Shown here one piece after another: positions 1 to 64,000 of a stretch of 64,000 nt of DNA. Numbering within the stretch: the stretch's first letter is position 1; each line of letters begins with the position of its first letter. The DNA comes from Asterochloris sp. CNOR1 (lineage: Eukaryota > Chlorophyta > Trebouxiophyceae > Trebouxiales > Trebouxiaceae): NCBI GenBank assembly GCA_963969365.1, contig OZ017750.1, positions 2,852,001 through 2,916,000 of the forward strand. Direction: 5' to 3'. Position numbers and translations under genes: made by a program. Below the pieces are notes generated by a model. The model did no database searches, was not told the origin of the DNA, and was given only the letters and a program-made list of their open reading frames with translations.

Positions 1-82
1 AGGCGCTTGGCTGTCTGTCAGCCCTGCCCCATGGCCTGCAGAGTTCAGATCCCTGCCCCAGGAAGACACCAGCACAGGTCAC

Positions 83-3000
83 CTGGAGGCCGCGCAGCAG
101 CATGACGCTGAGCAGGCGCTCTGTCGTCAGCTTGAAGCCCTGCTTCTGCAGCGGCAGCAGCGCGCTCTCGTGGATCTGGCCCAGCACCATGTCCAGCAGT
201 CGAGCAATGTCCTCATACTGTGCAGCAACCCTGCGGGGTTGGAGTGAGGAGTTCAGAGTCAAGAGTCCAGAGTGACACGGCTATACAGTCCCGCCCGGCA
301 AGAAGTGCCCAGATCTAAAGCTGGCCCGCCAGAATGGTGCAGAAGACCATCAACCAGTGCTGTGCTGGACAGAGGGCAGCAGCACATAGGCTGGGGTGTA
401 GAGCTGCCCCTTTGTGTATTTTTAGGCCCAACAGGTCCCTCTCCATGACAGGCAGCAGCACTGGCTCAAGCATGTTGCTCCTCTGCCATGCGAGAGGTGC
501 ACACCCCACAGCACCAGTGGAAGGGGTAATGCACCACAGCCCCAACTTACAGGTTCCGGCTGCACAGCTTGAATGAAACCAGGTGTGCCCACTGCAAGCG
601 CCCAAGAGACCCCACAGTGGGGCACAGCGGGAGCTCAGCTCACCTGACATTGGCAGCCTGGGCAGGTCCCTTGCTGAGGCCATCAATGAGACCAGCTGCA
701 TGAATGAACTTGAGGCATGCCTGCAGCATGTAGTAGATGCCGGTGGCGGTGTGCCCCTTGCCGCTGGCGTCCCGCTGTTTGGAGGCAAACTGCTTCAGCT
801 GGCGCCCCTCCTCGTGCACCTTGGCTGAGTCCATTGTCAGCAGCTTAGGGTCCGCCGCGGTCAGCTTGCTCAGCTGGCAGAGGTCTGCCTCAAAGCAGGG
901 CACTGCAGACAGCAGGGGTGGGGGCTGTCAGGGAGAGTGGAAGTGTCGGCAGGCCTGTGGCAGGCCCGCAGTGCCTGAGGGGCAAGGAGTAGTGTCTGCC
1001 TGGTCTGTGCAGTGCCAGGCAGCTTTTGTGTAGCCGCCTGAGTGCAGCAGCTGATGTGATCACTGTCACACACACAAGTACATCTGGGCAGCCAGTGCGA
1101 TTGTGTGCACTCTCATCTGCAAGCCACACCCCTGCCTTCTGGACAGTCCCTGCTCTGCATTGCCAGAGATAACTACTTCAGGTTGGCACACCCCTGTGAC
1201 CCACCTGCATGCGGCAACACCTGCCCAGCAGACACCGCCTTTCTCATCTTCTCAGGCTGTTGGGACGTGCCAGGCCCGCTGGCAGCCAGCACAGCCCCCA
1301 CAGCAGGTGCAGGCCCCTCCTGCGCCCTCTTGCGCTTGGGCCCCGATGCCGTCTTGGCCTCAGCAGGCGGCGCTGCCCCAGTCTGCCCCTCAGGCTGCGC
1401 AGCAGCAGCAGCAGCCACAGGGGGCTTCCCAGCCCGCAGCGGCCGCTGAGCCGCCGCAGGTTTGGTGCCAGCTGCAGGCCGCCCTGCTGGCAACATGGAG
1501 CCAGAGCCTGTCTGCTGGGGTGCTGCCTGGTGACTGCCAGAAACCAACCCAGCTGCCGCAGGCGGCTGAGGAGTGGCAGTGGCAGGGACAGGGTCAGATC
1601 CCTGAGCATGCTGCTGGCCACTGGGTCCCAGGGCCACCTCGCGCCTGGGCTCTGAAGCAGGCTGCTGCAGCGGGCGTTGCTGCTGCTGCTGCCCACTGCC
1701 CTTCGTCTCCAGGTTGAGCATGCGCTGGGCCCTCAGCCTGTCCTTGTCCAGCTTCACTCCAGCAGGCTTGGCATGTGCCAGATGGCCAGGTGTGCTGCCA
1801 TAGATCGGCGAGAAGGTGCTGCCTGCAGACGGGGAATGTGCTTGCTAATTTGCAGCTCTGCATGCTCAAGAGGTGCTACGTCCCGTCAATGCTTGTGTCC
1901 AGGCAGCAGAGCTGGTGTTACCGCACATGCAAGGGGTCGCCTGCCACCAGACACTTTGGCCGATGCAGATTGCTGACAGGGCAGCAAGTCTCCCAGGGGT
2001 GTGCAGGATGTGGTGTGCCAGCTTGCCTTCTGAAGGCTGGAAGCCTGAGGCTATGGGAGGTGCGTCCTCCTCAGGCTGCAGCAGCGCCTGTGAGGGGGGC
2101 GTGGGCGCTGGCGGTGAGATCCCAAACAGTTTCTCTGCAGGGAGGCACGCCAGAGCATGTGAACCATGTGCTGTGATTAAAATTTGCACCTGTGCAGCTA
2201 CTGCGCAGACAACCTGGGCACAATGAGTGCACTGGGCGTGACATGCAGGCAAGGAATACTTGGCTGTGCGCTGCTGTTCCTTACCACCTGCAGGCAGTCT
2301 TGAGCACAACCTCCGCCCAGCACTACAGGCAGACCGCAGCAGGAAACTTGAGGTCTTTGGCTGGCAGTTGAGCAAGGACCAAACCCTTCTCCTCCCACCC
2401 TTCTCTCAAGCCCCTCTAACAGGTAAGAGGCCCATGCAGCAAGCACCCCTGCACACCACATGAACAGGCTTGTACAGCCCTTCGTCTTGCAGCCCACAGC
2501 TGTCCTGCTCTGGCCTGAGCCGCGTGAAGAGCAGCAGTGCACAGGGCAGCCACAACACAGCAGGCAAGATCATTTTACACCTGCCTGCTGACATCCAAGC
2601 TGCCAGGCCAAGCCAGAATGACACTTATGGCTGGCCACATTCAGTGCACCCCCAAGAATCTGAGTCATCCCTGTTGTGGTCTTGACCGTGGCCCTCATGA
2701 TTCAGTTTTTAGATGCTCACCATAGTCCTGCTCGGGATTGAGCCACATTGAGGGCAACTCAGGGTCCTTGATGGCACGATACTGCCTGACCCGTTCCTGA
2801 TCCTCTCGCGACAGCACCGCAAAGAAGCGCTCCTTGGGGCTCAGGTCGGGGCTGGCTGGACTCCTGGGACTAGCAGGGCGCTGGCGCTTGGCAGGTGCCT
2901 GGTCCTCCGGGCTGGCACTCTGCCGCCGTTTTGGGGGCCCTGCAGCCCTGCTAGGCCCCATAGGCTGCCCCTTAAGGTCGCCTGCAGGACGCTCAGCAGA

Positions 3001-6000
3001 GGAGCGTGCTGCACCCCTGCTGGGCTCCTGGTGAGGTTTGTCCCGCTCTGCAGAGGAGCGGGCTGCAGCTCTACCGGGCTGGGCAGGCCGCCTCCTGGGT
3101 TCGCTCGCAGCCCTGTCGGGGTCCTGCTGAGGAGCGCCCCGCTCAGCAGAGGACTGGGCTGCGGCCTTGCCAGGCTCCGCAGACCGCCTCCCGGGGGCCT
3201 CTCCAGCCTTGGTCCGCTTGGCTGGCTGCCGCTGCTCTGAGCTCCCGACCAGCTGGAGCTGAGCTGCCCAGCCAGCCTCAGCAGAGAGGCGCTGCCCCTC
3301 AGCCCCTCCCACCGGAGGAGAGGTGCCTCGACTCTCTGCCCCACTGACCGCCCCCTGCTCAGCAGAGGCACCTGTGCACTCAGCCTGAGCTGGCATACCA
3401 GCTGCCTGCAGCTGTGCCTGCTCTTCAGCAGCCGTCGGCAGCCCCTGGACAGCAGCAGCCTCTGCTGGCTGCTGCTGAGTCTGGGGCAGGGGCTTGGCTG
3501 GAGGGCCCTGCTGCGCCTGGGCGCCAGCAGGCGCAGGGGCCCTCAGGCTGGCGCGACCAGGCTTCACCAGCTTCATTCGGAACGGCGCCGGCCTGGCAGC
3601 AGCTGCTGGGGTGCCTGTTATGCCTGTGGCAGGCTCGGCCAGAGCAGCAGTAGCTGGTGCTGCTGCCACAGGCTTAACAGGCGCCGGCACCGGTGTAGGG
3701 TCAGCGGCACCTGCAGGAGCTGCTGCCTCCTCGGGAGCAGCCTGGCTGGCCGCGTGCCTGGCTGCTGGCTGGACCTCCACACTGCCTGCTCTCAGCTCCT
3801 GCCCTGCTGCTGAGCCTCCACCCCTGGCAGACGGCCTGCCTCTGCTGCCATCTGCCCGCGGCTGCTGCTCAGCGGCACCCGAGCCAGCAGGGGTGCTCTC
3901 CGCCAGGCGAGAGCGCACGCTAGGCTGCCTGTCCAGCTGTGGACCCTGCTGACCCTGGGCAGGTGCAGCCCTGCACAGCAGGCACCCTGGTGTGAGACCA
4001 GGGTCGCCCAGGTGCATGTTGCAGGCGGCGGCCTGGCCTCGCCTAGGTCTGGCTGGTGTAGGCTCATTGCTTTGGCACTGGCAGGCAGAGGAGGTGGCCG
4101 GCCATGAGGACCAGTAAGCCTTTGGGCTTAGCTCTGAAGCAGTCGCCGCCACTGACTAAGCACAGCCCATATCTGAGATATGGGTTGTGGGATGCTGATA
4201 CGGAGGCTCTCACCTCTGCGCTCAAAGACTGCCACTGGGCTGGCACCCTCACTGTTTCAAACAGCAAAGCCAGACAGGTGCATGCAGTGGTGGACTCAGG
4301 TGTCTCACCTTTGCCGCTTTGCCCCGGGTGAGTCTGTGGAGCCAGAGGAGGTGGCCCTGCCCTCTGCCGGGCTCCTGCGGCGGTCACTGTAATCGCTGCG
4401 CATGCGGCTGAAGCCGCTGCTGCTGCGCCTGGGGCTCAGGCTGCGGCTGGAGGAGTACCTGAGGTCAATCAGAGAGCCCCCATCAGCATGGCAGCACCCA
4501 GCCACACTTACTTCTAGAACAGCAATTCAACATGCAACCCTGTATGGTCAATGATTTAGCCAACATCGCTGCAAATACCCTTATCAGCAGTGCAGCATGC
4601 AGCCCCACCACAGCCCAGATCAGCATATTTATGGACAGCTCCACACAATTCCTGATCACCAACCCAGCAGGCAGCCCCACGCAGGCCTGACCAGCACTCA
4701 AGCAAGCAGTGCTATGTCTGTTTTTTGTATGCTCAAAGCCCACAAGCATCTGGACATGCTTTCAGTCAGCCACAAGCTTGCGCACCCAGACGACACTGAG
4801 CATATCCTTGTGCCAGGGCTTTGACAACTGGTGCTTGCCCTGCTTCCATCTGCAAATCCCACAGCAAAAGCACCCATGGGCTACAGGCAGCATGGCAACC
4901 TTCGAACACCACAGCTGCAGCCACGCACCTTGGCGACGAACGCTGGCGCTTGTACTGCCTCCCCCTGCCCTCCGAGGAGCCCCTCCTGTGTCTGCCATGT
5001 GATGGCTCCCGCCGCTTATGCCTGACATGTGACAGCTCCCGCTGCCTTCCCCTGCCCTGAGTGGGCTCCTGCTGCCTGCGCCTGACGGGAGATGGCGAGC
5101 TCGATGGCGAGCTCGACTCTGAGCCAGATGAGGTGTAGGAAGTGCTGTAAATCCTGCTGGAGCTCTCAGTGCTGCCCCTGCAGAGGCAGAGGATCTGCCT
5201 GTTCCATTGTACTGCAAACCATCAAGCCCCAGACCAGAAGGCTGAAAGGGAGCACCATTTTTGCAGCGGCGTCTGAGGTGCCCCGCCACCAGCACAAGGG
5301 CTCCGATGCTGGCCAAAAATTGAGCCTGTGGACTTGCTGAGTGCACGCTGTGTCACCCAGCAGAAATAGCATGCGCGAACACCGCATGCACCTACAGTGC
5401 TGGTGGCTATTTGCCCTGCAGCAGTACGCTCTTGACACATTCACACAGAGGTGCTCTGGAACAGCATCTGGGGAGGGCACCGACGCGCTGTGCACCTGCA
5501 ACTCTGCCACAAAGTGGAGAACACACAAAGTGTGGTGCACACCAGCTGCATACAGGTGCAGCTGCTCAGGCACCCACCACCCAGTGCGCCCCCAACTTGC
5601 CTTTCGAAAGCTGCCTTGGACGCACCGGCAGCAGGAGCTCACCTGCTGCGCCCGGTGCGCCCTCGACTCTCCACTCTTGTTCCCCCCGCTGGTGCACTTG
5701 GGAACACACGCACATGCCAGCTGCAAGCAGCGCAGCTGCTGAGGCAGTCACCTGCGCCCACTTTGCCCTCGACTCCTGCCATCCCTGCTTCCCTCCCTGC
5801 GTGCTGGAGGGGAGGGGGAGCGCCGCCGCCTGTCCCTCCTTGGCTCCTGTGAGCCCGCCTCCCTGCCAGCAAAGCTGGAGCTGCGCTGCTTGTCCAGGCC
5901 CAGCCGGCCAGGCTCAGATGCCCGGCCGACTGCCGGCTGCTGGGCAGCAGCAGGCTCCCTCTGAGCCATGCTGCTGGTGCTGTGCTGCTGTCCCAGGGCT

Positions 6001-9000
6001 TTGAGGCCAGGCTCTGCTGCCTTTGCCTCTGTTCCTGCCAGGTGCCTTCCACCCATCAGCCTGTCCAGTGCCCTCTGAGGCTGTTGAGAAGGCTCTGCCT
6101 GTGGCCTTGACTGCGAGGGAGCCTGGGCCCCAGCCTGCTGCTGGGCAGCAGCAGCAGCAGCCTGGGGCTCTGCCTGAGGAGTGGCAGCAGCTCTGCTGTC
6201 CTTCAGGCAATTGACTGCCAGCACCCGCTTGACTGGAGACTTCAGGCCGAAGGAGAGCTTCCCCTTCAGAGCAGGCTTGGTGGTCTGGCGGGCTGGAGCA
6301 GCTACCACCTGAGCAGGGCTCGGCTTTGGGCTGACTGCAGCTGCCAGCGCAGCAGGCTGGACCTGCTTTGCCAAGCTCACTGCAGCAGCAGTCTTGGGGT
6401 GCTTGGCAGCTGCTGAGGTGGCAGCTGCCTGCATGCCATGAGATGCAGCAGCAACAGGCTTGAGGTGCTTGGCAGCAGGCGCCGCTGCATCTGCCTGCTT
6501 TGCCCTGGGCGCAGCGGCCACGGCCTCTGACCCCTTAGTGGCAGGGGCTGTGGCGACTGCCTGCTTTATCTCGGGGGCAGCAGCACCAGCCCCAGGCTGC
6601 CCAGCAGTGCATGTGACAGGTTCAGGAAGACCTAGTTGGGCCTTGTCAGCCTGCTGACCAGGCACACCAACCGTCCTCACGCCTGCAGGTGGAGTCGGCT
6701 GTGCCCTGACAGCCTGCCCAGCTGCCACAGCGCCCCCACTGCCCCTGGCAGTGCGCGGCAGTGCCTCCCTGCCCTCATGCTGAGCGTCCACCCTGGCCTC
6801 AGTGCCAGGCGCTGCCGGCTCGCTGCTGGCGGCAGCAGGAGGGGCTTGCACCTCAGTTGCTGGCTGCGCTGATGCCTGTACGGATGGCAGAGCACCTGCT
6901 GTCAGGGGCGACACCACAGCAGCCACAGGAGGTGGCAGCTGCTGCTCCACCGGTGCCGCAGCCCTGGCTACTGCCTGGGGTGGCGACACCACAGCAGCCA
7001 CAGGTGGTGGCAGCTGCTGCTCCACCGGTGCCGCAACCCTGGCTACTGCCTGGTGCAGCTCCACTGGAGCCACTGGGGGTGGCAGCTGCTGCTCTACAGG
7101 CGCAGCAACAGGGCGCTGGCGCGTTTCCTGCTTTGCTGGGCTGACAGTGTCAATGGCGCTGGACGGCACGTCGACTGTCAGAGGTGCCACTGGCCGCAGG
7201 CTTTGGGCAGAGCTCTCCTGTGCTGCTGCTTTGCTTGTCTGCGTCCCAGCAGCTTCCCCACGCGCAGGGGCTGGTGCAGCCACTGCCGCCACAGGCTGTG
7301 AATCAGGCAGCTGGGCTGCTGCTGCGCCAGCCTCCCTGGCCGCAGCCAGCCCACTGCGTGCCTCAGCCTTGGCTGGTGCTGCCAGAGGCCTGGCGCCCAC
7401 GTCAGCAGCAGCTGGCACCACCGCTGCAGCAGCAGCTGCTGCTGAGCGCTCTGCACCAGCAGCAGGTGGTCCCTGGGCAGCAGTAGGTCCTGCCCCTCCC
7501 TCCCGCTTGGCACCAGCTTTGAGCAGGGCAGCTGCTAGCTCAGGGGCCTGCAGCAGAGTCAGCACTGAGCACCCTCATTGAGCCATGCCATGACTGCACC
7601 TTGCAAACTCTTCAGGCCATGCATGGCCAGTGAGCTGCGCAGAGTGCTGTGCAGACAAGCTCTATTGATTGACAAAGTGCATGTTTGCAGCAGAGATGAC
7701 AAGACATCAGCACCTTGGGGTGCTCCTGCTCTTGAGGCCTCTCTGTCCCTATGTGTGAGCCAACAGACAGTGGCGCCGTCTGCCTTTTCTGCTCAGCATG
7801 GTCCAGCTCCAGGGGTGCTACAGACTTTTCTGCAAAAGTCGTGGGGTTTGCCGCCTCAGCCAGCAGGGCAGCCTGCCCCTCCGCAGCCATGGGCTCCAAT
7901 GCCCTGGCAGAAGCACCCTCAGCTGGGGGGTGCTCCGCTGCAGCAGCGACCTCTGCCGGCTTGCCCACAGGAGCGTCCTTTGCAGAAGCATGCTCTGCAG
8001 TACACCTGAGCTCTGCTGCCTTTGCCACAGGCACCTGCTGTGCAGACTGCTGCTGCTCAGCAGGCTTGGGTGCAGCTGCTGGGCGCGTCTCTGCAGGGGC
8101 TGCATCCCCACCGTTGGGGGTAGAGGCTTGTGGCTGAGAGCTGACCTTTACAGGCAGCTTCACAGTCAGCCTTGGGCCGCTCTTGGTGACTCCCCGCAGC
8201 AGCCCTGTGAGGCGGCCTCCCGCCGGCTTGGCAGCAGGCGGCGCCTCAGGGGCTGTTGCCCTGGCAGCAGCAGGCTGCGCATCTGCCGACTGAGTGGCAG
8301 ATGCGCCTGGAGGTCCACATGTCTCCGCTTCAGCTGGGGCTTTACTGGACACCTTGGCAGGCTCCTGCCCTGCCGCTGCGGCTGGCCGAGCCTTGTCCAG
8401 CACCTTAGCAGGCTCCTGCCCTGCCGCTGCGGCTGGCTGAGCGTTGCCCAGCACCTTGTCAGGCTCCTGCCCCGCCGCTGCGGCTGGCTGAGCCTTGCTT
8501 GACTGCTTGGCAGGCTCTTCCCTGACTGCTGTCTGTGCAGGGCGAGATGTCTGCGCATGAGCAGGCGCCTGGCTTTCTGCGCTGCGCTCCTGCTGCTGAG
8601 CCTGCTGGGCCAGGAGAGCCTTGGTGGGAGCAGCAGCAACCTCCTCCCTCTGGGCCAACTTGCCAGCCGCCTTTGGCTTGGCTCCAGCTGTGGCCTCCCT
8701 TGGTGGCACTGATCCTGCCTGTGCAGCAGGCTCAGCCTTTGCTATTGCCGCAACAGAGGCCTGCTGTGCGGCCACGCCAGCCAGCTCGGCATCAACAGTC
8801 ACAGCACCAGCTGCTGCAGCTTGCCCCTCCTGCGCAGCCTCGCCCTTTGCAGTCGCGTGTGCTACATCTGGGTGGCCCGCGGCAGCGGCACTGCTGGGCC
8901 CCTCAGCATGAGCAGGCTTGCCCGCCCTGGCGGCACGTGCAGCCTTCTTGCCAGCTTTGGCAGAGGGCTTGGGCAGCTCAGGTGCCTGCTGCTGCTGCTG

Positions 9001-10459
9001 GCTCTCCCCAGAGGGCAGAGGGCGCTCGGCTGTCTCGGCAGCCCGGAGGCGAGCAGCCTCAGCGGAGGCACGCACATCTGCTGCATTCTGAGCCTTGATC
9101 AGCCACTCCTTGGGCAGCTTCGGCAGGAGGGCCTTGCCAGGCAGGTTGGCTGCTCCAGCGCCCTGCACCTCCCGCACTGCAGCACAAAGAGCAATGCTGC
9201 TCAGCCACAGCACAGCTGGCAGACAGGTCATTTGGCCAGACCCAAGACACCTGAGGCAGCAGGCAATTCCAGATATGGTGGCACCCAGATTGTGGCAGCA
9301 GCAGCTGCTTTGCATTGAACAGCGCACTGTGCAGACTACAGGGGCACACTCCTGTCATGGTCAGCCAGGCTGAGGGCCAGTGCCAAGTGCATGACTCACA
9401 TGCAGCCGTCATTGGACTGGCACTGCCATCTGGTGCCTTGGGGTTGACTTTCTTGTCACCTGCAGCAGAGGAAGTTGTCTGGCATGAGTGTGAGGCATGC
9501 TGCAGCCAGAAGCACCCTTACAGTGGGCGTGCGTACCCCACGCACACGCTGGCGGATGTCACCTGAGCCACAAGCGCAGAGATTTCTGCGATGCCAATGC
9601 CTGGTGCAGTGTGCCAGGTGCTGGCAAAATCAATATGCAGTGGATAGCCATGCTTTAGCTAATCCTGCTGGAAGAGGCAGAGGCAGCAGCTGTGGCAACA
9701 CTTACGTGTGGCTTGGTTCCAAAGTTTGCCCCCGAATTTCACTTTGATTCTGCGTCCAGGCTTGGCAGCTGCAGAGGAGGAGTCCTGCCCCTTTGCCTGG
9801 GACTTAGGGTGAAGGTCTGCCTGACCACCATTTGCAGCAGCACCAGGCGCCATCTGAGCATCTGCTCTGTGATGCTGATGGGACATTCCTGCTGCTGACT
9901 GTTCCTTGGACGCGTCAGATCCCACTGCAAGCCCTGCTGGCTTGCCCTGAGGCCTGTGGGCCTGCCTGTCTGAGCCAGCAGGCTTCTGCCCCTGCTTGCC
10001 CACGCCTGCCTTCTTGGCGCCATTAGCAGGCTGGGCAGCAGCAGCAGCCACCTTTTTGGCGAGCTGAGCGGTGCTGTCCCTGGCCCCTGGCCCCTTGCGC
10101 TCCCCCTGTCCAGCCGACTTCTCTGATGCTGGCCTGGCCAACTTGGCGCCACTTGGCGCCACGGCCTTCATGTGGCCGTTGGGAGCGGGCTGCACCTGGC
10201 GCTGCTGCTGCCGTGCTGATGCTGCCATGGGCGTGGGACTGGGGCTGCGAGCTAGCTGGTCAATGAAGTTCAAATGAGAAAGATCACAAAGACCTTGGAA
10301 CTCGGGCAGGAAGGTGCCGCGGTCCAGCTGGACCTCTGCCAGCTGCGCAGCTGTGCGCCACTCGATTGCGGGGGCGGGAGCAGGCGCCTGCCCGCTCCGC
10401 AGGTTGAGGCCAGTCCTGGCAGCAGGCTGGCTGCTCAAAAGCGTCAAGAACACCTCATC
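83..10459 (-). CDS. Giant low-complexity RS-rich nuclear protein with AF4/FMR2-like C-terminal helical region (partial)
   Basis: Eleven exons join in phase: 10459-9706, 9176-7714, 7547-5752, 5720-5643, 5177-4929, 4458-4309, 3970-2721, 2134-1922, 1822-1205, 902-644 and 230-83, about 2,326 residues. The first exon is not found and the gene continues past the left edge (donor at 82-81). Most of the protein is Ala/Pro/Gln/Lys-rich and probably disordered. The exons at 5720-4309 encode Arg-Ser stretches (RRSPSPP, SRSLSPRR), as in nuclear RNA-processing or transcription proteins. The last two exons are ordered and helical: residues such as HEEGRQLKQFASKQ, ATGIYYMLQACLKFIHAAGL and YEDIARLLDMVLGQI recall the C-terminal homology domain of AF4/FMR2 elongation factors and the matching region of plant CW-type zinc-finger proteins (family knowledge from memory). 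No CW zinc finger is visible. The donor of exon 2134-1922 is ambiguous, with a second in-phase GT about 35 bp earlier. Function is inferred only at the level of a transcription or RNA-processing cofactor. Confidence 0.6.
2985..3215 (-). repeat. Degenerate coding repeat around the motif SSAER
   Basis: At least three diverged copies encode RAA(A/R)SSAER-like segments. They lie in the exon 3970-2721 of the giant low-complexity protein. Spacing varies (roughly 50-90 bp), so this is older or less regular than the 51-bp and 75-bp arrays. Confidence 0.55.
6908..7115 (-). repeat. 75-bp in-frame coding repeat, two full copies and one partial
   Basis: Units start at 6908 and 6983, with a partial third from about 7058. 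Each encodes 25 residues around the motif VEQQLPPPVA. The first two are nearly identical, so this is a young expansion inside the giant low-complexity protein. Confidence 0.85.
8359..8511 (-). repeat. Three 51-bp in-frame coding repeats
   Basis: Units begin at 8359, 8410 and 8461. Each encodes 17 residues containing AQPAAAAGQEP and K/D variants. They lie in one large exon of the giant low-complexity gene and keep frame, so they lengthen the disordered part by slippage or unequal exchange. Confidence 0.85.
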
Positions 10460-10971
10460 CTGCAAATTTGGGGGATGCGCTGAATGCAATGCGCAAGGAC
10501 AGACTGCAGAGTCAGATGCTGAGAGGGGCTGTACAATCTGCCATGTCTCAGGAGGACGACACCATGGATCCAGGCAGATTTTCCCACAGGCTGATTACCA
10601 TCTGCTTGGTCCACCAGGGTGGCAGGCTGCTCTCCATGAGCGGCTAATGGAGAGTTCCGTCTGCAGGGCAGGATAGGCCTCGGCACCCTGCTAAGAATCT
10701 TCACCAAGCACTATACGAGGGTGCAGAGAGCATGCAGGTCACGGGATGGACCCACCATCCGACTGGCATTGACGCGGAGGGGTACTGGGTCAAGTTCAGA
10801 GCAACCGCCAAGCCCAATACCCTTGCACTAATGGGCTGCCATTGACGGATGCAAAATAGAGGGGGCTATCACGTGTTGGGCAGGCCTAAAGAGGCTGTGC
10901 CCATTTTCAGATTGATAATATGGATATGCCCGTCTACTAGATGTCCCTACGTGCTGGACCATCAAATTGGC
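10460..10971. other. Intergenic or 5' region with unlocated first exon
   Basis: This 512-bp stretch separates the first visible exon of the giant low-complexity gene from the stop codon of the C45-type gene, both on the minus strand. The 5' exon or exons of the former should lie here, since the exon at 10459 begins at a good acceptor in phase 0, but I found no convincing start codon plus donor. The part at 10700-10970 is less CAG-rich than its surroundings and shows no coding signal. Confidence 0.5.
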
Positions 10972-13162
10972 TCATATATATTCAAGAGGGTAAGCTCTAA
11001 AACCGCCATGTGAATCTTGTGTCCATGGGAAGTCTGCCATACTTTGTGTCAGCTTTGGGTTGCCATGAAAAACACAGACACGGCTTGCCTGCAGCAGCTG
11101 CACCTGGTTCACAATTTTGCTCTGCACTCCAGGCTTCAATAGCGCGATCACAACATGCTGCCTCCTCACTGGCCACACCTTCAAGTTGAACACAGCTGTT
11201 GCCAGGGTCGCCACGCCATCCTCGCCTGAGCGATAGATTGGGAGACTCCTGTTGTGCGTATCGCCCAGGATGGCCAGCGCATCACTCATGCTTTGCGGCT
11301 CCTGCAGGATCAAGTTGCTGGGTGCTCCCTCGATAGGCCAGCACGCTGCTCACTGCACACTCTGCACACACTTCATCTCAGCATCACATGCCAGCCTTGC
11401 TGCGACGATGAGGGCAGGGAGGCGGAGGCTAGGAGTTGGCAAAACCTGGGGTGAAACAGGGATTTGCCCTCTGGTGCCCATGTCATGAGCCAAGGTTACT
11501 TGAAGCTGGCAGCCACCTGCTGTCCTGACTCCGTAGGCACAGTCTGGCCCCACCTTCATCTGAGCAGCACGTGCGAGCCGTGCTGTGCTGCTGGGATCGG
11601 GTACCTCAGGCACCCGCAAGCGCAGGAAGGAGTTGGCGTGGAAGAGAGTGCTGTTGGTGACTGCCTGCACCGACGCCACACTGCCTGGCCCCACTTCCAC
11701 GTTTGCAACCCGCCCCTCCTTGGCTGACATGATGTTGACGCTGTGCCCCACGCTCTGCCGGGGCAGCTGCGCTATGTCCACTGCCTGCCTGAAGGGCATA
11801 TGCAACAGGTTCAGGAGCAGTGGCAGCCGACTGCCTGTTTGTGTAGGCAAGCTTGCACATGCTGGCATCGCTGCACGTGTGTGACTTTTTGTGTAGGCAA
11901 GCTTGCATATGCTGGCAGTGCTGCACATGTGTGAGCTGGAAGCCTACCTGAAGGATGTCGCTGCCAGCAGCTGGCGGCTGACAAAGTTCCGTGCCACCCC
12001 TGGATTGACAATGGCACTGGGGAACACCGCATTCAGGGTGAAGCCAATGCCTGCCGAGTTGAAACCAAAGGCAGAGGTAGGCAGCTCGCCTGCATAGGTG
12101 TAGGCTGTCCACTGGACGTTACCCTGCACAGGGAAAGGTTCGACACCCACTTGCATGCATTCTGCTGGGTCAACCGTCTGGCGAGGCTGCTCAGGATCCT
12201 CCGGCAGGAGTGCGTGCAATGTGCTGAAAGCTTCCTGCTGCAAGGCAGTGGACCTCTGAACACATGCAGCAACTTCTTGCGCCTGCTGAGCGCCAAACAA
12301 ACATGAAAAAGGCGAACACCAGCCGGCCCACCTGCTGAGCACGGACAAAGTAAGTATGATTGGCGGCATCTGTTGTCATGTCTTCGTTGTGAGCAACAGC
12401 TGACACATTGAGGTCTGGCAGGTTCAGCAGGACATCAGAGCAGTCGTCCACCTGGTTGTGCAGAAGGACACCCATCTCGCTGCGCAGGTTCAGGATCAGC
12501 ACCTGCAGGGCACCATCCTTTGCTGCTGATGCCTCTGCCTGCATTGGGTGCTGGCAATGCTATGCCGCAATGCCAGCTCCCAGCAGCTCAAAAAGTCTCC
12601 AGCGGACATGCCTGCAGCCCAAAAGGGTGTGTGAGCCAGACCTGTGTGAAAGGTATGCCTGCTCCCGTCGCGATGCCTCTCAGCTCCTGGAACAGATCTG
12701 GCCACAAACTCTTGTTCAGCTCTGCCAAGCCTTCAAGCGCCTCTCTGCCCTCCACCGTCTCGACCCAGGCCTGCACAGCTTTGAAGCTGCTGTGTCAGAT
12801 CTCAGGAGGCCAGCATAGCACGCTGGACCAGAGCTGCAAGCTGCGCACCAGAGCTTGCTGAACGACATCGTTTGCCTTGATCCTGCTGTCGATGCTGGCT
12901 GCAAACGCATGCCCTTGGGCATGGCCCCTACCTGCAGGCACCTGAAATTGCTTCAAAAATGGCCCATGCTAGGTGTTGCATGCAGAGCATATGAGTGGGT
13001 GCATCAGGTTTACCAGGGTAACCCACCAAAGAAGGTATTGCATGAGGTGCAATCCAAGAAGGGTGTCGGCCCTGAAACAGGGAGGAGATTCCCAGTGCAG
13101 GACTCCTGATGCTTGCTCACTGCTGTAATGGCAGCCAGCAGCCAGGCCAGCCAGGCAAGCAT
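10972..13162 (-). CDS. Secreted C45-type (acyl-CoA:6-aminopenicillanate acyltransferase-like) N-terminal nucleophile hydrolase
   Basis: Seven exons fit in phase: 13162-13027, 12898-12822, 12770-12642, 12502-12332, 12123-11948, 11788-11554 and 11301-10972, giving 417 residues, usual for the family. The start is chosen because it opens with a signal-peptide-like stretch (MLAWLAWLLAAITAVS), so the product is probably secreted or lysosome/vacuole-directed. Family marks are the helix ELRGIATGAGIPFTQ, then LNLRSEM, then DDCSDV with the likely autoprocessing nucleophile Cys, then HNED, TAYTYAGELP and FGFNSAGIGFTLN. C45 enzymes cleave themselves at that Cys and hydrolyse or transfer acyl groups from amides; the substrate cannot be told here. 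The joins of the first three exons are less sure: the intron at 12821-12771 would be only 51 bp. The gene is divergent from the SKI3-like gene, 218 bp away. Confidence 0.8.
11371..11412 (-). repeat. Intronic copy of an exon 3' end (C45 gene)
   Basis: This stretch inside the last intron resembles the end of the preceding exon (11554-11596) at about three of four bases. It would read AARLACDAEMK against the exon's TARLARAAQMK. It lacks a clear donor, so it is a relic of a local duplication and not obviously an alternative exon. Confidence 0.7.
11833..11938. repeat. Intronic tandem duplication, about 53 bp twice
   Basis: The word tgtgtaggcaagcttgca occurs twice about 50 bp apart, each followed by a similar atgctggc...ctgcac stretch. 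Both copies are in the intron between the exons 12123-11948 and 11788-11554 of the C45 gene. Confidence 0.75.
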
Positions 13163-13380
13163 GTTGGGGCATGGGCACTTTCCTTCTGTCAGATGGGATG
13201 CTCAGGCAGCAAATGCTGCATGTGTGTGCCCATCACAAGCACTGTTCCCTTTCTGCACTCGGCTTAGCCTCCGTCAATTTGTGCCCCTGCATCCTGCCCT
13301 GCCTGCAAGCCAGGAGGTCCTGCATCTATGCTACGACCTACCTATCCAGCCTGATCCATCTGAGCATATTGTTGCCACAG
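13163..13380. promoter_or_regulatory. Short divergent intergenic region, probable bidirectional promoter
   Basis: Only 218 bp separate the start codon of the minus-strand C45 gene from that of the plus-strand SKI3-like gene. Both 5' regions must lie here. I see no clear TATA box. The role is inferred from geometry alone. Confidence 0.45.
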
Positions 13381-16300
13381 ATGACTCTCAAGTTCTTTCT
13401 GCAAGCTGCCCAGAAGGCCTTTGCCAGTCACGACTTCGAGGGTGCCCTCAGCCACTGTGAATCAGCTCTCCAACATGATGGCAGCTCTTATAATGCTCTT
13501 GTGTGAGTTGGCAGCAATGCATCTGAGATCTAGGCATCAGTGCAGCAACAGATCCATATGACTGGCAGCTTTTTCCCTTTCAGGCTGCTGGGCAAAGTCC
13601 AGTACAAGCTCGGACATCATGAGGCTAGCCAGGATGCTTACCAGCATGCCACAGAAGCGGCTCCACAACAGCTTCCTGCCTGGAAAGGGCTGGCAGAGCT
13701 GCACACTGCCACAGGCAATGCTGAGCGGGCCCTGCAAGCTTATGAGCGCTTGGTAGGTGCTTCTGCTGCGTAAAATGATGAGTTGCTACCACATAGCGGT
13801 GCAGGCTGTTTAATGCTTTTTTGCTTTGTGATTGCCTGCATGCAGCAATGCAGGGCAAGGTGTCTCAACTAGTATTGGCAAAACTCCTGAGGCAGAGTGC
13901 GTGAATTGTGCAAAGTGGTTTCGTGCAGGCAGCCTTGTCAGAAGGAACAGAGCCTGCAGAGAAGCAGCAGGAGTACAAAGCCAGGATGCTCGAGCTCTAT
14001 CTGGAGCTGGGCCTGGCCAGCCAGGCTGTGTCCCTGTTGGAGCAGCAGCTGCACAATGCCCAGGAGGGAGCAACCCGTCTGGAGTTGCTCTGCCGATTAG
14101 TCAGCTTGCAGGTGAGCACAGGTGGCTGCATGCTGTGCAGCGGGGGCCAGCCCATCTGAGTGTGCTCTGCCAAACTTGGGTGTGGGCTTCCTCACGGTGT
14201 CACAGCAGCTGCATGCTGTGCAGCAGGAGTCAGCCCCTTTAAGAATTATCAGCTGGCTCGTTGGCCGTACGTCGCATGCCTCAGTAGTCGCCCTCTGAAG
14301 CTTCAACCAAAGTCTTGACACTCCTTGACGGACGGCCTGCTTGCCTAGCACCCACCTTGCAGCACATCATCTGAAAGTCTGTGTGCATGACCTCCTGCAT
14401 GCTGGCTGCCCTGCAGATCCATGCCGGCCAAAATTGCGGCAGCCTGCAGCAACGCCTCGAGGAGGTAGTGCACAGCAGCGAGCCCTCTGGCAAGTACGTG
14501 CATTTTCACGAGGCTCTGCTGCACTCTCAGGCAGCTGCGATGCTGCAGCAGCCCCAAGGGTGAGTTGCTTGCACTCACTTTGCAAGTTGGAAGGTCAAGC
14601 AACAACAGGGCATGCCTCCCCGCGGCTGCTTGCATCTTGACTGCAACCTGACAAGGACCCAGGAGCCCCGCCTGGCTCTGGCTCAGCTGCAAAGGCATGG
14701 GAGTGACTGCCCTGCACCAGGCTCATCTGCTGCAGCGAATGGTGGAACGTCACCCTGCATCTGCCTGCGTCTGCCTGCAGCCCACATTTGTCAACCCAAG
14801 CAGTGTAGTGCAGCGGGTGGAACCTCCACCACCAGGCCAACCCAGTCCTTCCCAAAGAATGTTACCTGACAGAAGCCTGCAATGCAGGAGTCCTGAGCGG
14901 CAGCGGATCACAGCCATTGTCAGGCAGGCTTGCCGGCGCATCCTCTCAGGCGCCTGCTGTTCTGCACTGCCTCTGGACCTTAGTCTCAAGCTCATGGACG
15001 CAGAAGATGCCATCGATGAGGGGGTGAGCCTGGAATGAAGTGTTTGACTGTTGCTCTGCACCAGGCCTGTTTTGAGCAGCCAAGCTGCTGTGGCATGTGA
15101 AGCAGTGGTGTGCAGTGCTGCAGCACAATGCCATGGTCCCTGCAGTTCTGAAACATGACCTTGCACGATCCACAGGTCTTGGACTTCACCAGCCAGCGTG
15201 GTGGGGACACCTTCCCTGGGCCCTCAAGGCAGGCTCTGCTGGGCTTGCAGCTGAACAGGCAGCTTGTTCAGGCATCCTCTGATGCATCCAAAAGGGCCGC
15301 AAGGGTCACAGTTGTGGAGGTGGGCAAATATGCACAGCCAAGTGCGTCTTGGGACACCTGGATGCAGCGCGCTTTCACATAGCTGCTGCAGTCCTGTTCT
15401 TGCAGTCTGCTGCTGACCTCATCCCTCATTGTGACGCGAGCCTCTTGCCATGTTCTATGCAAAGCACACAATCTGTACCACTGCCTCTTAGGTGCGCCGC
15501 ATCAGCAATTGTGCTCTCCCGCAGCAAGATGCTGCCTGTGCCTGCAGGCACTGGAACCTCTCACTGCTGAGGCTGAGGTCAGCAGCCTGCACGCAGTGCT
15601 CCTGCTGGGGCACCTGCACCTGCAGAATGGTGATGCATCAGCAGCACTTGCTGCCTCCACCCACGGCCTAAAGGCTCTACGCCAGCGCCGGCAGCAGGGC
15701 TGGGAGGTGTCTGAGGCCGTGGCAGCCCAGATGGTGTTGCTCTATGGGCAGAGCCTGCTTGCTGCGGGCAGGCTAGCTGATGCCAGCAAGGCGCTGAATG
15801 CAGTGGCAGGTGGGCGCCCGACACACCTCCTGCCATTGTGCTTGTAGTGCAGCTACACTTAGGGATCTCTGTGTCTGGCAGTGTCTCCGTAAAACCAAGT
15901 CACAAAGGACTGGCAGCACAGAAGACAGGTTTGGCACCATGCTGCAGCATGCTCAGTGCTTTAAGGCACATGCCACTCACAGCGCCTCCTGCCTGCAAGC
16001 ATTGGGTGCGAGGCTTCTGGCGCTGGTCATTTACCTGTTGCTACTCCATCCTGCACCTGCCTGCATGCAGGCGCTCAGGACACGCCCTACAGCCAACTGC
16101 TGGGTCATGTGCTGCCCGACACCCACCGTCTCGCTTCAAGGAGCCTGGCCGCCCTGACGAAGGCACAGGGCAATGCTGCAGCAGCGCAGGAGCAGCTTCA
16201 GGAGCTATGTCGGACCCTGCAGGAGGGCCACGAGCCAGAGCCCTACTGGCTGGCTGGGGACTTGAGCAGCTTGGCGCTGGAGCAGGGCGATGCTGAGGTC

Positions 16301-19300
16301 AGGGCTGCAGCTTTCATGTGGAGTCTGTTGCAATTCAGATATAGACGCTGCAGTCATCCAGTGTCCCGCGGCTTTGCTTGGGCATCTTAAGCGGTGTGGC
16401 AAATTGCAGCCTCAGCATGGGTCTGTAGACTACCCATGCTGCCCCTGAATGCAGGCAGCCAGGCAGCTCGCAGAGTCTGCACTGAAAGCGGCTGAGCAGG
16501 CTGGTTCAGCCGCTGCAGACACAGAGCTCGCCAGTCTTTGCTTCATCCTGGGCTGCGCCTGCTGGGAGCTGGGGGGCCAGCTGCGTTCTGACAAGCGCCA
16601 TGCACATGCGCACTGGCTCACGGCTGCAGGAGTGCAGGGCGCGCACCAGGCGGGCAGCTTCACCAGGTAGGGCTGCAGACACTGCATGCAGACTAATGGC
16701 GTGGCTCTGCTGCCATCTATCTCTTGCGTGATCCAGCACTGCAGTATGATGCTGTGTTGCCCGGAGGCAATGCGCCATGTCTGGCAGTTGGCACAGCATT
16801 TTGTTGCAGTGCTGCGACATCTGGAGTACTAAGGCTACCTCAGCATTGTGCTGCATGTGCTGGACCTTGACAAGGGAGATTGCAGGGGGGCAAAGCTGTG
16901 GCAGCTGGCCGCGCATCATCTGAGGACAGCAGCCTGGCCACTTCCTCACGTCTGGCCATTCTGCAGTTTGAGCTGCCTGTCATGCGGCTGCAGGCTGGGT
17001 CAGTGGTTCAAAGAGGTTGCACAGGATACGGCTCGTGCCAGGAAGTGCTTCCAGCGAGCCCTGTCCCTGGATGCCAATGAGGCTGCAGCAGGTGTCTGCA
17101 GCGCGGACATGCAGCTGTCCAGCCCGTCTTCTCATGGAGCAACCCATCGCTTGACCTGCACCACTGCAGTCTCACGTCAAGCAGCACCTTGCATCCTGTC
17201 ATGATGGCCTCTCGTCTGCATGTGGCACAGCTGCCTGTGAAGCAGTCTGCCATGCTTGACCATCATATTTCCTGCATCCATACAGCTGCAACACACTCAC
17301 GGCCCTGCATTGCTGCGCTTTCAATGCATGCACCACTTTGCGGCAATGTGCATCGCAGCAACTGGATCTTGCCTAGTGAGGCTCAGCCTTCTGTGCCTGG
17401 AAAGCACTCCGCCCTGCCTCCAGCATTTGCTGCACTCTCCAGCAACAATGCAGCAGACTGGCACAAGTGTTCGTCCCGGTGAAGCAGTCTGCCATGCCCA
17501 CACAGAATCCCCTGCTCACCCCCAGCAGCAGTGCACCACACCACTGCTGCAGGCGAGGCCCTGTGCGCCATGCTGGCAGCCTCTGGCAGCAGCAGAGTGG
17601 CCCATGCCCTGTGCCTGGAGCTGACTGCCAGGGCCCCCCATGCCACCTGGGCCTGGCGGCGCCTGGGCTTCCAGCACCTGCAGCTGGGGGAGGCTGAGAA
17701 GGCAATAGCAGTCTTCCAGACAGCCCTGCGAGGGGATGTGGGGCATGCAGCCGCCTGGGAGGGGCTGGGGCTGAGCTACCAGACCCTGGGGCGGCTGACA
17801 GCTTCCCTCAAAGTGGGACACTCCTATTCTTAAAGTGCCGCTGTGTCACTGACAATGGCAGGAGCATCATCAATGCATGGGACCAGAGCCAGGAGGTCAT
17901 CCCTGAAGATGCACAACAAACTGCTGCAGCACTGCTTGTGGCAGGGTTGCACAGGCTGGGCGATGCCAACTGCAAGGACACCGACTGCGTCGCACTGACT
18001 GTCATCAGCAAGTTTAGCTGTCCCTCCAGCCCAGCTGCCTGTTGAGCGCACATTCAGGCCAGTCCTGATCCTGTAGCTTGCCACCCTCCTGCCTGCGGAC
18101 TGGTGCAGGCATATGGGCGAGCCATCGACCTGGACCCTGCCCGCCTGTTCAGCCTGGTCCAGTCGGGCACCATCCTGCTCTCCCTGGGCAACGCCTCTGC
18201 CGGCCTGAAGCGCCACAGGCAGGCCTTGGCAGCAGCGCCAGCCCATGTGCCTGCCCTGTGTGGCACAGCAGAGACCCTACTGGCCCTGGCAAAGATGCAC
18301 AGCACCCAGGGAGCCACCGGTGAGCTTACAGAAGCACACTGCTCCTGGCAGCTCTTTTATGATGGCAGAGAAGGCAGCTCCGTGCACAGCACCTGCATTG
18401 TGCATGGAGCTTCAGGTGTTAGCTTGATGCCACTTGTGATGACAGTCCCATCAGCATGGGTTTCGACACAGACAAGCAGCTGCTGATGCCTGGGTGCAGC
18501 TGTCTGGCGGTCCCAGGTTCACACTGTCCTGCATGTAATTATCTGGACCACAAGATCTTGGGTTGCTGCAACGCCTGATCGCCTGCAGGCCAGGCAGCCC
18601 TGGAGTTGCACCAGGCGGTCGCCTATGCCACCACCTGCACACGGGAGCAGGCACAGCTGCAGTCTGGGTGGAAGCTGCTGGGGGATGTGCACCTGCAGCA
18701 CCACGCAGTGACGCCTATGGGGGAGGTTGAGGCCATAGAGCTGCAACAGAGGCTGCCTGTGAGCAAGCTGCTGCAGAGGTGAGAGTGCCCAATGGCCTCA
18801 GCCGCATTGCGGCCCTGTGTGCGTCATCCCAGCAGGCAACCAGTGTTGCTGGGCTGCTGGTAGTCTGGCTGCTGCACGCAGAGATGCAGCAGGGGCTGCC
18901 TGCGAGCAACCTGCTGCAGAGGTGGGTCCCATACGTGCTCCAACATGGGCTACTTTGCCTTTGGCATGCAGGCTACAGCCTGTTGCAGAGTAGCCAGTCA
19001 GAGCTGGTTCTGATGCACAGGCTGCTACATGGATGCTGATGCTTCTGGTGCTGATGTATGGCTCCAGTTCAGCTCAACTCAGGGGAGCTTTACCCGCTGC
19101 CCATCAAGAACTCCAGCGGGCAGCAGCCTTGTGCTGGGCTGCCTCAATTTCCAGGAGATGGGCGCCCAGGCGACAGCACCCGACTGGCAGCCCATATGGC
19201 TTGCCTGCAGGCACTGGACCTTGCCCTTGTGCAACACTACCTTCAGGGCCCCTTGTGTGCACACACAGGTGGCAGCGCCGCATCACAGCCATGTCAACAG

Positions 19301-22300
19301 CACGCAGAGCCTTTCTCAAGGCGCTGCACCTCGGCCCTGCCAGCGCGGCGGCCTGGGGTGACGTGGCAGCGACCTTCTACCATGAAGCACAGCTGCGCCG
19401 CAGCCACCCCAGCTTCCAGCCCCAGAAAGGCGACCAGCTCCGCAGCACAGCGCAGAGGCTCCTCACAGGTAGGGTGCTCAGGCTCTGGGGGTGCTGGCTG
19501 CCGGGGGCCTGTCTGCACAGAGGCCTGCCACAGCTCTGCATATGGCATGGTGGGTCCAACTGCTGGTGGCAATGGCTGTGAGCTGGCCGGGTGGGCAGCC
19601 TGGCAGCCTGCTGGGCATGCGGCACAGCAAGCTGCATAGATCCTACCCTGCATCTCACGCTGCGCTGCAACAGCCAACAGGCAGCAAGCTGCAATGGTGT
19701 TGGCAGCCAAGATCAAGGGAGGAGCACCCACCTGCGCAGCACAGGGCAGAGGCTGCTCACAGACAGTACGCCCTGGCCTGCTCCCTGCAGCTCAAGCGCA
19801 CACGTGCAGCCACCTGAGCAGCCTGGGAACTGCACACAAATGACTGATCGAGCCTGCCCTGCATGTGCCTTGCAGGCGCGCTCCGCCTGGAGCCCGCCTC
19901 TTCCACCCTCTGGGCAGCGCTGGGCACATGTGCCAGGGAACCAGCACTGTGCGAGTACGCCCTGGCGCGCTCCCTGCAGCTGGAGCCGAAAGCTTCGGCC
20001 ACCTGGGCTGCGCTGGGGCGCCTGTACCTGGTATCTGGCGAGCCGGGGCTGGCAGACAGGTGCCTCACGCAGGCGCGCAGCCATGAGCCAGCTTCTGTCG
20101 CCACCTGGGAGGCCATGGGGGCCCTCGCTGGGCTCAGCCCGTCGGGTGCGCTCACGCGTCAACAATGCTGTCGAAGTCAATCTGGTCACGATCTGGGAGG
20201 CCTGAGGGCTTGCAGGACTCAGGACTACTGTCAGGGCAACTATCAGCTGTGCTCTTGCATTGACCAAAGCAGGCAACACACAAGCTCTGATCACATATCT
20301 GCTTGCCACCTGAGAGGCCACGGGGGCGTTTGCTGGGGTGCGCTTCATCCAGTATTCTGCTGTGATGGTGGCCACCGCAGATGGCTGTACTGCAAATGGC
20401 TGCTACCCTTCCTCAAAAATGATGCACTCCTTCATAGGTCCTGCTGTCCAACCCAACATCATGGCATGGCCTCGCTGCAGCTTCAGACGCAGACTCTACC
20501 GTGGCAAGGAAGGTGCAACCTTTGTGCTACTCATGTGCACTGAAGGCAGAGTTGCATCATGCGACTATTGTTTGCCCCACCCACCATGCTGGCAGACACC
20601 AAGCTGCAGCTGCCCCTTGCGCTGCAGGCAGTGACGACAAATTTGACTGCTTCCAGCATGCCACCAAGCTATCTGCTGGCCCCGAGGCACTGCTAGGGTA
20701 TGCTGAGGGCATGCTGCGCAGGGGCTTCCCTGGCAGCGGCAGCGTGTATGCAGCCGCCCAGCGAACTGTGGAGGCCCAGCCTTGCAATGCGGCTGCCCAT
20801 GCAGCCTTAGGTCTGGCCTGTGAAGCCAGAGGGGCTTGGTCTGACGCTGCTCATGCGCTGGGCACAGCTGTGGAGCTTGCACAGGAGAGCCTTACCAATG
20901 GTAGGCAGGGCTTGACGTCATTGCATATGAGGGCTTGCCAACCACCCACTTGTGGTGAAGAAGCGGCTGCAACAGGAGTGCAATGCAAACGGCACTGGGA
21001 ATTGACACCGGGGGACATTCATCAAGTGCTGTGCTCATGTTGCGGCACAAGCACATACCACTGGCGGGCTTGGCCTGTAACTGCAATCAGCGTCTGGCCT
21101 TGGAGCGGCTGCAAGGCAGCTAGCAAGCACCAGCCTGCTTCAGCTCTGGCCTGCTGGACGTGTTGGGTGCTGCCTGCTTGTCGTGTGCTCACCACAGATG
21201 CTGCCTGCACATCCTACCCTGCAGGTGCGCTGAAGGCGCGGGCATCCTCTCAGACCGTCAGCAGTGTGAGTGCAGAGGGGCCTCTGCCTGTGCTGCTGCA
21301 GCAGAACCTGGCCCGTGTGCTGGTCAGGGCTGGCAGGCTGCAGGAGGCTCTGGGAGTGTATGAGCGCCTCCAAGCAGAAGGTGAATGGCCATGTTGCGTC
21401 CCGCATTCTGCGCTCCACTGGTCTGCACCAGCAAGCTTGTGCAGCACAGCACTCAATTTGGAGGTGTGGCAGACTGCCTCTGGTCGTGCAACAGAAGGGT
21501 AGATGGCCCTGGCTGTTCTCCTGCTGCTCCTTTTGTGGGTGCCCTGAATTGACCTCAGTTGCAATGTGGGTGCCCTGAATTGACCTCAGCTGCAATGTGG
21601 GCGCCCTGGAGGGACCTCAGTTGCACGTTGGCCCCAGATATGTCTGCAGCATCCCCTCAGAAAGAGGGCGGCCGCACCCACTCTCCCTGCCATATCAGGC
21701 AGCCCACCTGCAAGTGCCTGCAGGCATTCTGAAGCAGCCAGCTGCACGCATGGCCTTTGCGGAGGCCCTTGCCAGCACCGGCTCTTCCAGCTGTGCACTG
21801 GAAGTGCTGCAAGGAGCCCTGGAGGGTGATCCCACAGGGGAGGTAAGCATCAATGTCCCGCAAGGGCTGGTGGGTCATGGTGGCTGCGCTTTGCCTCAGT
21901 CACCAAACTGCAGCACCTTGCAGACACATTCGCATGCCCAATGTGAGGGCATTGCTGCTTGTGCTGCACAATAGGCTGCCCTTCATTGCGCTGCACCTCA
22001 CGGCTGCGATGACAATGCTTGTGGGCATTCGAGCTTATTGCCGGCAAGTTGCTGCAGGGTCATGGCCATCCAGTCAGCCAGGCTGTACTTGCTCCTGCAG
22101 GAGCACGCTGCCGTGCTGCACGCCATCATGAGGCTGCACCTGGCCACAGACCCCAATGCCCAAGCAGCAGCCAAGCCAGATGGCTTGCACCAGGCACTGA
22201 GCGCCCTTCACAAGCAGATGCCCGCTCTGCTGGCAGCCAAGCCGCCAGCAACTGCAGTGGAGCCTCTCATGCAGAGCATCCTGGCAGCGGCACTGGTCCA

Positions 22301-25300
22301 CAAGGGCCGGCAGGGCTGGGACAGCGCAGCAGGTGAAGCATCGTCCATGTGGACAAGCCATGCAGGGTGCTGCACCCGAGGTGCAACAGCCTTGGTAGTG
22401 AAGGCCTCCTATGCACAGCACTCTAGCTGGAGTTGTGGCCCATATATGATGACTGGCCATGGACAAGTGGAGCAAAATCTCTATCTACATGCAGGGCAAG
22501 GTGCCGCTTTCCTTCTGCAACACCAGAGCCAGGCTGCCCAGATCTCAGCAGCTGGCCCACAGCTCAGCAGGGGAAACCCAGTGCACACAGGGACTGTGCA
22601 GGGTGCAGCACCCTGTACGCACCTCGTCTGTGTGGAGGTGCCTGCTGAGATGCTGCGACAGGAGACCGGTGAAGCAGTTGCAGGCTGCCCAGGGGCCAAG
22701 GCTGCAGGGGCACTTCAGTCAGGACAAAAAGTTGTATTGTATTGTGCAGGGTCTCAAAGGAGGTTTGCCAAGCCTTACGTGAAACAGAAGGCTTGCTGAC
22801 ATGTGCAGGTGGCCAGGGACCACAGGAGGCATGCGGTGACGCTGCCGCGGCGCCTCAACACATGATGCTGTGCTGTGCAGGGGGACAGGTGCCTAAGGAG
22901 GTGCAGGCCGCACGGCGGCTGCTGCAGAGGTGGCTGGTGGAGGCTGATGCTGACACAGCTGAGGTGCAGGGGAGGCTGCTGGCTGTGGAGGGGCAGGTGG
23001 AGCTCAGCCTGGGGCGGCGATACAAGGTGGGTGCATGAGAGCATTCAAACAGCCTTGGCACTTGCAACAAGGCTGACGTGGCCCCACTGCCCACTTGTAC
23101 AACTCAGCACTGCACGTGCTTCAGAGGTTCAGCATGCTGACCAATTCAGCTTGCCAATATGGCACCACTGAAGGCTGCCATGTGGAGACAGCATCAGCTG
23201 CATTCGTGGGCATCATCTTGCTGTGCAGGCGCTGAGGGTAGCTGCCCAGGCTGTGCACACCTGCCCCTGGGCTGCATCTCTGTGGGGAACAGCTGCAGCC
23301 AGGGCCATGGACCACTCTCCCAGGCACGCTCCAGCTGCAGCGCGCATCTGCCGCCAGCCTGCGCTGAGCGGCCTGCACAGGGCAGCCCGCAGCTACAGCA
23401 GCCACCTGCATGCCGACAGGCTCCCCCCTGAGACTATCAGGCAGGCACAGCACGTGCGCGCTGCTGGCTTTGTGGCGCAGGCATATCCTCAAGCGGCCAG
23501 GACAGCTGCCGCAGACTTCAAGGCGAGCCTGCAGGGATGCGCAGCCCCGCTGGCCTGCGTCTCGCGCTTGCCACTCATGCTGTCGCGCCTGCTGTCGCAC
23601 CTTGCGCCCATCTGCGTCACGCACTCATTCAAGGAGATGCTGGCTGCTGCATGTCGTCCTCAGGCATAACGCTGCATGCCTCAGGCAGGACATTGCATAT
23701 AATTCTCTGCACACTGCTGACCATTGGTGCTGTTGGCTGAAGACAGTCCACACCCCTGGCAACCCCTTGCTGCTGCTGTCGCATGTGGCAAGCGCTGCAC
23801 CATGTCCCACTTCCAGAAGCATGACACCATGCAATCCTGCCTGGATGCAGGCGGCCGTGCAGTGGGCCCACGCGGAGCCCTGGAGCCCCGCAGCCTCCCT
23901 CATGGCTGCCCTGGTGGCCGTCCACCGCGCTGGTGTTCTGGGCACTGCAGCAGCGTACCGCGCCGCTGCAGAGCTGTGTCGTCGCGCTGTCTCGCTGCAC
24001 AGGGCTGCTGCTAGGCACCACAGCCCTGCAGGTGGCGGGCTGGCCAGCGGCCAGCCTGGGACCTTTAGGGCCAGTAGCTTGGCTGCCGTTAGTGATGCCG
24101 AGCAGCTGCCGGGGCTGCAGGTAAAGCATCCACTGGTGCAGCTGCAGTGCGGCCTCAGCGAGTGCCTGCTGCACTCCCACCTGGAGGGCTGCACAGCGCA
24201 GGCTCTGAAGGCAGCAGAGGCAGCCGTTCAGCTGGCAGGCTCGGAGCGCCAGCCGGCAGCCTGGGCACACCACCAGATTGGGAGGTGAGCCAAGATCACG
24301 AATTTTCAGGCTTGAGCAGCAGACGGCATGCACTACAAAGCCGATTGCAGTGCCGGCGAGGCCTGCCCGGGAATGCGATTGAGCAGCAGAAAAACAGGTG
24401 TCGCGCAGTGCGGCAATGGTCCGCATCATAGCTGTGTGTGGTCAAACAGTCCTTGGCCTGTCCAGCAGGGCTGGCCCCGGACAGGGCCCGCTCCGCAGAG
24501 TCCTTTCAGCAACCAGCGAGCACCTTAACAGAAACTGATGTTGCAGGTGCCACGCACATGCTGGACGTGTGGAGCAGGCCGCAGCTGCGCACCAGCAGGC
24601 CCTCGCTGCAGACCTCAGCTGGGTGCCTGCTGCTATTGCGCTGGCACAGGCGCTGAGCAGCCTGAACCAGCCGGAGCAGGCTGTGGGCGTCCTCCAGCAG
24701 GCTCAGCAGCAGCTGTCAGGCAGGCAGCTCGAGGCAGGTGCACTGCAGTTCGTGGACATTCAGGTGAGCCAGAATGCAGACCTCTAGAGCAGCATAGGGC
24801 TTTCCAAGACCCGCAGGCAGACTTGGGGCACTGTGATGTACGACGGCTTGGTCAGGGCATCGCCCGTGGTGAATGGAATGCAGCAGCCGATGAAACGACG
24901 GGCGATCCAACTTGTAACGCCTGGAGTCTGACTGCACCCGAGTGGTGCACAGGCATGCCTGCAAATGCATTGTGGGCTCTGTGTCAGTCTGCAGACTGCA
25001 ACAGGGCCTTGCTGTAGACCTTGGTGGCGGGGGCACTCAGATCACAATGCATTTGCAGGCCAGCCCTGCCTTCAAGGTGATGTGTGCCCGTGAGCGGATT
25101 CTACTTGGCTGCTGTGCAGGGAGCTGAGCAGCTGCTGCTGCTGGAGCAGGCCCGCACCCTGCAGGGCACCGGGCACGCGGGAGGGGCGCGCACCGCTGCT
25201 GAGGCGGCCGCGTCTCTGGCTCAGCAATCTGGCGGGGCAATGCAGGGGCATATTGTTGCTGCACAGGTGGGGCGCCCAAGATTAATTGGCAGCACTCAGG

Positions 25301-26251
25301 CATGTCCAGCCTGTGGGGTGCTCCCAGCCACCACGCCTGTTAGCAGCGGAAGAACACTGGCACGGCTGTCTCAGCGGCCTCAGAAAGCCTGCCCCTGCTG
25401 ACCCCTTGGCAACAGTTTCCTTGACAGTTGAGAGCATTTGCCTGCCATGGCTTTGAGGTGGTGTGCTGGCGTCCAGCATGCGGGCACGCTCCTCTGCCGG
25501 CGTGCTGCAGGTCGTCCTGGGCCTGCCAGTGTTGCAGGCGTCCCAGACATGCGCACCACACTGCTGCTGTGCTGTGCTGCGCTTCGTCCTGGGTCTGGTG
25601 CTGTTGCACATGGCCCCGGTGCCTGCTGAGGGGTGCAGCAACCTGCTGTTGCGCTGCAGGTTGTCCTGGGCCTGGTCCTGCTGCAAGCGTCCCAGGAGCC
25701 GGCTGAGGGTCGCACCAAGCTGCTGGGAAAGGCATGGCGCAGCCTGTCAGCAGCCTGCTTGCTGCAAAGCCAGGCAGCCAACTCTGGCGGGGCCCAGGCT
25801 CTGGCTGCTGCCCTGCTGGCCCAGGCTGAGGCTGCCGGCAATTTGAGGCGCAAGGAGGAGCGGGTGGCTCACCACATCTCTCAGGTGCAGACGGTGCATG
25901 CCCCCCGCCTCTATTGTGCCGTTGGCTTGAGCAGCAGCTCCGCTGTCGGTGGCCCCCTCTGCCGCTTCATGAGGTCGCTCACTTGCAACCTCTGGCCTAC
26001 CTGTATGCAAGTTGTGTCTGAAGTGTTGTCAATGCCGTCCCTGACTGTGGTGCCTTGCCCATGCTGGGCTATTGAGGCTGCATATGCTGCTGCAGGCGTT
26101 TGAGTGGTGGGCTGGGCCACTACCTGCAGCCTTGTACCTGCTGGCTGCTGCTCATCAGATTGCTGCTGAGCGAGCATCGCAGCCCTTGGCGCGTGCGGTG
26201 CACACAGCACCTCAGCTCAAAGAGACTTGGCATTACTTGGCAGCGCAGTGA
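13381..26251 (+). CDS. SKI3: Tetratricopeptide-repeat protein, SKI3/TTC37-like subunit of the Ski complex
   Basis: About 26 exons. Phase-consistent ones are 13381-13502, 13584-13752, 13929-14111, 14417-14559, 15176-15319, 15548-15809, 16071-16297, 16455-16666, 16994-17091, 17553-17812, 18109-18319, 18589-18778, 19269-19468, 19876-20145, 20628-20900, 21225-21380, 21724-21842, 22074-22332, 22881-23026, 23851-24284, 24547-24763, 25120-25266, 25660-25884 and 26096-26251. Less certain are an exon ending at 15023 (start near 14650) and one starting at 23229 (end near 23640). The product is about 1,850 residues of TPR-like helical pairs, e.g. GKVQYKLGHHEASQDAYQHA near the N-terminus and TWAALGRLYLVSGEPGLADRC in the middle. 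SKI3 scaffolds the SKI2 helicase and SKI8 and threads mRNA into the cytoplasmic exosome. The call rests on N-terminal TPR onset, length and TPR distribution; another giant TPR scaffold is possible. Confidence 0.65.
18881..18928 (+). repeat. Intronic copy of exon end plus 5' splice site (SKI3-like)
   Basis: About 40 of 47 bases match 18738-18786, which is the end of exon 18589-18778 with its donor. Both contain CTGCAGAG followed by GTG. The copy sits about 143 bp downstream and has its own intact-looking donor, so splicing from it would lengthen the exon. Confidence 0.85.
19735..19815 (+). repeat. Chimeric intronic copy joining the end of one exon to the middle of the next
   Basis: The first part matches the end of exon 19269-19468 (CGCAGCACAG..GCAGAGGCT..TCACAG). 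It is followed directly by a match to the interior of the next exon (about 19952-20006: GTACGCCCTGG..CTCCCTGCAGCT). The two sources are about 480 bp apart. The copy is in the intron between those exons. Confidence 0.75.
20298..20348 (+). repeat. Intronic copy of exon end plus 5' splice site (SKI3-like)
   Basis: It resembles 20094-20152, the end of exon 19876-20145 with its GTGCGC donor. GCCACCTG, GAGGCCA and GGTGCGCT are kept, with an internal gap. The copy lies about 200 bp into the following intron. Confidence 0.75.
21539..21634 (+). repeat. Three tandem 29-32-bp intronic repeats
   Basis: The unit gggtgccctgaattgacctc occurs twice exactly and a third time as gggcgccctggagggacctc, each followed by (a)gttgcaatg-like sequence. 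The array is in an intron of the SKI3-like gene between the exons ending 21380 and starting 21724. Confidence 0.9.
25501..25656 (+). repeat. Two intronic copies of an exon start with its 3' splice site (SKI3-like)
   Basis: The exon at 25660 begins GTTGTCCTGGGCCTGGT and encodes VVLGLVLLQASQEPAEG. Copies at about 25501-25553 and 25576-25656 read VVLGLPVLQASQ and FVLGLVLLHMAPVPAEG. The first copy also keeps an upstream CTGCAG acceptor. Confidence 0.85.
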
Positions 26252-26626
26252 TTGGCTGTACTGCCCCGTCCCCTTCACTCTGGACTGCTGAGAGTTGTAT
26301 TAAATCATGAAATGCATGCGTAGGCAAGTCAAGATCAGGGGGTTCTCTAATGCGGGGAGCAGCGACAAAAGTATGTGCAGAGCAGCAGCAAAACGCAGCT
26401 GAAAGAATGTGGCTGTGCTAGCCTACAACCAAATGCAGCGTGGCTGATGAGCAGCAAGAGGCCATCTAGCCATGGCCAGGATGCCTTGTCATTTATGGGG
26501 CTGCATCAAAAGGACTGCATGAGGCAGCTGGGAACAAGCCAGAGTATGGGACGGCTTGGATGCTTGTGGCACTGATGATGGCAAGAGCAGCAGCCTGTGG
26601 GGGGTGGCGCAGCAATTCTGCACTTT
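26252..26626. other. Convergent intergenic region
   Basis: This 375-bp stretch lies between the stop of the SKI3-like gene (plus) and the stop of the ribonucleotide reductase gene (minus), so it holds both 3' ends. I found no TGTAA signal on either strand and no coding signal. Confidence 0.6.
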
Positions 26627-29600
26627 TCAGAAGTCCTCATTGAACGAGATAGCGTGGCTACTGTTGCCGCCAGACAGCCCTGCCATGACGCCGCTCTTCT
26701 GATAGTCACCCACACGCTTCTCGAAGAAGTTGGTCTTGCCCCTGCAGCAATGAGGCAGGGGGCTCATCAGGCGGGCTGAGGACTGATGTCTTGCCATATA
26801 AGCTGGGGCTACACCGGAATGCAGAGCAGCAAAGCTGCAAAGGGACACACTGAAAGCCTGCTGACATGTGCATCAAGCAGCATGTTCCTAGTGTCTGCTG
26901 AGGCAGACAGGTGCTCAGCCCAGACTCACTGGAGGGACAGCTGCTCCATCCAAGGGAAAGGGTTGGCTGTTCTGTACTGCTTCTCTCCGCGCAGGGCCAC
27001 CAGCAGGCGGTCGGCCACAAACTCAATGTACTCCCCCATCAGGCGCCCATTCATGCCGATCAGGTCACACTGCATGCATCATGAGCATCTTGCGGTGAAG
27101 CAGTGGTAATGATGGCGCAGTGATTGTGCTCTTGGGTATCAGTGCAGGCCAATGTATCAAAAAAGACATCTGTGCTTGCTGGCTGATGTGCAACATAGGG
27201 CACAGACAAGTTCGATGGAGACTTGCGGGATGGGTGCACAGCGCGTGGCCTCCGAAAACAGCATGGTGGGCGGCCTGCTGCCGCCAGTGACAGGTGTGGC
27301 CTCTGTTTCAGCAGTGCTTCTGGTGGGCTTGGAGCCAGCATGTGTGGCCTCACTGGCAGGAGGTCCCGCACTCTGCCGCTGCTCACCAGCACGGGCAGGC
27401 CTCTGCTAGGCTTGACACCAGGGGCACATCCAGAACGGGCAACTTACCGGCAGGGCGTCGATGAGAAACTCCTTCTCAATGTCGACAGCCTCTGTGATGA
27501 TCTCTGTCAGCCTGTCGGCCTCCAGGGGGTGCTCCAGCAGCCTGCAGCAGAGACAGGCTACTTGCATGCACACAGCAGCTAACACATCTGTGGTGTCACA
27601 GATTGGAGGTCGGTGCCAGCGGTGTTTGAAGGTGGTGAGCTCCCCTCAACAGATACACGGCAGACTGGGTGCAGCACGGGTGCGCATGTCTCCATGACAG
27701 GCTGAGCAACCCACTACATGCAATCAACAGCAGGGCAGCCAGGCCAGGCGGCAGCGGAACATCAGGCCAGTGAAAACAAAGCAGCTGCCTGTGCACACTT
27801 CAACAAACTGGAATCAGCACTTGTTTGCACAGCAGGCAGGCACAGTGAAGAACTGGTGGACAGGCCCACAGGCAGCACAACACAGCACGGCCTGCCACAG
27901 GCGCGACCGGGGCCTGCAGGGGACAGCTGACAGTGGGCCCCACAGGCAGCACAGCCCAGCACCGACAGCCGCACTCACGAGTAGAGCAGGCAGGCAAAGT
28001 CGCAGTGGAGGCCCTCGTCCCGGCTGATGAGCTCGTTGCTGAAGGTCAGGCCGTGCATGAGGCCACGCTTCTTCAGCCAGAAAATGGAGCAGAAGCTGTA
28101 TGCAGGCAGCAATTGATTAAGCTTTTAACCACCAGCTTTGACGATGGGCACCCGACCTACGAGCTGGCAAGGCCATGAGATGGAGCTGGCGGCAGATGGA
28201 AGTGAGGGACAGTACAGGACCTGAACCAGGAGGAGCAGGCCGCACGCTGGCTGCCCAGCACAGGCCTGGCGCAAAAGACACGTCAGTGGCGCCTGTGTCA
28301 GTTGGTTGTGGTGGGGTGCTTTGAATGCTATGCCTGGCAGGCAAGACATCGCAGCATGGCTTTTGCATTTGTGGGGCCACAGCCCAGCCACAAGACTAAC
28401 CACAAGACTGACCACCAAGCTTGCCTGCCAGAGAAGAAGATGCCCTCCACTGCTGCGAAGGCCACAATGCGCTCTGCAAAACTCTCAGCGCTGCAGGCAT
28501 GAGGGTGTCATTGTCAGCTCTCGCAGAGCATTGCACTCTGTCAGCAGTCGTGAGCTGGCAGGCGCCATGCCCTGCAAACGCTCTGTTTGCTACACAGCAG
28601 AAGGACACCGACAATACATGACAGCCAGGTCGCTGTGCCTGCAAACCCAAGTGGCTGGCACAGCCCATTTTTGCTGGGCAGAGCCATGCACGCTGGCAGC
28701 AGGCCAAACATGGGCAGAGGGAGCCCACACAAATGCAGCGCATCAGGGTACCAGCTTGAACAAGTGACCTGGCAATCCACTTGAGCGCCCAGTCTGCCTT
28801 TCGCTTCACAGCAGGCACTGTGTCCATCGCGTGGAACAGGCGCTGCTTCTCCTGGGGGTCCTTGATGTATGTCTCCAGCAGGAGGCTGTACATCTCTGCA
28901 GCAGGGGGAGATGAGCATCGGCGAGCGCAGTCTGGGGTCATGCCGTGCAGCCCTACCGAAGGGCTGTACATCTCTGCAGCAAAGGAAGTTGGGCATGTGC
29001 AGGTGCAGCTCAGTGTCTGCGGAGCATTTCTTAGTCCTGCAAGAGTTTAACCTCATTGCAGCAGGGAAACTTTGGGTTTTGGCAGGTGGAGCTTGGGACC
29101 TGACAGACATGGCACAACGGTGGGGCGCCTCTGCAGCAGTGCAAGTGGGTTTCTTCTAGGCATGATGGAGACAGGCAAAAACAACTCCAGCAGAAGGCTG
29201 TGCGCCTCTGTCGCAGACATGCATGGGCTTTTACATGTGCAGCCACAGCTGGCACTCCTACACCCAGCAGGAGGCTGTACGCGTCTGCAAGTATGGCAAA
29301 TGAGGTTTGAGCAGGACTTGGAAGCGCATGATGGTGTGTAACGCCGTCAAAGCTGCCATGTAGCAAGCCTGTGCCAGAGGCAAGATGCAATGCACTGGCT
29401 GCTGAGGCCATGTAGCACAATGCACAGCAGGTGCACCCAAGCAGCCCCAAGTAATCCTCATGCAGCCTCACCTGAATGGATGTTCTCAATGGCAATTTGG
29501 AAGCCATAGAATGCCTTTGCCTGCAGCATGAAGTGCAAACTGCTCAGGACCACAACGCAGCACCAGGACCAGCGCCAGCCAGCATCCATATGTGGGCATG

Positions 29601-30119
29601 TCACCTCTGGAATCTGGAGCTCTCCCATAAACCTTGTGCCCAGGTTCTCCAGTACGATGCCATCTGAGGAGGCAAAAAAGGCCAGGACATGGCTGATGAA
29701 ATGCCTCTCATCGTCGTTCAAAGTCTGCCAGTCAGCGTAATCGCCTCCCAGATCTACCTCCTCAGCTGCAGAGTATCGAAAGGAGCGTTAAGAGCACATC
29801 CGTGGCTTGTGGCAGACACGTCACGCAGTCAGCGATGGTGGGCAAGCCCAAAGAGCGTGCTGTGCCCAGTGCAGGCCCCAGAGGGGCCCAGGAATGCAGG
29901 GCAGCAGATTGCAGCATCTGAGCTGCACCGCATGGCAGGCTGTGCCCATGCTGCGCTTTGCATCTGCAGCTCATCACTCTGCTGAAGCAGCTTGCCTGTC
30001 CAGAAGCTAGCCTCTGCCTTTTTGTACATCTCCCAGACTGCTCTGTATTTGATGGGAAACATGCAGAACCGGTCCGGGTTCTCCCTAAGGATGGGCTCAT
30101 CCTGGTTGCAGACCTTCAT
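26627..30119 (-). CDS. RNR2: Ribonucleoside-diphosphate reductase small (R2) subunit
   Basis: Nine exons join in phase: 30119-29996, 29765-29605, 29520-29472, 28895-28769, 28490-28425, 28095-27979, 27541-27448, 27069-26930 and 26741-26627, giving 330 residues. R2 houses the diiron centre and tyrosyl radical that start reduction of ribonucleotides to deoxyribonucleotides. All key parts are visible: [12 protein letters not shown] near the N-terminus, the Asp ligand in EEVDL, Glu and His in IENIHSE, the radical Tyr directly after it ([13 protein letters not shown]), Glu in [10 protein letters not shown], Glu and His in [10 protein letters not shown], then [11 protein letters not shown]. The tail ISFNEDF corresponds to the peptide that docks on the large subunit. 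Two introns use GC donors (29995-29994 and 28424-28423); only those junctions restore the conserved residues. The start Met follows a possible acceptor, so a short upstream exon is not excluded. Confidence 0.95.
27855..27962. repeat. Intronic tandem duplication in the RNR2 gene
   Basis: The motif GGCCCACAGGCAGCACA..CAGCAC occurs at about 27863 and, slightly changed, at about 27934. It lies in the intron preceding the exon 27541-27448. Spacing is about 70 bp. Confidence 0.75.
28958..29291 (-). repeat. Three intronic copies of the exon start that carries the radical tyrosine
   Basis: The true exon start (28895 downward, after CTGCAG) encodes (E)MYSLLLE. Degenerate copies of acceptor plus exon start lie at about 28958-28985, 29184-29218 and 29261-29291. 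They read MYSP, AHSLLLE and AYSLLLG in the matching frame. All are in the intron before the true exon. Confidence 0.85.
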
Positions 30120-30488
30120 GATGCTGAATAAAGTGAGAAACGTGATTCAGAACAGCGAGCGAAACACAGACTGGGCACAGCAAGATTGTTGTGGTCAAAG
30201 CTGTGCCTTTTCCCTAAATTTACTTGAACAGACAGGGCATGTCAATGTCAGCACCACTTTACGAGCTGCCTGGTGAGGCGACCAAGGCGACATTGTGCTT
30301 AAAGGCTGTCTGAGCTTCACTGCATCTGTTCATTGGGCACAGCACAGCCAAACCTAGGCAGAAGCAGAGCCATCTGGGGTAGCCTACAGGAGGCTGTACT
30401 GGAAATGTAAAGGTTCGCTCGGAGCGTGCAAGGGAGTTTGTGTGGGCAGGTTCAAAAATTTGGACTTCCAAGTGGTGGTGGGCAGGCA
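30120..30488. promoter_or_regulatory. Intergenic region holding the RNR2 promoter and the ICDH 3' end
   Basis: This 369-bp gap separates the stop of the ICDH gene from the RNR2 start, both minus strand. I see no clear TATA box, E2F-like site or TGTAA signal that I would call. Confidence 0.4.
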
Positions 30489-33400
30489 TCAGAGCTTACT
30501 CTGAATTTGCCTCCACTTGGGGTCAAAATCCTCCTTGATGGCGTTCATGAAGGGGATGGTTTCCAGGTACTGATCTGGCGAAACCTTGGTGGTACCCGCC
30601 ACTGCGATGGCCAGGTCCTTTGTCATCTTGCCTGCCTTGATGACAGCGATGACAGACTCCTGCAGCCAGCAGGCAGCACATGTCAGCAAGCAACCAGCCA
30701 GTCACAGCCAGCCAGGAACAACCAGAGCAGCTCTTGGCAGGGCGTCAGTCATATGTCCCTTGCTGGTGAACAGAGGGGATGCTCATAGAAGCTCTGCACA
30801 GCCTCCGGCATTGCTGTCACAACAATGCACAACAATGCACCTTGTCACACAGGAGCTCACCTCCAGAGCTGTTGTGAACTCTGCTAGCCTGCAGAGCAGA
30901 AGAGAAGTATAAAGCAGGCAGAGGCCCACTTCCCTCTGCAGACGGGCACATGCTTTTCGTCGGCTGGCAGCACTCAGCATGATGGCAGGCAGCAGGCAGA
31001 TGCAGCCAGAAGTTTATGGGCACTCTGCATGGTGGCAGGGCACCAGGCAGTGATGCCAAGCAACAGCAACCATTCAGGATCCTGATAGGCAGTAGCGGCG
31101 CAGCTTAGCGGAGCAGCACTGGTGCAAAGGCGGCTCAGCCCCACCTGTCATTGTTGTCGAGCTTGGCGCGCTGCCCCAGTCCCCGTGTCCAGGCAAAGAT
31201 GCTGGCAACTGGGTTGGTGGAGGTGGGCTTGCCCTGCTGGTGCTGGCGCCAGTGCCGCGTCACCGTCCCTGCAGCAGGTGCACGCAGCGCATTTCAGACC
31301 ACACTAGCACTGCTTTGGGCAGCTGCCTCTGCCCAGTGCAGCACCTGCACCACGCTGGCTGCTTGGCGATTGTCAAGCAGCTCAAGCCAACCCAAGAAGG
31401 AATTGCTGCCCCAAGCAACAGAACACATGAGCCTTCCACTGCTGCTAGAGCCGTCGACTGCATTTGACGGCAGGTGTAGCAGGATGGCCTATGCTGCGAC
31501 GAGAGCCACCTATGCGGCTTAGTGGTGACTTCTGCCCAAGAGAATGCAGGTGTTGCTGTTCTTGTGGTTCAGCCTGGGATCAATGGCCCTACCTGTTGCA
31601 GTGATCTGGCCCCTGCAACGCTCACCGTGTGCAGCCTCAGCCTCGACAGTCTTCCCATCTGGACACATCAACACACTGGTCATCAGCCCCAGCGAGCCGT
31701 ACCCCTGAGCCACAATGTCTGACTGCACGTCACCTGCAGCCACCTCAGTGAAGTCAGCACCCAGGACCATGCCAGCAGTGTGCAAGGCGGTGCGCCTCCT
31801 TTAGGGGCCGCAGCACTGAATGGGCCCAGCACCAGGTAAGGTGTTGCCAGAAGGGCCCAGCACCAAGTGATGTCAGCACTATGTGAGCTTGCTGGAAGGG
31901 TGCGGTGCGCGTTAAGCGCTTAGCTTCGCTTCGTGCAAGAGAAGCCGATGAGCAAAGAGCAGGAACTCACCATCATAGTTCTTGCAGGCCCACACAAAGC
32001 CACCCTCAGACTTGAGTGCCTGCAGGTGCAGGGGCCAGTTTAGCAGGCAGGCTGCTTTGCATGAGAGAGAAGACTCCTGAAGCATGCTATGCACACAGGC
32101 TGCGCGGGCGAAAAGCTGCGCCCACAGGCTGACTTGGGCGTCCAGTCAAGGTGAATGCGCCTTACAGCGCTGCCATGGGCCAGACTCTTGTGGCGTAACT
32201 GCTGAGGCCCACAGATGCTGCTTGCTTTCGAAATCATGTCATTGACACCCCCCACTCAAGGTCTGTGGCACAGATCTTGCCCACCATCACCATCATGTCG
32301 TCAGTAAGCTTGTGTTTGTGGCAAACGCTTAGCTCCATCGGGCAACCTGAGGGAATCCACAACCGCCATCGCATCAGATACATGGCAGGCCAACTTCTAG
32401 CAGCCTAGTTGCTAATATACACGTGTGATGCCCCAGAGGCCTCCAAATCACCTAATCCCTCCAAGGCTCACTGCTCTCTAGGCCATCTATGAGGCACACA
32501 GACACTGCTTGCCTGGGCCACCATGTCGTCAATGAGCCTGTGCTCATAGTAAATGCCCAGCTCCTCGAACTTGGCCTTGTACTCGGCCTCATACATCTCC
32601 GCAAAGATCTCCAGGAAGCGCCCATCGTACTGCTTCAGGATGGTGTTCTTGGTGGACATGTACAATACCCTGCGACACCAGGGCAAGAAATTCGTACCAT
32701 TACCACATTGTGGCATTGTCGTGGCGCTCCCATGGTAGGAACCGCATCACCCTGCAGCACGATGGCATGGGAGGCTATATGGCTGCACTGCGATTGTCCT
32801 GCTTCAGGAAGGTGATAAATTAGTGGACATGAACAGCACTCTGCAGGTGGTCAGGGGTTCTGATTGCGCTGGGAGTACGCTGCTGCAACACGTTGCTCTT
32901 CTTCAATCATACAGCAGGTGGCGGAATATTGTCAAGCCTCAGGGGGATAATCTGCAGAGACATGTACAGCAACTTGCACAGCAGGGCCGAAGCTGTTGCG
33001 TGAGACTTGTTGACTTTGGTGCCTTTAGAGGCACCAGTGGGAGGAGCGATTTAGACAGAGCACACCCTGCAGCAAGGCTGGGGATGCTTTGACACGTGTT
33101 GCACTGGGTGGACGTGGAGATGACAGGAGGCCGGGTGTCCACAGGATCTGAGCGGGTGCAGGCTGCTCAGGCACCCGCTGAAGGGCTAGCAGCAGCAGCA
33201 AGGCACCCTCACAGATTTGAGATGCCCACGCTTGGGGCAGGGCCAAGATTAGCAGCAAAGCAGCAATCCAACGCTGGAGCCACCAGTTTCAAGAGCGCAC
33301 ACTTCAGTGATTTGCTGCATCAGCAGACCGCAATTGCTCATGGCAGCCACAAGCTGATGGAACAACAGCAATGGGGTGGCCAGACAGCAAAGTGTGCCTG

Positions 33401-35783
33401 CAGCTGACTAGACAACAAAGGTCCCTCAATCAGGGCAGGCAGCACTCACTGCTTGCGCTCAAGGGCAAACTCAAAGCTGGCCTTTGCAAAGCCCCTGATG
33501 GACTCATCAGTATTGTACATGGCCATGGCCACGCCCGCGCCGTCGAACTCGTGTACCTCATATGTCTGCTTCTCGCCCCCACCCTGCAGCCACCCACTAT
33601 GTTGACATGCACAATGCAGAGGGTGCATGCTGCCCGACCCGTCAGACCCGTCTTATAGCTGTCGACAGGCATGGCAGGAGTCCTCAGCTGCTGGGACCCT
33701 CAAGGTCTGTCAGGGCCTGCAGAGGCCAAGACTGCATCTGGGTGGGGTCTGCATGATGTGGAGGTCACTTGCAGCTAGGCTGAATCTCTGGCAGCAAGGA
33801 GGTCCAAGGTGCACCTCGCCTCCAACCAGGCAGTCCAGAGGTGCTGTGCAGCAGGACACAATGCCTGCAGGGTCCACCAGGCCAGCTGTGGCGCATGCCG
33901 GCCTGCTCCCTCCTCACGGTGCAACAGCCTCTTCAGGCACGGCCTTGCCCTGTGGGTTTTATGAGGCAGCAGCTTTGCACTCCCACCTCTGGTGTGTAGA
34001 CCAGCTCCAGCCTGCCCTTTCCTGGCACCTTAAAGTCTGTGGCCCGGTACTGGTCCCCAAAGGCGTGCCTGAACAGGACATGCATCTGCTGTCATCGCTG
34101 CACCTTTCACCATGTGTGCTTGGACAGGCACAAGTGTGCAAGAGCGGCGCTTTGAGTCTTGGGCACAGCCTGGCTTCTCATGCGTATCACAGCCATGCAG
34201 AGAAGTTGCTTAGAAGCATGCCTGCCACAGACACGCACCCCTGCTCAGCAATCTTCGGGCAGGCTGCCCACAAAGCAGGTGGCAGCCTGGACTTCGTCGA
34301 TATGCAGCCTGAATTGAGCCATGGCCAAGCATCATTGCACGAAGCAGGAGGCTGTCCTTACAGCAGAAGGCTGCATGCAATCATCTGTGGTGCCAGCTGT
34401 GGCGGCATTACAGCCATAGCTGGCAGCCTCACCTGCCGACCACGATGGGCTTCTTCCAGCCAGGCACCAGGCGGGGAATGTTTTCAATGACGATGGGCTC
34501 CCTGAAGACTGTGCCATTCAGGATGTTCCTGCAGGCAGGCAGGAGCATGAGCTGGGGAGGAGGCACCTGTAACACCGATGGGGTACAGATTGAAGCAATA
34601 GAGGGGCCTAGGCAGCAGGGGTCAAGCGTCACGGACGACAGGCAAGCATGCGGTGCTGCCTGGCAGCTCCAACAAGAATCACGACCCACTGCAGCAGTTG
34701 CAGTTTTGTCCTGTGTGGGTTTTGTGTGCAGATATGCACGCAACGCTGCTCAGCAGACTGTTCAGAATAATGATTCACTGGGCTGGTGGCCCTGTGCCTG
34801 CATGCATGTGACGTTATTGCAGGCCGCTGCAGGTACACAAAGTACGAAGGGCAGCAAGCCCACCTGATGGTACCATTTGGGCTGCGCCACATCTTCTTCA
34901 AGCCAAACTCCTTCACCCTGCCCTCGTCAGGGGTGATCGTGGCGCACTTGATGCCCACGCTATATCTCTGCAGGGGCAGCAGGGGGCCAGGCATGTCAGC
35001 AGGCGCACATGGCCGGTCCAGCAAGCAGGATGGTCAGGCACTGAGAGAGGCCTGGCTGCACGGAGGGCAGAGTTGCATGGCCTGTGCGAGCGCAAGGCTG
35101 CCGAGCACGCCTGCAGGGCCCACCCACCTATGCGCCAGCATGACCCACACTGGCTGTCTCTGTCTGAACGGTGGGGGCTGCCCAGTAGCATGTCAGCCCA
35201 CTTGCTACAAAAGCATGCGTTGCAGCCCTCCACAGGAAACACAGGTGCCCTCACTGATGTCTCACCTGGGAGGCACCAGATTTGAACACCAGCCTACCTG
35301 AATGGCATGCGCTGCGTCCACAGTGACCTGGTCGTCAGTGGCATCCCTGTTGGGCAAGCCCAGGTCGAAATACTTGATGTCCAAGTCCAGGTACGGGTGA
35401 ATTAGCTGCAGAACAGGCAGGGCAGGTGATTCCAGCGGCACACCTCAGTGTGAGGCATGAGCAGGCCGGCTGCATCCTGCAGCTGCACTGGCAGGCAGGT
35501 TTGAAGGATCGCATGGGTACAGACATGTGACGCTGCTGAAGGCATGTATATTGCCCAGCCTGCCAGCTGCAGCAGGCGGGCATCTCAGATTGCTCACGCT
35601 CTTCTTGATTTCGTCCCAGATTACCCTGCGTGAAACATTGCAGCTGTTGGGCTCTGTGGATGTCTGAGCATTGCAGCAGTGAGATGAGGCAACACATTGA
35701 GGGCCTCAGTGTCTTTACCTGGTCATTTCGTCTCCATCGAGATCTACCACTGGGTTCTGGACTTTGATTTTGGCAGATGGCAT
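30489..35783 (-). CDS. ICDH: NADP-dependent isocitrate dehydrogenase with peroxisomal targeting signal
   Basis: Thirteen exons fit in phase: 35783-35719, 35625-35598, 35405-35298, 34967-34864, 34528-34433, 34068-33987, 33583-33450, 32669-32513, 32019-31971, 31733-31626, 31268-31145, 30888-30861 and 30659-30489, giving 417 residues, the usual eukaryotic length. The enzyme converts isocitrate to 2-oxoglutarate and makes NADPH. Seen in order: [117 protein letters not shown] and AGKMTKDLA. The protein ends QSKL, a textbook PTS1, and the chosen start leaves no transit peptide, so a peroxisomal or dual cytosolic location is likely. An acceptor 11 bp before the ATG means an upstream exon could add a leader. 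Exons 2 and 12 are only 28 nt. The intron after 32513 has a GC donor. Confidence 0.95.
32818..32980 (-). repeat. Two intronic copies of an exon start with its 3' splice site (ICDH)
   Basis: The exon starting at 32669 reads VLYMSTKN. Copies at about 32818-32846 and 32950-32980 read VLFMSTN and LLYMSL in the same orientation, the first directly after a CTGCAG acceptor. Both lie in the intron just upstream of the true exon. Confidence 0.75.
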
Positions 35784-36146
35784 GGATGCAAATGCTGCAG
35801 GGAGGGAGATGTGAGTTGAAGGCATTGTCTGGGCTCCAATGCACCAAGCCGTCAGCAGGGTCCTCTCACCCACACAGAGAGTTCCCCTGTTCACTCTCAG
35901 ACTGCTAGAGGAGGACTGGCTGCTGCGCCTCAGGATGTGATGGCCTTGTGATTGGATTACCTTGCCGAGTGTTTTGCAAGTCAGCACTTTGAGCATGTGG
36001 CCTTGTCTGACAAGGCAGGGCTGACTCAGTTGGGTCAGGACCGCAATTTGGCAATAGTAGCTGTCCACTGCCTCTTCGGCAGATCTGGATACACCAAAGC
36101 TGTCTGATAGGTCACGGCAATTGCAACCCGCTCCCTGCACCCCAGC
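35784..36146. promoter_or_regulatory. Divergent intergenic region between ICDH and an unknown gene
   Basis: This 363-bp gap separates the ICDH start (minus) from the start of the unknown plus-strand gene. A CTGCAG acceptor at 35800-35795 on the minus strand suggests that a 5' UTR or leader intron of ICDH occupies part of it. No other signal is seen. Confidence 0.4.
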
Positions 36147-37613
36147 ATGGAGCCTGCACTGGTGGTGTTCGATCCCCTTCCCCTCACAGAGGACTGGGCC
36201 AGCTTCCAGGTCCAGCAACTCAACCTGCCAGAGCAGGATCCTCCCCGCCTCAGTGAAACAGCCCTGCATGTGCAGCATGTGCTGGACAGTCAGCATGGCA
36301 GGATGCTGAGCCTGAAGAGGCTGGCCCCCAGGAACACCCACAGCCTGCAGCGCCCTGTCGTGGAGCAGGAAGCTGAGCTGTTGCCCACGCTCGTGAGTGG
36401 CTCGTCTGTCATGCCAGGCAAAGGCAGCTTGATCATCTGCTAGCGCCACTCCCCGCTGTCATGCTGCAGATGGAGGAGCAGAGCGAACCACTGGACATAG
36501 CAGAGCCCCAGAAGGCAGCAGTGCCTTCCAAGCAGCGTCGTCCCATCCCTGGTGGTCACGAGGAGCTGGGGCCACCTCCGGCAAGTGGCTGCTGGCACAC
36601 ATAGCCATCCACCTGCCCCAGAGCAGCGTGCAGCCTTGCAGCCTTGCAGAGAAGATCTTGCAGCTTATGCGTCCACAGCACCTCACTTTGAACAGCCTTG
36701 CATGGCACCAAGCACAGGCTGTGAGGGGCTGCAGCAGGCGGCGTGCAAAATGCAGGGACAGAGGGCGCCCCTCCTCATTGGGCAGGTGAGTACCTGCTGC
36801 AGGTTGGGCAGCATGTTTCTGCAGGCAAGCTGCAGCCACAGGCAGCCAGCAGGTGCTGTCATCAGCACTGCATTGAGCGTCATCCAGGCTGTCCCTGCTG
36901 CAGGGGCATTGGCACCGTTGGCGTCCTGCACACAAGCACAAGCAGCTGCTGCCAGTCATGAGTTGCACCTTAGCAGGCAGCCACGCCCCAAAAACCGCTT
37001 GTAACTCCAGAAGTGCGAGCTAATGCTCAGCCAGGCAGGTCCCTGCTGCAGGCAGGGCAGCCAGACTGCTGGCAGTGGCGCCAAGCCTGATGCGCTGAGC
37101 AGCAGACGCGCGATCTGTCGCACAGCTAGACAGTGCCTGCTGCTCAGCCAGTAAGGTCCCTGCTGATCAGCCAAGCAGGTCTTTGCTGCAGGGGCGGCGG
37201 CGGCGGCCTGCTGGTGATCAGCAGGCTCAGCAGGCACCGGCAGAGGCAGCCATCAGCCTGATGCACGCCCGCAGCAGGCGTGAGAAGGCGCCCAGGGCGC
37301 CTGTGCGCCCCAGCAAGCAGCTGCAGGACTCCACCTACTCTGAGACTCTATGGTGTGACACAAAGGCGGCCCTGTACCAGGTGACCCTGCTTCAACTTGG
37401 CACTTACTGGCTGTGGTGCAACCCAAGTGCTCTCTACAAAGTGGACTCTCCTTGCTCATGTGGGGCAGAGCTCAGGTCGATGCGCTTGGTCATTCACATG
37501 CTGCCTTGTCCTGTCCAGCGCATCAGGTTGCCAGACTGGCTGCCAGAGATGCCCTGCTGCAGACTCACAGCTGGGTATTGGCGTGCAGGGCTCGTCAGAT
37601 GTGGCCTGGGTGA
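36147..37613 (+). CDS. Unrecognised protein of about 210 residues
   Basis: Four exons agree in phase: 36147-36392, 36470-36580, 37192-37380 and 37527-37613. I do not recognise the family. The first exon is a clean coding stretch from an ATG (MEPALVVFDPLPLTEDWASF), with a conserved-looking block LKRLAPRNTHSLQRPVVEQE. The second has a basic patch (SKQRRPIPGG). The third has GRRRRPAGDQQ and RSRREKAPRAPVRPSKQLQD, so a nuclear, nucleic-acid-associated role is possible. The last is a short helix (VARLAARDALLQTHSWVLA). The second intron would need a GC donor (CCG then GCAAGT at 36581). The final exon is the least certain; an overlapping frame from 37518 gives a different C-terminus. Confidence 0.5.
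37024..37193 (+). repeat. Repeated polypyrimidine/3' splice-site segment
   Basis: Related segments at about 37024-37056, 37139-37165 and 37166-37193 contain CTCAGCCA, CAGGTCCCTGCTG or CAGGTCTTTGCTGCAG. The last is the acceptor actually used before the exon at 37192, so the intron end has been copied two or three times. Confidence 0.65.
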
Positions 37614-38455
37614 CGCGAGAACGAGCACAGTGCTCAGCTGGCAGGGTGTTCACATGGGGGCAGCGCATTGCCCTGCCCACTAAAGGATTCCATCCAGCTC
37701 GCCAGCCCAGCCTGGTCACCGATAGAGCACCCGTCCTGGAGCTTTGAAGGTTGCTGGAGGACCAGTTCAGGCTGCTCAGGCTTAGCAGCCGGAACTATGT
37801 ACGCCTCGTGCAGCAGCTCGGCCTCTAGCACTTTGGGGGTTGCAATACCAGCCAGCTGCAGCGCCACATGTCAGTTGCCTGCCATGCCAGCATAAGATGG
37901 CCGCCTGGCGACATCTGTGCCCTGCTCCGCTCTTTAAGCTCCTCCAATTCAAGCTGTGCATACATATCAGGGCCCTCCAGAGCAAGTGCTGCGACCGCTG
38001 CCTGCTGCCAAGGGCCTCTTCCATGCATGGGATGGCTGAGCGTGTAAAGTCTGCTGCATTGCAATCTGAGGCAGATTGAAGTGCATGGCTGCTCCCAGCA
38101 GCGCAACACCGTGGCAATAAGGCAGGGATGCCCAGGGTAGCCTGAATCCACTTGCCAAGGCACCCCACCAGGAGTCTCCTGTGGCTGGGGGGCTTTACTG
38201 TGCAGGTAAGCACCGGAGCAGCAAACTAGATAGTTGCACTGCTTACCCAGGTAAGGGGCCCATATAATCAAGGCATCACTTTGCTCCCAGCCTGTGGCTG
38301 TTTGCTCAGAGCTGTGCTTGCCAAGGAAACATATGCTTGCCTGTTGATGCAGGGCTCATTCTTTGGCGGATCGAACGGTGCCTCAGAGTGGGACGAATAG
38401 GCTTCCTTGGTCTTGCTTCTTAGTGTCCAGTGTTGAGGGTCCCACTGCTGCTTTC
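37614..38455. other. Intergenic region with a weak minus-strand gene candidate
   Basis: Apart from the low-confidence minus-strand ORFs at 37634-38060, nothing is supported. The stretch 38060-38455 should hold the 5' region of the TMEM135-like gene. An acceptor at about 38430 could begin an exon reading SVEGPTAAF before the chosen Met at 38456. Confidence 0.4.
37634..38060 (-). CDS. Possible small gene, hypothetical
   Basis: Two stretches look coding on the minus strand. One at about 38000-37895 reads ALEGPDMYAQLELEELKERS, an acidic amphipathic helix. The other at 37855-37634, after a GCGCTGCAG acceptor, reads LAGIATPKVLEAELLHEAY then PAAKPEQPELVLQQPSKLQD and ends in a stop. I recognise neither and could not fix a start or a junction. 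Composition is less CAG-biased than the surrounding ORF shadows, which is the main reason to list it. Confidence 0.2.
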
Positions 38456-41400
38456 ATGAAACCTGATCAGGTCACATTTGAGAGGCAGATCAGCATGCAG
38501 CAGGATGAGGCTTCCGAAAGCAGCAGACTGAAGCAAATAACACCAGCCGGCTTGCAAGAGGCACCTTTGGACGATACTGAACCGCCTGGGACATCTGGCC
38601 ATCATGCACATGTCGGGGCTGCAGAAGAGGATGTCCCCCAGCTGCGCGCAAGGCTGCTAGAAGCCTTGCAGCAGGTGGAAAGGCTGAGGGGCCGCAGCGA
38701 ATCCTTTCAAAACCTGGAAGCAGCAGCGCAGGCTGCCCAAGCTGCAGGTATGCCATCCTAAAGAGCTCCCAAGCATTGGAGGTTGCTCAGATCTGCTGCT
38801 GCTGCATCTGGAGCATATATGCAGGTCTGCTGCATGCAGCCGGGGGCGCTTGGTGCTAATACTTGGACTTGCTGCGCCTGCTGCAAAATTTGCACCACCG
38901 CACAGCAATCCAATTCAAGCACCTGCCAGGTGCAGCGGCAACATTGTTGCTGTGCCTAAATCCCGGCGGGGGAGAAAGGAGGAGAGGCCGGGGGGCGCGC
39001 GCGCTGTTGCTTCTGTGGCAGATGCTCTGAGCCAGCCAAGGCCTGGCGCCTGGACTTGAGCTGGCTGATGATGTCCACACCTGCTGCAGATGCACGGCGG
39101 CTGTGGAAGCCTGCATGGCAGGCTGGCCAACGCGCCTTTGTCATGGCCTACTTCACGCGTGAGGGACTCGGCCTGCTGACGCGGATCCTCACCCTGCTGC
39201 GCGCCGGCAAACTGCAGGATTTGGCCAGCTGGAAGCTGCTGTCGGGCGACAGAGGGCTTGTCAGGTCAGCATTGCCGTATTGTATATGGTGAGCCGGTCA
39301 GCGCCAGCGCGACTGCCTATCAGCCTGCAGCCAGAAGCTGGTGCCGGGCAACCGGGAACTTGTCAGGTCAGCACTTGCCAGTTTGTGATGAAGTCTTATG
39401 TGGGCAAGCTGCGGGTTCCGCCCCGCTGGACGCTGCTGTTGGGCGACAGAGGGTTGGCAAGGTCGGCACCTGCCGTCAATTGGGACCTGTGAGCTGGCAG
39501 GAAGGCTGTGAAGCGTCTCTGGGCAACAGTGGGCTTGTCAGGTCAGCAGCAGCCGGTTGTACCAAGCGTCAGGCGTAAGAGGCACACCGCACCAGCCACC
39601 ACCAGAGCGCTTGCATGCTTGGCATTGCCCACCAGCTGTGCAGAGGCGGCAGCTGTCAGCAAGGATGCATGTCAAGACTGCCATGCAGTGGCGCAGAGCT
39701 TCTGAAGTGTGTACGGTATTCCGAGGCAGCCCGTGCCCTGCAAGTGGGTTATGGGCGGCTGCAGCAGAGCAGAGGTGTGCCTCAGATGCATGTAGCAAGC
39801 GCAACTCCCTGCTAGCTGCAGGCTATGAGGAAAAGAAGGACGCAGTCAAGCTGGCGCTATTTACAATCGTGTTCAAGTTCCTCCAGGAACCCTGCAGAGT
39901 CTCAAAGGCAGCGCCGCCTGCGTGCAGGGAGGATGCAGTCAAGCTGGCGCTGTTTGTGGGTGGCTTCACTGGCAGCTACCACCTGCTGAGGGGCGGGCTC
40001 CAGCAGTGGATGAATCAGAGCCACACTCAGGCCTGCTTCACCGCAGGCTGCCTTGCAGGCAAGTTGTGGGGCAGCTTGTCTGGTTTCACCTGGCTGCACT
40101 CCTCCCCTGGATCCAATGACACTCAGCTGGCAGGCAACATGATGCTGAGCCAGCTGATCGATGCTGCACGGGAGCGGGGTACTGACCGAGCCACCTTGAG
40201 GACGAATGCTGGCTCTCTGTTCAGCCCAGCTCTTGCGTATGCTGCCCGGCACCCTTCGCCCGTGCTTTGAACTATTGCTGTGCACCCATGCGAATGCTTG
40301 GCGGCAGCAGGGAGCCTCAGAATGCTGTTCCTGCAGACACTGCGTCTGCGCAGCCTGGCACTGATGCCTGTCACATGAGCTGGGCTGACAGGACAAGTGC
40401 TGCTGCAAGCTTCAAGCTGCTTGTCCAGGAGCCAAGCCCGCCTTGCAATTTGCACCGTAGGTCACTCTCACACCCTTTCATTGCAGACATTGTGCAATTG
40501 CAAACAAATGGGTACCTGGCAGTGCTGCCCTTGTGCCTGCTGCCTTGCAGGCATCACGCGACTGTATCAGAAGCTCTACATGGCCAGCACTGGCTGATAC
40601 ACCAGCGCCACTGCAGGCTTCAACAGATGCAAGAAGGGCAATGCAGTTGCACAATCTTGCCCAGAAGCCTGCCATCGACCCTGCTGCAGCTGCCCTCATC
40701 ATCATCTTGTTTTTCCAGCAGCGAAGCTTTACTGGCGTTGTTGCCACCTAGCCATTCGAATCCTCCGATCCAGTGCTGCCGCCTTGCAGGTATCAGGCTG
40801 CTGTTCCAAGAGCAGGGCCCTGCCAGCCTGTGCTACTGTCTGTCTGCAAACTTTGAGCCCCAATGCTGTTGCCCTGCAGGCATCACGCTGCTGTTCCAGA
40901 AGCGGGAGCGGCGCCGCACCCTGGCTCTATACACCCTGGCTCGCCTGGCGCAGTGCTACTACAACAGCCAGAAGCAGCAGGGGCGGTGGCATGCCTGGGG
41001 CAGCGACTGGCAGTATGGAGACGCTCTGCTGTTTGCTGTGTCCTCTGCTCAGGTCAGCTGCCCGGTCTGCACGCATGATGCGCATGCGCAAGCCTGTGAA
41101 GGTTGCTGATGCCAGCAGTCACGACTGGGCCAATGGGAACATCGGGGCCCTGGCTTGCTGAAGCATGCTGAGCCCAGCAGTCTTAAGATGTGCACACAGT
41201 CCCTCCATCTGGAAACAGCATGTCAGGCCACGGGGCTGCGTGTCTGTGTTCCTGGCAGGGAAAGCGCCAGCTGGATGCAGTATACCTGCTTTGATCAGGG
41301 ATGGCATGTGCACCCCTGCTGCTTCATGATCTTGCCACATGCCTGGCGCAGTGCATCACCTTGCTAGAGCAGCATTTGTCACTTCCTGCTGATGCCCTCA

Positions 41401-44223
41401 CCAAGCGTTGCCAAGGTTGCACTTGTCACACCCTGCAGATCATGTACAGCTACGTCATGAACCCCAAGACGCTGCCGGCTTCTTACTGGAACTTCATAGT
41501 GCGGTGAGCAACTGCATGACCTGGCCTGCCTTCAATGTAGACCTCCCCAAAGTTGTAGAGGTCCTGGCATTTTGCGCCTGCTTGAGGCTGTGAGGTGCCC
41601 CTGTGTCACGATGGCAGCTGCCTCCCAAAATGCTGTCCTTTGCACCCTGTCCCCTCGAGAAGTGGTGCATGCTCTTCGTTCAGAGGTTGCTTCAGCCCTG
41701 CTCTGCATCAGCATGTACAGCGGGAGCTGCACAGGTGCCCCCAATTGCTGTGCACCAATGACTTGGTAGACATTGCTGTGATTCAGTCTGCTGCAGGACT
41801 GGCCGCATCTGTGCTGTGGTGCTGCATGCTGTGACCTTCAGAGAGCCTGCATGCATACATGAGACTGTGCAACACAGTCATGCACAGTGGCTGTGCCATT
41901 GCCAGAGTTGTTCTCATGCCCATTGCCCTTCCTTGCAGGACTGGCCCCATCCATGAAGTGGTGCTGGAGGCGGTGCGCCGCAACGTGCGCAAGCAGCCAG
42001 TGAACATAGCTGCAGTCAACAGTTACATTCGCAGAAATGGAGGGCGCACACTCCTGCAGGACCCCTTTCCTCGCCAGGTAGTCCCCAATCTGTCATTCAC
42101 GGTCAAGCCTGTGCAAGCTGCCCAGATGTGGGAAACTGTACCATCCAGCAAACCCCTTTCCCACCAGATGGGCTTCTAAACGCCATGCCTGGGTGTGAGG
42201 CCGATGTCATCTGCTAAAATCAGAGGAGGTGCTTCTCTGCAGACCTGTTGCTTGCCCCAGCGGCAATGCAGCTGGAGTGGGCACCAGACATAATATACAA
42301 TCCCTCCAATACATCAGCAACCTGCTTGCAACTGCCTAAGGCTTTTTTGGAACTGGGCATGCTATGTCCTGCTGGCATGGCAGGTAAGCACCTGAGCTTC
42401 CAAACATGGCCATGAGCGGTGACATGCAGGGGTACGGGCATACATTTTGTTTGGCTTGACAGGCTGTCCCACAAGGACGCTTCGGGGCTGCATCATGGCC
42501 GTCATCAATGCCATGCTTTGACAATCATGCTGCCAGCTTGGGCAGCTTTGCTGACCTCATCTGTGCTGCTGGCCTGCAGATTGGCGCTGCTGTCCTCCAC
42601 CCGCACACCAGGTCCCCTGTGGCAAACGTGCTTAGGGCTGCAAGGAACACCTTTTCCCGGACATTTCCCCTGTATCTGTCCATCAATCTAGTTCCGTATG
42701 TGGTAAGTAGCTTATCTGGCTGCTCTGTGTGCATGTCCTGTCGTGCTTTGAGCTGGGCTGCAGAAGTGTCAAGAGTGTTCTGGCCCCCACTTCACTGCTG
42801 CCCCTGCTTTGGCTTGTGCAGACAATTGCAGCCGCTCCTGGCTGCAGCATGTGTTGTGTGCATGCCCATGAGCCTTGGCAGCCATTGAGACATGTCCCAA
42901 GCCCTGTGTCCCAAGCTCTGATGTCGCTGCGCTATGAGCTCTCTGCACCCTCAGGTCTTGTGCTCCAGCCTCACCCGACATGCACGGCCTGCAGGTACTG
43001 AACTTCAGAAATGCAGCCAAGGCCCCACTTATGACGAGCTTGCATGCCGCCCTGAGCGCAGCCCGCAGCACCAGCTTCCTGTCAGCCTTTGTGGGGCTGT
43101 ACCAGATGACCATTTCAGCACACAGAGCCCTGTGCAAGACAGGGGACTTCAAGCTGCTCTACTTTGCGGCAGGTTGGTGTGCATTGCCTGCATGGCGGTT
43201 GCCAGCTGGCTGCAGCTGCTCTGCCCAATGGAGACGTGCAGCTGGCCCCAGAGCAGGCTGCTGGGCTGCTCAGCACATCGACTGCACCTAGGCAGACCTG
43301 ACTGCTTCAGTACCTGCATAGGCAGAACAGTGCAGCCTGCACTGCCTCTGCCAGCATCAGACCTCCACCACAGCCGGCCCCTCCTGCAGGGCTGGTCGCC
43401 TCAGGATCCATCCTGATGGAAAAGCGGAGTCGCCGCAGTGAGCTGGCCCTCTACGTCTTCCCCCGCGCGCTGGACTCCTTCCTGCTGACCGTGACCCCCC
43501 GCGGATGGGTGCCCTCCCTGCGCTTCGGCGAGGTGGCGCTGTTCAGCCTGTGCATGGGTGCCCTCATGTATTACAGGTGTGAGGGAGCTTGCTTCAACGA
43601 AACCTGACTGGCAGCCCAGCCTGTGCATCATGTACTCAGCTGCAATTCTGGAGGTGATTGCTGGCTGGTATATCACAGGTGCATGGTGACTCGCACAAAT
43701 ATGCTCCGCTTCATGCATGGACAGGCTCTGGTCTGCGTGTTTGGGGGCTCAGCTGCCGTTATGGCGGTCATGCTTTGCACTGGGGGACTGCAAAACGGTG
43801 CCAATGCTTGCTCGCTCATCATTCACAAGAGCTAGACACAGTGGGCAGATGGCAGTCATGCCTGTGGCAAGGAGCCGGGATGCATTTTTCGCTCTGGTGG
43901 CGACCTGTTATGTTATGGCCATCATGTATGGTCTCGCCATGCATATATGCCTGTATGCTGATATGTCTTGTATTGTGTCTTGCAGGGAGCATGAGCCATC
44001 AACGATGAGCCCACTCATTCGCAGTCTGCTCAGTCGCATTGTACTGGGGCAGCCCTCAAAGCCCACTGTTCAGCTTCAGCGCGTGCCCACCTTCAATTTC
44101 CTGGCTGAAGACATCCTTGGTGCTTCAGACCTCAGAACTTCAGACCAGCCTGGTGCTGCTGGTGAGTTAAAAGAGATAGCCGCCGTCCAAGAGTCGGGGC
44201 AGCAGGGTGCTCAAGCATCCTAA
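38456..44223 (+). CDS. TMEM135-like multi-pass membrane protein
   Basis: Ten exons join in phase: 38456-38747, 39090-39264, 39928-40058, 40880-41052, 41439-41503, 41939-42077, 42580-42702, 42995-43172, 43390-43576 and 43986-44223, giving 566 residues. The N-terminal ~95 residues are acidic with a short coiled coil (LRARLLEALQQVERLRG). The family core then follows: RRLWKPAWQAGQRAFVMAYF, EDAVKLALFVGGFTGSYHLL, AGITLLFQKRERRRTLALYTLARL, SSAQIMYSYVMNPKTLPASYW, the HP motif in AAVLHPHTRS, FPLYLSINLVPYVV and GLVASGSILMEKRSRRSELALYVFPRAL. TMEM135 proteins act in peroxisomal and mitochondrial membranes in animals; the role in algae is not established. Intron 40059-40879 has a GC donor. The start could lie about 30 bp upstream in the same frame. 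It converges on HAP2 with 157 bp between stops. Confidence 0.85.
39229..39566 (+). repeat. Exon end plus 5' splice site present four times in tandem (TMEM135-like)
   Basis: The real exon end is 39229-39264 (GGGCGACAGAGGGCTTGTCAG then GTCAGC). Diverged copies lie at about 39329-39390, 39426-39484 and 39508-39566, spaced about 85-100 bp. Three of the four keep TTGTCAGGTCAGCA; the third reads TTGGCAAGGTCGGCA. Intron sequence after the donor (GCCGT, CCAGTTTG, CCGTCAA) is also repeated, so the unit spans the junction. Confidence 0.9.
39823..39870 (+). repeat. Intronic copy of an exon start (TMEM135-like)
   Basis: This segment reads KKDAVKLALFT after a CTGCAG acceptor. The true exon from 39928 reads EDAVKLALFV. 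DNA identity over the shared GCAGTCAAGCTGGCGCT word is complete. Confidence 0.85.
40530..40817 (+). repeat. Two intronic copies of an exon start with 3' splice site (TMEM135-like)
   Basis: The true exon (40880) starts GCATCACGCTGCTGTTCCAG after CCCTGCAG and reads ITLLFQKRE. Copies at about 40530-40575 and 40774-40817 follow CCTTGCAG and read ITRLYQKLY and IRLLFQEQG. Both are in the GC-AG intron before it. Confidence 0.9.
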
Positions 44224-44380
44224 CCTGTCTGCCTGAAAACACCCTCCTTGTCACTCTCCTGAACACGTCTTGGCCCCTTGACATCCCTTGTTGGCCCCCT
44301 TGCTTTTCAACATGAAACTTGTGGTGGCAAAAGCAGCAGCAGTGCTGCTCACAAGAAGAGTGGGAGAGTGAAAATTCAAT
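44224..44380. other. Convergent 3' region, TMEM135-like and HAP2
   Basis: The two stop codons are 157 bp apart on opposite strands. A (TCAAT)-type run just inside the HAP2 stop is the only simple sequence. No TGTAA is seen on either strand. Confidence 0.5.
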
Positions 44381-47300
44381 TCAATTCAGGCATTGGCCAG
44401 GGTCATTGATGAAGATGAGCCGCTGGGCATTCTTAGCTGAGAGCTGCACTGCAAATGACGAGGGGTCCAGCGGCCTGCAGCACAGTGCGGCAATCACTGG
44501 TAGCATCCAGTATGAGCTCGATGCTACATTATTGGAAGCTGGGTGGCATATGAAAGCAGCAATCACGATCATGAGTCAAGCCCAAGAGCTCACCAGGGAT
44601 CCTCAATAATTGCATAGGCCTGCATGCTATCATCATACTGCACGACCTGCAGCGTGCGCCCCTGCTGCAGCTGGAAGTACAGCTGAAGCTGCCCCTGATT
44701 GCTCTCATCCTCCACCAGTTGCAAGTCTCCAGCCACTGAGGGGGCAGGGCCAGGGTTGAGCAGCTGGCTGGGCATCTGTCTGAGCAGGCTGATGTTGAGG
44801 TACGCGGTGCCAGTCTGCTCATAGCGCTGCATGAGGTGCTCGAGAATAGTCTGCAGGCAGACACTCACTGATAGATGTGAAGTGCATATGCCAAGCCATC
44901 TTCAAAGGTCAAGATGCCACCACAGGCGAGGTGCAGCGCACAGCCCCGAGGGCAAAGACCCAAAGAGGACCCCTGAGCTGATGTCATGCAGAATGCCAGG
45001 GAGACACAGGGTAGTCCTGCACGTCTCAGCCCGGCAGCTTGACAGAAGACCCTGGGCCCACCTCGTGGCCCGCAGCTGCCTGCAGAATGTCATGTGCGGC
45101 GAGCAGCGCAGGACCTTGTGTCTGGCGCATGGAACAGCAACACACACCAGAGTGAAACTGATCTCACTTACTGGCCAAAGCTGCCGTTATGCTGTACAAC
45201 CTGGTGGCAGGCGCAGCAGCAACATTGGGAGAGGCAGCATCCATCTCCATGCACTGTGGCCCCTCACTGCTTTTTGGGCCGACTGACCCTGTGGCAGGCA
45301 CAGCAACTGCAAGAGTGGCAGCAGCAGCCCCACTGTCGTGGGCCATCTCACTGCTGCCTTCATGTTGATTGACCGTGTGGCAGGAGCAGCAACAGTAAGC
45401 GTGGCAGCAGCAATCTCAACACGGTGGGCCCACCTCACTCTCCACAGCTGCCTGCAGGTTGCGGGGTGGAGGCATAGGCCGCTCCTGCTCCACTTCAGCG
45501 TCCTCCCATCCCCGACCCCTGGACGGCATCTGCTGCACTGTGGGCGCACGCGGTGCCTGCCTGGCTTGCTGCCCCAGGGCACGGCGTCCCTGCTGCTCAT
45601 AATGGTGGTGCTCCTCCTGCTGGCTGACAGCTCTGTGCCCCGGCTGCTGATACTGGTGCTCGTCCTGCATTAGGGACAGGCGCTGCTGCAGGGCTGGGCT
45701 GTGCTGGGGCCACTGCCTCTGCTGCGGGGACTGCCGTGGCTGTTCCCGCCCGCCTGACACAAGCTGCTGCTGCTGCTCCTGCACCAGCGACAGCCGCTGC
45801 TGCAGGCGTGGGAGGCCCTGCAGTCTGTGCAGGTCTGTGACTGGCTGGGCCTGCTGCGGGCGCCTGCTGCCTACGCTGGGCGGCTGCTGCGGCCGTGCAG
45901 TGTCGTCGAAGCCGAGCTGCACATCTTCAGAGTCTGCCCGACCAGCAGCAATGCCCCTGAGGCGGTCTGCCGGGTGCACAGCGCCCCGGGCCGCCCAGGG
46001 GGCTGCCTGCTGCCAACGCTGCTGCTGCCCGTCGACATCATCGTAGTCGTCCTCCTGCTGGCGCCAGCCTGGCGCCTGCTGTTGCCTGCAGGAAACACGT
46101 GCTGGTCATTAGCTGAGCTGCAGTGTCGCCTGCGCCGGTGCTCAGTCTGCTCCTTGCACTCATCCACCTGTACCACCCTGGCATCTGCTGCTGCCTGCAG
46201 GGAACACACCAGCTACAGGTAGTTACTCACTATCTGGATGACTATTTGTTGGCTGGCAGTGGGACGCGCAGCCTGGTGTGCCTGCAGCTGCCTGCAGGAA
46301 TGCCTCAGGCAGATCTTCAGTGCAGCTGCTGCTGCCTGCCCTGCACACCACACGGTCAACCCCTGCTGACTCCACCTCTCAAGCCATTGCTAGACATGTG
46401 TCTCATATATGTGCAGCAAACCGCGACAGCCTGATCAACTGCAGCACTGCCCTGCCCTGGCTCAGCCAGGAGAGCAGCGCCCACCTGTTAGATCGAGACT
46501 GCCAGGGCTCTGGCTCCTCGTCTTCACCCCTGCTCCGAGCCTGCAGCCTGCTCTGCTGCTGCCGGCCAGCCATGATGAGCGGCATGCGCGAGCCCCCAGA
46601 GGGGCTGACTGACCCCGAATCCAGGTCTCCAGACTCCTTCCCAGCCAGCAGCTTGGTAGGCTGCTGCCTGTATCCCGGCCCAGCCTCAGCCTCCTCAGGC
46701 AGCTCTCCATTGTTCGCCTCTGCAAGCACAGGTGTCAAAAACAAGTCCGGTTGGCTGCAATTGCAGTACCATGTAGGCGAGCTGCAACAGGAGGGGCCCT
46801 GCCATAGCTACCCAGCCTCAGTCCCTTCATCAGACTCTCTGCTAACCTTACTGCAGGCAATTGTGCGTCGTCAAGCCAGCTGCAATCATGACGGCCGCAG
46901 CATGGAGGGGAGCTGCAGCACGGGCACCTGTCAAGCAGCGACACCCTGGAACACTGCTGTTGGCCCTAGCACAGGCTCCCCATCCTCCCCTGAAGCCGTT
47001 GCAATCCCTTCCATAAGCAGGTAGGGGAGCATGTGCCCCCAATGCTTCCTCTGTGGCACTGCACATACTCCAGTATGCGACGCCAGGTTGTTGCGTGGGT
47101 GCCCTGCAGAGGGGCGGCCCTGTGTCCCAGACACTTGAGGCCTCTGTACAGGGCCCTGGCTGCCTGGCACTGGCCGTTGCCGCTGCACACATTTGCTGAT
47201 ACGCAAACGCGTCCTGCCTTTGGCTCTGCCGAGATGCAGCTCCCTTGAGGGCTCGTACAGGCCACTCTCCTACCGTCTGGTTCTGCCCCTGGATCATAGG

Positions 47301-50300
47301 CATAGGGATTGTGCTGCATCATGGGCTCCTTGCTGCTCTTCTGGCAGGCCAGCTTGGCCTTCTTGCTGCTGCTGTTCGTGGGTGTCTCCGCAGAGGGTGT
47401 GCTCATCAGGGCTGTGAAGCGGTGCAGCATGCTGGGCCGCACTGCAGGGCAGCAATTGAAAGCTGACAGCCCCTTCTATGGGGCATGCAAAGCCAGGTGA
47501 GGTCAACAAGGGCAGACAAGATGGTGTCTCAGCTGCATATCGTGGGTGTGATCGTTACAGCAGGCATGCCAGCTCTGAAAGGGATGTTTGGCTCCAGCCC
47601 AAGTGCATGATGCAGCAGCATGTTGTTGTGCAGCCGATGCTTACTTGCTTTCCCAGCGGCTGCAGCCTTGACCATATCCTCCATCATACGCTGCATCAAG
47701 CTGGCGCGTGGCCCTGCAGGCGCCCGCAGCGCAGCAGTGTCAGCGCAGCTTTCACCCTGGGGTGCTGCTCTCGGGGGTGCCGAACAGATTATAGCTGAAC
47801 TGTCTGGCCTGCTGCGCATTCACTGGTACCAGACAGAAGGCATGCCAAGAGTGGGTTACCCTTGGCTGCCCCATCTTCCTTGCCACCCTCGGCAGCCTTC
47901 TTGGACCCCTTAGCCTGCTTCCTTCTGGTGTCAGGGGCATCATCGTCACTTTCCTCCCCTCTGCTCTTTCCGTTCCGTGCACTGCGTCTCTTGCCATCCT
48001 GCAAGAAGCATCTCAGTGAGGGTAATTGACACATTGCAGAGTCTGACAGATGCTCCAGGGCAATATGAAGCTCATAGTTGCTGTATCTGGGCGCCAAGCA
48101 AAGTCAAATAGCCTTGGGGCAATTGGTGATGACATATCATTGCTAGGTGATAGAGGTACAAAGTGTCAGGCTGCAGCATGACTGCTGTTCACATGAGGCA
48201 CTTCAAATCAAATCCTGTGCTGAGATCTCTCACAACAAACCATGCACACCATAACTAGCTAGTTACTATAATAACCGCTCTGTCACACCCACCTGCACTC
48301 CTGCCTAACCTTGGCTCCACTGTCTCAGCATAAAGGTTGCTGTGGGAGCTCTATGCTGACTGGTCTGCACAGCAAGCACAGCGCACCTCCTCATCGCCAG
48401 ACCCGTCTTCATCACTGTCAGCATTCCAACTTTTCTTTGCCTTCCCCTGCTGCTGCTTGGCCTTGACGCTGCTTGACTGGTTGCTGCTGCCGCTGCCCCC
48501 TGCACTGTTGATAACGGACCAGCAGCACCGCAGAACCTTGAGCCACCAGCCATGGCGCAAGCCAATGTAGAGGACCAGCACTGCAGGGCATGGGCAGCAG
48601 AGTCCAGCTCTGGCGAGTTGCATAAGATCAATGACTGGCAGCATCGATTGCGTGCGCCAAGTCTCAATAGGCAAGACCCCTGCGTGCTAGTACCCTCAGC
48701 CAGATGTCGGCAAAGTGTGGATGCTGTAGCCAGTCAAGGCCATGCTTGCCTGCTGCGCATGCACCTGGCCTGGTGTAGCAACACTCGCTTGCGTTGCCGC
48801 AGGAACCATGGAAGCATCTTGCAGCATCCGCAGACACCCATGATCCAGCAAGCCAGTCACATTGCACACTGCCAGGACAGCACACTTTTGCCTGCTGCGG
48901 CTGTGCAGCATACAGCACGGCGAGACTCACATGCGATGCCGCCGGACCCGATGGTCCCCAGGAAGCCAAACACCTTCTTCCAGCAGCGATTCAGGACGCT
49001 GCAGGCAATGTTCAGGGTGGTGCACTTGCTGCTGCAGGTGTCTGAGCTGCTGCTAGAGGGGGTGTTGGCCCCCGTGACCTTGTCGCTGATGTTTGACTGG
49101 GTGGGCGTAGAGCTGTACACTGTTGTGTTGGTCAGGAAGCTGACTGGCAGCGTGTCAATCTGCTGGCCCTGCAAGGAGCAGGCAGACACAGGCTACAAAC
49201 AAGCTGGAGCAGAACGTGCTGAACATGCAATGCAGGCAACCAGCAGCAGGCTACCTCTAAGCATGCAGCATGCCGGAGTTCAGCAGTGGTCTGTCCATAG
49301 ATGCTGCAGCCTGCCTGATGCATTTTGAGCGTCTGGCTTGGCAGTCCCATGGGGAGTCACCAGCAGCTGCCCAGAAGGCGTGCATTCCTTTGCGCTGACA
49401 GGATCAAGCGCCTGAGCAGGCTGCGCTGACAGGGTCAAGCGCCTGAGCAGGCAGCCTATGAGCACGACCCTGGCCTCATGCGCAGTGGTGCCTCAGCAAT
49501 GCAAACAGCTGATATGCTGCAGGGCCACCCGTGTGCCCCCCTTCCAGCATGCAGGTCAAGCTTGCAAAAGAAGACAGATGCCCGTCATGGCTATAGTCCT
49601 GCATCGTCCGCCACAGGCAAGGTGCTCAAGGGTTGAGCCAGGCAGCTGCGGTGGTCATGTGTACATCCACATGTTGCACCTGAAATGCGGCAGATGGTGG
49701 TCATGCTGGATGCAGAGCAGGGGTTGGCCCCTATGCACTCCCTCAGGTTGCGGGCCAGGCTGGAGGCTCACAATGGAGTTGGTGAGGCCCACAGTGCAGG
49801 TGTTGTTGAGCTGGGCAGCTGTGGTGGTCATGTACACCTCAAACACCTTGCGAGCCACCTGCTGGGCTGCCAGGGTGGCGCTTTGTGCAGGAATGGCGCT
49901 GATGCCGGCACTGCAGCTGGACACCTGCAGGCAGGGACATAAAAGGCCTGGGTGCAGGAACCTCTGCAATTGAGTCAGGCTCGGGGGCTCACTGGCTGCC
50001 CTGAGCGCAAGCTGGCTGCTTGCTGAGCACTCCTCTGGCTGGGGCCAAGTACTTGTGCCATGTGGCCCAGCCTGTCTGGGGCTTGCTGAGTACCCGGAGT
50101 TTGTGTGATGGCTGCCCGCACTGCTGCGGATGCCTGCTGGCAAGTCTGAGCTGCACATTCTAGACACAGCAGGTGGGGCGGCGAGCGGGAGGGGTTGCTA
50201 ACTGGGTGCAAAGTTGACAGAGGCATGTGCTGGTGAGCAGCAACCCACCGTGACAGTGTAGCTGGCAGGAATGTACCCTGTGTTGGCAACATCGACCTGC

Positions 50301-53300
50301 ATGTAGCCGTGCTGGTTCCCGGCTGTGAAGCCGCCACAGGACACGTCTGCATACTGGCACACCTGCAGCGCATGAAAGGTGTGCCCTCCTGAAGTAAAGC
50401 TGCCTGCCGGCTCTGGTTGCTGCCAGCCCTCTGCAATCCTGTCTGCATGTGCACAAGCAGGGCCAGCTGCCTGTGCTGTTCTGGCCCGCAGCTTACCTGG
50501 ACAAAGGCCAGCAAAAAGCCATGAAATTGATGTGGCAAAACCCACAGGCCCACGATGGCAAGGCCTGGCCCACAGGTTGCCTCAGCACATGTTAGCAGCA
50601 CCTGCTTCCTTCACCCTTGCCTCAGCAATGTCACTCACTGCAGCTGCAGCGCCCACCTGCGCAAACATGATTTTCCCTGGGCTGGCATTGACCACCAGGG
50701 ACAGGCTGTCCGCCTTGACAGATAGGGTGATGAGGCTGTTCTGGATGTTGGTCAGCGGGATGCCAAAGTACAGGGGCCCATTGGCCACCTTGTTGTAAGC
50801 CTGCACCAAAATGGCATTTGGTCACTGCCTGCACAGAGACATTAGGCTCGCATTGCGGTGGTGCAGATGGGCCCGCAGCCCATGTCACCATCCAGCAGCC
50901 ACCATTCAGCAGGCGGTCCCTGGGATGGACCCTTGGGCTGCAGGGCAATGAGAAGCGAGTTGTAACCTTGCACCCTTGTTTCTGCAAGGTCACTGCCTGC
51001 CATCGTGCAGGCAATGACTGCATTGTATAGCAGCACTGGCAGACTGGCGGGGGCCAGCAAGTAAGCAAAATGGTGACCGGCCATCACTTGACTGGCCGCC
51101 ACACGAGGAAGCTTGCCCTTTGCTGCAGCCTGGGCCTGCTGGTTGCATGAGCACCCTGGAGGGGCCATCCTGGATGAAGTAAATCACTGCAGCTGGTGCT
51201 GCACACAATTGCTGCACCTGTCTGTAAGTTTGCCCCGGAACAGGCATCTGAGACTTGCAGCTGTGCAGGCATCTGGCCAGCTTCACATGAGGCAGTCACC
51301 TGTCAGCTATCAGGGAGGCCCTTTACATACATCCAGTGGGGGGCAGCCCACTGCGGCACCTGTGTGGCATTGGGATTCCCTCCTCCATATGCTGTCACCA
51401 TGTAGATGGGAGTTGTGCCCGCAGAAATCCTGGTCTGGTCTGCTGTGTAGTAGTCCAGGATCTGGGACCCCAGGCAGCTCTGAGGCACATTACTACACCC
51501 ATTCTGCAGCACAGCAATGCAGGGAAATTCGGTCCCAACCTCTGCCATGATGACACCTCAAGCTGAGTCTGAGGGAAGGGGTCTGTGCACACCTTCTGCA
51601 GTGCAGGCCATGCAGGAGCACCTGGCAACTCGTGAATTTGATGCTGCACTTGACGTGGATTGCAGCATGCAGGTCATGAAGGGTTGTTTGCAGGCTGCTT
51701 TACAGCATACATCTGCACGCATACACAGCGCAGCAGCATTGGCAGGTGGTGACAGATGAGCGCCACGATGCTGTTCTCCCTTCAGGCGACAGACTGCAGA
51801 CCTCTTTAGACCAGGACTTGTTGCACTGCTTGCAGCTGTGCTCGACTGCGCTACGGCATGTAAAGGCTGTTGGCGTGTACATCTGTTCCTGAGGCAACCA
51901 TACAGCAGGCAATCTGACATGCCCAGACCAGCCGCCAGTCTTCATGCCCGCATAAACCTTAACACCCACAAATCTTGGGCAGATTTTCTCTGACATAGCT
52001 GATTGAGATAGACAATGTCATGGTGTGCTCTACTTCGGCTGCCTTCAGGACAAAATTCTTGAATGGATGCATCAGGCCTCACCGCCTGGTACCTGAAGGC
52101 GCTGTACCCTGTGCCAATCATGTTGCACTGCGTTCCATCCAAGTCAATCAGGCTCTCAGGGAAGATCATCCACTGGTCCAGATTGCTTGTCAGCACCTGC
52201 TGCGGCCCTTCACCTGCACCCACCAGGGCAGTACTGCTCAACAGGGTTGCACTTCATGATTATCCCAACCCTGAGCGCGTTGATGGACCAGCCTTCAAGC
52301 TGCCAGCATAGTCCACTGGCGGTAGGGTGCTGGGGTCTGACATTGCCCAGGAGGCATTGCCATGGCTCACTGTCAGAGACCAGGTTGCAAATCTTGGAAC
52401 TGCAACACATGCTTGGAAACACAGTCTGTGGGGATGCTTGTCAGCAACTCAGGCTGAGTCCTCGATGTTATCAAGCGACCCAGGCAGCTTCTAGTCTCAC
52501 CCTCTGCACAGACTTGTCCCTTTGGAGGTTGTGTGTATGTATTGTACATGGATAACACCCTAAAGCTCACTCTAGGTTCAGGGAACCATGACCTGCTCCA
52601 TGCTCAGCACAGACAGCACGCTTCAGCTGGCCAGAGAGTCCCACAAGCGTCACTCCCCCTTAGCACTTGAGTCTATCCACATTGTTGGGGTCTTGAACAG
52701 GCCCCAGAACTCACTCTGGGGGTGGGGGATCATGAGGTACATGGTGCTCAGCACAGGCAGCGCGGTGTAGCTTTCCAGGTCGCCCAGCAGCTGGGCGCTG
52801 ACCTGCTGGCTGGGACTCAGCACATAGGGCACGCTGGGGTTGATCTGGATGGTCTCGCTGGTGGTCGTGTTGCCCACGGTGTAGTTGATGGCAATGTTGA
52901 TTGTGAAGTCCAGCTGCGAGTTGCCCAGGGTGTACCCCTGCAGGCAGCAGGAGTTGCCTGTCCCCTGCAGTCTACAAGGCTCTTGACCAGGGACGCTCAC
53001 TGCAAATCCTTGCATTCACCAGAAGCTGCACATTCCTCCTGCAGTCTGGACGGCATTTGGCCAGGCTGTTACACAGGGTGCTCAGGCAAGGGTGCATGTG
53101 CCCAGAGATCATAGAGCAAGATCTTCAGGTGCCCAGGGTACAACCCTGCAGAACAGGATTTGGAAGTGGGATTGTTGCTGCAGTCTGGGAGGCTCTGTTG
53201 GCCAGGCTTGCACAGTGAGCATGCTGCCATTACAGGGGAGCCTGAGGCACAATTCCCATCGAGTCCGGCTGTGTCCTCACAAGGGCTGCAGTCATTGGCT

Positions 53301-55654
53301 GTCAGTGAGAGCGCCTCAGCACCTCATGCAGGCAACCTGGCACAGCAGTGCATTGCACGCCCAACTGCAGCCAGGGCACCCAATACATGGCAAGCTGGCC
53401 AGCCTTGGGGGTGCAGGAGGGTAGGTAGGCAGAACACCATGTAAGCAGCAGCTGCCTTCATGCTACAGATGTGAGGAGGCCCACCTGCTTTTGTGAGCGA
53501 CCCTTTGACATGCCTCAGGCAGCCAGTCGAGACTGCAACAAACTCAAAGACGCTGTGGCAGCCCCTCATCATGCCTCAAGCAGCCATTAAGGCTGTTCCA
53601 GCACCTACCAGTACCATGACATAAGCAGGCGAAAGGTGCAGCAGCAGCCCACCTCATACCACAGGTCTGCATAGCGCATACATGATGCTGAGCCAGGGAC
53701 GCCGTTCAGGAACAGGTCCGAGCTCCAGAGGCTGCAGTCCAGCCCTGCCCGCGTGTCGGCGCTGGACCCACTGGTGAAGCTGGCTGAGGTGGCCTGGGCC
53801 AGAGTGCACTCGCAGCAGAAGCCCTGGCTGTCCCTGCAGCATGCGGGGAGGGGGCTGCGCAAGACTGGCCGGGGTGATGTGTGGCCGTGGCGCCCTTGGC
53901 CCTGGCTGTTCCTGCACAGGCGTTGGCAGCAGCGTATTGGCCTCTAATGTTGCTGGCAGCCTAGGCTCGCGGCAGAGGCTCTGACTGTTCCTGCATGACA
54001 TGGGGAAGGAGCTGCCTAAGACTGGAGCAGAGGGCTTGTGCCAGGGTGCGCCTGCGGCAGAGACACTCACTGTACATAAAGATGTTTGAATGGCAGACAA
54101 CAGCCGTCTCATACAGTCAACAGCATGCATTTGCCGGCAGAACTGCTGTCTGTTCCTGCACACATACTGACATCCTGGACAAGGCTCGCAAGGGTGCCAC
54201 CCCTGACAGGTATGTCAAGCATGCAGGCTGCGCCGACAGTACGGCCACACAAGCTTTCTGGGCTGCACACTGCAAGCAGCCTGCTGTTGCAGTTGTCGTG
54301 CACAGGTGCTGCCTGCTTTGTGCTGATCCATGTATCCCTCACTATGAGGAAGCTTGGATGGGATGCTGGGGCAGCATGAGACATGCCTCTAGGAAACTGC
54401 TGCCACCAGCCTGCATCCCAGCTGCAGGGATGCCACACTGTCTGGCCAGTGCTGGGGCAAGGCGGGCTGCACAGGCACAGCACCAGAGCACCTCCGCTGC
54501 CTGCTATTGCACACTAGAGCATCTCCGCTGCCTGCTACCGCTCAACCAGGTGAATCTGCCTCCCCTGCCTGCACTAAGCCCCAGCGCAGGACAGCCTGTC
54601 CGGTCAGGCCAATGGCCCAGGCTTACGCGATCTTGGTGCCGCTGTCGTCCACTGCCCAGCCGCAGGTGGGATTGGTGGAGGTGCTGCTGTCGTCACAGGT
54701 GCTGATGGCATTGTTGCCCCCCGTCTGGATGATCTGCAGCAAGGACCAGTCCCAGAAAGTGGACAGGCTCTGCGTTGATCACATGCTCTTGAGCACATGC
54801 AGCTCAGAGAGGAGCAATACATGCTAGAAACACAGGGTTCAGCGCAGGGACCCTCCTCATAGCACAGAAAGCAGAGCACAGCTACCTGCTCGTAGGGCTT
54901 GGAGTTGAAGGCTTGGGCATAGGTCAACGGGTAGGATGCATAGACAGGAGACTTGGTCATCTGGACACTGATTGCCTGAGTCAGGTCTCGGCAGGTGCAG
55001 CCGGCGTCCGTCGCATAGTTGCAGCTGCAGGGGCAGGTGCCGGTTGCGCTGCAGGGCCAGAGCGAGCACCTGTCAGGCTCAGACAGTCTGTTGGGTGCTA
55101 GCTGCTGCAGGCAATCATGCCTGTTGCGCCGCAGGTGCAGGGCGTACGCTGCAGGAGCAGAGTATATGTACTGCTGTCTTTGTCAGCCGGGTGGGCACTG
55201 TGTAGCTGCCTCTTGAGAAGCTGTGTGCCAGCTGCGCGCTGTGTCGAGGAGCTGTGTGCCAGCGCTGCGCCTGTACTTTTGTCCATGCTGTAGCTGTAGG
55301 CCAGCTGCACGCTGTGCAGCTAGCAGCACGGGCCTTGTGCCCAGCACTGGGGCTGATGGCTTCACCTGTTGATGCATGGGATGCTGTACTGGAGCGTCTC
55401 GGTGGCCAATGTGGTGCTGGCATCGAGCGTAAGCGTGGTGACCAGCTTCTGGGAACATGTAATGGAGGTGGTCGAGGTCTGCAACACAGCTGGTGTAATT
55501 GAAGGCGATGGCTCTTACAGTCATCCGGCAACTCTGGCAGCGGACTCACTGATCCATTATTGACACAGGTCTGCAGTGCGCTTTCGGCAATCACAGACTG
55601 AGCTGCAGCATGTCTCAGGAGCGGCACAGTGAGGATGGCAAGCCAGCACCACAT
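44381..55654 (-). CDS. HAP2: HAP2/GCS1 gamete membrane fusion protein
   Basis: Twenty exons in phase: 55654-55550, 55478-55366, 55048-54886, 54733-54627, 53833-53653, 52937-52715, 52213-52083, 51503-51327, 50800-50657, 50362-50249, 49924-49772, 49168-48931, 48580-48387, 47998-47860, 47713-47645, 47441-47274, 46719-46485, 46085-45434, 44850-44594 and 44474-44381, giving about 1,218 residues. HAP2 is the eukaryotic class II fusogen that merges gamete membranes. Seen: signal peptide MWCWLAILTVPLLRHAAAQS; TKSPVYASYPLTYAQAFNSKPYE; STCDDSSTSTNPTCGWAVDDSG; the HAP2-GCS1 core DSQGFCCECTLAQ to ASCMRYADLWYE; ECNKIG-like TQCNMIGTGYSAFRYQ; QSCLGSQILDYY; the domain III Cys set; a membrane helix across 48931/48580; then RCCWSV and a cytosolic tail of about 530 residues with basic, acidic and Gln-rich parts. 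The last two exons (from 44850) are joined by phase only and could belong to something else. Confidence 0.9.
49380..49456. repeat. Near-perfect 33-bp tandem repeat in a HAP2 intron
   Basis: GCGCTGACAGG followed by (A/G)TCAAGCGCCTGAGCAGG occurs twice in direct succession (about 49390 and 49423). It lies between exons 49924-49772 and 49168-48931 and is very recent by its identity. Confidence 0.9.
49633..49690 (-). repeat. Intronic copy of exon sequence (HAP2)
   Basis: It resembles 49799-49853, inside exon 49924-49772, sharing GGCAGCTG then GGTGGTCATGT and the following ACA(C/T). The copy is downstream of that exon in transcript order, at about 75-80 percent identity by eye. Confidence 0.7.
53127..53220 (-). 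repeat. Intronic copy of an exon start with 3' splice site (HAP2)
   Basis: The true exon start at 52937 (plus-strand TTGCCCAGGGTGTACCCCTGCAG) is echoed at about 53127-53150 as GTGCCCAGGGTACAACCCTGCAG. The similarity continues in part into the intron side (CTGCAGTCT..AAGGCTCT against CTGCAGTCT..GAGGCTCT). Confidence 0.75.
53899..54163 (-). repeat. Three intronic copies of the exon start of the HAP2 core domain
   Basis: The true start at 53833 encodes DSQGFCCECT. Copies at about 53899-53920, 53968-54025 and 54132-54163 are in the intron just upstream; the second and third read RNSQSLCREP and RNRQQFCRQM. The second copy also repeats about 35 bp of flanking intron (GGGG then GGGCTGC..AAGACTGG), so the unit spans the acceptor. 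Confidence 0.85.
54484..54540. repeat. Short tandem repeat, about 32 bp twice
   Basis: AGAGCA(C/T)CTCCGCTGCCTGCTA is present twice in direct succession in a HAP2 intron (starting about 54484 and 54515). Confidence 0.85.
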
Positions 55655-56111
55655 TTCAAGCAGACAATTGCCAGACACAGTGGGGATCACCCACCTATGT
55701 GTCACCAGGTCAAGTAAGCTAATGCAAGACTTTTGCCTCCTCACGGCTCGAAACGGCAGTCACGATTGTGCACCCAAGGCTTTGACTCTGAAGCCGTCAG
55801 GTTGCTTGTATGTGTCTCTGTGCATTTGTTCACGTCACATCGAGCGCGTCTTGACTCGAGAAGGTTTGGATTTAGCTTCCATTCTAGTTGCTTTCTTGGA
55901 ATGTGATGCTGTCTCATGGCCAGCTTGTATCCCTATAAGTTGCTTCCATGGCGAGCTTGTATCCCTCCAACTCCAGAGGAGCAAGTTTCACACAGCACCA
56001 GTTAAGAAGTTATCACTGTAGGAAATGTGTGCTGCACCTTCTCAATGTGCAGCAACAGATCAGAAAAACAAAGGGAAGGCTACATTGCCATGCAGTGCAG
56101 GCAGAGGTGAT
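55655..56111. promoter_or_regulatory. Divergent intergenic region between HAP2 and the alpha/beta hydrolase
   Basis: This 457-bp gap holds the 5' regions of both genes. The base composition from about 55740 to 56080 is visibly less CAG-rich than the gene bodies, as expected of a promoter. The pair TGGCCAGCTTGTATCCCT and TGGCGAGCTTGTATCCCT recurs about 32 bp apart at 55918 and 55950. I call no core promoter element. Confidence 0.45.
55915..55975. repeat. Direct repeat in the HAP2/hydrolase intergenic region
   Basis: CATGGCCAGCTTGTATCCCT at about 55916 and CATGGCGAGCTTGTATCCCT at about 55948 differ at one base. They could be duplicated regulatory sites or a simple duplication. Confidence 0.8.
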
Positions 56112-57999
56112 GTCCTTTGGAAGTTGCCATGGCTGCCATGGGGAGTTTTATGGGGAACTTTCACTGAAATCGGCATGCATGAGGCCACTTCCCTCTGGTA
56201 TGCAGGCCCTGCCCGTTTGGATGCCACCTCAGATCAATGAGATTGAGGACCCTGCCGCCCTTGCCATGGCAGCACGCATGCAGCGCACCACCATTCAAGT
56301 GCCAGCCATAGGGGCGGTCGACACAGTCTTTGTTGGGCCAGGTGCGATGCACACCTGTGCTGTGATGTGGCTTGGAAGCGATCTCCTGTTGCTCAATGGT
56401 CTTACGAAGCAGCAGGCCCTGCATGCTGTGCCCAGCCAGTAGGGCTGCATGCTGCGTGAGTCAGGCACAGCCCTTTGGGCCTGCTAGACAGCCTTCTTTG
56501 GTGTCTGCTGCTGCAACTGACGGCCTGCGGTTAGAAGCTCTGCAGACAGCTCCAAGGCATGTGGGAGCGGTACGCCGGTCCTGCTGCTGCACAGCTTCGA
56601 CAGCTCAAGCCTGGAGTTTCGGTCAGTACCTCTCTATGTTCAAACTTTCAGGCACCAATGCTCTTCAAAGATCTGTACCCAGTGCCTGCTGCATCAGACA
56701 CTGCCCACTCCAGGCAGGCGGGCATTCTGAAGCAGATCACAAGGGGCCCTGGCTAACTCTGCTACCTGCCATTGCAGGCAACTAATGCCCCTTCTAGAGC
56801 AAGCTGAGGTGCCAACATGGGCTGTAGACCTGATTGGTTGGGGGTTCACTGACAGTGGGGCCGCACAGAGGCCGGACATGCAGCTGGGACCGCAGCAGAA
56901 ACGCGAGCACCTCTTCAGCTTCTGGCAGGCCAAGGTGCTGACATCATCATTGGTCCACCAGCACCCTCTTATGTGACCTGTCACAGGCAGGAGGTGCCGG
57001 CCCAGATGGTTGCAAGTCTGCTTGTGATCAGCACCTGAACTCCAGATGCATGCCTGCTTGTAAGCAGCATCTGGCCATGCTGGCTGTGCTGGCCCTGGTA
57101 GGCAGCCAGCATGAGCAGGCCTGTGTACCTGGAAGCCTTCCTTGCAACCAGCTCCCGAGTTTCTGGTCTCCCCTGTAGATTGGGCAGCCCATGGTCGTGC
57201 TCGGCACCAGCGTGGGCGGTGCGGTGGCCATTGATTTTGCGCTACATCACCCAGAAGCTGTAGCAAAGCTCTGCCTGGTGGACGCACAGGGATTCATTGA
57301 TGGCCTTGGCCCCATGGCAAAGGCGCCTGGCTTCCTTACCAAGTTCTTGGTTGGCAAGGCAAGACTCCTTACAAATGTGTGCCTTGATTGGGCAGTGGAG
57401 TGCTTTGCTAGAGATTTTTGGCCTTTGTCTGCCGCTCTGCTCTGCCAGGCCTGGTAAAGATCGCAGTGTCTCTACAGGTGCTGAAGGCCGAGTGGCTACG
57501 CCAGTCGGCTGCCTCAGCAGCTTACTTTGACAAAAAGCGATTCGCTACTAAGGACACCATGAGGATTGGACGCCTGCACACATCCTGTCCAGGTTGGCTG
57601 ATGTCAGGTCGTGTCCGCACTCTTGTAGTGCAGCCAGCCATTCAAGGTGCGGCGTTGCAGACTAGCCTGCGGCTGAGAGCTCAGGCAGAGTGTACTGCAG
57701 GCTGGACAGAGGCCAACCAAGCTTTCATTAGGAGTGGGGGTTATTCACTCAGTAAAAGAATTCATGAGGTTCAGCAGGAGTGCCTGGTGTGCTGGGGGCG
57801 GCAAGATGAAGTCCTGGACCCCAAATATGCCAAACAATTTTCGAAGGAGCTTCCAAGAAGCAAGCTGGTCTGGATGGAGGAGTGTGGCCACTCAGGCCAC
57901 CTAGAGCAGCCACAGATGCTGGCAGACTACGTGCTTGACTTTTTGCAAGTGCCCAGAGCGGCGCAGGTTGCCAGCCGCGTGCCTGCCCCTCAGACATGA
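56112..57999 (+). CDS. Alpha/beta hydrolase, plant plastid-type family
   Basis: Exons: 56112 (or 56179)-56341, 56546-56621, 56778-56934, 57179-57349, 57478-57592 and 57701-57999; phases agree from the second exon on. The fold is clear: oxyanion strand TPVLLLHSFDSSSLEF, TWAVDLIGWGFTD, nucleophile elbow GTSVGG (Ser), acid Asp in GRQDEVLD, and the catalytic His in CGHSGHLEQP. Order and spacing match plant hydrolases of the PVLLLHGFDSS class, often plastid-located, of unknown substrate. The N-terminus before the domain (QINEIEDPAALAMAARMQ) is short; a transit peptide from the Met at 56112 is possible, and the start is unsettled. The intron 57593-57700 is 108 bp, a multiple of three, without an in-frame stop, so retention would insert 36 residues before the cap region. 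Confidence 0.85.
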
Positions 58000-58404
58000 G
58001 CTGCCGCTGCTGCAGAGTATGTGAAACCTCACTGCATAGTGCTCTGCCCACACTGCTTTTCATTGTGCCACATTTGAGTACCAGTTTTGCCTGGTGCCAG
58101 CATGTGTTGCCGCCTACATTTCAGTCTTCATAGGTCACGCAGTTGACCCTTGCTGCTCATTCAGCTCCTCTGATAACAAGGCTCTAAGTGTCACAAAGAG
58201 AGAGAGGTCTGAAGTCCGGTGGATCACAATGAACGGGCATGGGACTGACATAAATTCAACGCGGGACACAACAGCGATTCATGCTGTACTCACATGATCA
58301 GCAAGCAACATTGAGGGACTTCAGCATTCCCTGGCAGGGTTGGTCAATTGTAAATGGCAGCACCTTTTGACTTCATCAAAATCAGCTCAGCAACCGTGGC
58401 TACG
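58000..58404 (+). other. Intergenic region with probable poly(A) signal for the hydrolase
   Basis: This 405-bp gap separates tandem plus-strand genes. It has low CAG content and one TGTAA at 58349-58353. It presumably holds both the hydrolase 3' UTR and the promoter of the universal stress protein gene. No other element is called. Confidence 0.5.
58349..58353 (+). terminator. TGTAA poly(A)-like signal
   Basis: TGTAA is the usual poly(A) signal of green algae. This one lies 350 bp after the hydrolase stop and 52 bp before the next start codon. Assignment to the hydrolase is by position only. Confidence 0.4.
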
Positions 58405-59530
58405 ATGAGTTCCGAAAGGCGCATCTTGCTGCCTGTGGATGACAGTGAGGTCTGGCCACAGGATCTGCAGAGATGTCCCTCTGATCTGCAAAGCAGAGCT
58501 TTCCAGACAGTTCTCTGTTATGCAGGCTTGTGAACAAGCTCTTACATGGGCACAGAAACACCTCTGGCGCAAAGGTAAGAATGTTGCCCCTTGATGCAGC
58601 ATGCACAGCTGAACCCTGGCAATCGCATGCCTGGCCATGCTGCAGGAGATATTGTGCACATCTTTCATGTGGTTCCCAATCCTGAGGTGCGCAACGCCTG
58701 CTTGCATTTGGCATCTGAGGGGGGGAGGCCCATGCTGTGCATGCTGAGAATATCCGGCCAGTCTGCAGGCTGAAGTGAGTGGTGTTGGCATGGCTGACGG
58801 TGCCGTCCTGGTGCGGGAAGAGAGCTCTGAGGTCGATCACAAAAGGGTAAAGCTGGACTGTTTGTGCCAGGCACCTTCATGGCATCCTGCACAGCATACT
58901 GCTCTTGTGGGCATGGCGCAGACTGCCCTGCAGATGAGCCTTGGCCAATTTTTGCTACTGTGCTGCGGCAGGCGAGCTGTTGTGTATTGGATATGCCTGA
59001 TCTGGTGGACTGCTCAAGGCTAGAGCCCATAGTAACAGCTCATGCTGCAGGTCCAAGCTGCGCAGGACTTCATCCAGCGGCGCTTCATCAGCAAGCTTGA
59101 GGGGCAGCAGGTCCCACATGAGGTTCGTGTATCCTTAGCAGCACTGTGTCTCACAGCTCAGCTCACATGCTGACCTTGCTGCACTGTGCTTATACGGCCT
59201 TGTATCTAGATGCAAAGTGCACAGCAGGACTCTGACTGATTATTTTGGGCCCTAAGGCACAGGCTGGCTCTGCTGTGGTGCCACTGTTTCCTCAGTGTGG
59301 TGCATCCCAACCGCGAGGTGCGCCTTCTGCAGGTGGAGATTGTCCATGCCAAGAGCAGTAAAAGCAGCATAGGAGAGGCGGTTGTGCGCAGGGCAACTGC
59401 TCTGGATGCTTGTGCTGTGGTTATGGCCAAGCACTCTCGCTCTGGCCTGAGAGAGTGGTTCATGGGAAGCGTTTCCAAATACTGCCTGGGATCAGACTCC
59501 CTCAAGCAGGCCTTGATCATTACCCACTGA
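58405..59530 (+). CDS. Universal stress protein (UspA-fold)
   Basis: Exons: 58405-58449, 58526-58574, 58646-58686, one ending at 58846 (start near 58780 unresolved), 59051-59122 and 59333-59530. The start gives the classic first strand MSSERRILLPVDDSE. Then follow ACEQALTWAQKHLWRKGD, IVHIFHVVPNPE, MADGAVLVREESSEVDHKR, VQAAQDFIQRRF and the C-terminal core SSIGEAVVRRATALDACAVVMAKHSRSGLREWFMGSV. The last part corresponds to the Gx2Gx9G(S/T) ATP-binding loop of plant USPs, here degenerate at the first Gly (AKHSRSGL). Plant relatives are small soluble proteins tied to stress and hypoxia responses. A segment just before the last exon reads VVHPNREVR, echoing VVPNPEVR of the third exon, and could be an alternative exon or a relic. 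Confidence 0.85.
59299..59332 (+). repeat. Echo of an upstream exon end and donor (USP gene)
   Basis: GTGGTGCATCCCAACCGCGAGGTGCGC at about 59299 resembles GTGGTTCCCAATCCTGAGGTGCGC at 58674-58692, the end of exon 58646-58686 with its donor. It lies some 600 bp away, next to the last acceptor. Confidence 0.6.
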
Positions 59531-60144
59531 GGATGAGTTCAGGCCATCTTTGCAGCGTTTAGTCACATGGCTCTGTGATGCATGAAGCATATCTCAGACA
59601 TGAAAGCATGTCAGGCCAGCACTAGCAGCGATGGTGACTGAGGTCAGGGCCGCTCAGCAGTCCTAAACTGTCATTTGGGCTGCAGCAGTCACGCTGCTGA
59701 CAAGCTGCCCGCAGCAGTACTATGCTGCGAACGACGGTGCAAAGTGTGCATATTGCAACACCACCGGCCTGCCCTCCCCTGAGGCTTCAGTGACAGCTGA
59801 CGTCTGCAGTACCTCTTCCTCAGCTGCGTGGCGTGAGCTAAAACAAGCATTGGCACTGAACAGGGCGAATTGTGTACCTCTTGAGCCCGAAAAACCTTGG
59901 CAGTCCTGCTGGTGTCATGGTGAATGCTTGAAAGTTGTCCTCAGCTGGCCAGCATAACCGGCAAGAGATGAACAATGGCGTCAGCACAATCAATTTTAAC
60001 AGCATGAACACTGACACTTTACAAAATCCAGGGCTTACTATCTGACACAGATGCACAAACCCCGACTCTTGGCTGGAAGCAGCAGAGTCCAGCAGTGGGT
60101 GCAGCACTGCTCAGTTCAGCAGTGCATTCACTAAACGTCACGAC
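59531..60144. other. Convergent intergenic region
   Basis: This 614-bp stretch lies between the stop of the universal stress protein (plus) and the stop of the kinase (minus). Apart from one TGTAA on the minus strand near the kinase end, I see no coding or regulatory signal. It is more AT-rich than the gene bodies around 59850-60050. Confidence 0.6.
60019..60023 (-). terminator. TGTAA poly(A)-like signal of the kinase gene
   Basis: On the minus strand TGTAA lies about 122 bp after the kinase stop codon, a normal position for a green-algal poly(A) signal. Confidence 0.5.
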
Positions 60145-63100
60145 TCAGATCTTGACTGACTGCGGGCCCCAGGGGGCACATGCCCCAAAGCTGCTGCGAC
60201 GGGATGCCGGCATGCTCCGGCCACTGCTGGAGGGGCCTGCCTCAGTCCCTGCAGCTGGAGCAGGGACCTGGGTTGCAGATGTCATGTTGGGGAAGATGTC
60301 CAGCAAGGAGGCCAGCCCAGTTCTACCCACAGGCCGGGCTGCATAGAGGGTTGGTGCCAGCTTCCCCTTCTTCTTCTCGTCTATGCTCCCCAGCTCAGAC
60401 ACAATGCTGCGGCTGGTGCTGCTGCGCAGGCCCAGGCTCAGGCGGCGCGAGACTGCTTGCAGGGAGGGGCGCCGCAACTGCAGGGAGCGGCGGCTGGAGC
60501 TGGTGCGGACAGGGGGCAGGGTCGACTGGAGTTCCGGGGAGGGCGCCATGTCATTCAAGGACTCGCCGGCCACCACGCGGTTGCGAAGCTCCACCAGACG
60601 TGCTGCCACAGCACTGACTGGCGGCCGGCAGCTCGGGTTAGGGTGTGTGCAGGAGGTCACAATGTCCTGCAGACATGCAGGACGAGATTCTCAATATCCA
60701 CAGCAGTGAGATGTGTAGTTGTCAGGGAGAGATGCAGGCAGAAAGGGGCAGCATCCTGCAGCTGCGGGATGGTGGGAGGTGCAACAAAAGCAACAGCCCT
60801 GGTGGGAGGTGGACAGCTGGCATTATGGCGCCTGCAGGAGGCCACACACACGCAAGATCAGGTTGTCAGCAACCCACAGCAGTCTTGAAGGGTGGTCGGC
60901 AGGTGCATGCAGGAGTTATGATATCCTGTGCAGCAGTACAGTGAATGATATGATCTGTCCTTTTTGGGGATGCAACATGCTGCTGGAAAGCCTGCCACCG
61001 GGGCCATGTTGCATGCAGCAGGTTGCAATGTCCTGCAGAGACGCAAGCAAGTTTCGGTAACCCTCTGCGGTGCTCATGTGAGGCCAGCAGCTGATGCCAG
61101 AATGTGGCGTTATTTTGCAGCGGGAGAAAAGGAGTGACAGCAATGCGTAGCAGCGCTGATTGGAGGGACCCTCAGCTAGGGTCACACTGCCCTGCAGCAG
61201 CATGGCGATGTGAATGTAGGATATGCTGTGGCCATGGCAGCTGAGGCAGGGCATGTGCAGGAGGCGCGGGGAGGTCAAGCAACATGCAGCACTGATAGAG
61301 GTCAGCACCTGGGTTGGGGTGCATGCAGAGAGTCACAGACACGCACAATGAGATTGTCAATGGCCCACAGTGGTGCTGAAGAGAGGCCAGCAGCTGAGAG
61401 CAGGGTTCATGCATCCTCAAGTGGCAGCAACAAATCAGACAGCAGCGCTGACGGGAGATAAACAGCTGGGGGCAGGCTGGATGAGGTCACATCAATCATT
61501 AGTCAGCAGTGCGCCTCAGTGATCGAGTGCCACTGCCAGAAGTTGCACAGGAGGAGGCAGCATGCTGGCAAGCCCCATTCGCCATCGGCTGGCTGCACAA
61601 TGATGCGCAGTAAGTGGGCAACCCTGTTCCTGCACAGTACACGAAGGCAAGACTGTGCCAGACATGTAACGGTGTATGCTGGCAGGCATCATGGCCTCCA
61701 ACCAGTAGCCTCAAGCATGTTAGCAGCCAGTAAAGTGGCTGCTGCAAGGCGTTGGGGTGTCAGGCCAACCGATCGCCTGCTGGCTCACTTCGAAAAGCAG
61801 GGGCATATCTGGCGAGCAGGGTAGGCGGCGCTGATGCACAGCCACGGCCTGCACGATGTCGGCGAAGCTCATGCCTGGCCACACCCGCGAGCAGTGGAAC
61901 ATCTCCCACAACAGGACGCCCAGGGCATACACGTCAGTGGCCTGCAGGACGCACTGCAACAGCCTTGGAGTGGAGCATGCCAGGTGACTCGAGGGTGGTG
62001 CTGGCTTGGCAGGCAGTGCCTGGCTAGGCCCTGAAGAGAGCGCCTGTCAGCCCCATTGAGAGCTTCTGTCTATGACATTAGATGGGATTAAGTAGTTGCA
62101 CTTATTTGGCATCGCGCCAAGCACGCTTCCCATGGCAGCTGTATGCATGATGGCACCAGACCACGTCGCGAATGGGGGCCGAGGGCAACGCCAAGGTGGC
62201 GCTACCTCAGCCCGACTGCCGGCTGCAGGCACTGAAAGGATGAACATGCCGCGCCAAGGACGCACAGTGGCCCTGCTTCTGGAGGTTGATTTCCCCCTAA
62301 GCTGTCACAGCCGCCGGCAGGTCATCTGCACTGCCGACAAATTCTGGGAGCAGCTCCATATGGCTGCCGTGCCAGCTGCAGTCAATTCTGCTCACCATTC
62401 AAAGTCTAAGCTGGCGCCCGCGTCTCGACTGACACCAGCATCTGAACTGACACCAGCATCAGCATCACAAGAGGCTCACCATGCTGCTGATGCCGCATTT
62501 GAGGGTCTCTGGTGCCCAGTACGCGAGGCCGCCGATGTCTGTGCGTGGCAGGATGGCTGCGCCTCGTGTGCTGTTGCCAAAGTCTGTCAGCTGTAGGCAG
62601 GTAGCAGCGCTCAAGAGTGCACACGATTCCAGGACGCCTGGCAGCTTGCCATCTGCCTGGGCAGCTGAGCAGACAGCGCGGCAGGTACGGAAGACATCTT
62701 GAAAGTGCTGTCCAGCACTTTCAGTATGGCATGCAATCAGCAACTACGCCCCTAAGTGGACAGCATACACAATGAAGCGCGCAGCAAGCTGCCGCGGGTG
62801 GTGGTCAGGCAGCTGCTGACCCTGCGAGTCCTGACCAACCTTAGAAGTAAAGCCCCTCTGTGTCTGGGCTGCCTTCAACAGCACGTTGCTGCTGCAGACG
62901 TCTCCATGGACAATGCCTTCGCCATGGAGGTAGGCCAAAGCTCCCGCCACCTCCCAGGCGGTGGCTGCAGGTGCAAAGGCCATATGCTGCACAAGATGTG
63001 TTGATAGCCTGCTGACCCTTCGGCAGCCCTTTCAGGAGCAGCAGCTTCCCATGCTGTGCCATGCAGTGGGCTGCACTTTGCAGGTATGTGCTGAGGTGTG

Positions 63101-63963
63101 ACTTGCAGCGCAGGTCGTGGTGGACTGCCTTTCAGTGGCTGCAGATGCAAACTAAGTGCTCAAGGTTTTATTGGATGAGCTCGTGTTTGGCTAATTGTGC
63201 AGCAATGCTTGGGGGCGATTTGGGTAGCATGCTGCTCAACTTTGCTGCGCGCAGGGATAGGCAGCACTCACTCAGCAGGGGGGTCATCTGGCGCTTGGAG
63301 TCTGGCGTGAGGAACCAGCCCCTCAGAACGGCATCCTGCACCGTGGGTGGGAGGCAGCATGTTGATGCAGCACCCAGGGGATGCTCAGAGGGGCAGGGGA
63401 ATAACTCAATACAGTTGTGATGGTTTTTGCCGCTGCTTACACAGCAGACGGGTCTTGAAAGTCCTTCTCTGCAGTTGTGACTGCCATCCTAGGTATGGCC
63501 ACACCAGCCCCTCACTGCACAAGCTCCAGTGCGTCTCTCAATCAGGGCTTGGGCACTTTTCTGCTGAATGCATGTTGGTTGCGTGGTGCTCAAGCTTGAC
63601 CAGAGCCCCTGTCCTGCCCTATCTGTGTGCGAGGTCCTGTCAGGCCCCAGCAGCATGGGTGGGAGCTTGACCCCGGTCACTGTCATGGCCTGTGGTGCCC
63701 ACCTGCAGCGTCCCCATGTTGCAGAGCTCCATGACCAGCCAGCACTCCACCAGGGTAGCACCCCTTCGAACAGCACCGTCAGTATGCCTTTCTTGCCCAG
63801 TCACAGCCAGCCCAGTCACAGCATCTGCTGGGGCGCCCTCTGCCAGAGGGTTCTGGTAGAGCACCTGCAGCCAGGTTGCGTGCGCTCCTCGGAAGCACAC
63901 AGACCGTGCCACCAGGGGGGCTGCCAGACAGTGACAAGGCAGAGGCACCCACTGCAGCTGCAC
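60145..63963 (-). CDS. TKL-like protein kinase (N-terminus missing at window edge)
   Basis: Exons placed: about 63963-63703, 63335-63272, 62964-62840, 62590-62480, 61941-61789 and 60666-60145. Kinase subdomains run in order: ECWLVMELCNMGTLQ (hinge), AWEVAGALAYLHGEGIVHGDVCSSNVLL (catalytic loop with Asp and Asn), LTDFG (metal-binding Asp), GGLAYWAPETL (APE), DVYALGVLLWEM and the conserved Arg in HPNPSCRPP. The catalytic loop has HGD in place of HRD, common in algal TKL kinases and not inactivating by itself. The Gly-rich loop and VAIK Lys are upstream and probably outside the window. The C-terminal 140 residues are Ser/Arg-rich and likely disordered. A short exon between 63272 and 62964 may be missing: the direct join is in phase but unusual. 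Confidence 0.85.
60790..61345 (-). repeat. Four intronic copies of a kinase exon start with 3' splice site
   Basis: The exon at 60666 begins DIVTSCTHPNPSCRPP. Degenerate copies in the intron before it lie at about 60790-60845 (VASCRRHNASCPPP), 60895-60935 (YHNSCMHLPTT), 61000-61045 (LQDIATCCMQHG) and 61310-61345 (VTLCMHPNPGA). They are spaced roughly 90-270 bp, and two follow recognisable CTGCAG acceptors. Flanking intron words (GGCCAGCAGCTGA) recur too. Confidence 0.8.
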
Positions 63964-64000
63964 AGTGCATGCAGCAGCCTCATGGACTGAGTATGTAACA

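Follow-up and report, generated by a model that had tools for sequence, protein, structure and literature searches.

Exon-edge copies in the window

The window analysed here, a 64-kb stretch of the Asterochloris sp. CNOR1 genome, includes a TPR-type gene, RNR2, IDH, a TMEM135-like gene and a HAP2-GCS1 gene (Pfam HAP2-GCS1). Some introns in the window carry diverged copies of the adjoining exon edge and its splice site. Exon-intron junctions are those that a gene finder predicts from the sequence; the junctions of IDH and RNR2 alone were checked against solved homologues.

In the TMEM135-like gene (plus strand), whose match to Pfam TMEM135_C_rich lies below the cut-off, an exon end and its donor (39206–39278, junction 39264/39265) recur in the intron at 39328–39379 (81% identity, GT kept), 39403–39476 (78%, GT kept) and 39505–39548 (84%). 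Positions 39837–39862 copy the exon start at 39930–39955 (DAVKLAL; 92% over 26 bp, above 300 of 300 controls); this copy was called an exon by the gene finder. The acceptor and exon start at the real junction 40879/40880 are copied at 40537–40574 (84%) and 40770–40816 (81%), both with AG kept, and those at 41934–41975 are copied at 41792–41833 (81%, above 300 of 300 controls). The control pool used for this gene and for RNR2 included the tested introns themselves, which inflates the control maxima and, for the TMEM135-like gene, the P value of 0.003.

RNR2 and IDH lie on the minus strand. In RNR2 (real acceptor 28896/28895), the acceptor and the start of its exon (ten residues) are copied at 28962–28996 (86% over 35 bp), above 100 of 100 controls at this homology-checked junction. 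Second and third copies lie at 29264–29289 (score 37) and 29185–29216 (score 34), each score being reached by 1.0% of 300 controls. The IDH copy, at 32793–32844, comprises 4 nt from the very end of the acceptor and ~46 nt of exon start, again above 100 of 100 controls; the real exon starts at 32669, with the true junction taken from the full-length IDH reading frame, and the copy contains a stop in frame. Both of these homology-checked cases cross the junction, by 23 intronic bases in RNR2 and by 4 in IDH. Copies were found in 2 of 20 introns with homology-checked junctions.

Further copies lie on both strands. On the minus strand, the first gene carries at 11355–11402 a copy (80%, GT kept; exon-edge score against its own intron 39) of the exon end and GT donor at 11537–11585 (junction 11553/11554), and in the HAP2-GCS1 gene the acceptor and exon start at 53809–53868 are copied at 53966–54025 (77%, AG kept). 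Also on this strand are (i) an intronic copy of exon stretch 49805–49833 at 49632–49660 (90% over 29 bp; edge score 39), and (ii) an intronic array of ~87 bp units at 45204–45461 (69% over 175 columns), which runs into a predicted exon at 45434 and has lost the donor GT in the copy. On the plus strand, the TPR-type gene holds intronic copies of the exon ends at 18737–18781 (copy 18880–18924, 89% over 45 bp) and 19434–19468 (copy 19728–19762, 89% over 35 bp; edge score 50). An inner part of the next exon, 19954–20017, is copied in the intron at 19765–19827 (78% over 64 bp), and here the gap between the copies is homologous as well (z 4.5). The acceptor side and exon start at 25653–25725 are copied within the intron at 25504–25648 (75–84%; score 47; AG lost), and 60827–61404 contains an intron-intron repeat pair (69% over 87 bp, spacing 491).

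The copies are local and direct

The DNA surveyed amounts to 264 kb in 11 blocks, namely the window and 200 kb from ten contigs. With a relaxed gene penalty, the gene finder predicted 84 genes and 569 introns, and called only 6% of the sequence intergenic; its first settings, which predicted far too many short exons, were replaced. Self-comparison of the window returned 26 direct pairs and 2 inverted ones, 25 of the 26 direct pairs being spaced by less than 500 bp. Across the 264 kb (E ≤ 0.01, spacing 50–500 bp) there are 112 direct repeats and 1 inverted; spacings below 50 bp, which are absent from BLAST self-matches, were covered by Tandem Repeats Finder. A predicted junction is crossed by at least 8 bp in 45 of 117 direct pairs.

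Exon edges were then compared with introns, using the 413 of 569 introns that measure 60–1000 bp and are flanked by exons of at least 30 bp. At a score of at least 30, a threshold that admits almost no false matches in controls, an exon edge matches its own intron in 40 of 413 cases (~10%). The same comparison gives 1/3304 for introns of other genes, 0/2088 for non-adjacent introns of the same gene, 2/826 for reverse-complement controls and 0/826 for shuffled ones. Such copies occur in all 11 blocks and in 26 of 67 predicted genes. The window alone has 9 of 98 introns with a copy, in 5 of 11 predicted genes; by our own count the genes with copies number six, the gene finder having fused some neighbours. 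Introns with a copy have a median length of 393 bp against 212 bp for those without, although longer introns also give more room for one.

The initial annotation had reported copies in most genes (at least seven in the window), local and oriented, with similarity spanning the junction and no dispersed family, and had proposed to compare each intron with its flanking exons and with shuffled and non-flanking ones. The copies, their orientation, their locality and their span are borne out, and the growth of introns agrees with the difference in length. Copies in most genes are not borne out (26 of 67), and with predictions fused in places the six genes counted in the window speak neither for nor against a figure of seven. 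An introner or transposon origin was rejected: pairs are local, far-apart pairs are rare within the sampled blocks, and two repeat families searched in the 56.4 Mb genome were found at their own locus only (these counts being lower bounds).

Placement and tandem geometry

For the placement analysis the 117 pairs were reduced to 116 (one with a spacing of at least 600 bp removed) and then to 85 non-redundant pairs (31 overlapping ones removed). Placement within genes is near-random. Intron-intron pairs number 31 (34.9 ± 4.4 expected under random placement) and exon-exon pairs 11 (13.7 ± 3.2), while 1 pair touches predicted intergenic sequence (7.4 expected). Exon-intron pairs are in excess by about 3 s.d. 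(42 against 29.1 ± 4.3), which we tentatively put down to exon copies decaying more slowly. The excess of junction-crossing pairs is moderate (33 against 22.8 ± 3.6), and these counts do not support a process strongly directed at junctions.

Spacings of exon-exon pairs respect the reading frame (15 of 20 are multiples of three), whereas those of exon-intron pairs ignore it (19 of 53; 116 pairs in all). Tandem duplication of exons, including mutually exclusive exons, was considered and rejected: in 37 of 42 pairs the alignment extends from the junction only 19–68 bp into exons that measure 117–384 bp, and the proportion of exon-intron spacings in frame also speaks against duplication of whole exons.

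Homology extends over at least 85% of the spacing in 16 of 85 pairs. Of the 69 partial pairs, 65 entered a gapped test of homology in the gap between copies, which on average holds residual homology (mean z 0.73, t 3.7; z > 2 in 12 of 65); this test replaced a version with stiff gap costs (mean 10.4 versus 8.8; z > 2 in 6 of 60). Tandem geometry is seen in part of the cases; since the gap lacks homology in many partial pairs, a number of these may have arisen by insertion of a short copy some way off.

Decay of the copied splice sites

The copied splice sites might be functional, as alternative or decoy sites kept by selection. The count of splice dinucleotides took in alignments with E of at most 0.1 in which the copy falls inside an intron as predicted, yielding 43 copies and 40 junctions. 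The dinucleotide survives in 28 of 40, compared with 55–57% (exon side) and 50–53% (intron side) for other dinucleotides in the same alignments. Fossil acceptors score close to real ones (medians 7.5 and 8.3, against −2.6 for intronic AG decoys; at least as high as the real site in 7 of 19), and their median is reached by 0 of 3000 neutral simulation runs. For donors the scores are 4.3 and 6.7, and 5 of 21 score at least as high as the real site. Extensions that are in frame and open number 7 of 37, with 4.1 expected.

Against selection, the retention of GT (15 of 21 donor copies, 13.6 in the neutral simulation) and AG (13 of 19 acceptor copies, 12.4 simulated) and the donor score (P 0.14) fit one-sided neutral decay, and the indifference of exon-intron spacings to frame points the same way. 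The acceptor result is matched by a property of the sequence at large: TGCAG occurs in introns about nine times more often than base composition predicts (2916 versus 331), and is retained similarly away from junctions (80 of 141) and at acceptors (12 of 19), other 5-mers being retained at 29%. Selection on copied acceptors, at which the simulation had hinted, was not adopted after this control. The decay of the copied sites is thus close to that of neutral sequence, and we regard a selected function for them as unlikely.

Age of the copies

Slightly less likely still is the reading first proposed, in which junction-spanning duplication continues today, introns keep growing and splice sites shift. 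The presence of copies in every block, three clear copies in one intron and the excess of junction-crossing pairs would all suit it, but that excess is moderate and young copies are absent. Non-redundant copies are 66–95% identical, and 0 of 58 pairs of at least 40 bp reach 90% identity, although planted duplicates of 0–8% divergence were recovered in 278 of 288 cases.

Among exon-intron pairs, too, 0 of 42 reach 90%, which raised the possibility that copies are born diverged, for example by repeat-induced mutation. This was set aside: the substitution spectrum of the copies has no directional bias of the C-to-T type, and fourfold sites diverge more than others (difference 0.054, interval 0.014–0.095), for which reasons slow drift is preferred. 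Across the three codon positions of the exonic copy, mismatch is 0.18/0.16/0.20, and it is 0.22 at fourfold sites, so most change lies in the intron copy. Two observations fit such drift less well: silent exon sites show fewer changes than expected under a model of free drift, and anchored identity is nearly the same on the intron side (0.79/0.78) as on the exon side (0.80/0.79), where one-sided drift predicts more contrast.

Origin of the copies

We consider it probable that an old wave of ordinary tandem duplications, with units of ~65–300 bp placed nearly at random in genes, enlarged introns that already existed. Under this explanation, (i) short duplications would have struck genes some time ago, (ii) one spanning a single junction would be tolerated, with one copy of the junction serving the exon while the other turns into intron, (iii) one within an intron would be tolerated too, while one within an exon would persist mainly if in frame, and (iv) the intronic copy would drift while selection holds the exon copy. 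With a median length of 242 bp, introns are similar in size to the unit, and a large number of the duplications that are tolerated therefore have to include a junction. Exon-edge copies would stay recognisable longest because selection keeps one partner while the other drifts; together with the similar length of unit and intron, this would make them stand out.

The molecular event may have been slippage or microhomology-mediated template switching, perhaps aided by the very frequent TGCAG word. Two further points are inferred: that duplication was once more frequent, and which of the copies is used. It is possible, though on balance we doubt it, that ~100 bp tandem duplication came as a burst of limited duration, which lengthened over a tenth of introns before nearly ceasing; decoy junctions would then form a dated layer, and the spliceosome may still sample those fossil acceptors that are near-competent. 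The successive steps by which introns lengthen in the absence of transposons can rarely be followed; a compact genome that keeps readable junction copies makes growth by small local duplication countable and roughly ordered in time.

Tandem genomic duplication across an intron-exon boundary has been described in a potato RdRp gene (PMC4974935), where the duplicate includes acceptor, tract and exon start; another tandem duplicate in that gene, 83 bp long, is confined to an intron. The potato event gave rise to a new intron that is spliced, and ten nucleotide differences separate the copies. The crossing of one junction is shared, whereas here existing introns appear enlarged, the copies are old and about 1 intron in 10 is affected. 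Work cited in PMC3443670 and PMC4974935 likewise presents duplication inside genes as common; as cited, it deals with the creation of introns and with duplicated segments that hold entire ones, whereas here the units measure ~100 bp and make introns longer. Introners, as outlined in PMC9860276, have a genome-wide influence on introns, reported chiefly from lineages that evolve fast, green algae among them. That influence is the likeness; introners form dispersed families, unlike the local pairs described here.

The model of Rogers, in which a duplicated AGGT-bearing exon segment yields a new intron (PMC3443670), involves the same kind of mutation, a short tandem duplication in genes that supplies extra splice-site copies. 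The 3' end of the intron matches the upstream exon end in four introns, one of them in register (a 375 bp intron in the C7 block). However, its signature of intron equal to duplicated unit is almost absent, the in-register match occurring in 1 of 413 introns at the 3' end and 0 of 413 at the 5' end, as against 0 of 2478 among controls (very old gains could escape detection), and the copies sit inside existing introns, one junction each. We give this model, and with it the AGGT link of the initial annotation, very little credence. Chance similarity in CAG/CTG-rich sequence, or an assembly artefact, which that annotation had named as its refutation, is just as improbable: for all the abundance of TGCAG, the same-composition controls are near zero, and an assembly that had placed one sequence twice would not yield copies as diverged as these.

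With old tandem duplication as the preferred explanation, the copies also have a practical effect, in that copied junctions mislead gene finders. The fossil acceptor in RNR2 was taken for the real one, and the fossil donors and one acceptor of the TMEM135-like gene probably misled the gene finder as well.

Exon-edge copies in introns

Some introns of Asterochloris sp. CNOR1 carry decayed copies of the neighbouring exon edge together with its splice site. The genome measures 56.4 Mb in 21 contigs, and the window covers positions 2852001–2916000 of one of them; the sample analysed (264 kb) consists of the window and ten 20 kb blocks, each from a different contig. A purpose-written two-strand gene finder predicted 84 genes and 569 introns in this sample (median intron 242 bp; splice consensus CAG|GTGAG at donors, CTGCAG|G at acceptors). 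In the exon-edge test, up to 60 bp of exon edge was aligned with its own intron, with a threshold score of 30. A match was obtained for 40 of 413 introns, far above the controls: 1/3304 for introns of other genes, 0/2088 for non-adjacent introns of the same gene, 2/826 for the own intron reverse-complemented, and 0/826 for shuffled introns. This comparison of introns with flanking exons, against shuffled and non-flanking ones, had been suggested by the initial annotation, which placed junction copies in the introns of most genes. Each of the 11 blocks, the window included, has matches (between 1 and 9). The observation is true, at about one intron in ten and 26 of 67 genes rather than in most genes. 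Self-comparison of the 264 kb (spacing 50–500 bp, E≤0.01) gave 112 direct pairs versus one inverted.

Among the homology-checked introns of IDH and RNR2, 2 of 20 hold copies exceeding all 100 controls; both copies span the acceptor, that of IDH by only 4 intronic bases. Three copies are found in an RNR2 intron, and three of the TMEM135-like donor. The homology-checked IDH is open over 13 exons from ATG to end, and RNR2 is readable over nine exons, the first being left out. The gene-finder model of RNR2 takes a fossil acceptor at window position 28973 as a splice site, and lacks a likely exon at 28095–27979; further errors of this type may occur in ab initio annotation of the genome.

G+C is 0.55–0.65 for the most part; taken with the splice consensus and the gene content, it points to a green alga. 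Pfam matches above cut-off are HAP2-GCS1, Iso_dh, Usp and alpha/beta hydrolase, while TMEM135_C_rich and Tim17 fall below their own cut-offs. The solved structures closest to the HAP2 protein are 6dbs, 6e18 and 5mf1, which are Chlamydomonas proteins.

Age, placement and kind of duplication

The layer of copies is old. None of the 58 pairs of at least 40 bp reaches 90% identity, and 40 of them lie at 75–85%; among 84 classed pairs, the six with at least 90% identity are all shorter than 40 bp. We estimate that, had the birth rate been constant, about one in three of the detectable pairs would exceed 90%. The proposal that the process is continuing is not upheld; young copies would have been detected, with 69–71 of 72 planted duplicates recovered at every step from 0 to 20% divergence. 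Nor is the assembly simply losing young repeats, because 19 of 71 short-period arrays (10–50 bp) show 95–100% identity; arrays with a period of at least 65 match at 77–88% (n=5).

Most junction crossing is a product of geometry. When 85 non-redundant pairs were randomly re-placed 1000 times, 22.8±3.6 were expected to cross a junction and 33 were seen. The corresponding values are 29.1±4.3 and 42 for exon–intron pairs, 34.9±4.4 and 31 for intron–intron pairs, 13.7±3.2 and 11 for exon–exon pairs, and 7.4 and 1 for pairs touching predicted intergenic sequence. The moderate junction excess is compatible with a possibly slower decay of pairs having one exon-held copy. In 29 of 42 exon–intron pairs the aligned part of the exon copy extends at least as far as the junction; in the remainder it ends 2–78 bp before it. 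In a set of 116 pairs, spacing is in frame for 15/20 exon–exon but just 19/53 exon–intron pairs, the latter not keeping the reading frame.

Homology covers at least 85% of the spacing in 16 of the 85 pairs (units 65–163 bp), and is recognisable over only part of it in the other 69. The inter-copy gaps of partial pairs retain a mean residual homology of z 0.73 (t 3.7), with z>2 in 12 of 65 and many without any. Genome-wide searches with two families placed each of them, among the matches listed, at its own locus only. A long Ala/Gln/Pro-rich predicted protein contains in-frame tandem repeats at window 3011–3195, 6907–7109 and 8350–8524, with spacings of 96, 75 and 102 bp (the last with a 51 bp unit).

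Probable intron growth and copied splice sites

The initial annotation had mentioned duplication of AGGT-bearing exon sequence as a proposed source of new introns. The in-register signature of this AGGT (Rogers) model is present in just 1 of 413 introns, and any match with the upstream exon end in four (controls 0/2478); a link to intron gain of this type is not supported. The likely effect is enlargement of existing introns: the 73 of 569 introns that hold a copy have a median of 393 bp, versus 212 bp for those without, although a longer intron also has more space for a copy. A tandem duplication across an intron–exon boundary has been reported in a potato gene (PMC4974935), and tandem genomic duplication figures among the routes of intron gain (PMC3443670). 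Among the open-licence papers listed as matches, no title or abstract beginning describes a genome-wide layer of intron-enlarging junction copies. The kind of duplication is already known; the layer is unusual in its frequency and its lack of young copies.

GT is kept in 15 of 21 donor copies and AG in 13 of 19 acceptor copies, more than other dinucleotides of the same alignments (50–57%). These counts match a simulation in which the real site is held and the copy alone drifts (13.6 GT and 12.4 AG expected). Copied acceptors are strong, with a median score of 7.5 versus 8.3 for real ones, exceeding neutral simulation, but TGCAG is retained at a similar rate at acceptors (12/19) and away from junctions (80/141), versus 29% for other 5-mers. 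Extension to the copied site is open and in frame in 7 of 37 cases, versus 4.1 expected. These results do not demonstrate selection on the copied sites.

TGCAG is itself common in the introns of all blocks, at about one per 53 bp with both strands counted (2916 in intron bases), a ninefold enrichment relative to base composition and a 1.5-fold one relative to a first-order Markov expectation. GC-AG introns make up a seemingly high share (3/20) of the homology-checked IDH and RNR2 introns; their donors all read CAG|GCAAGC, with last exon bases at window 32513, 29996 and 28425 on the minus strand.
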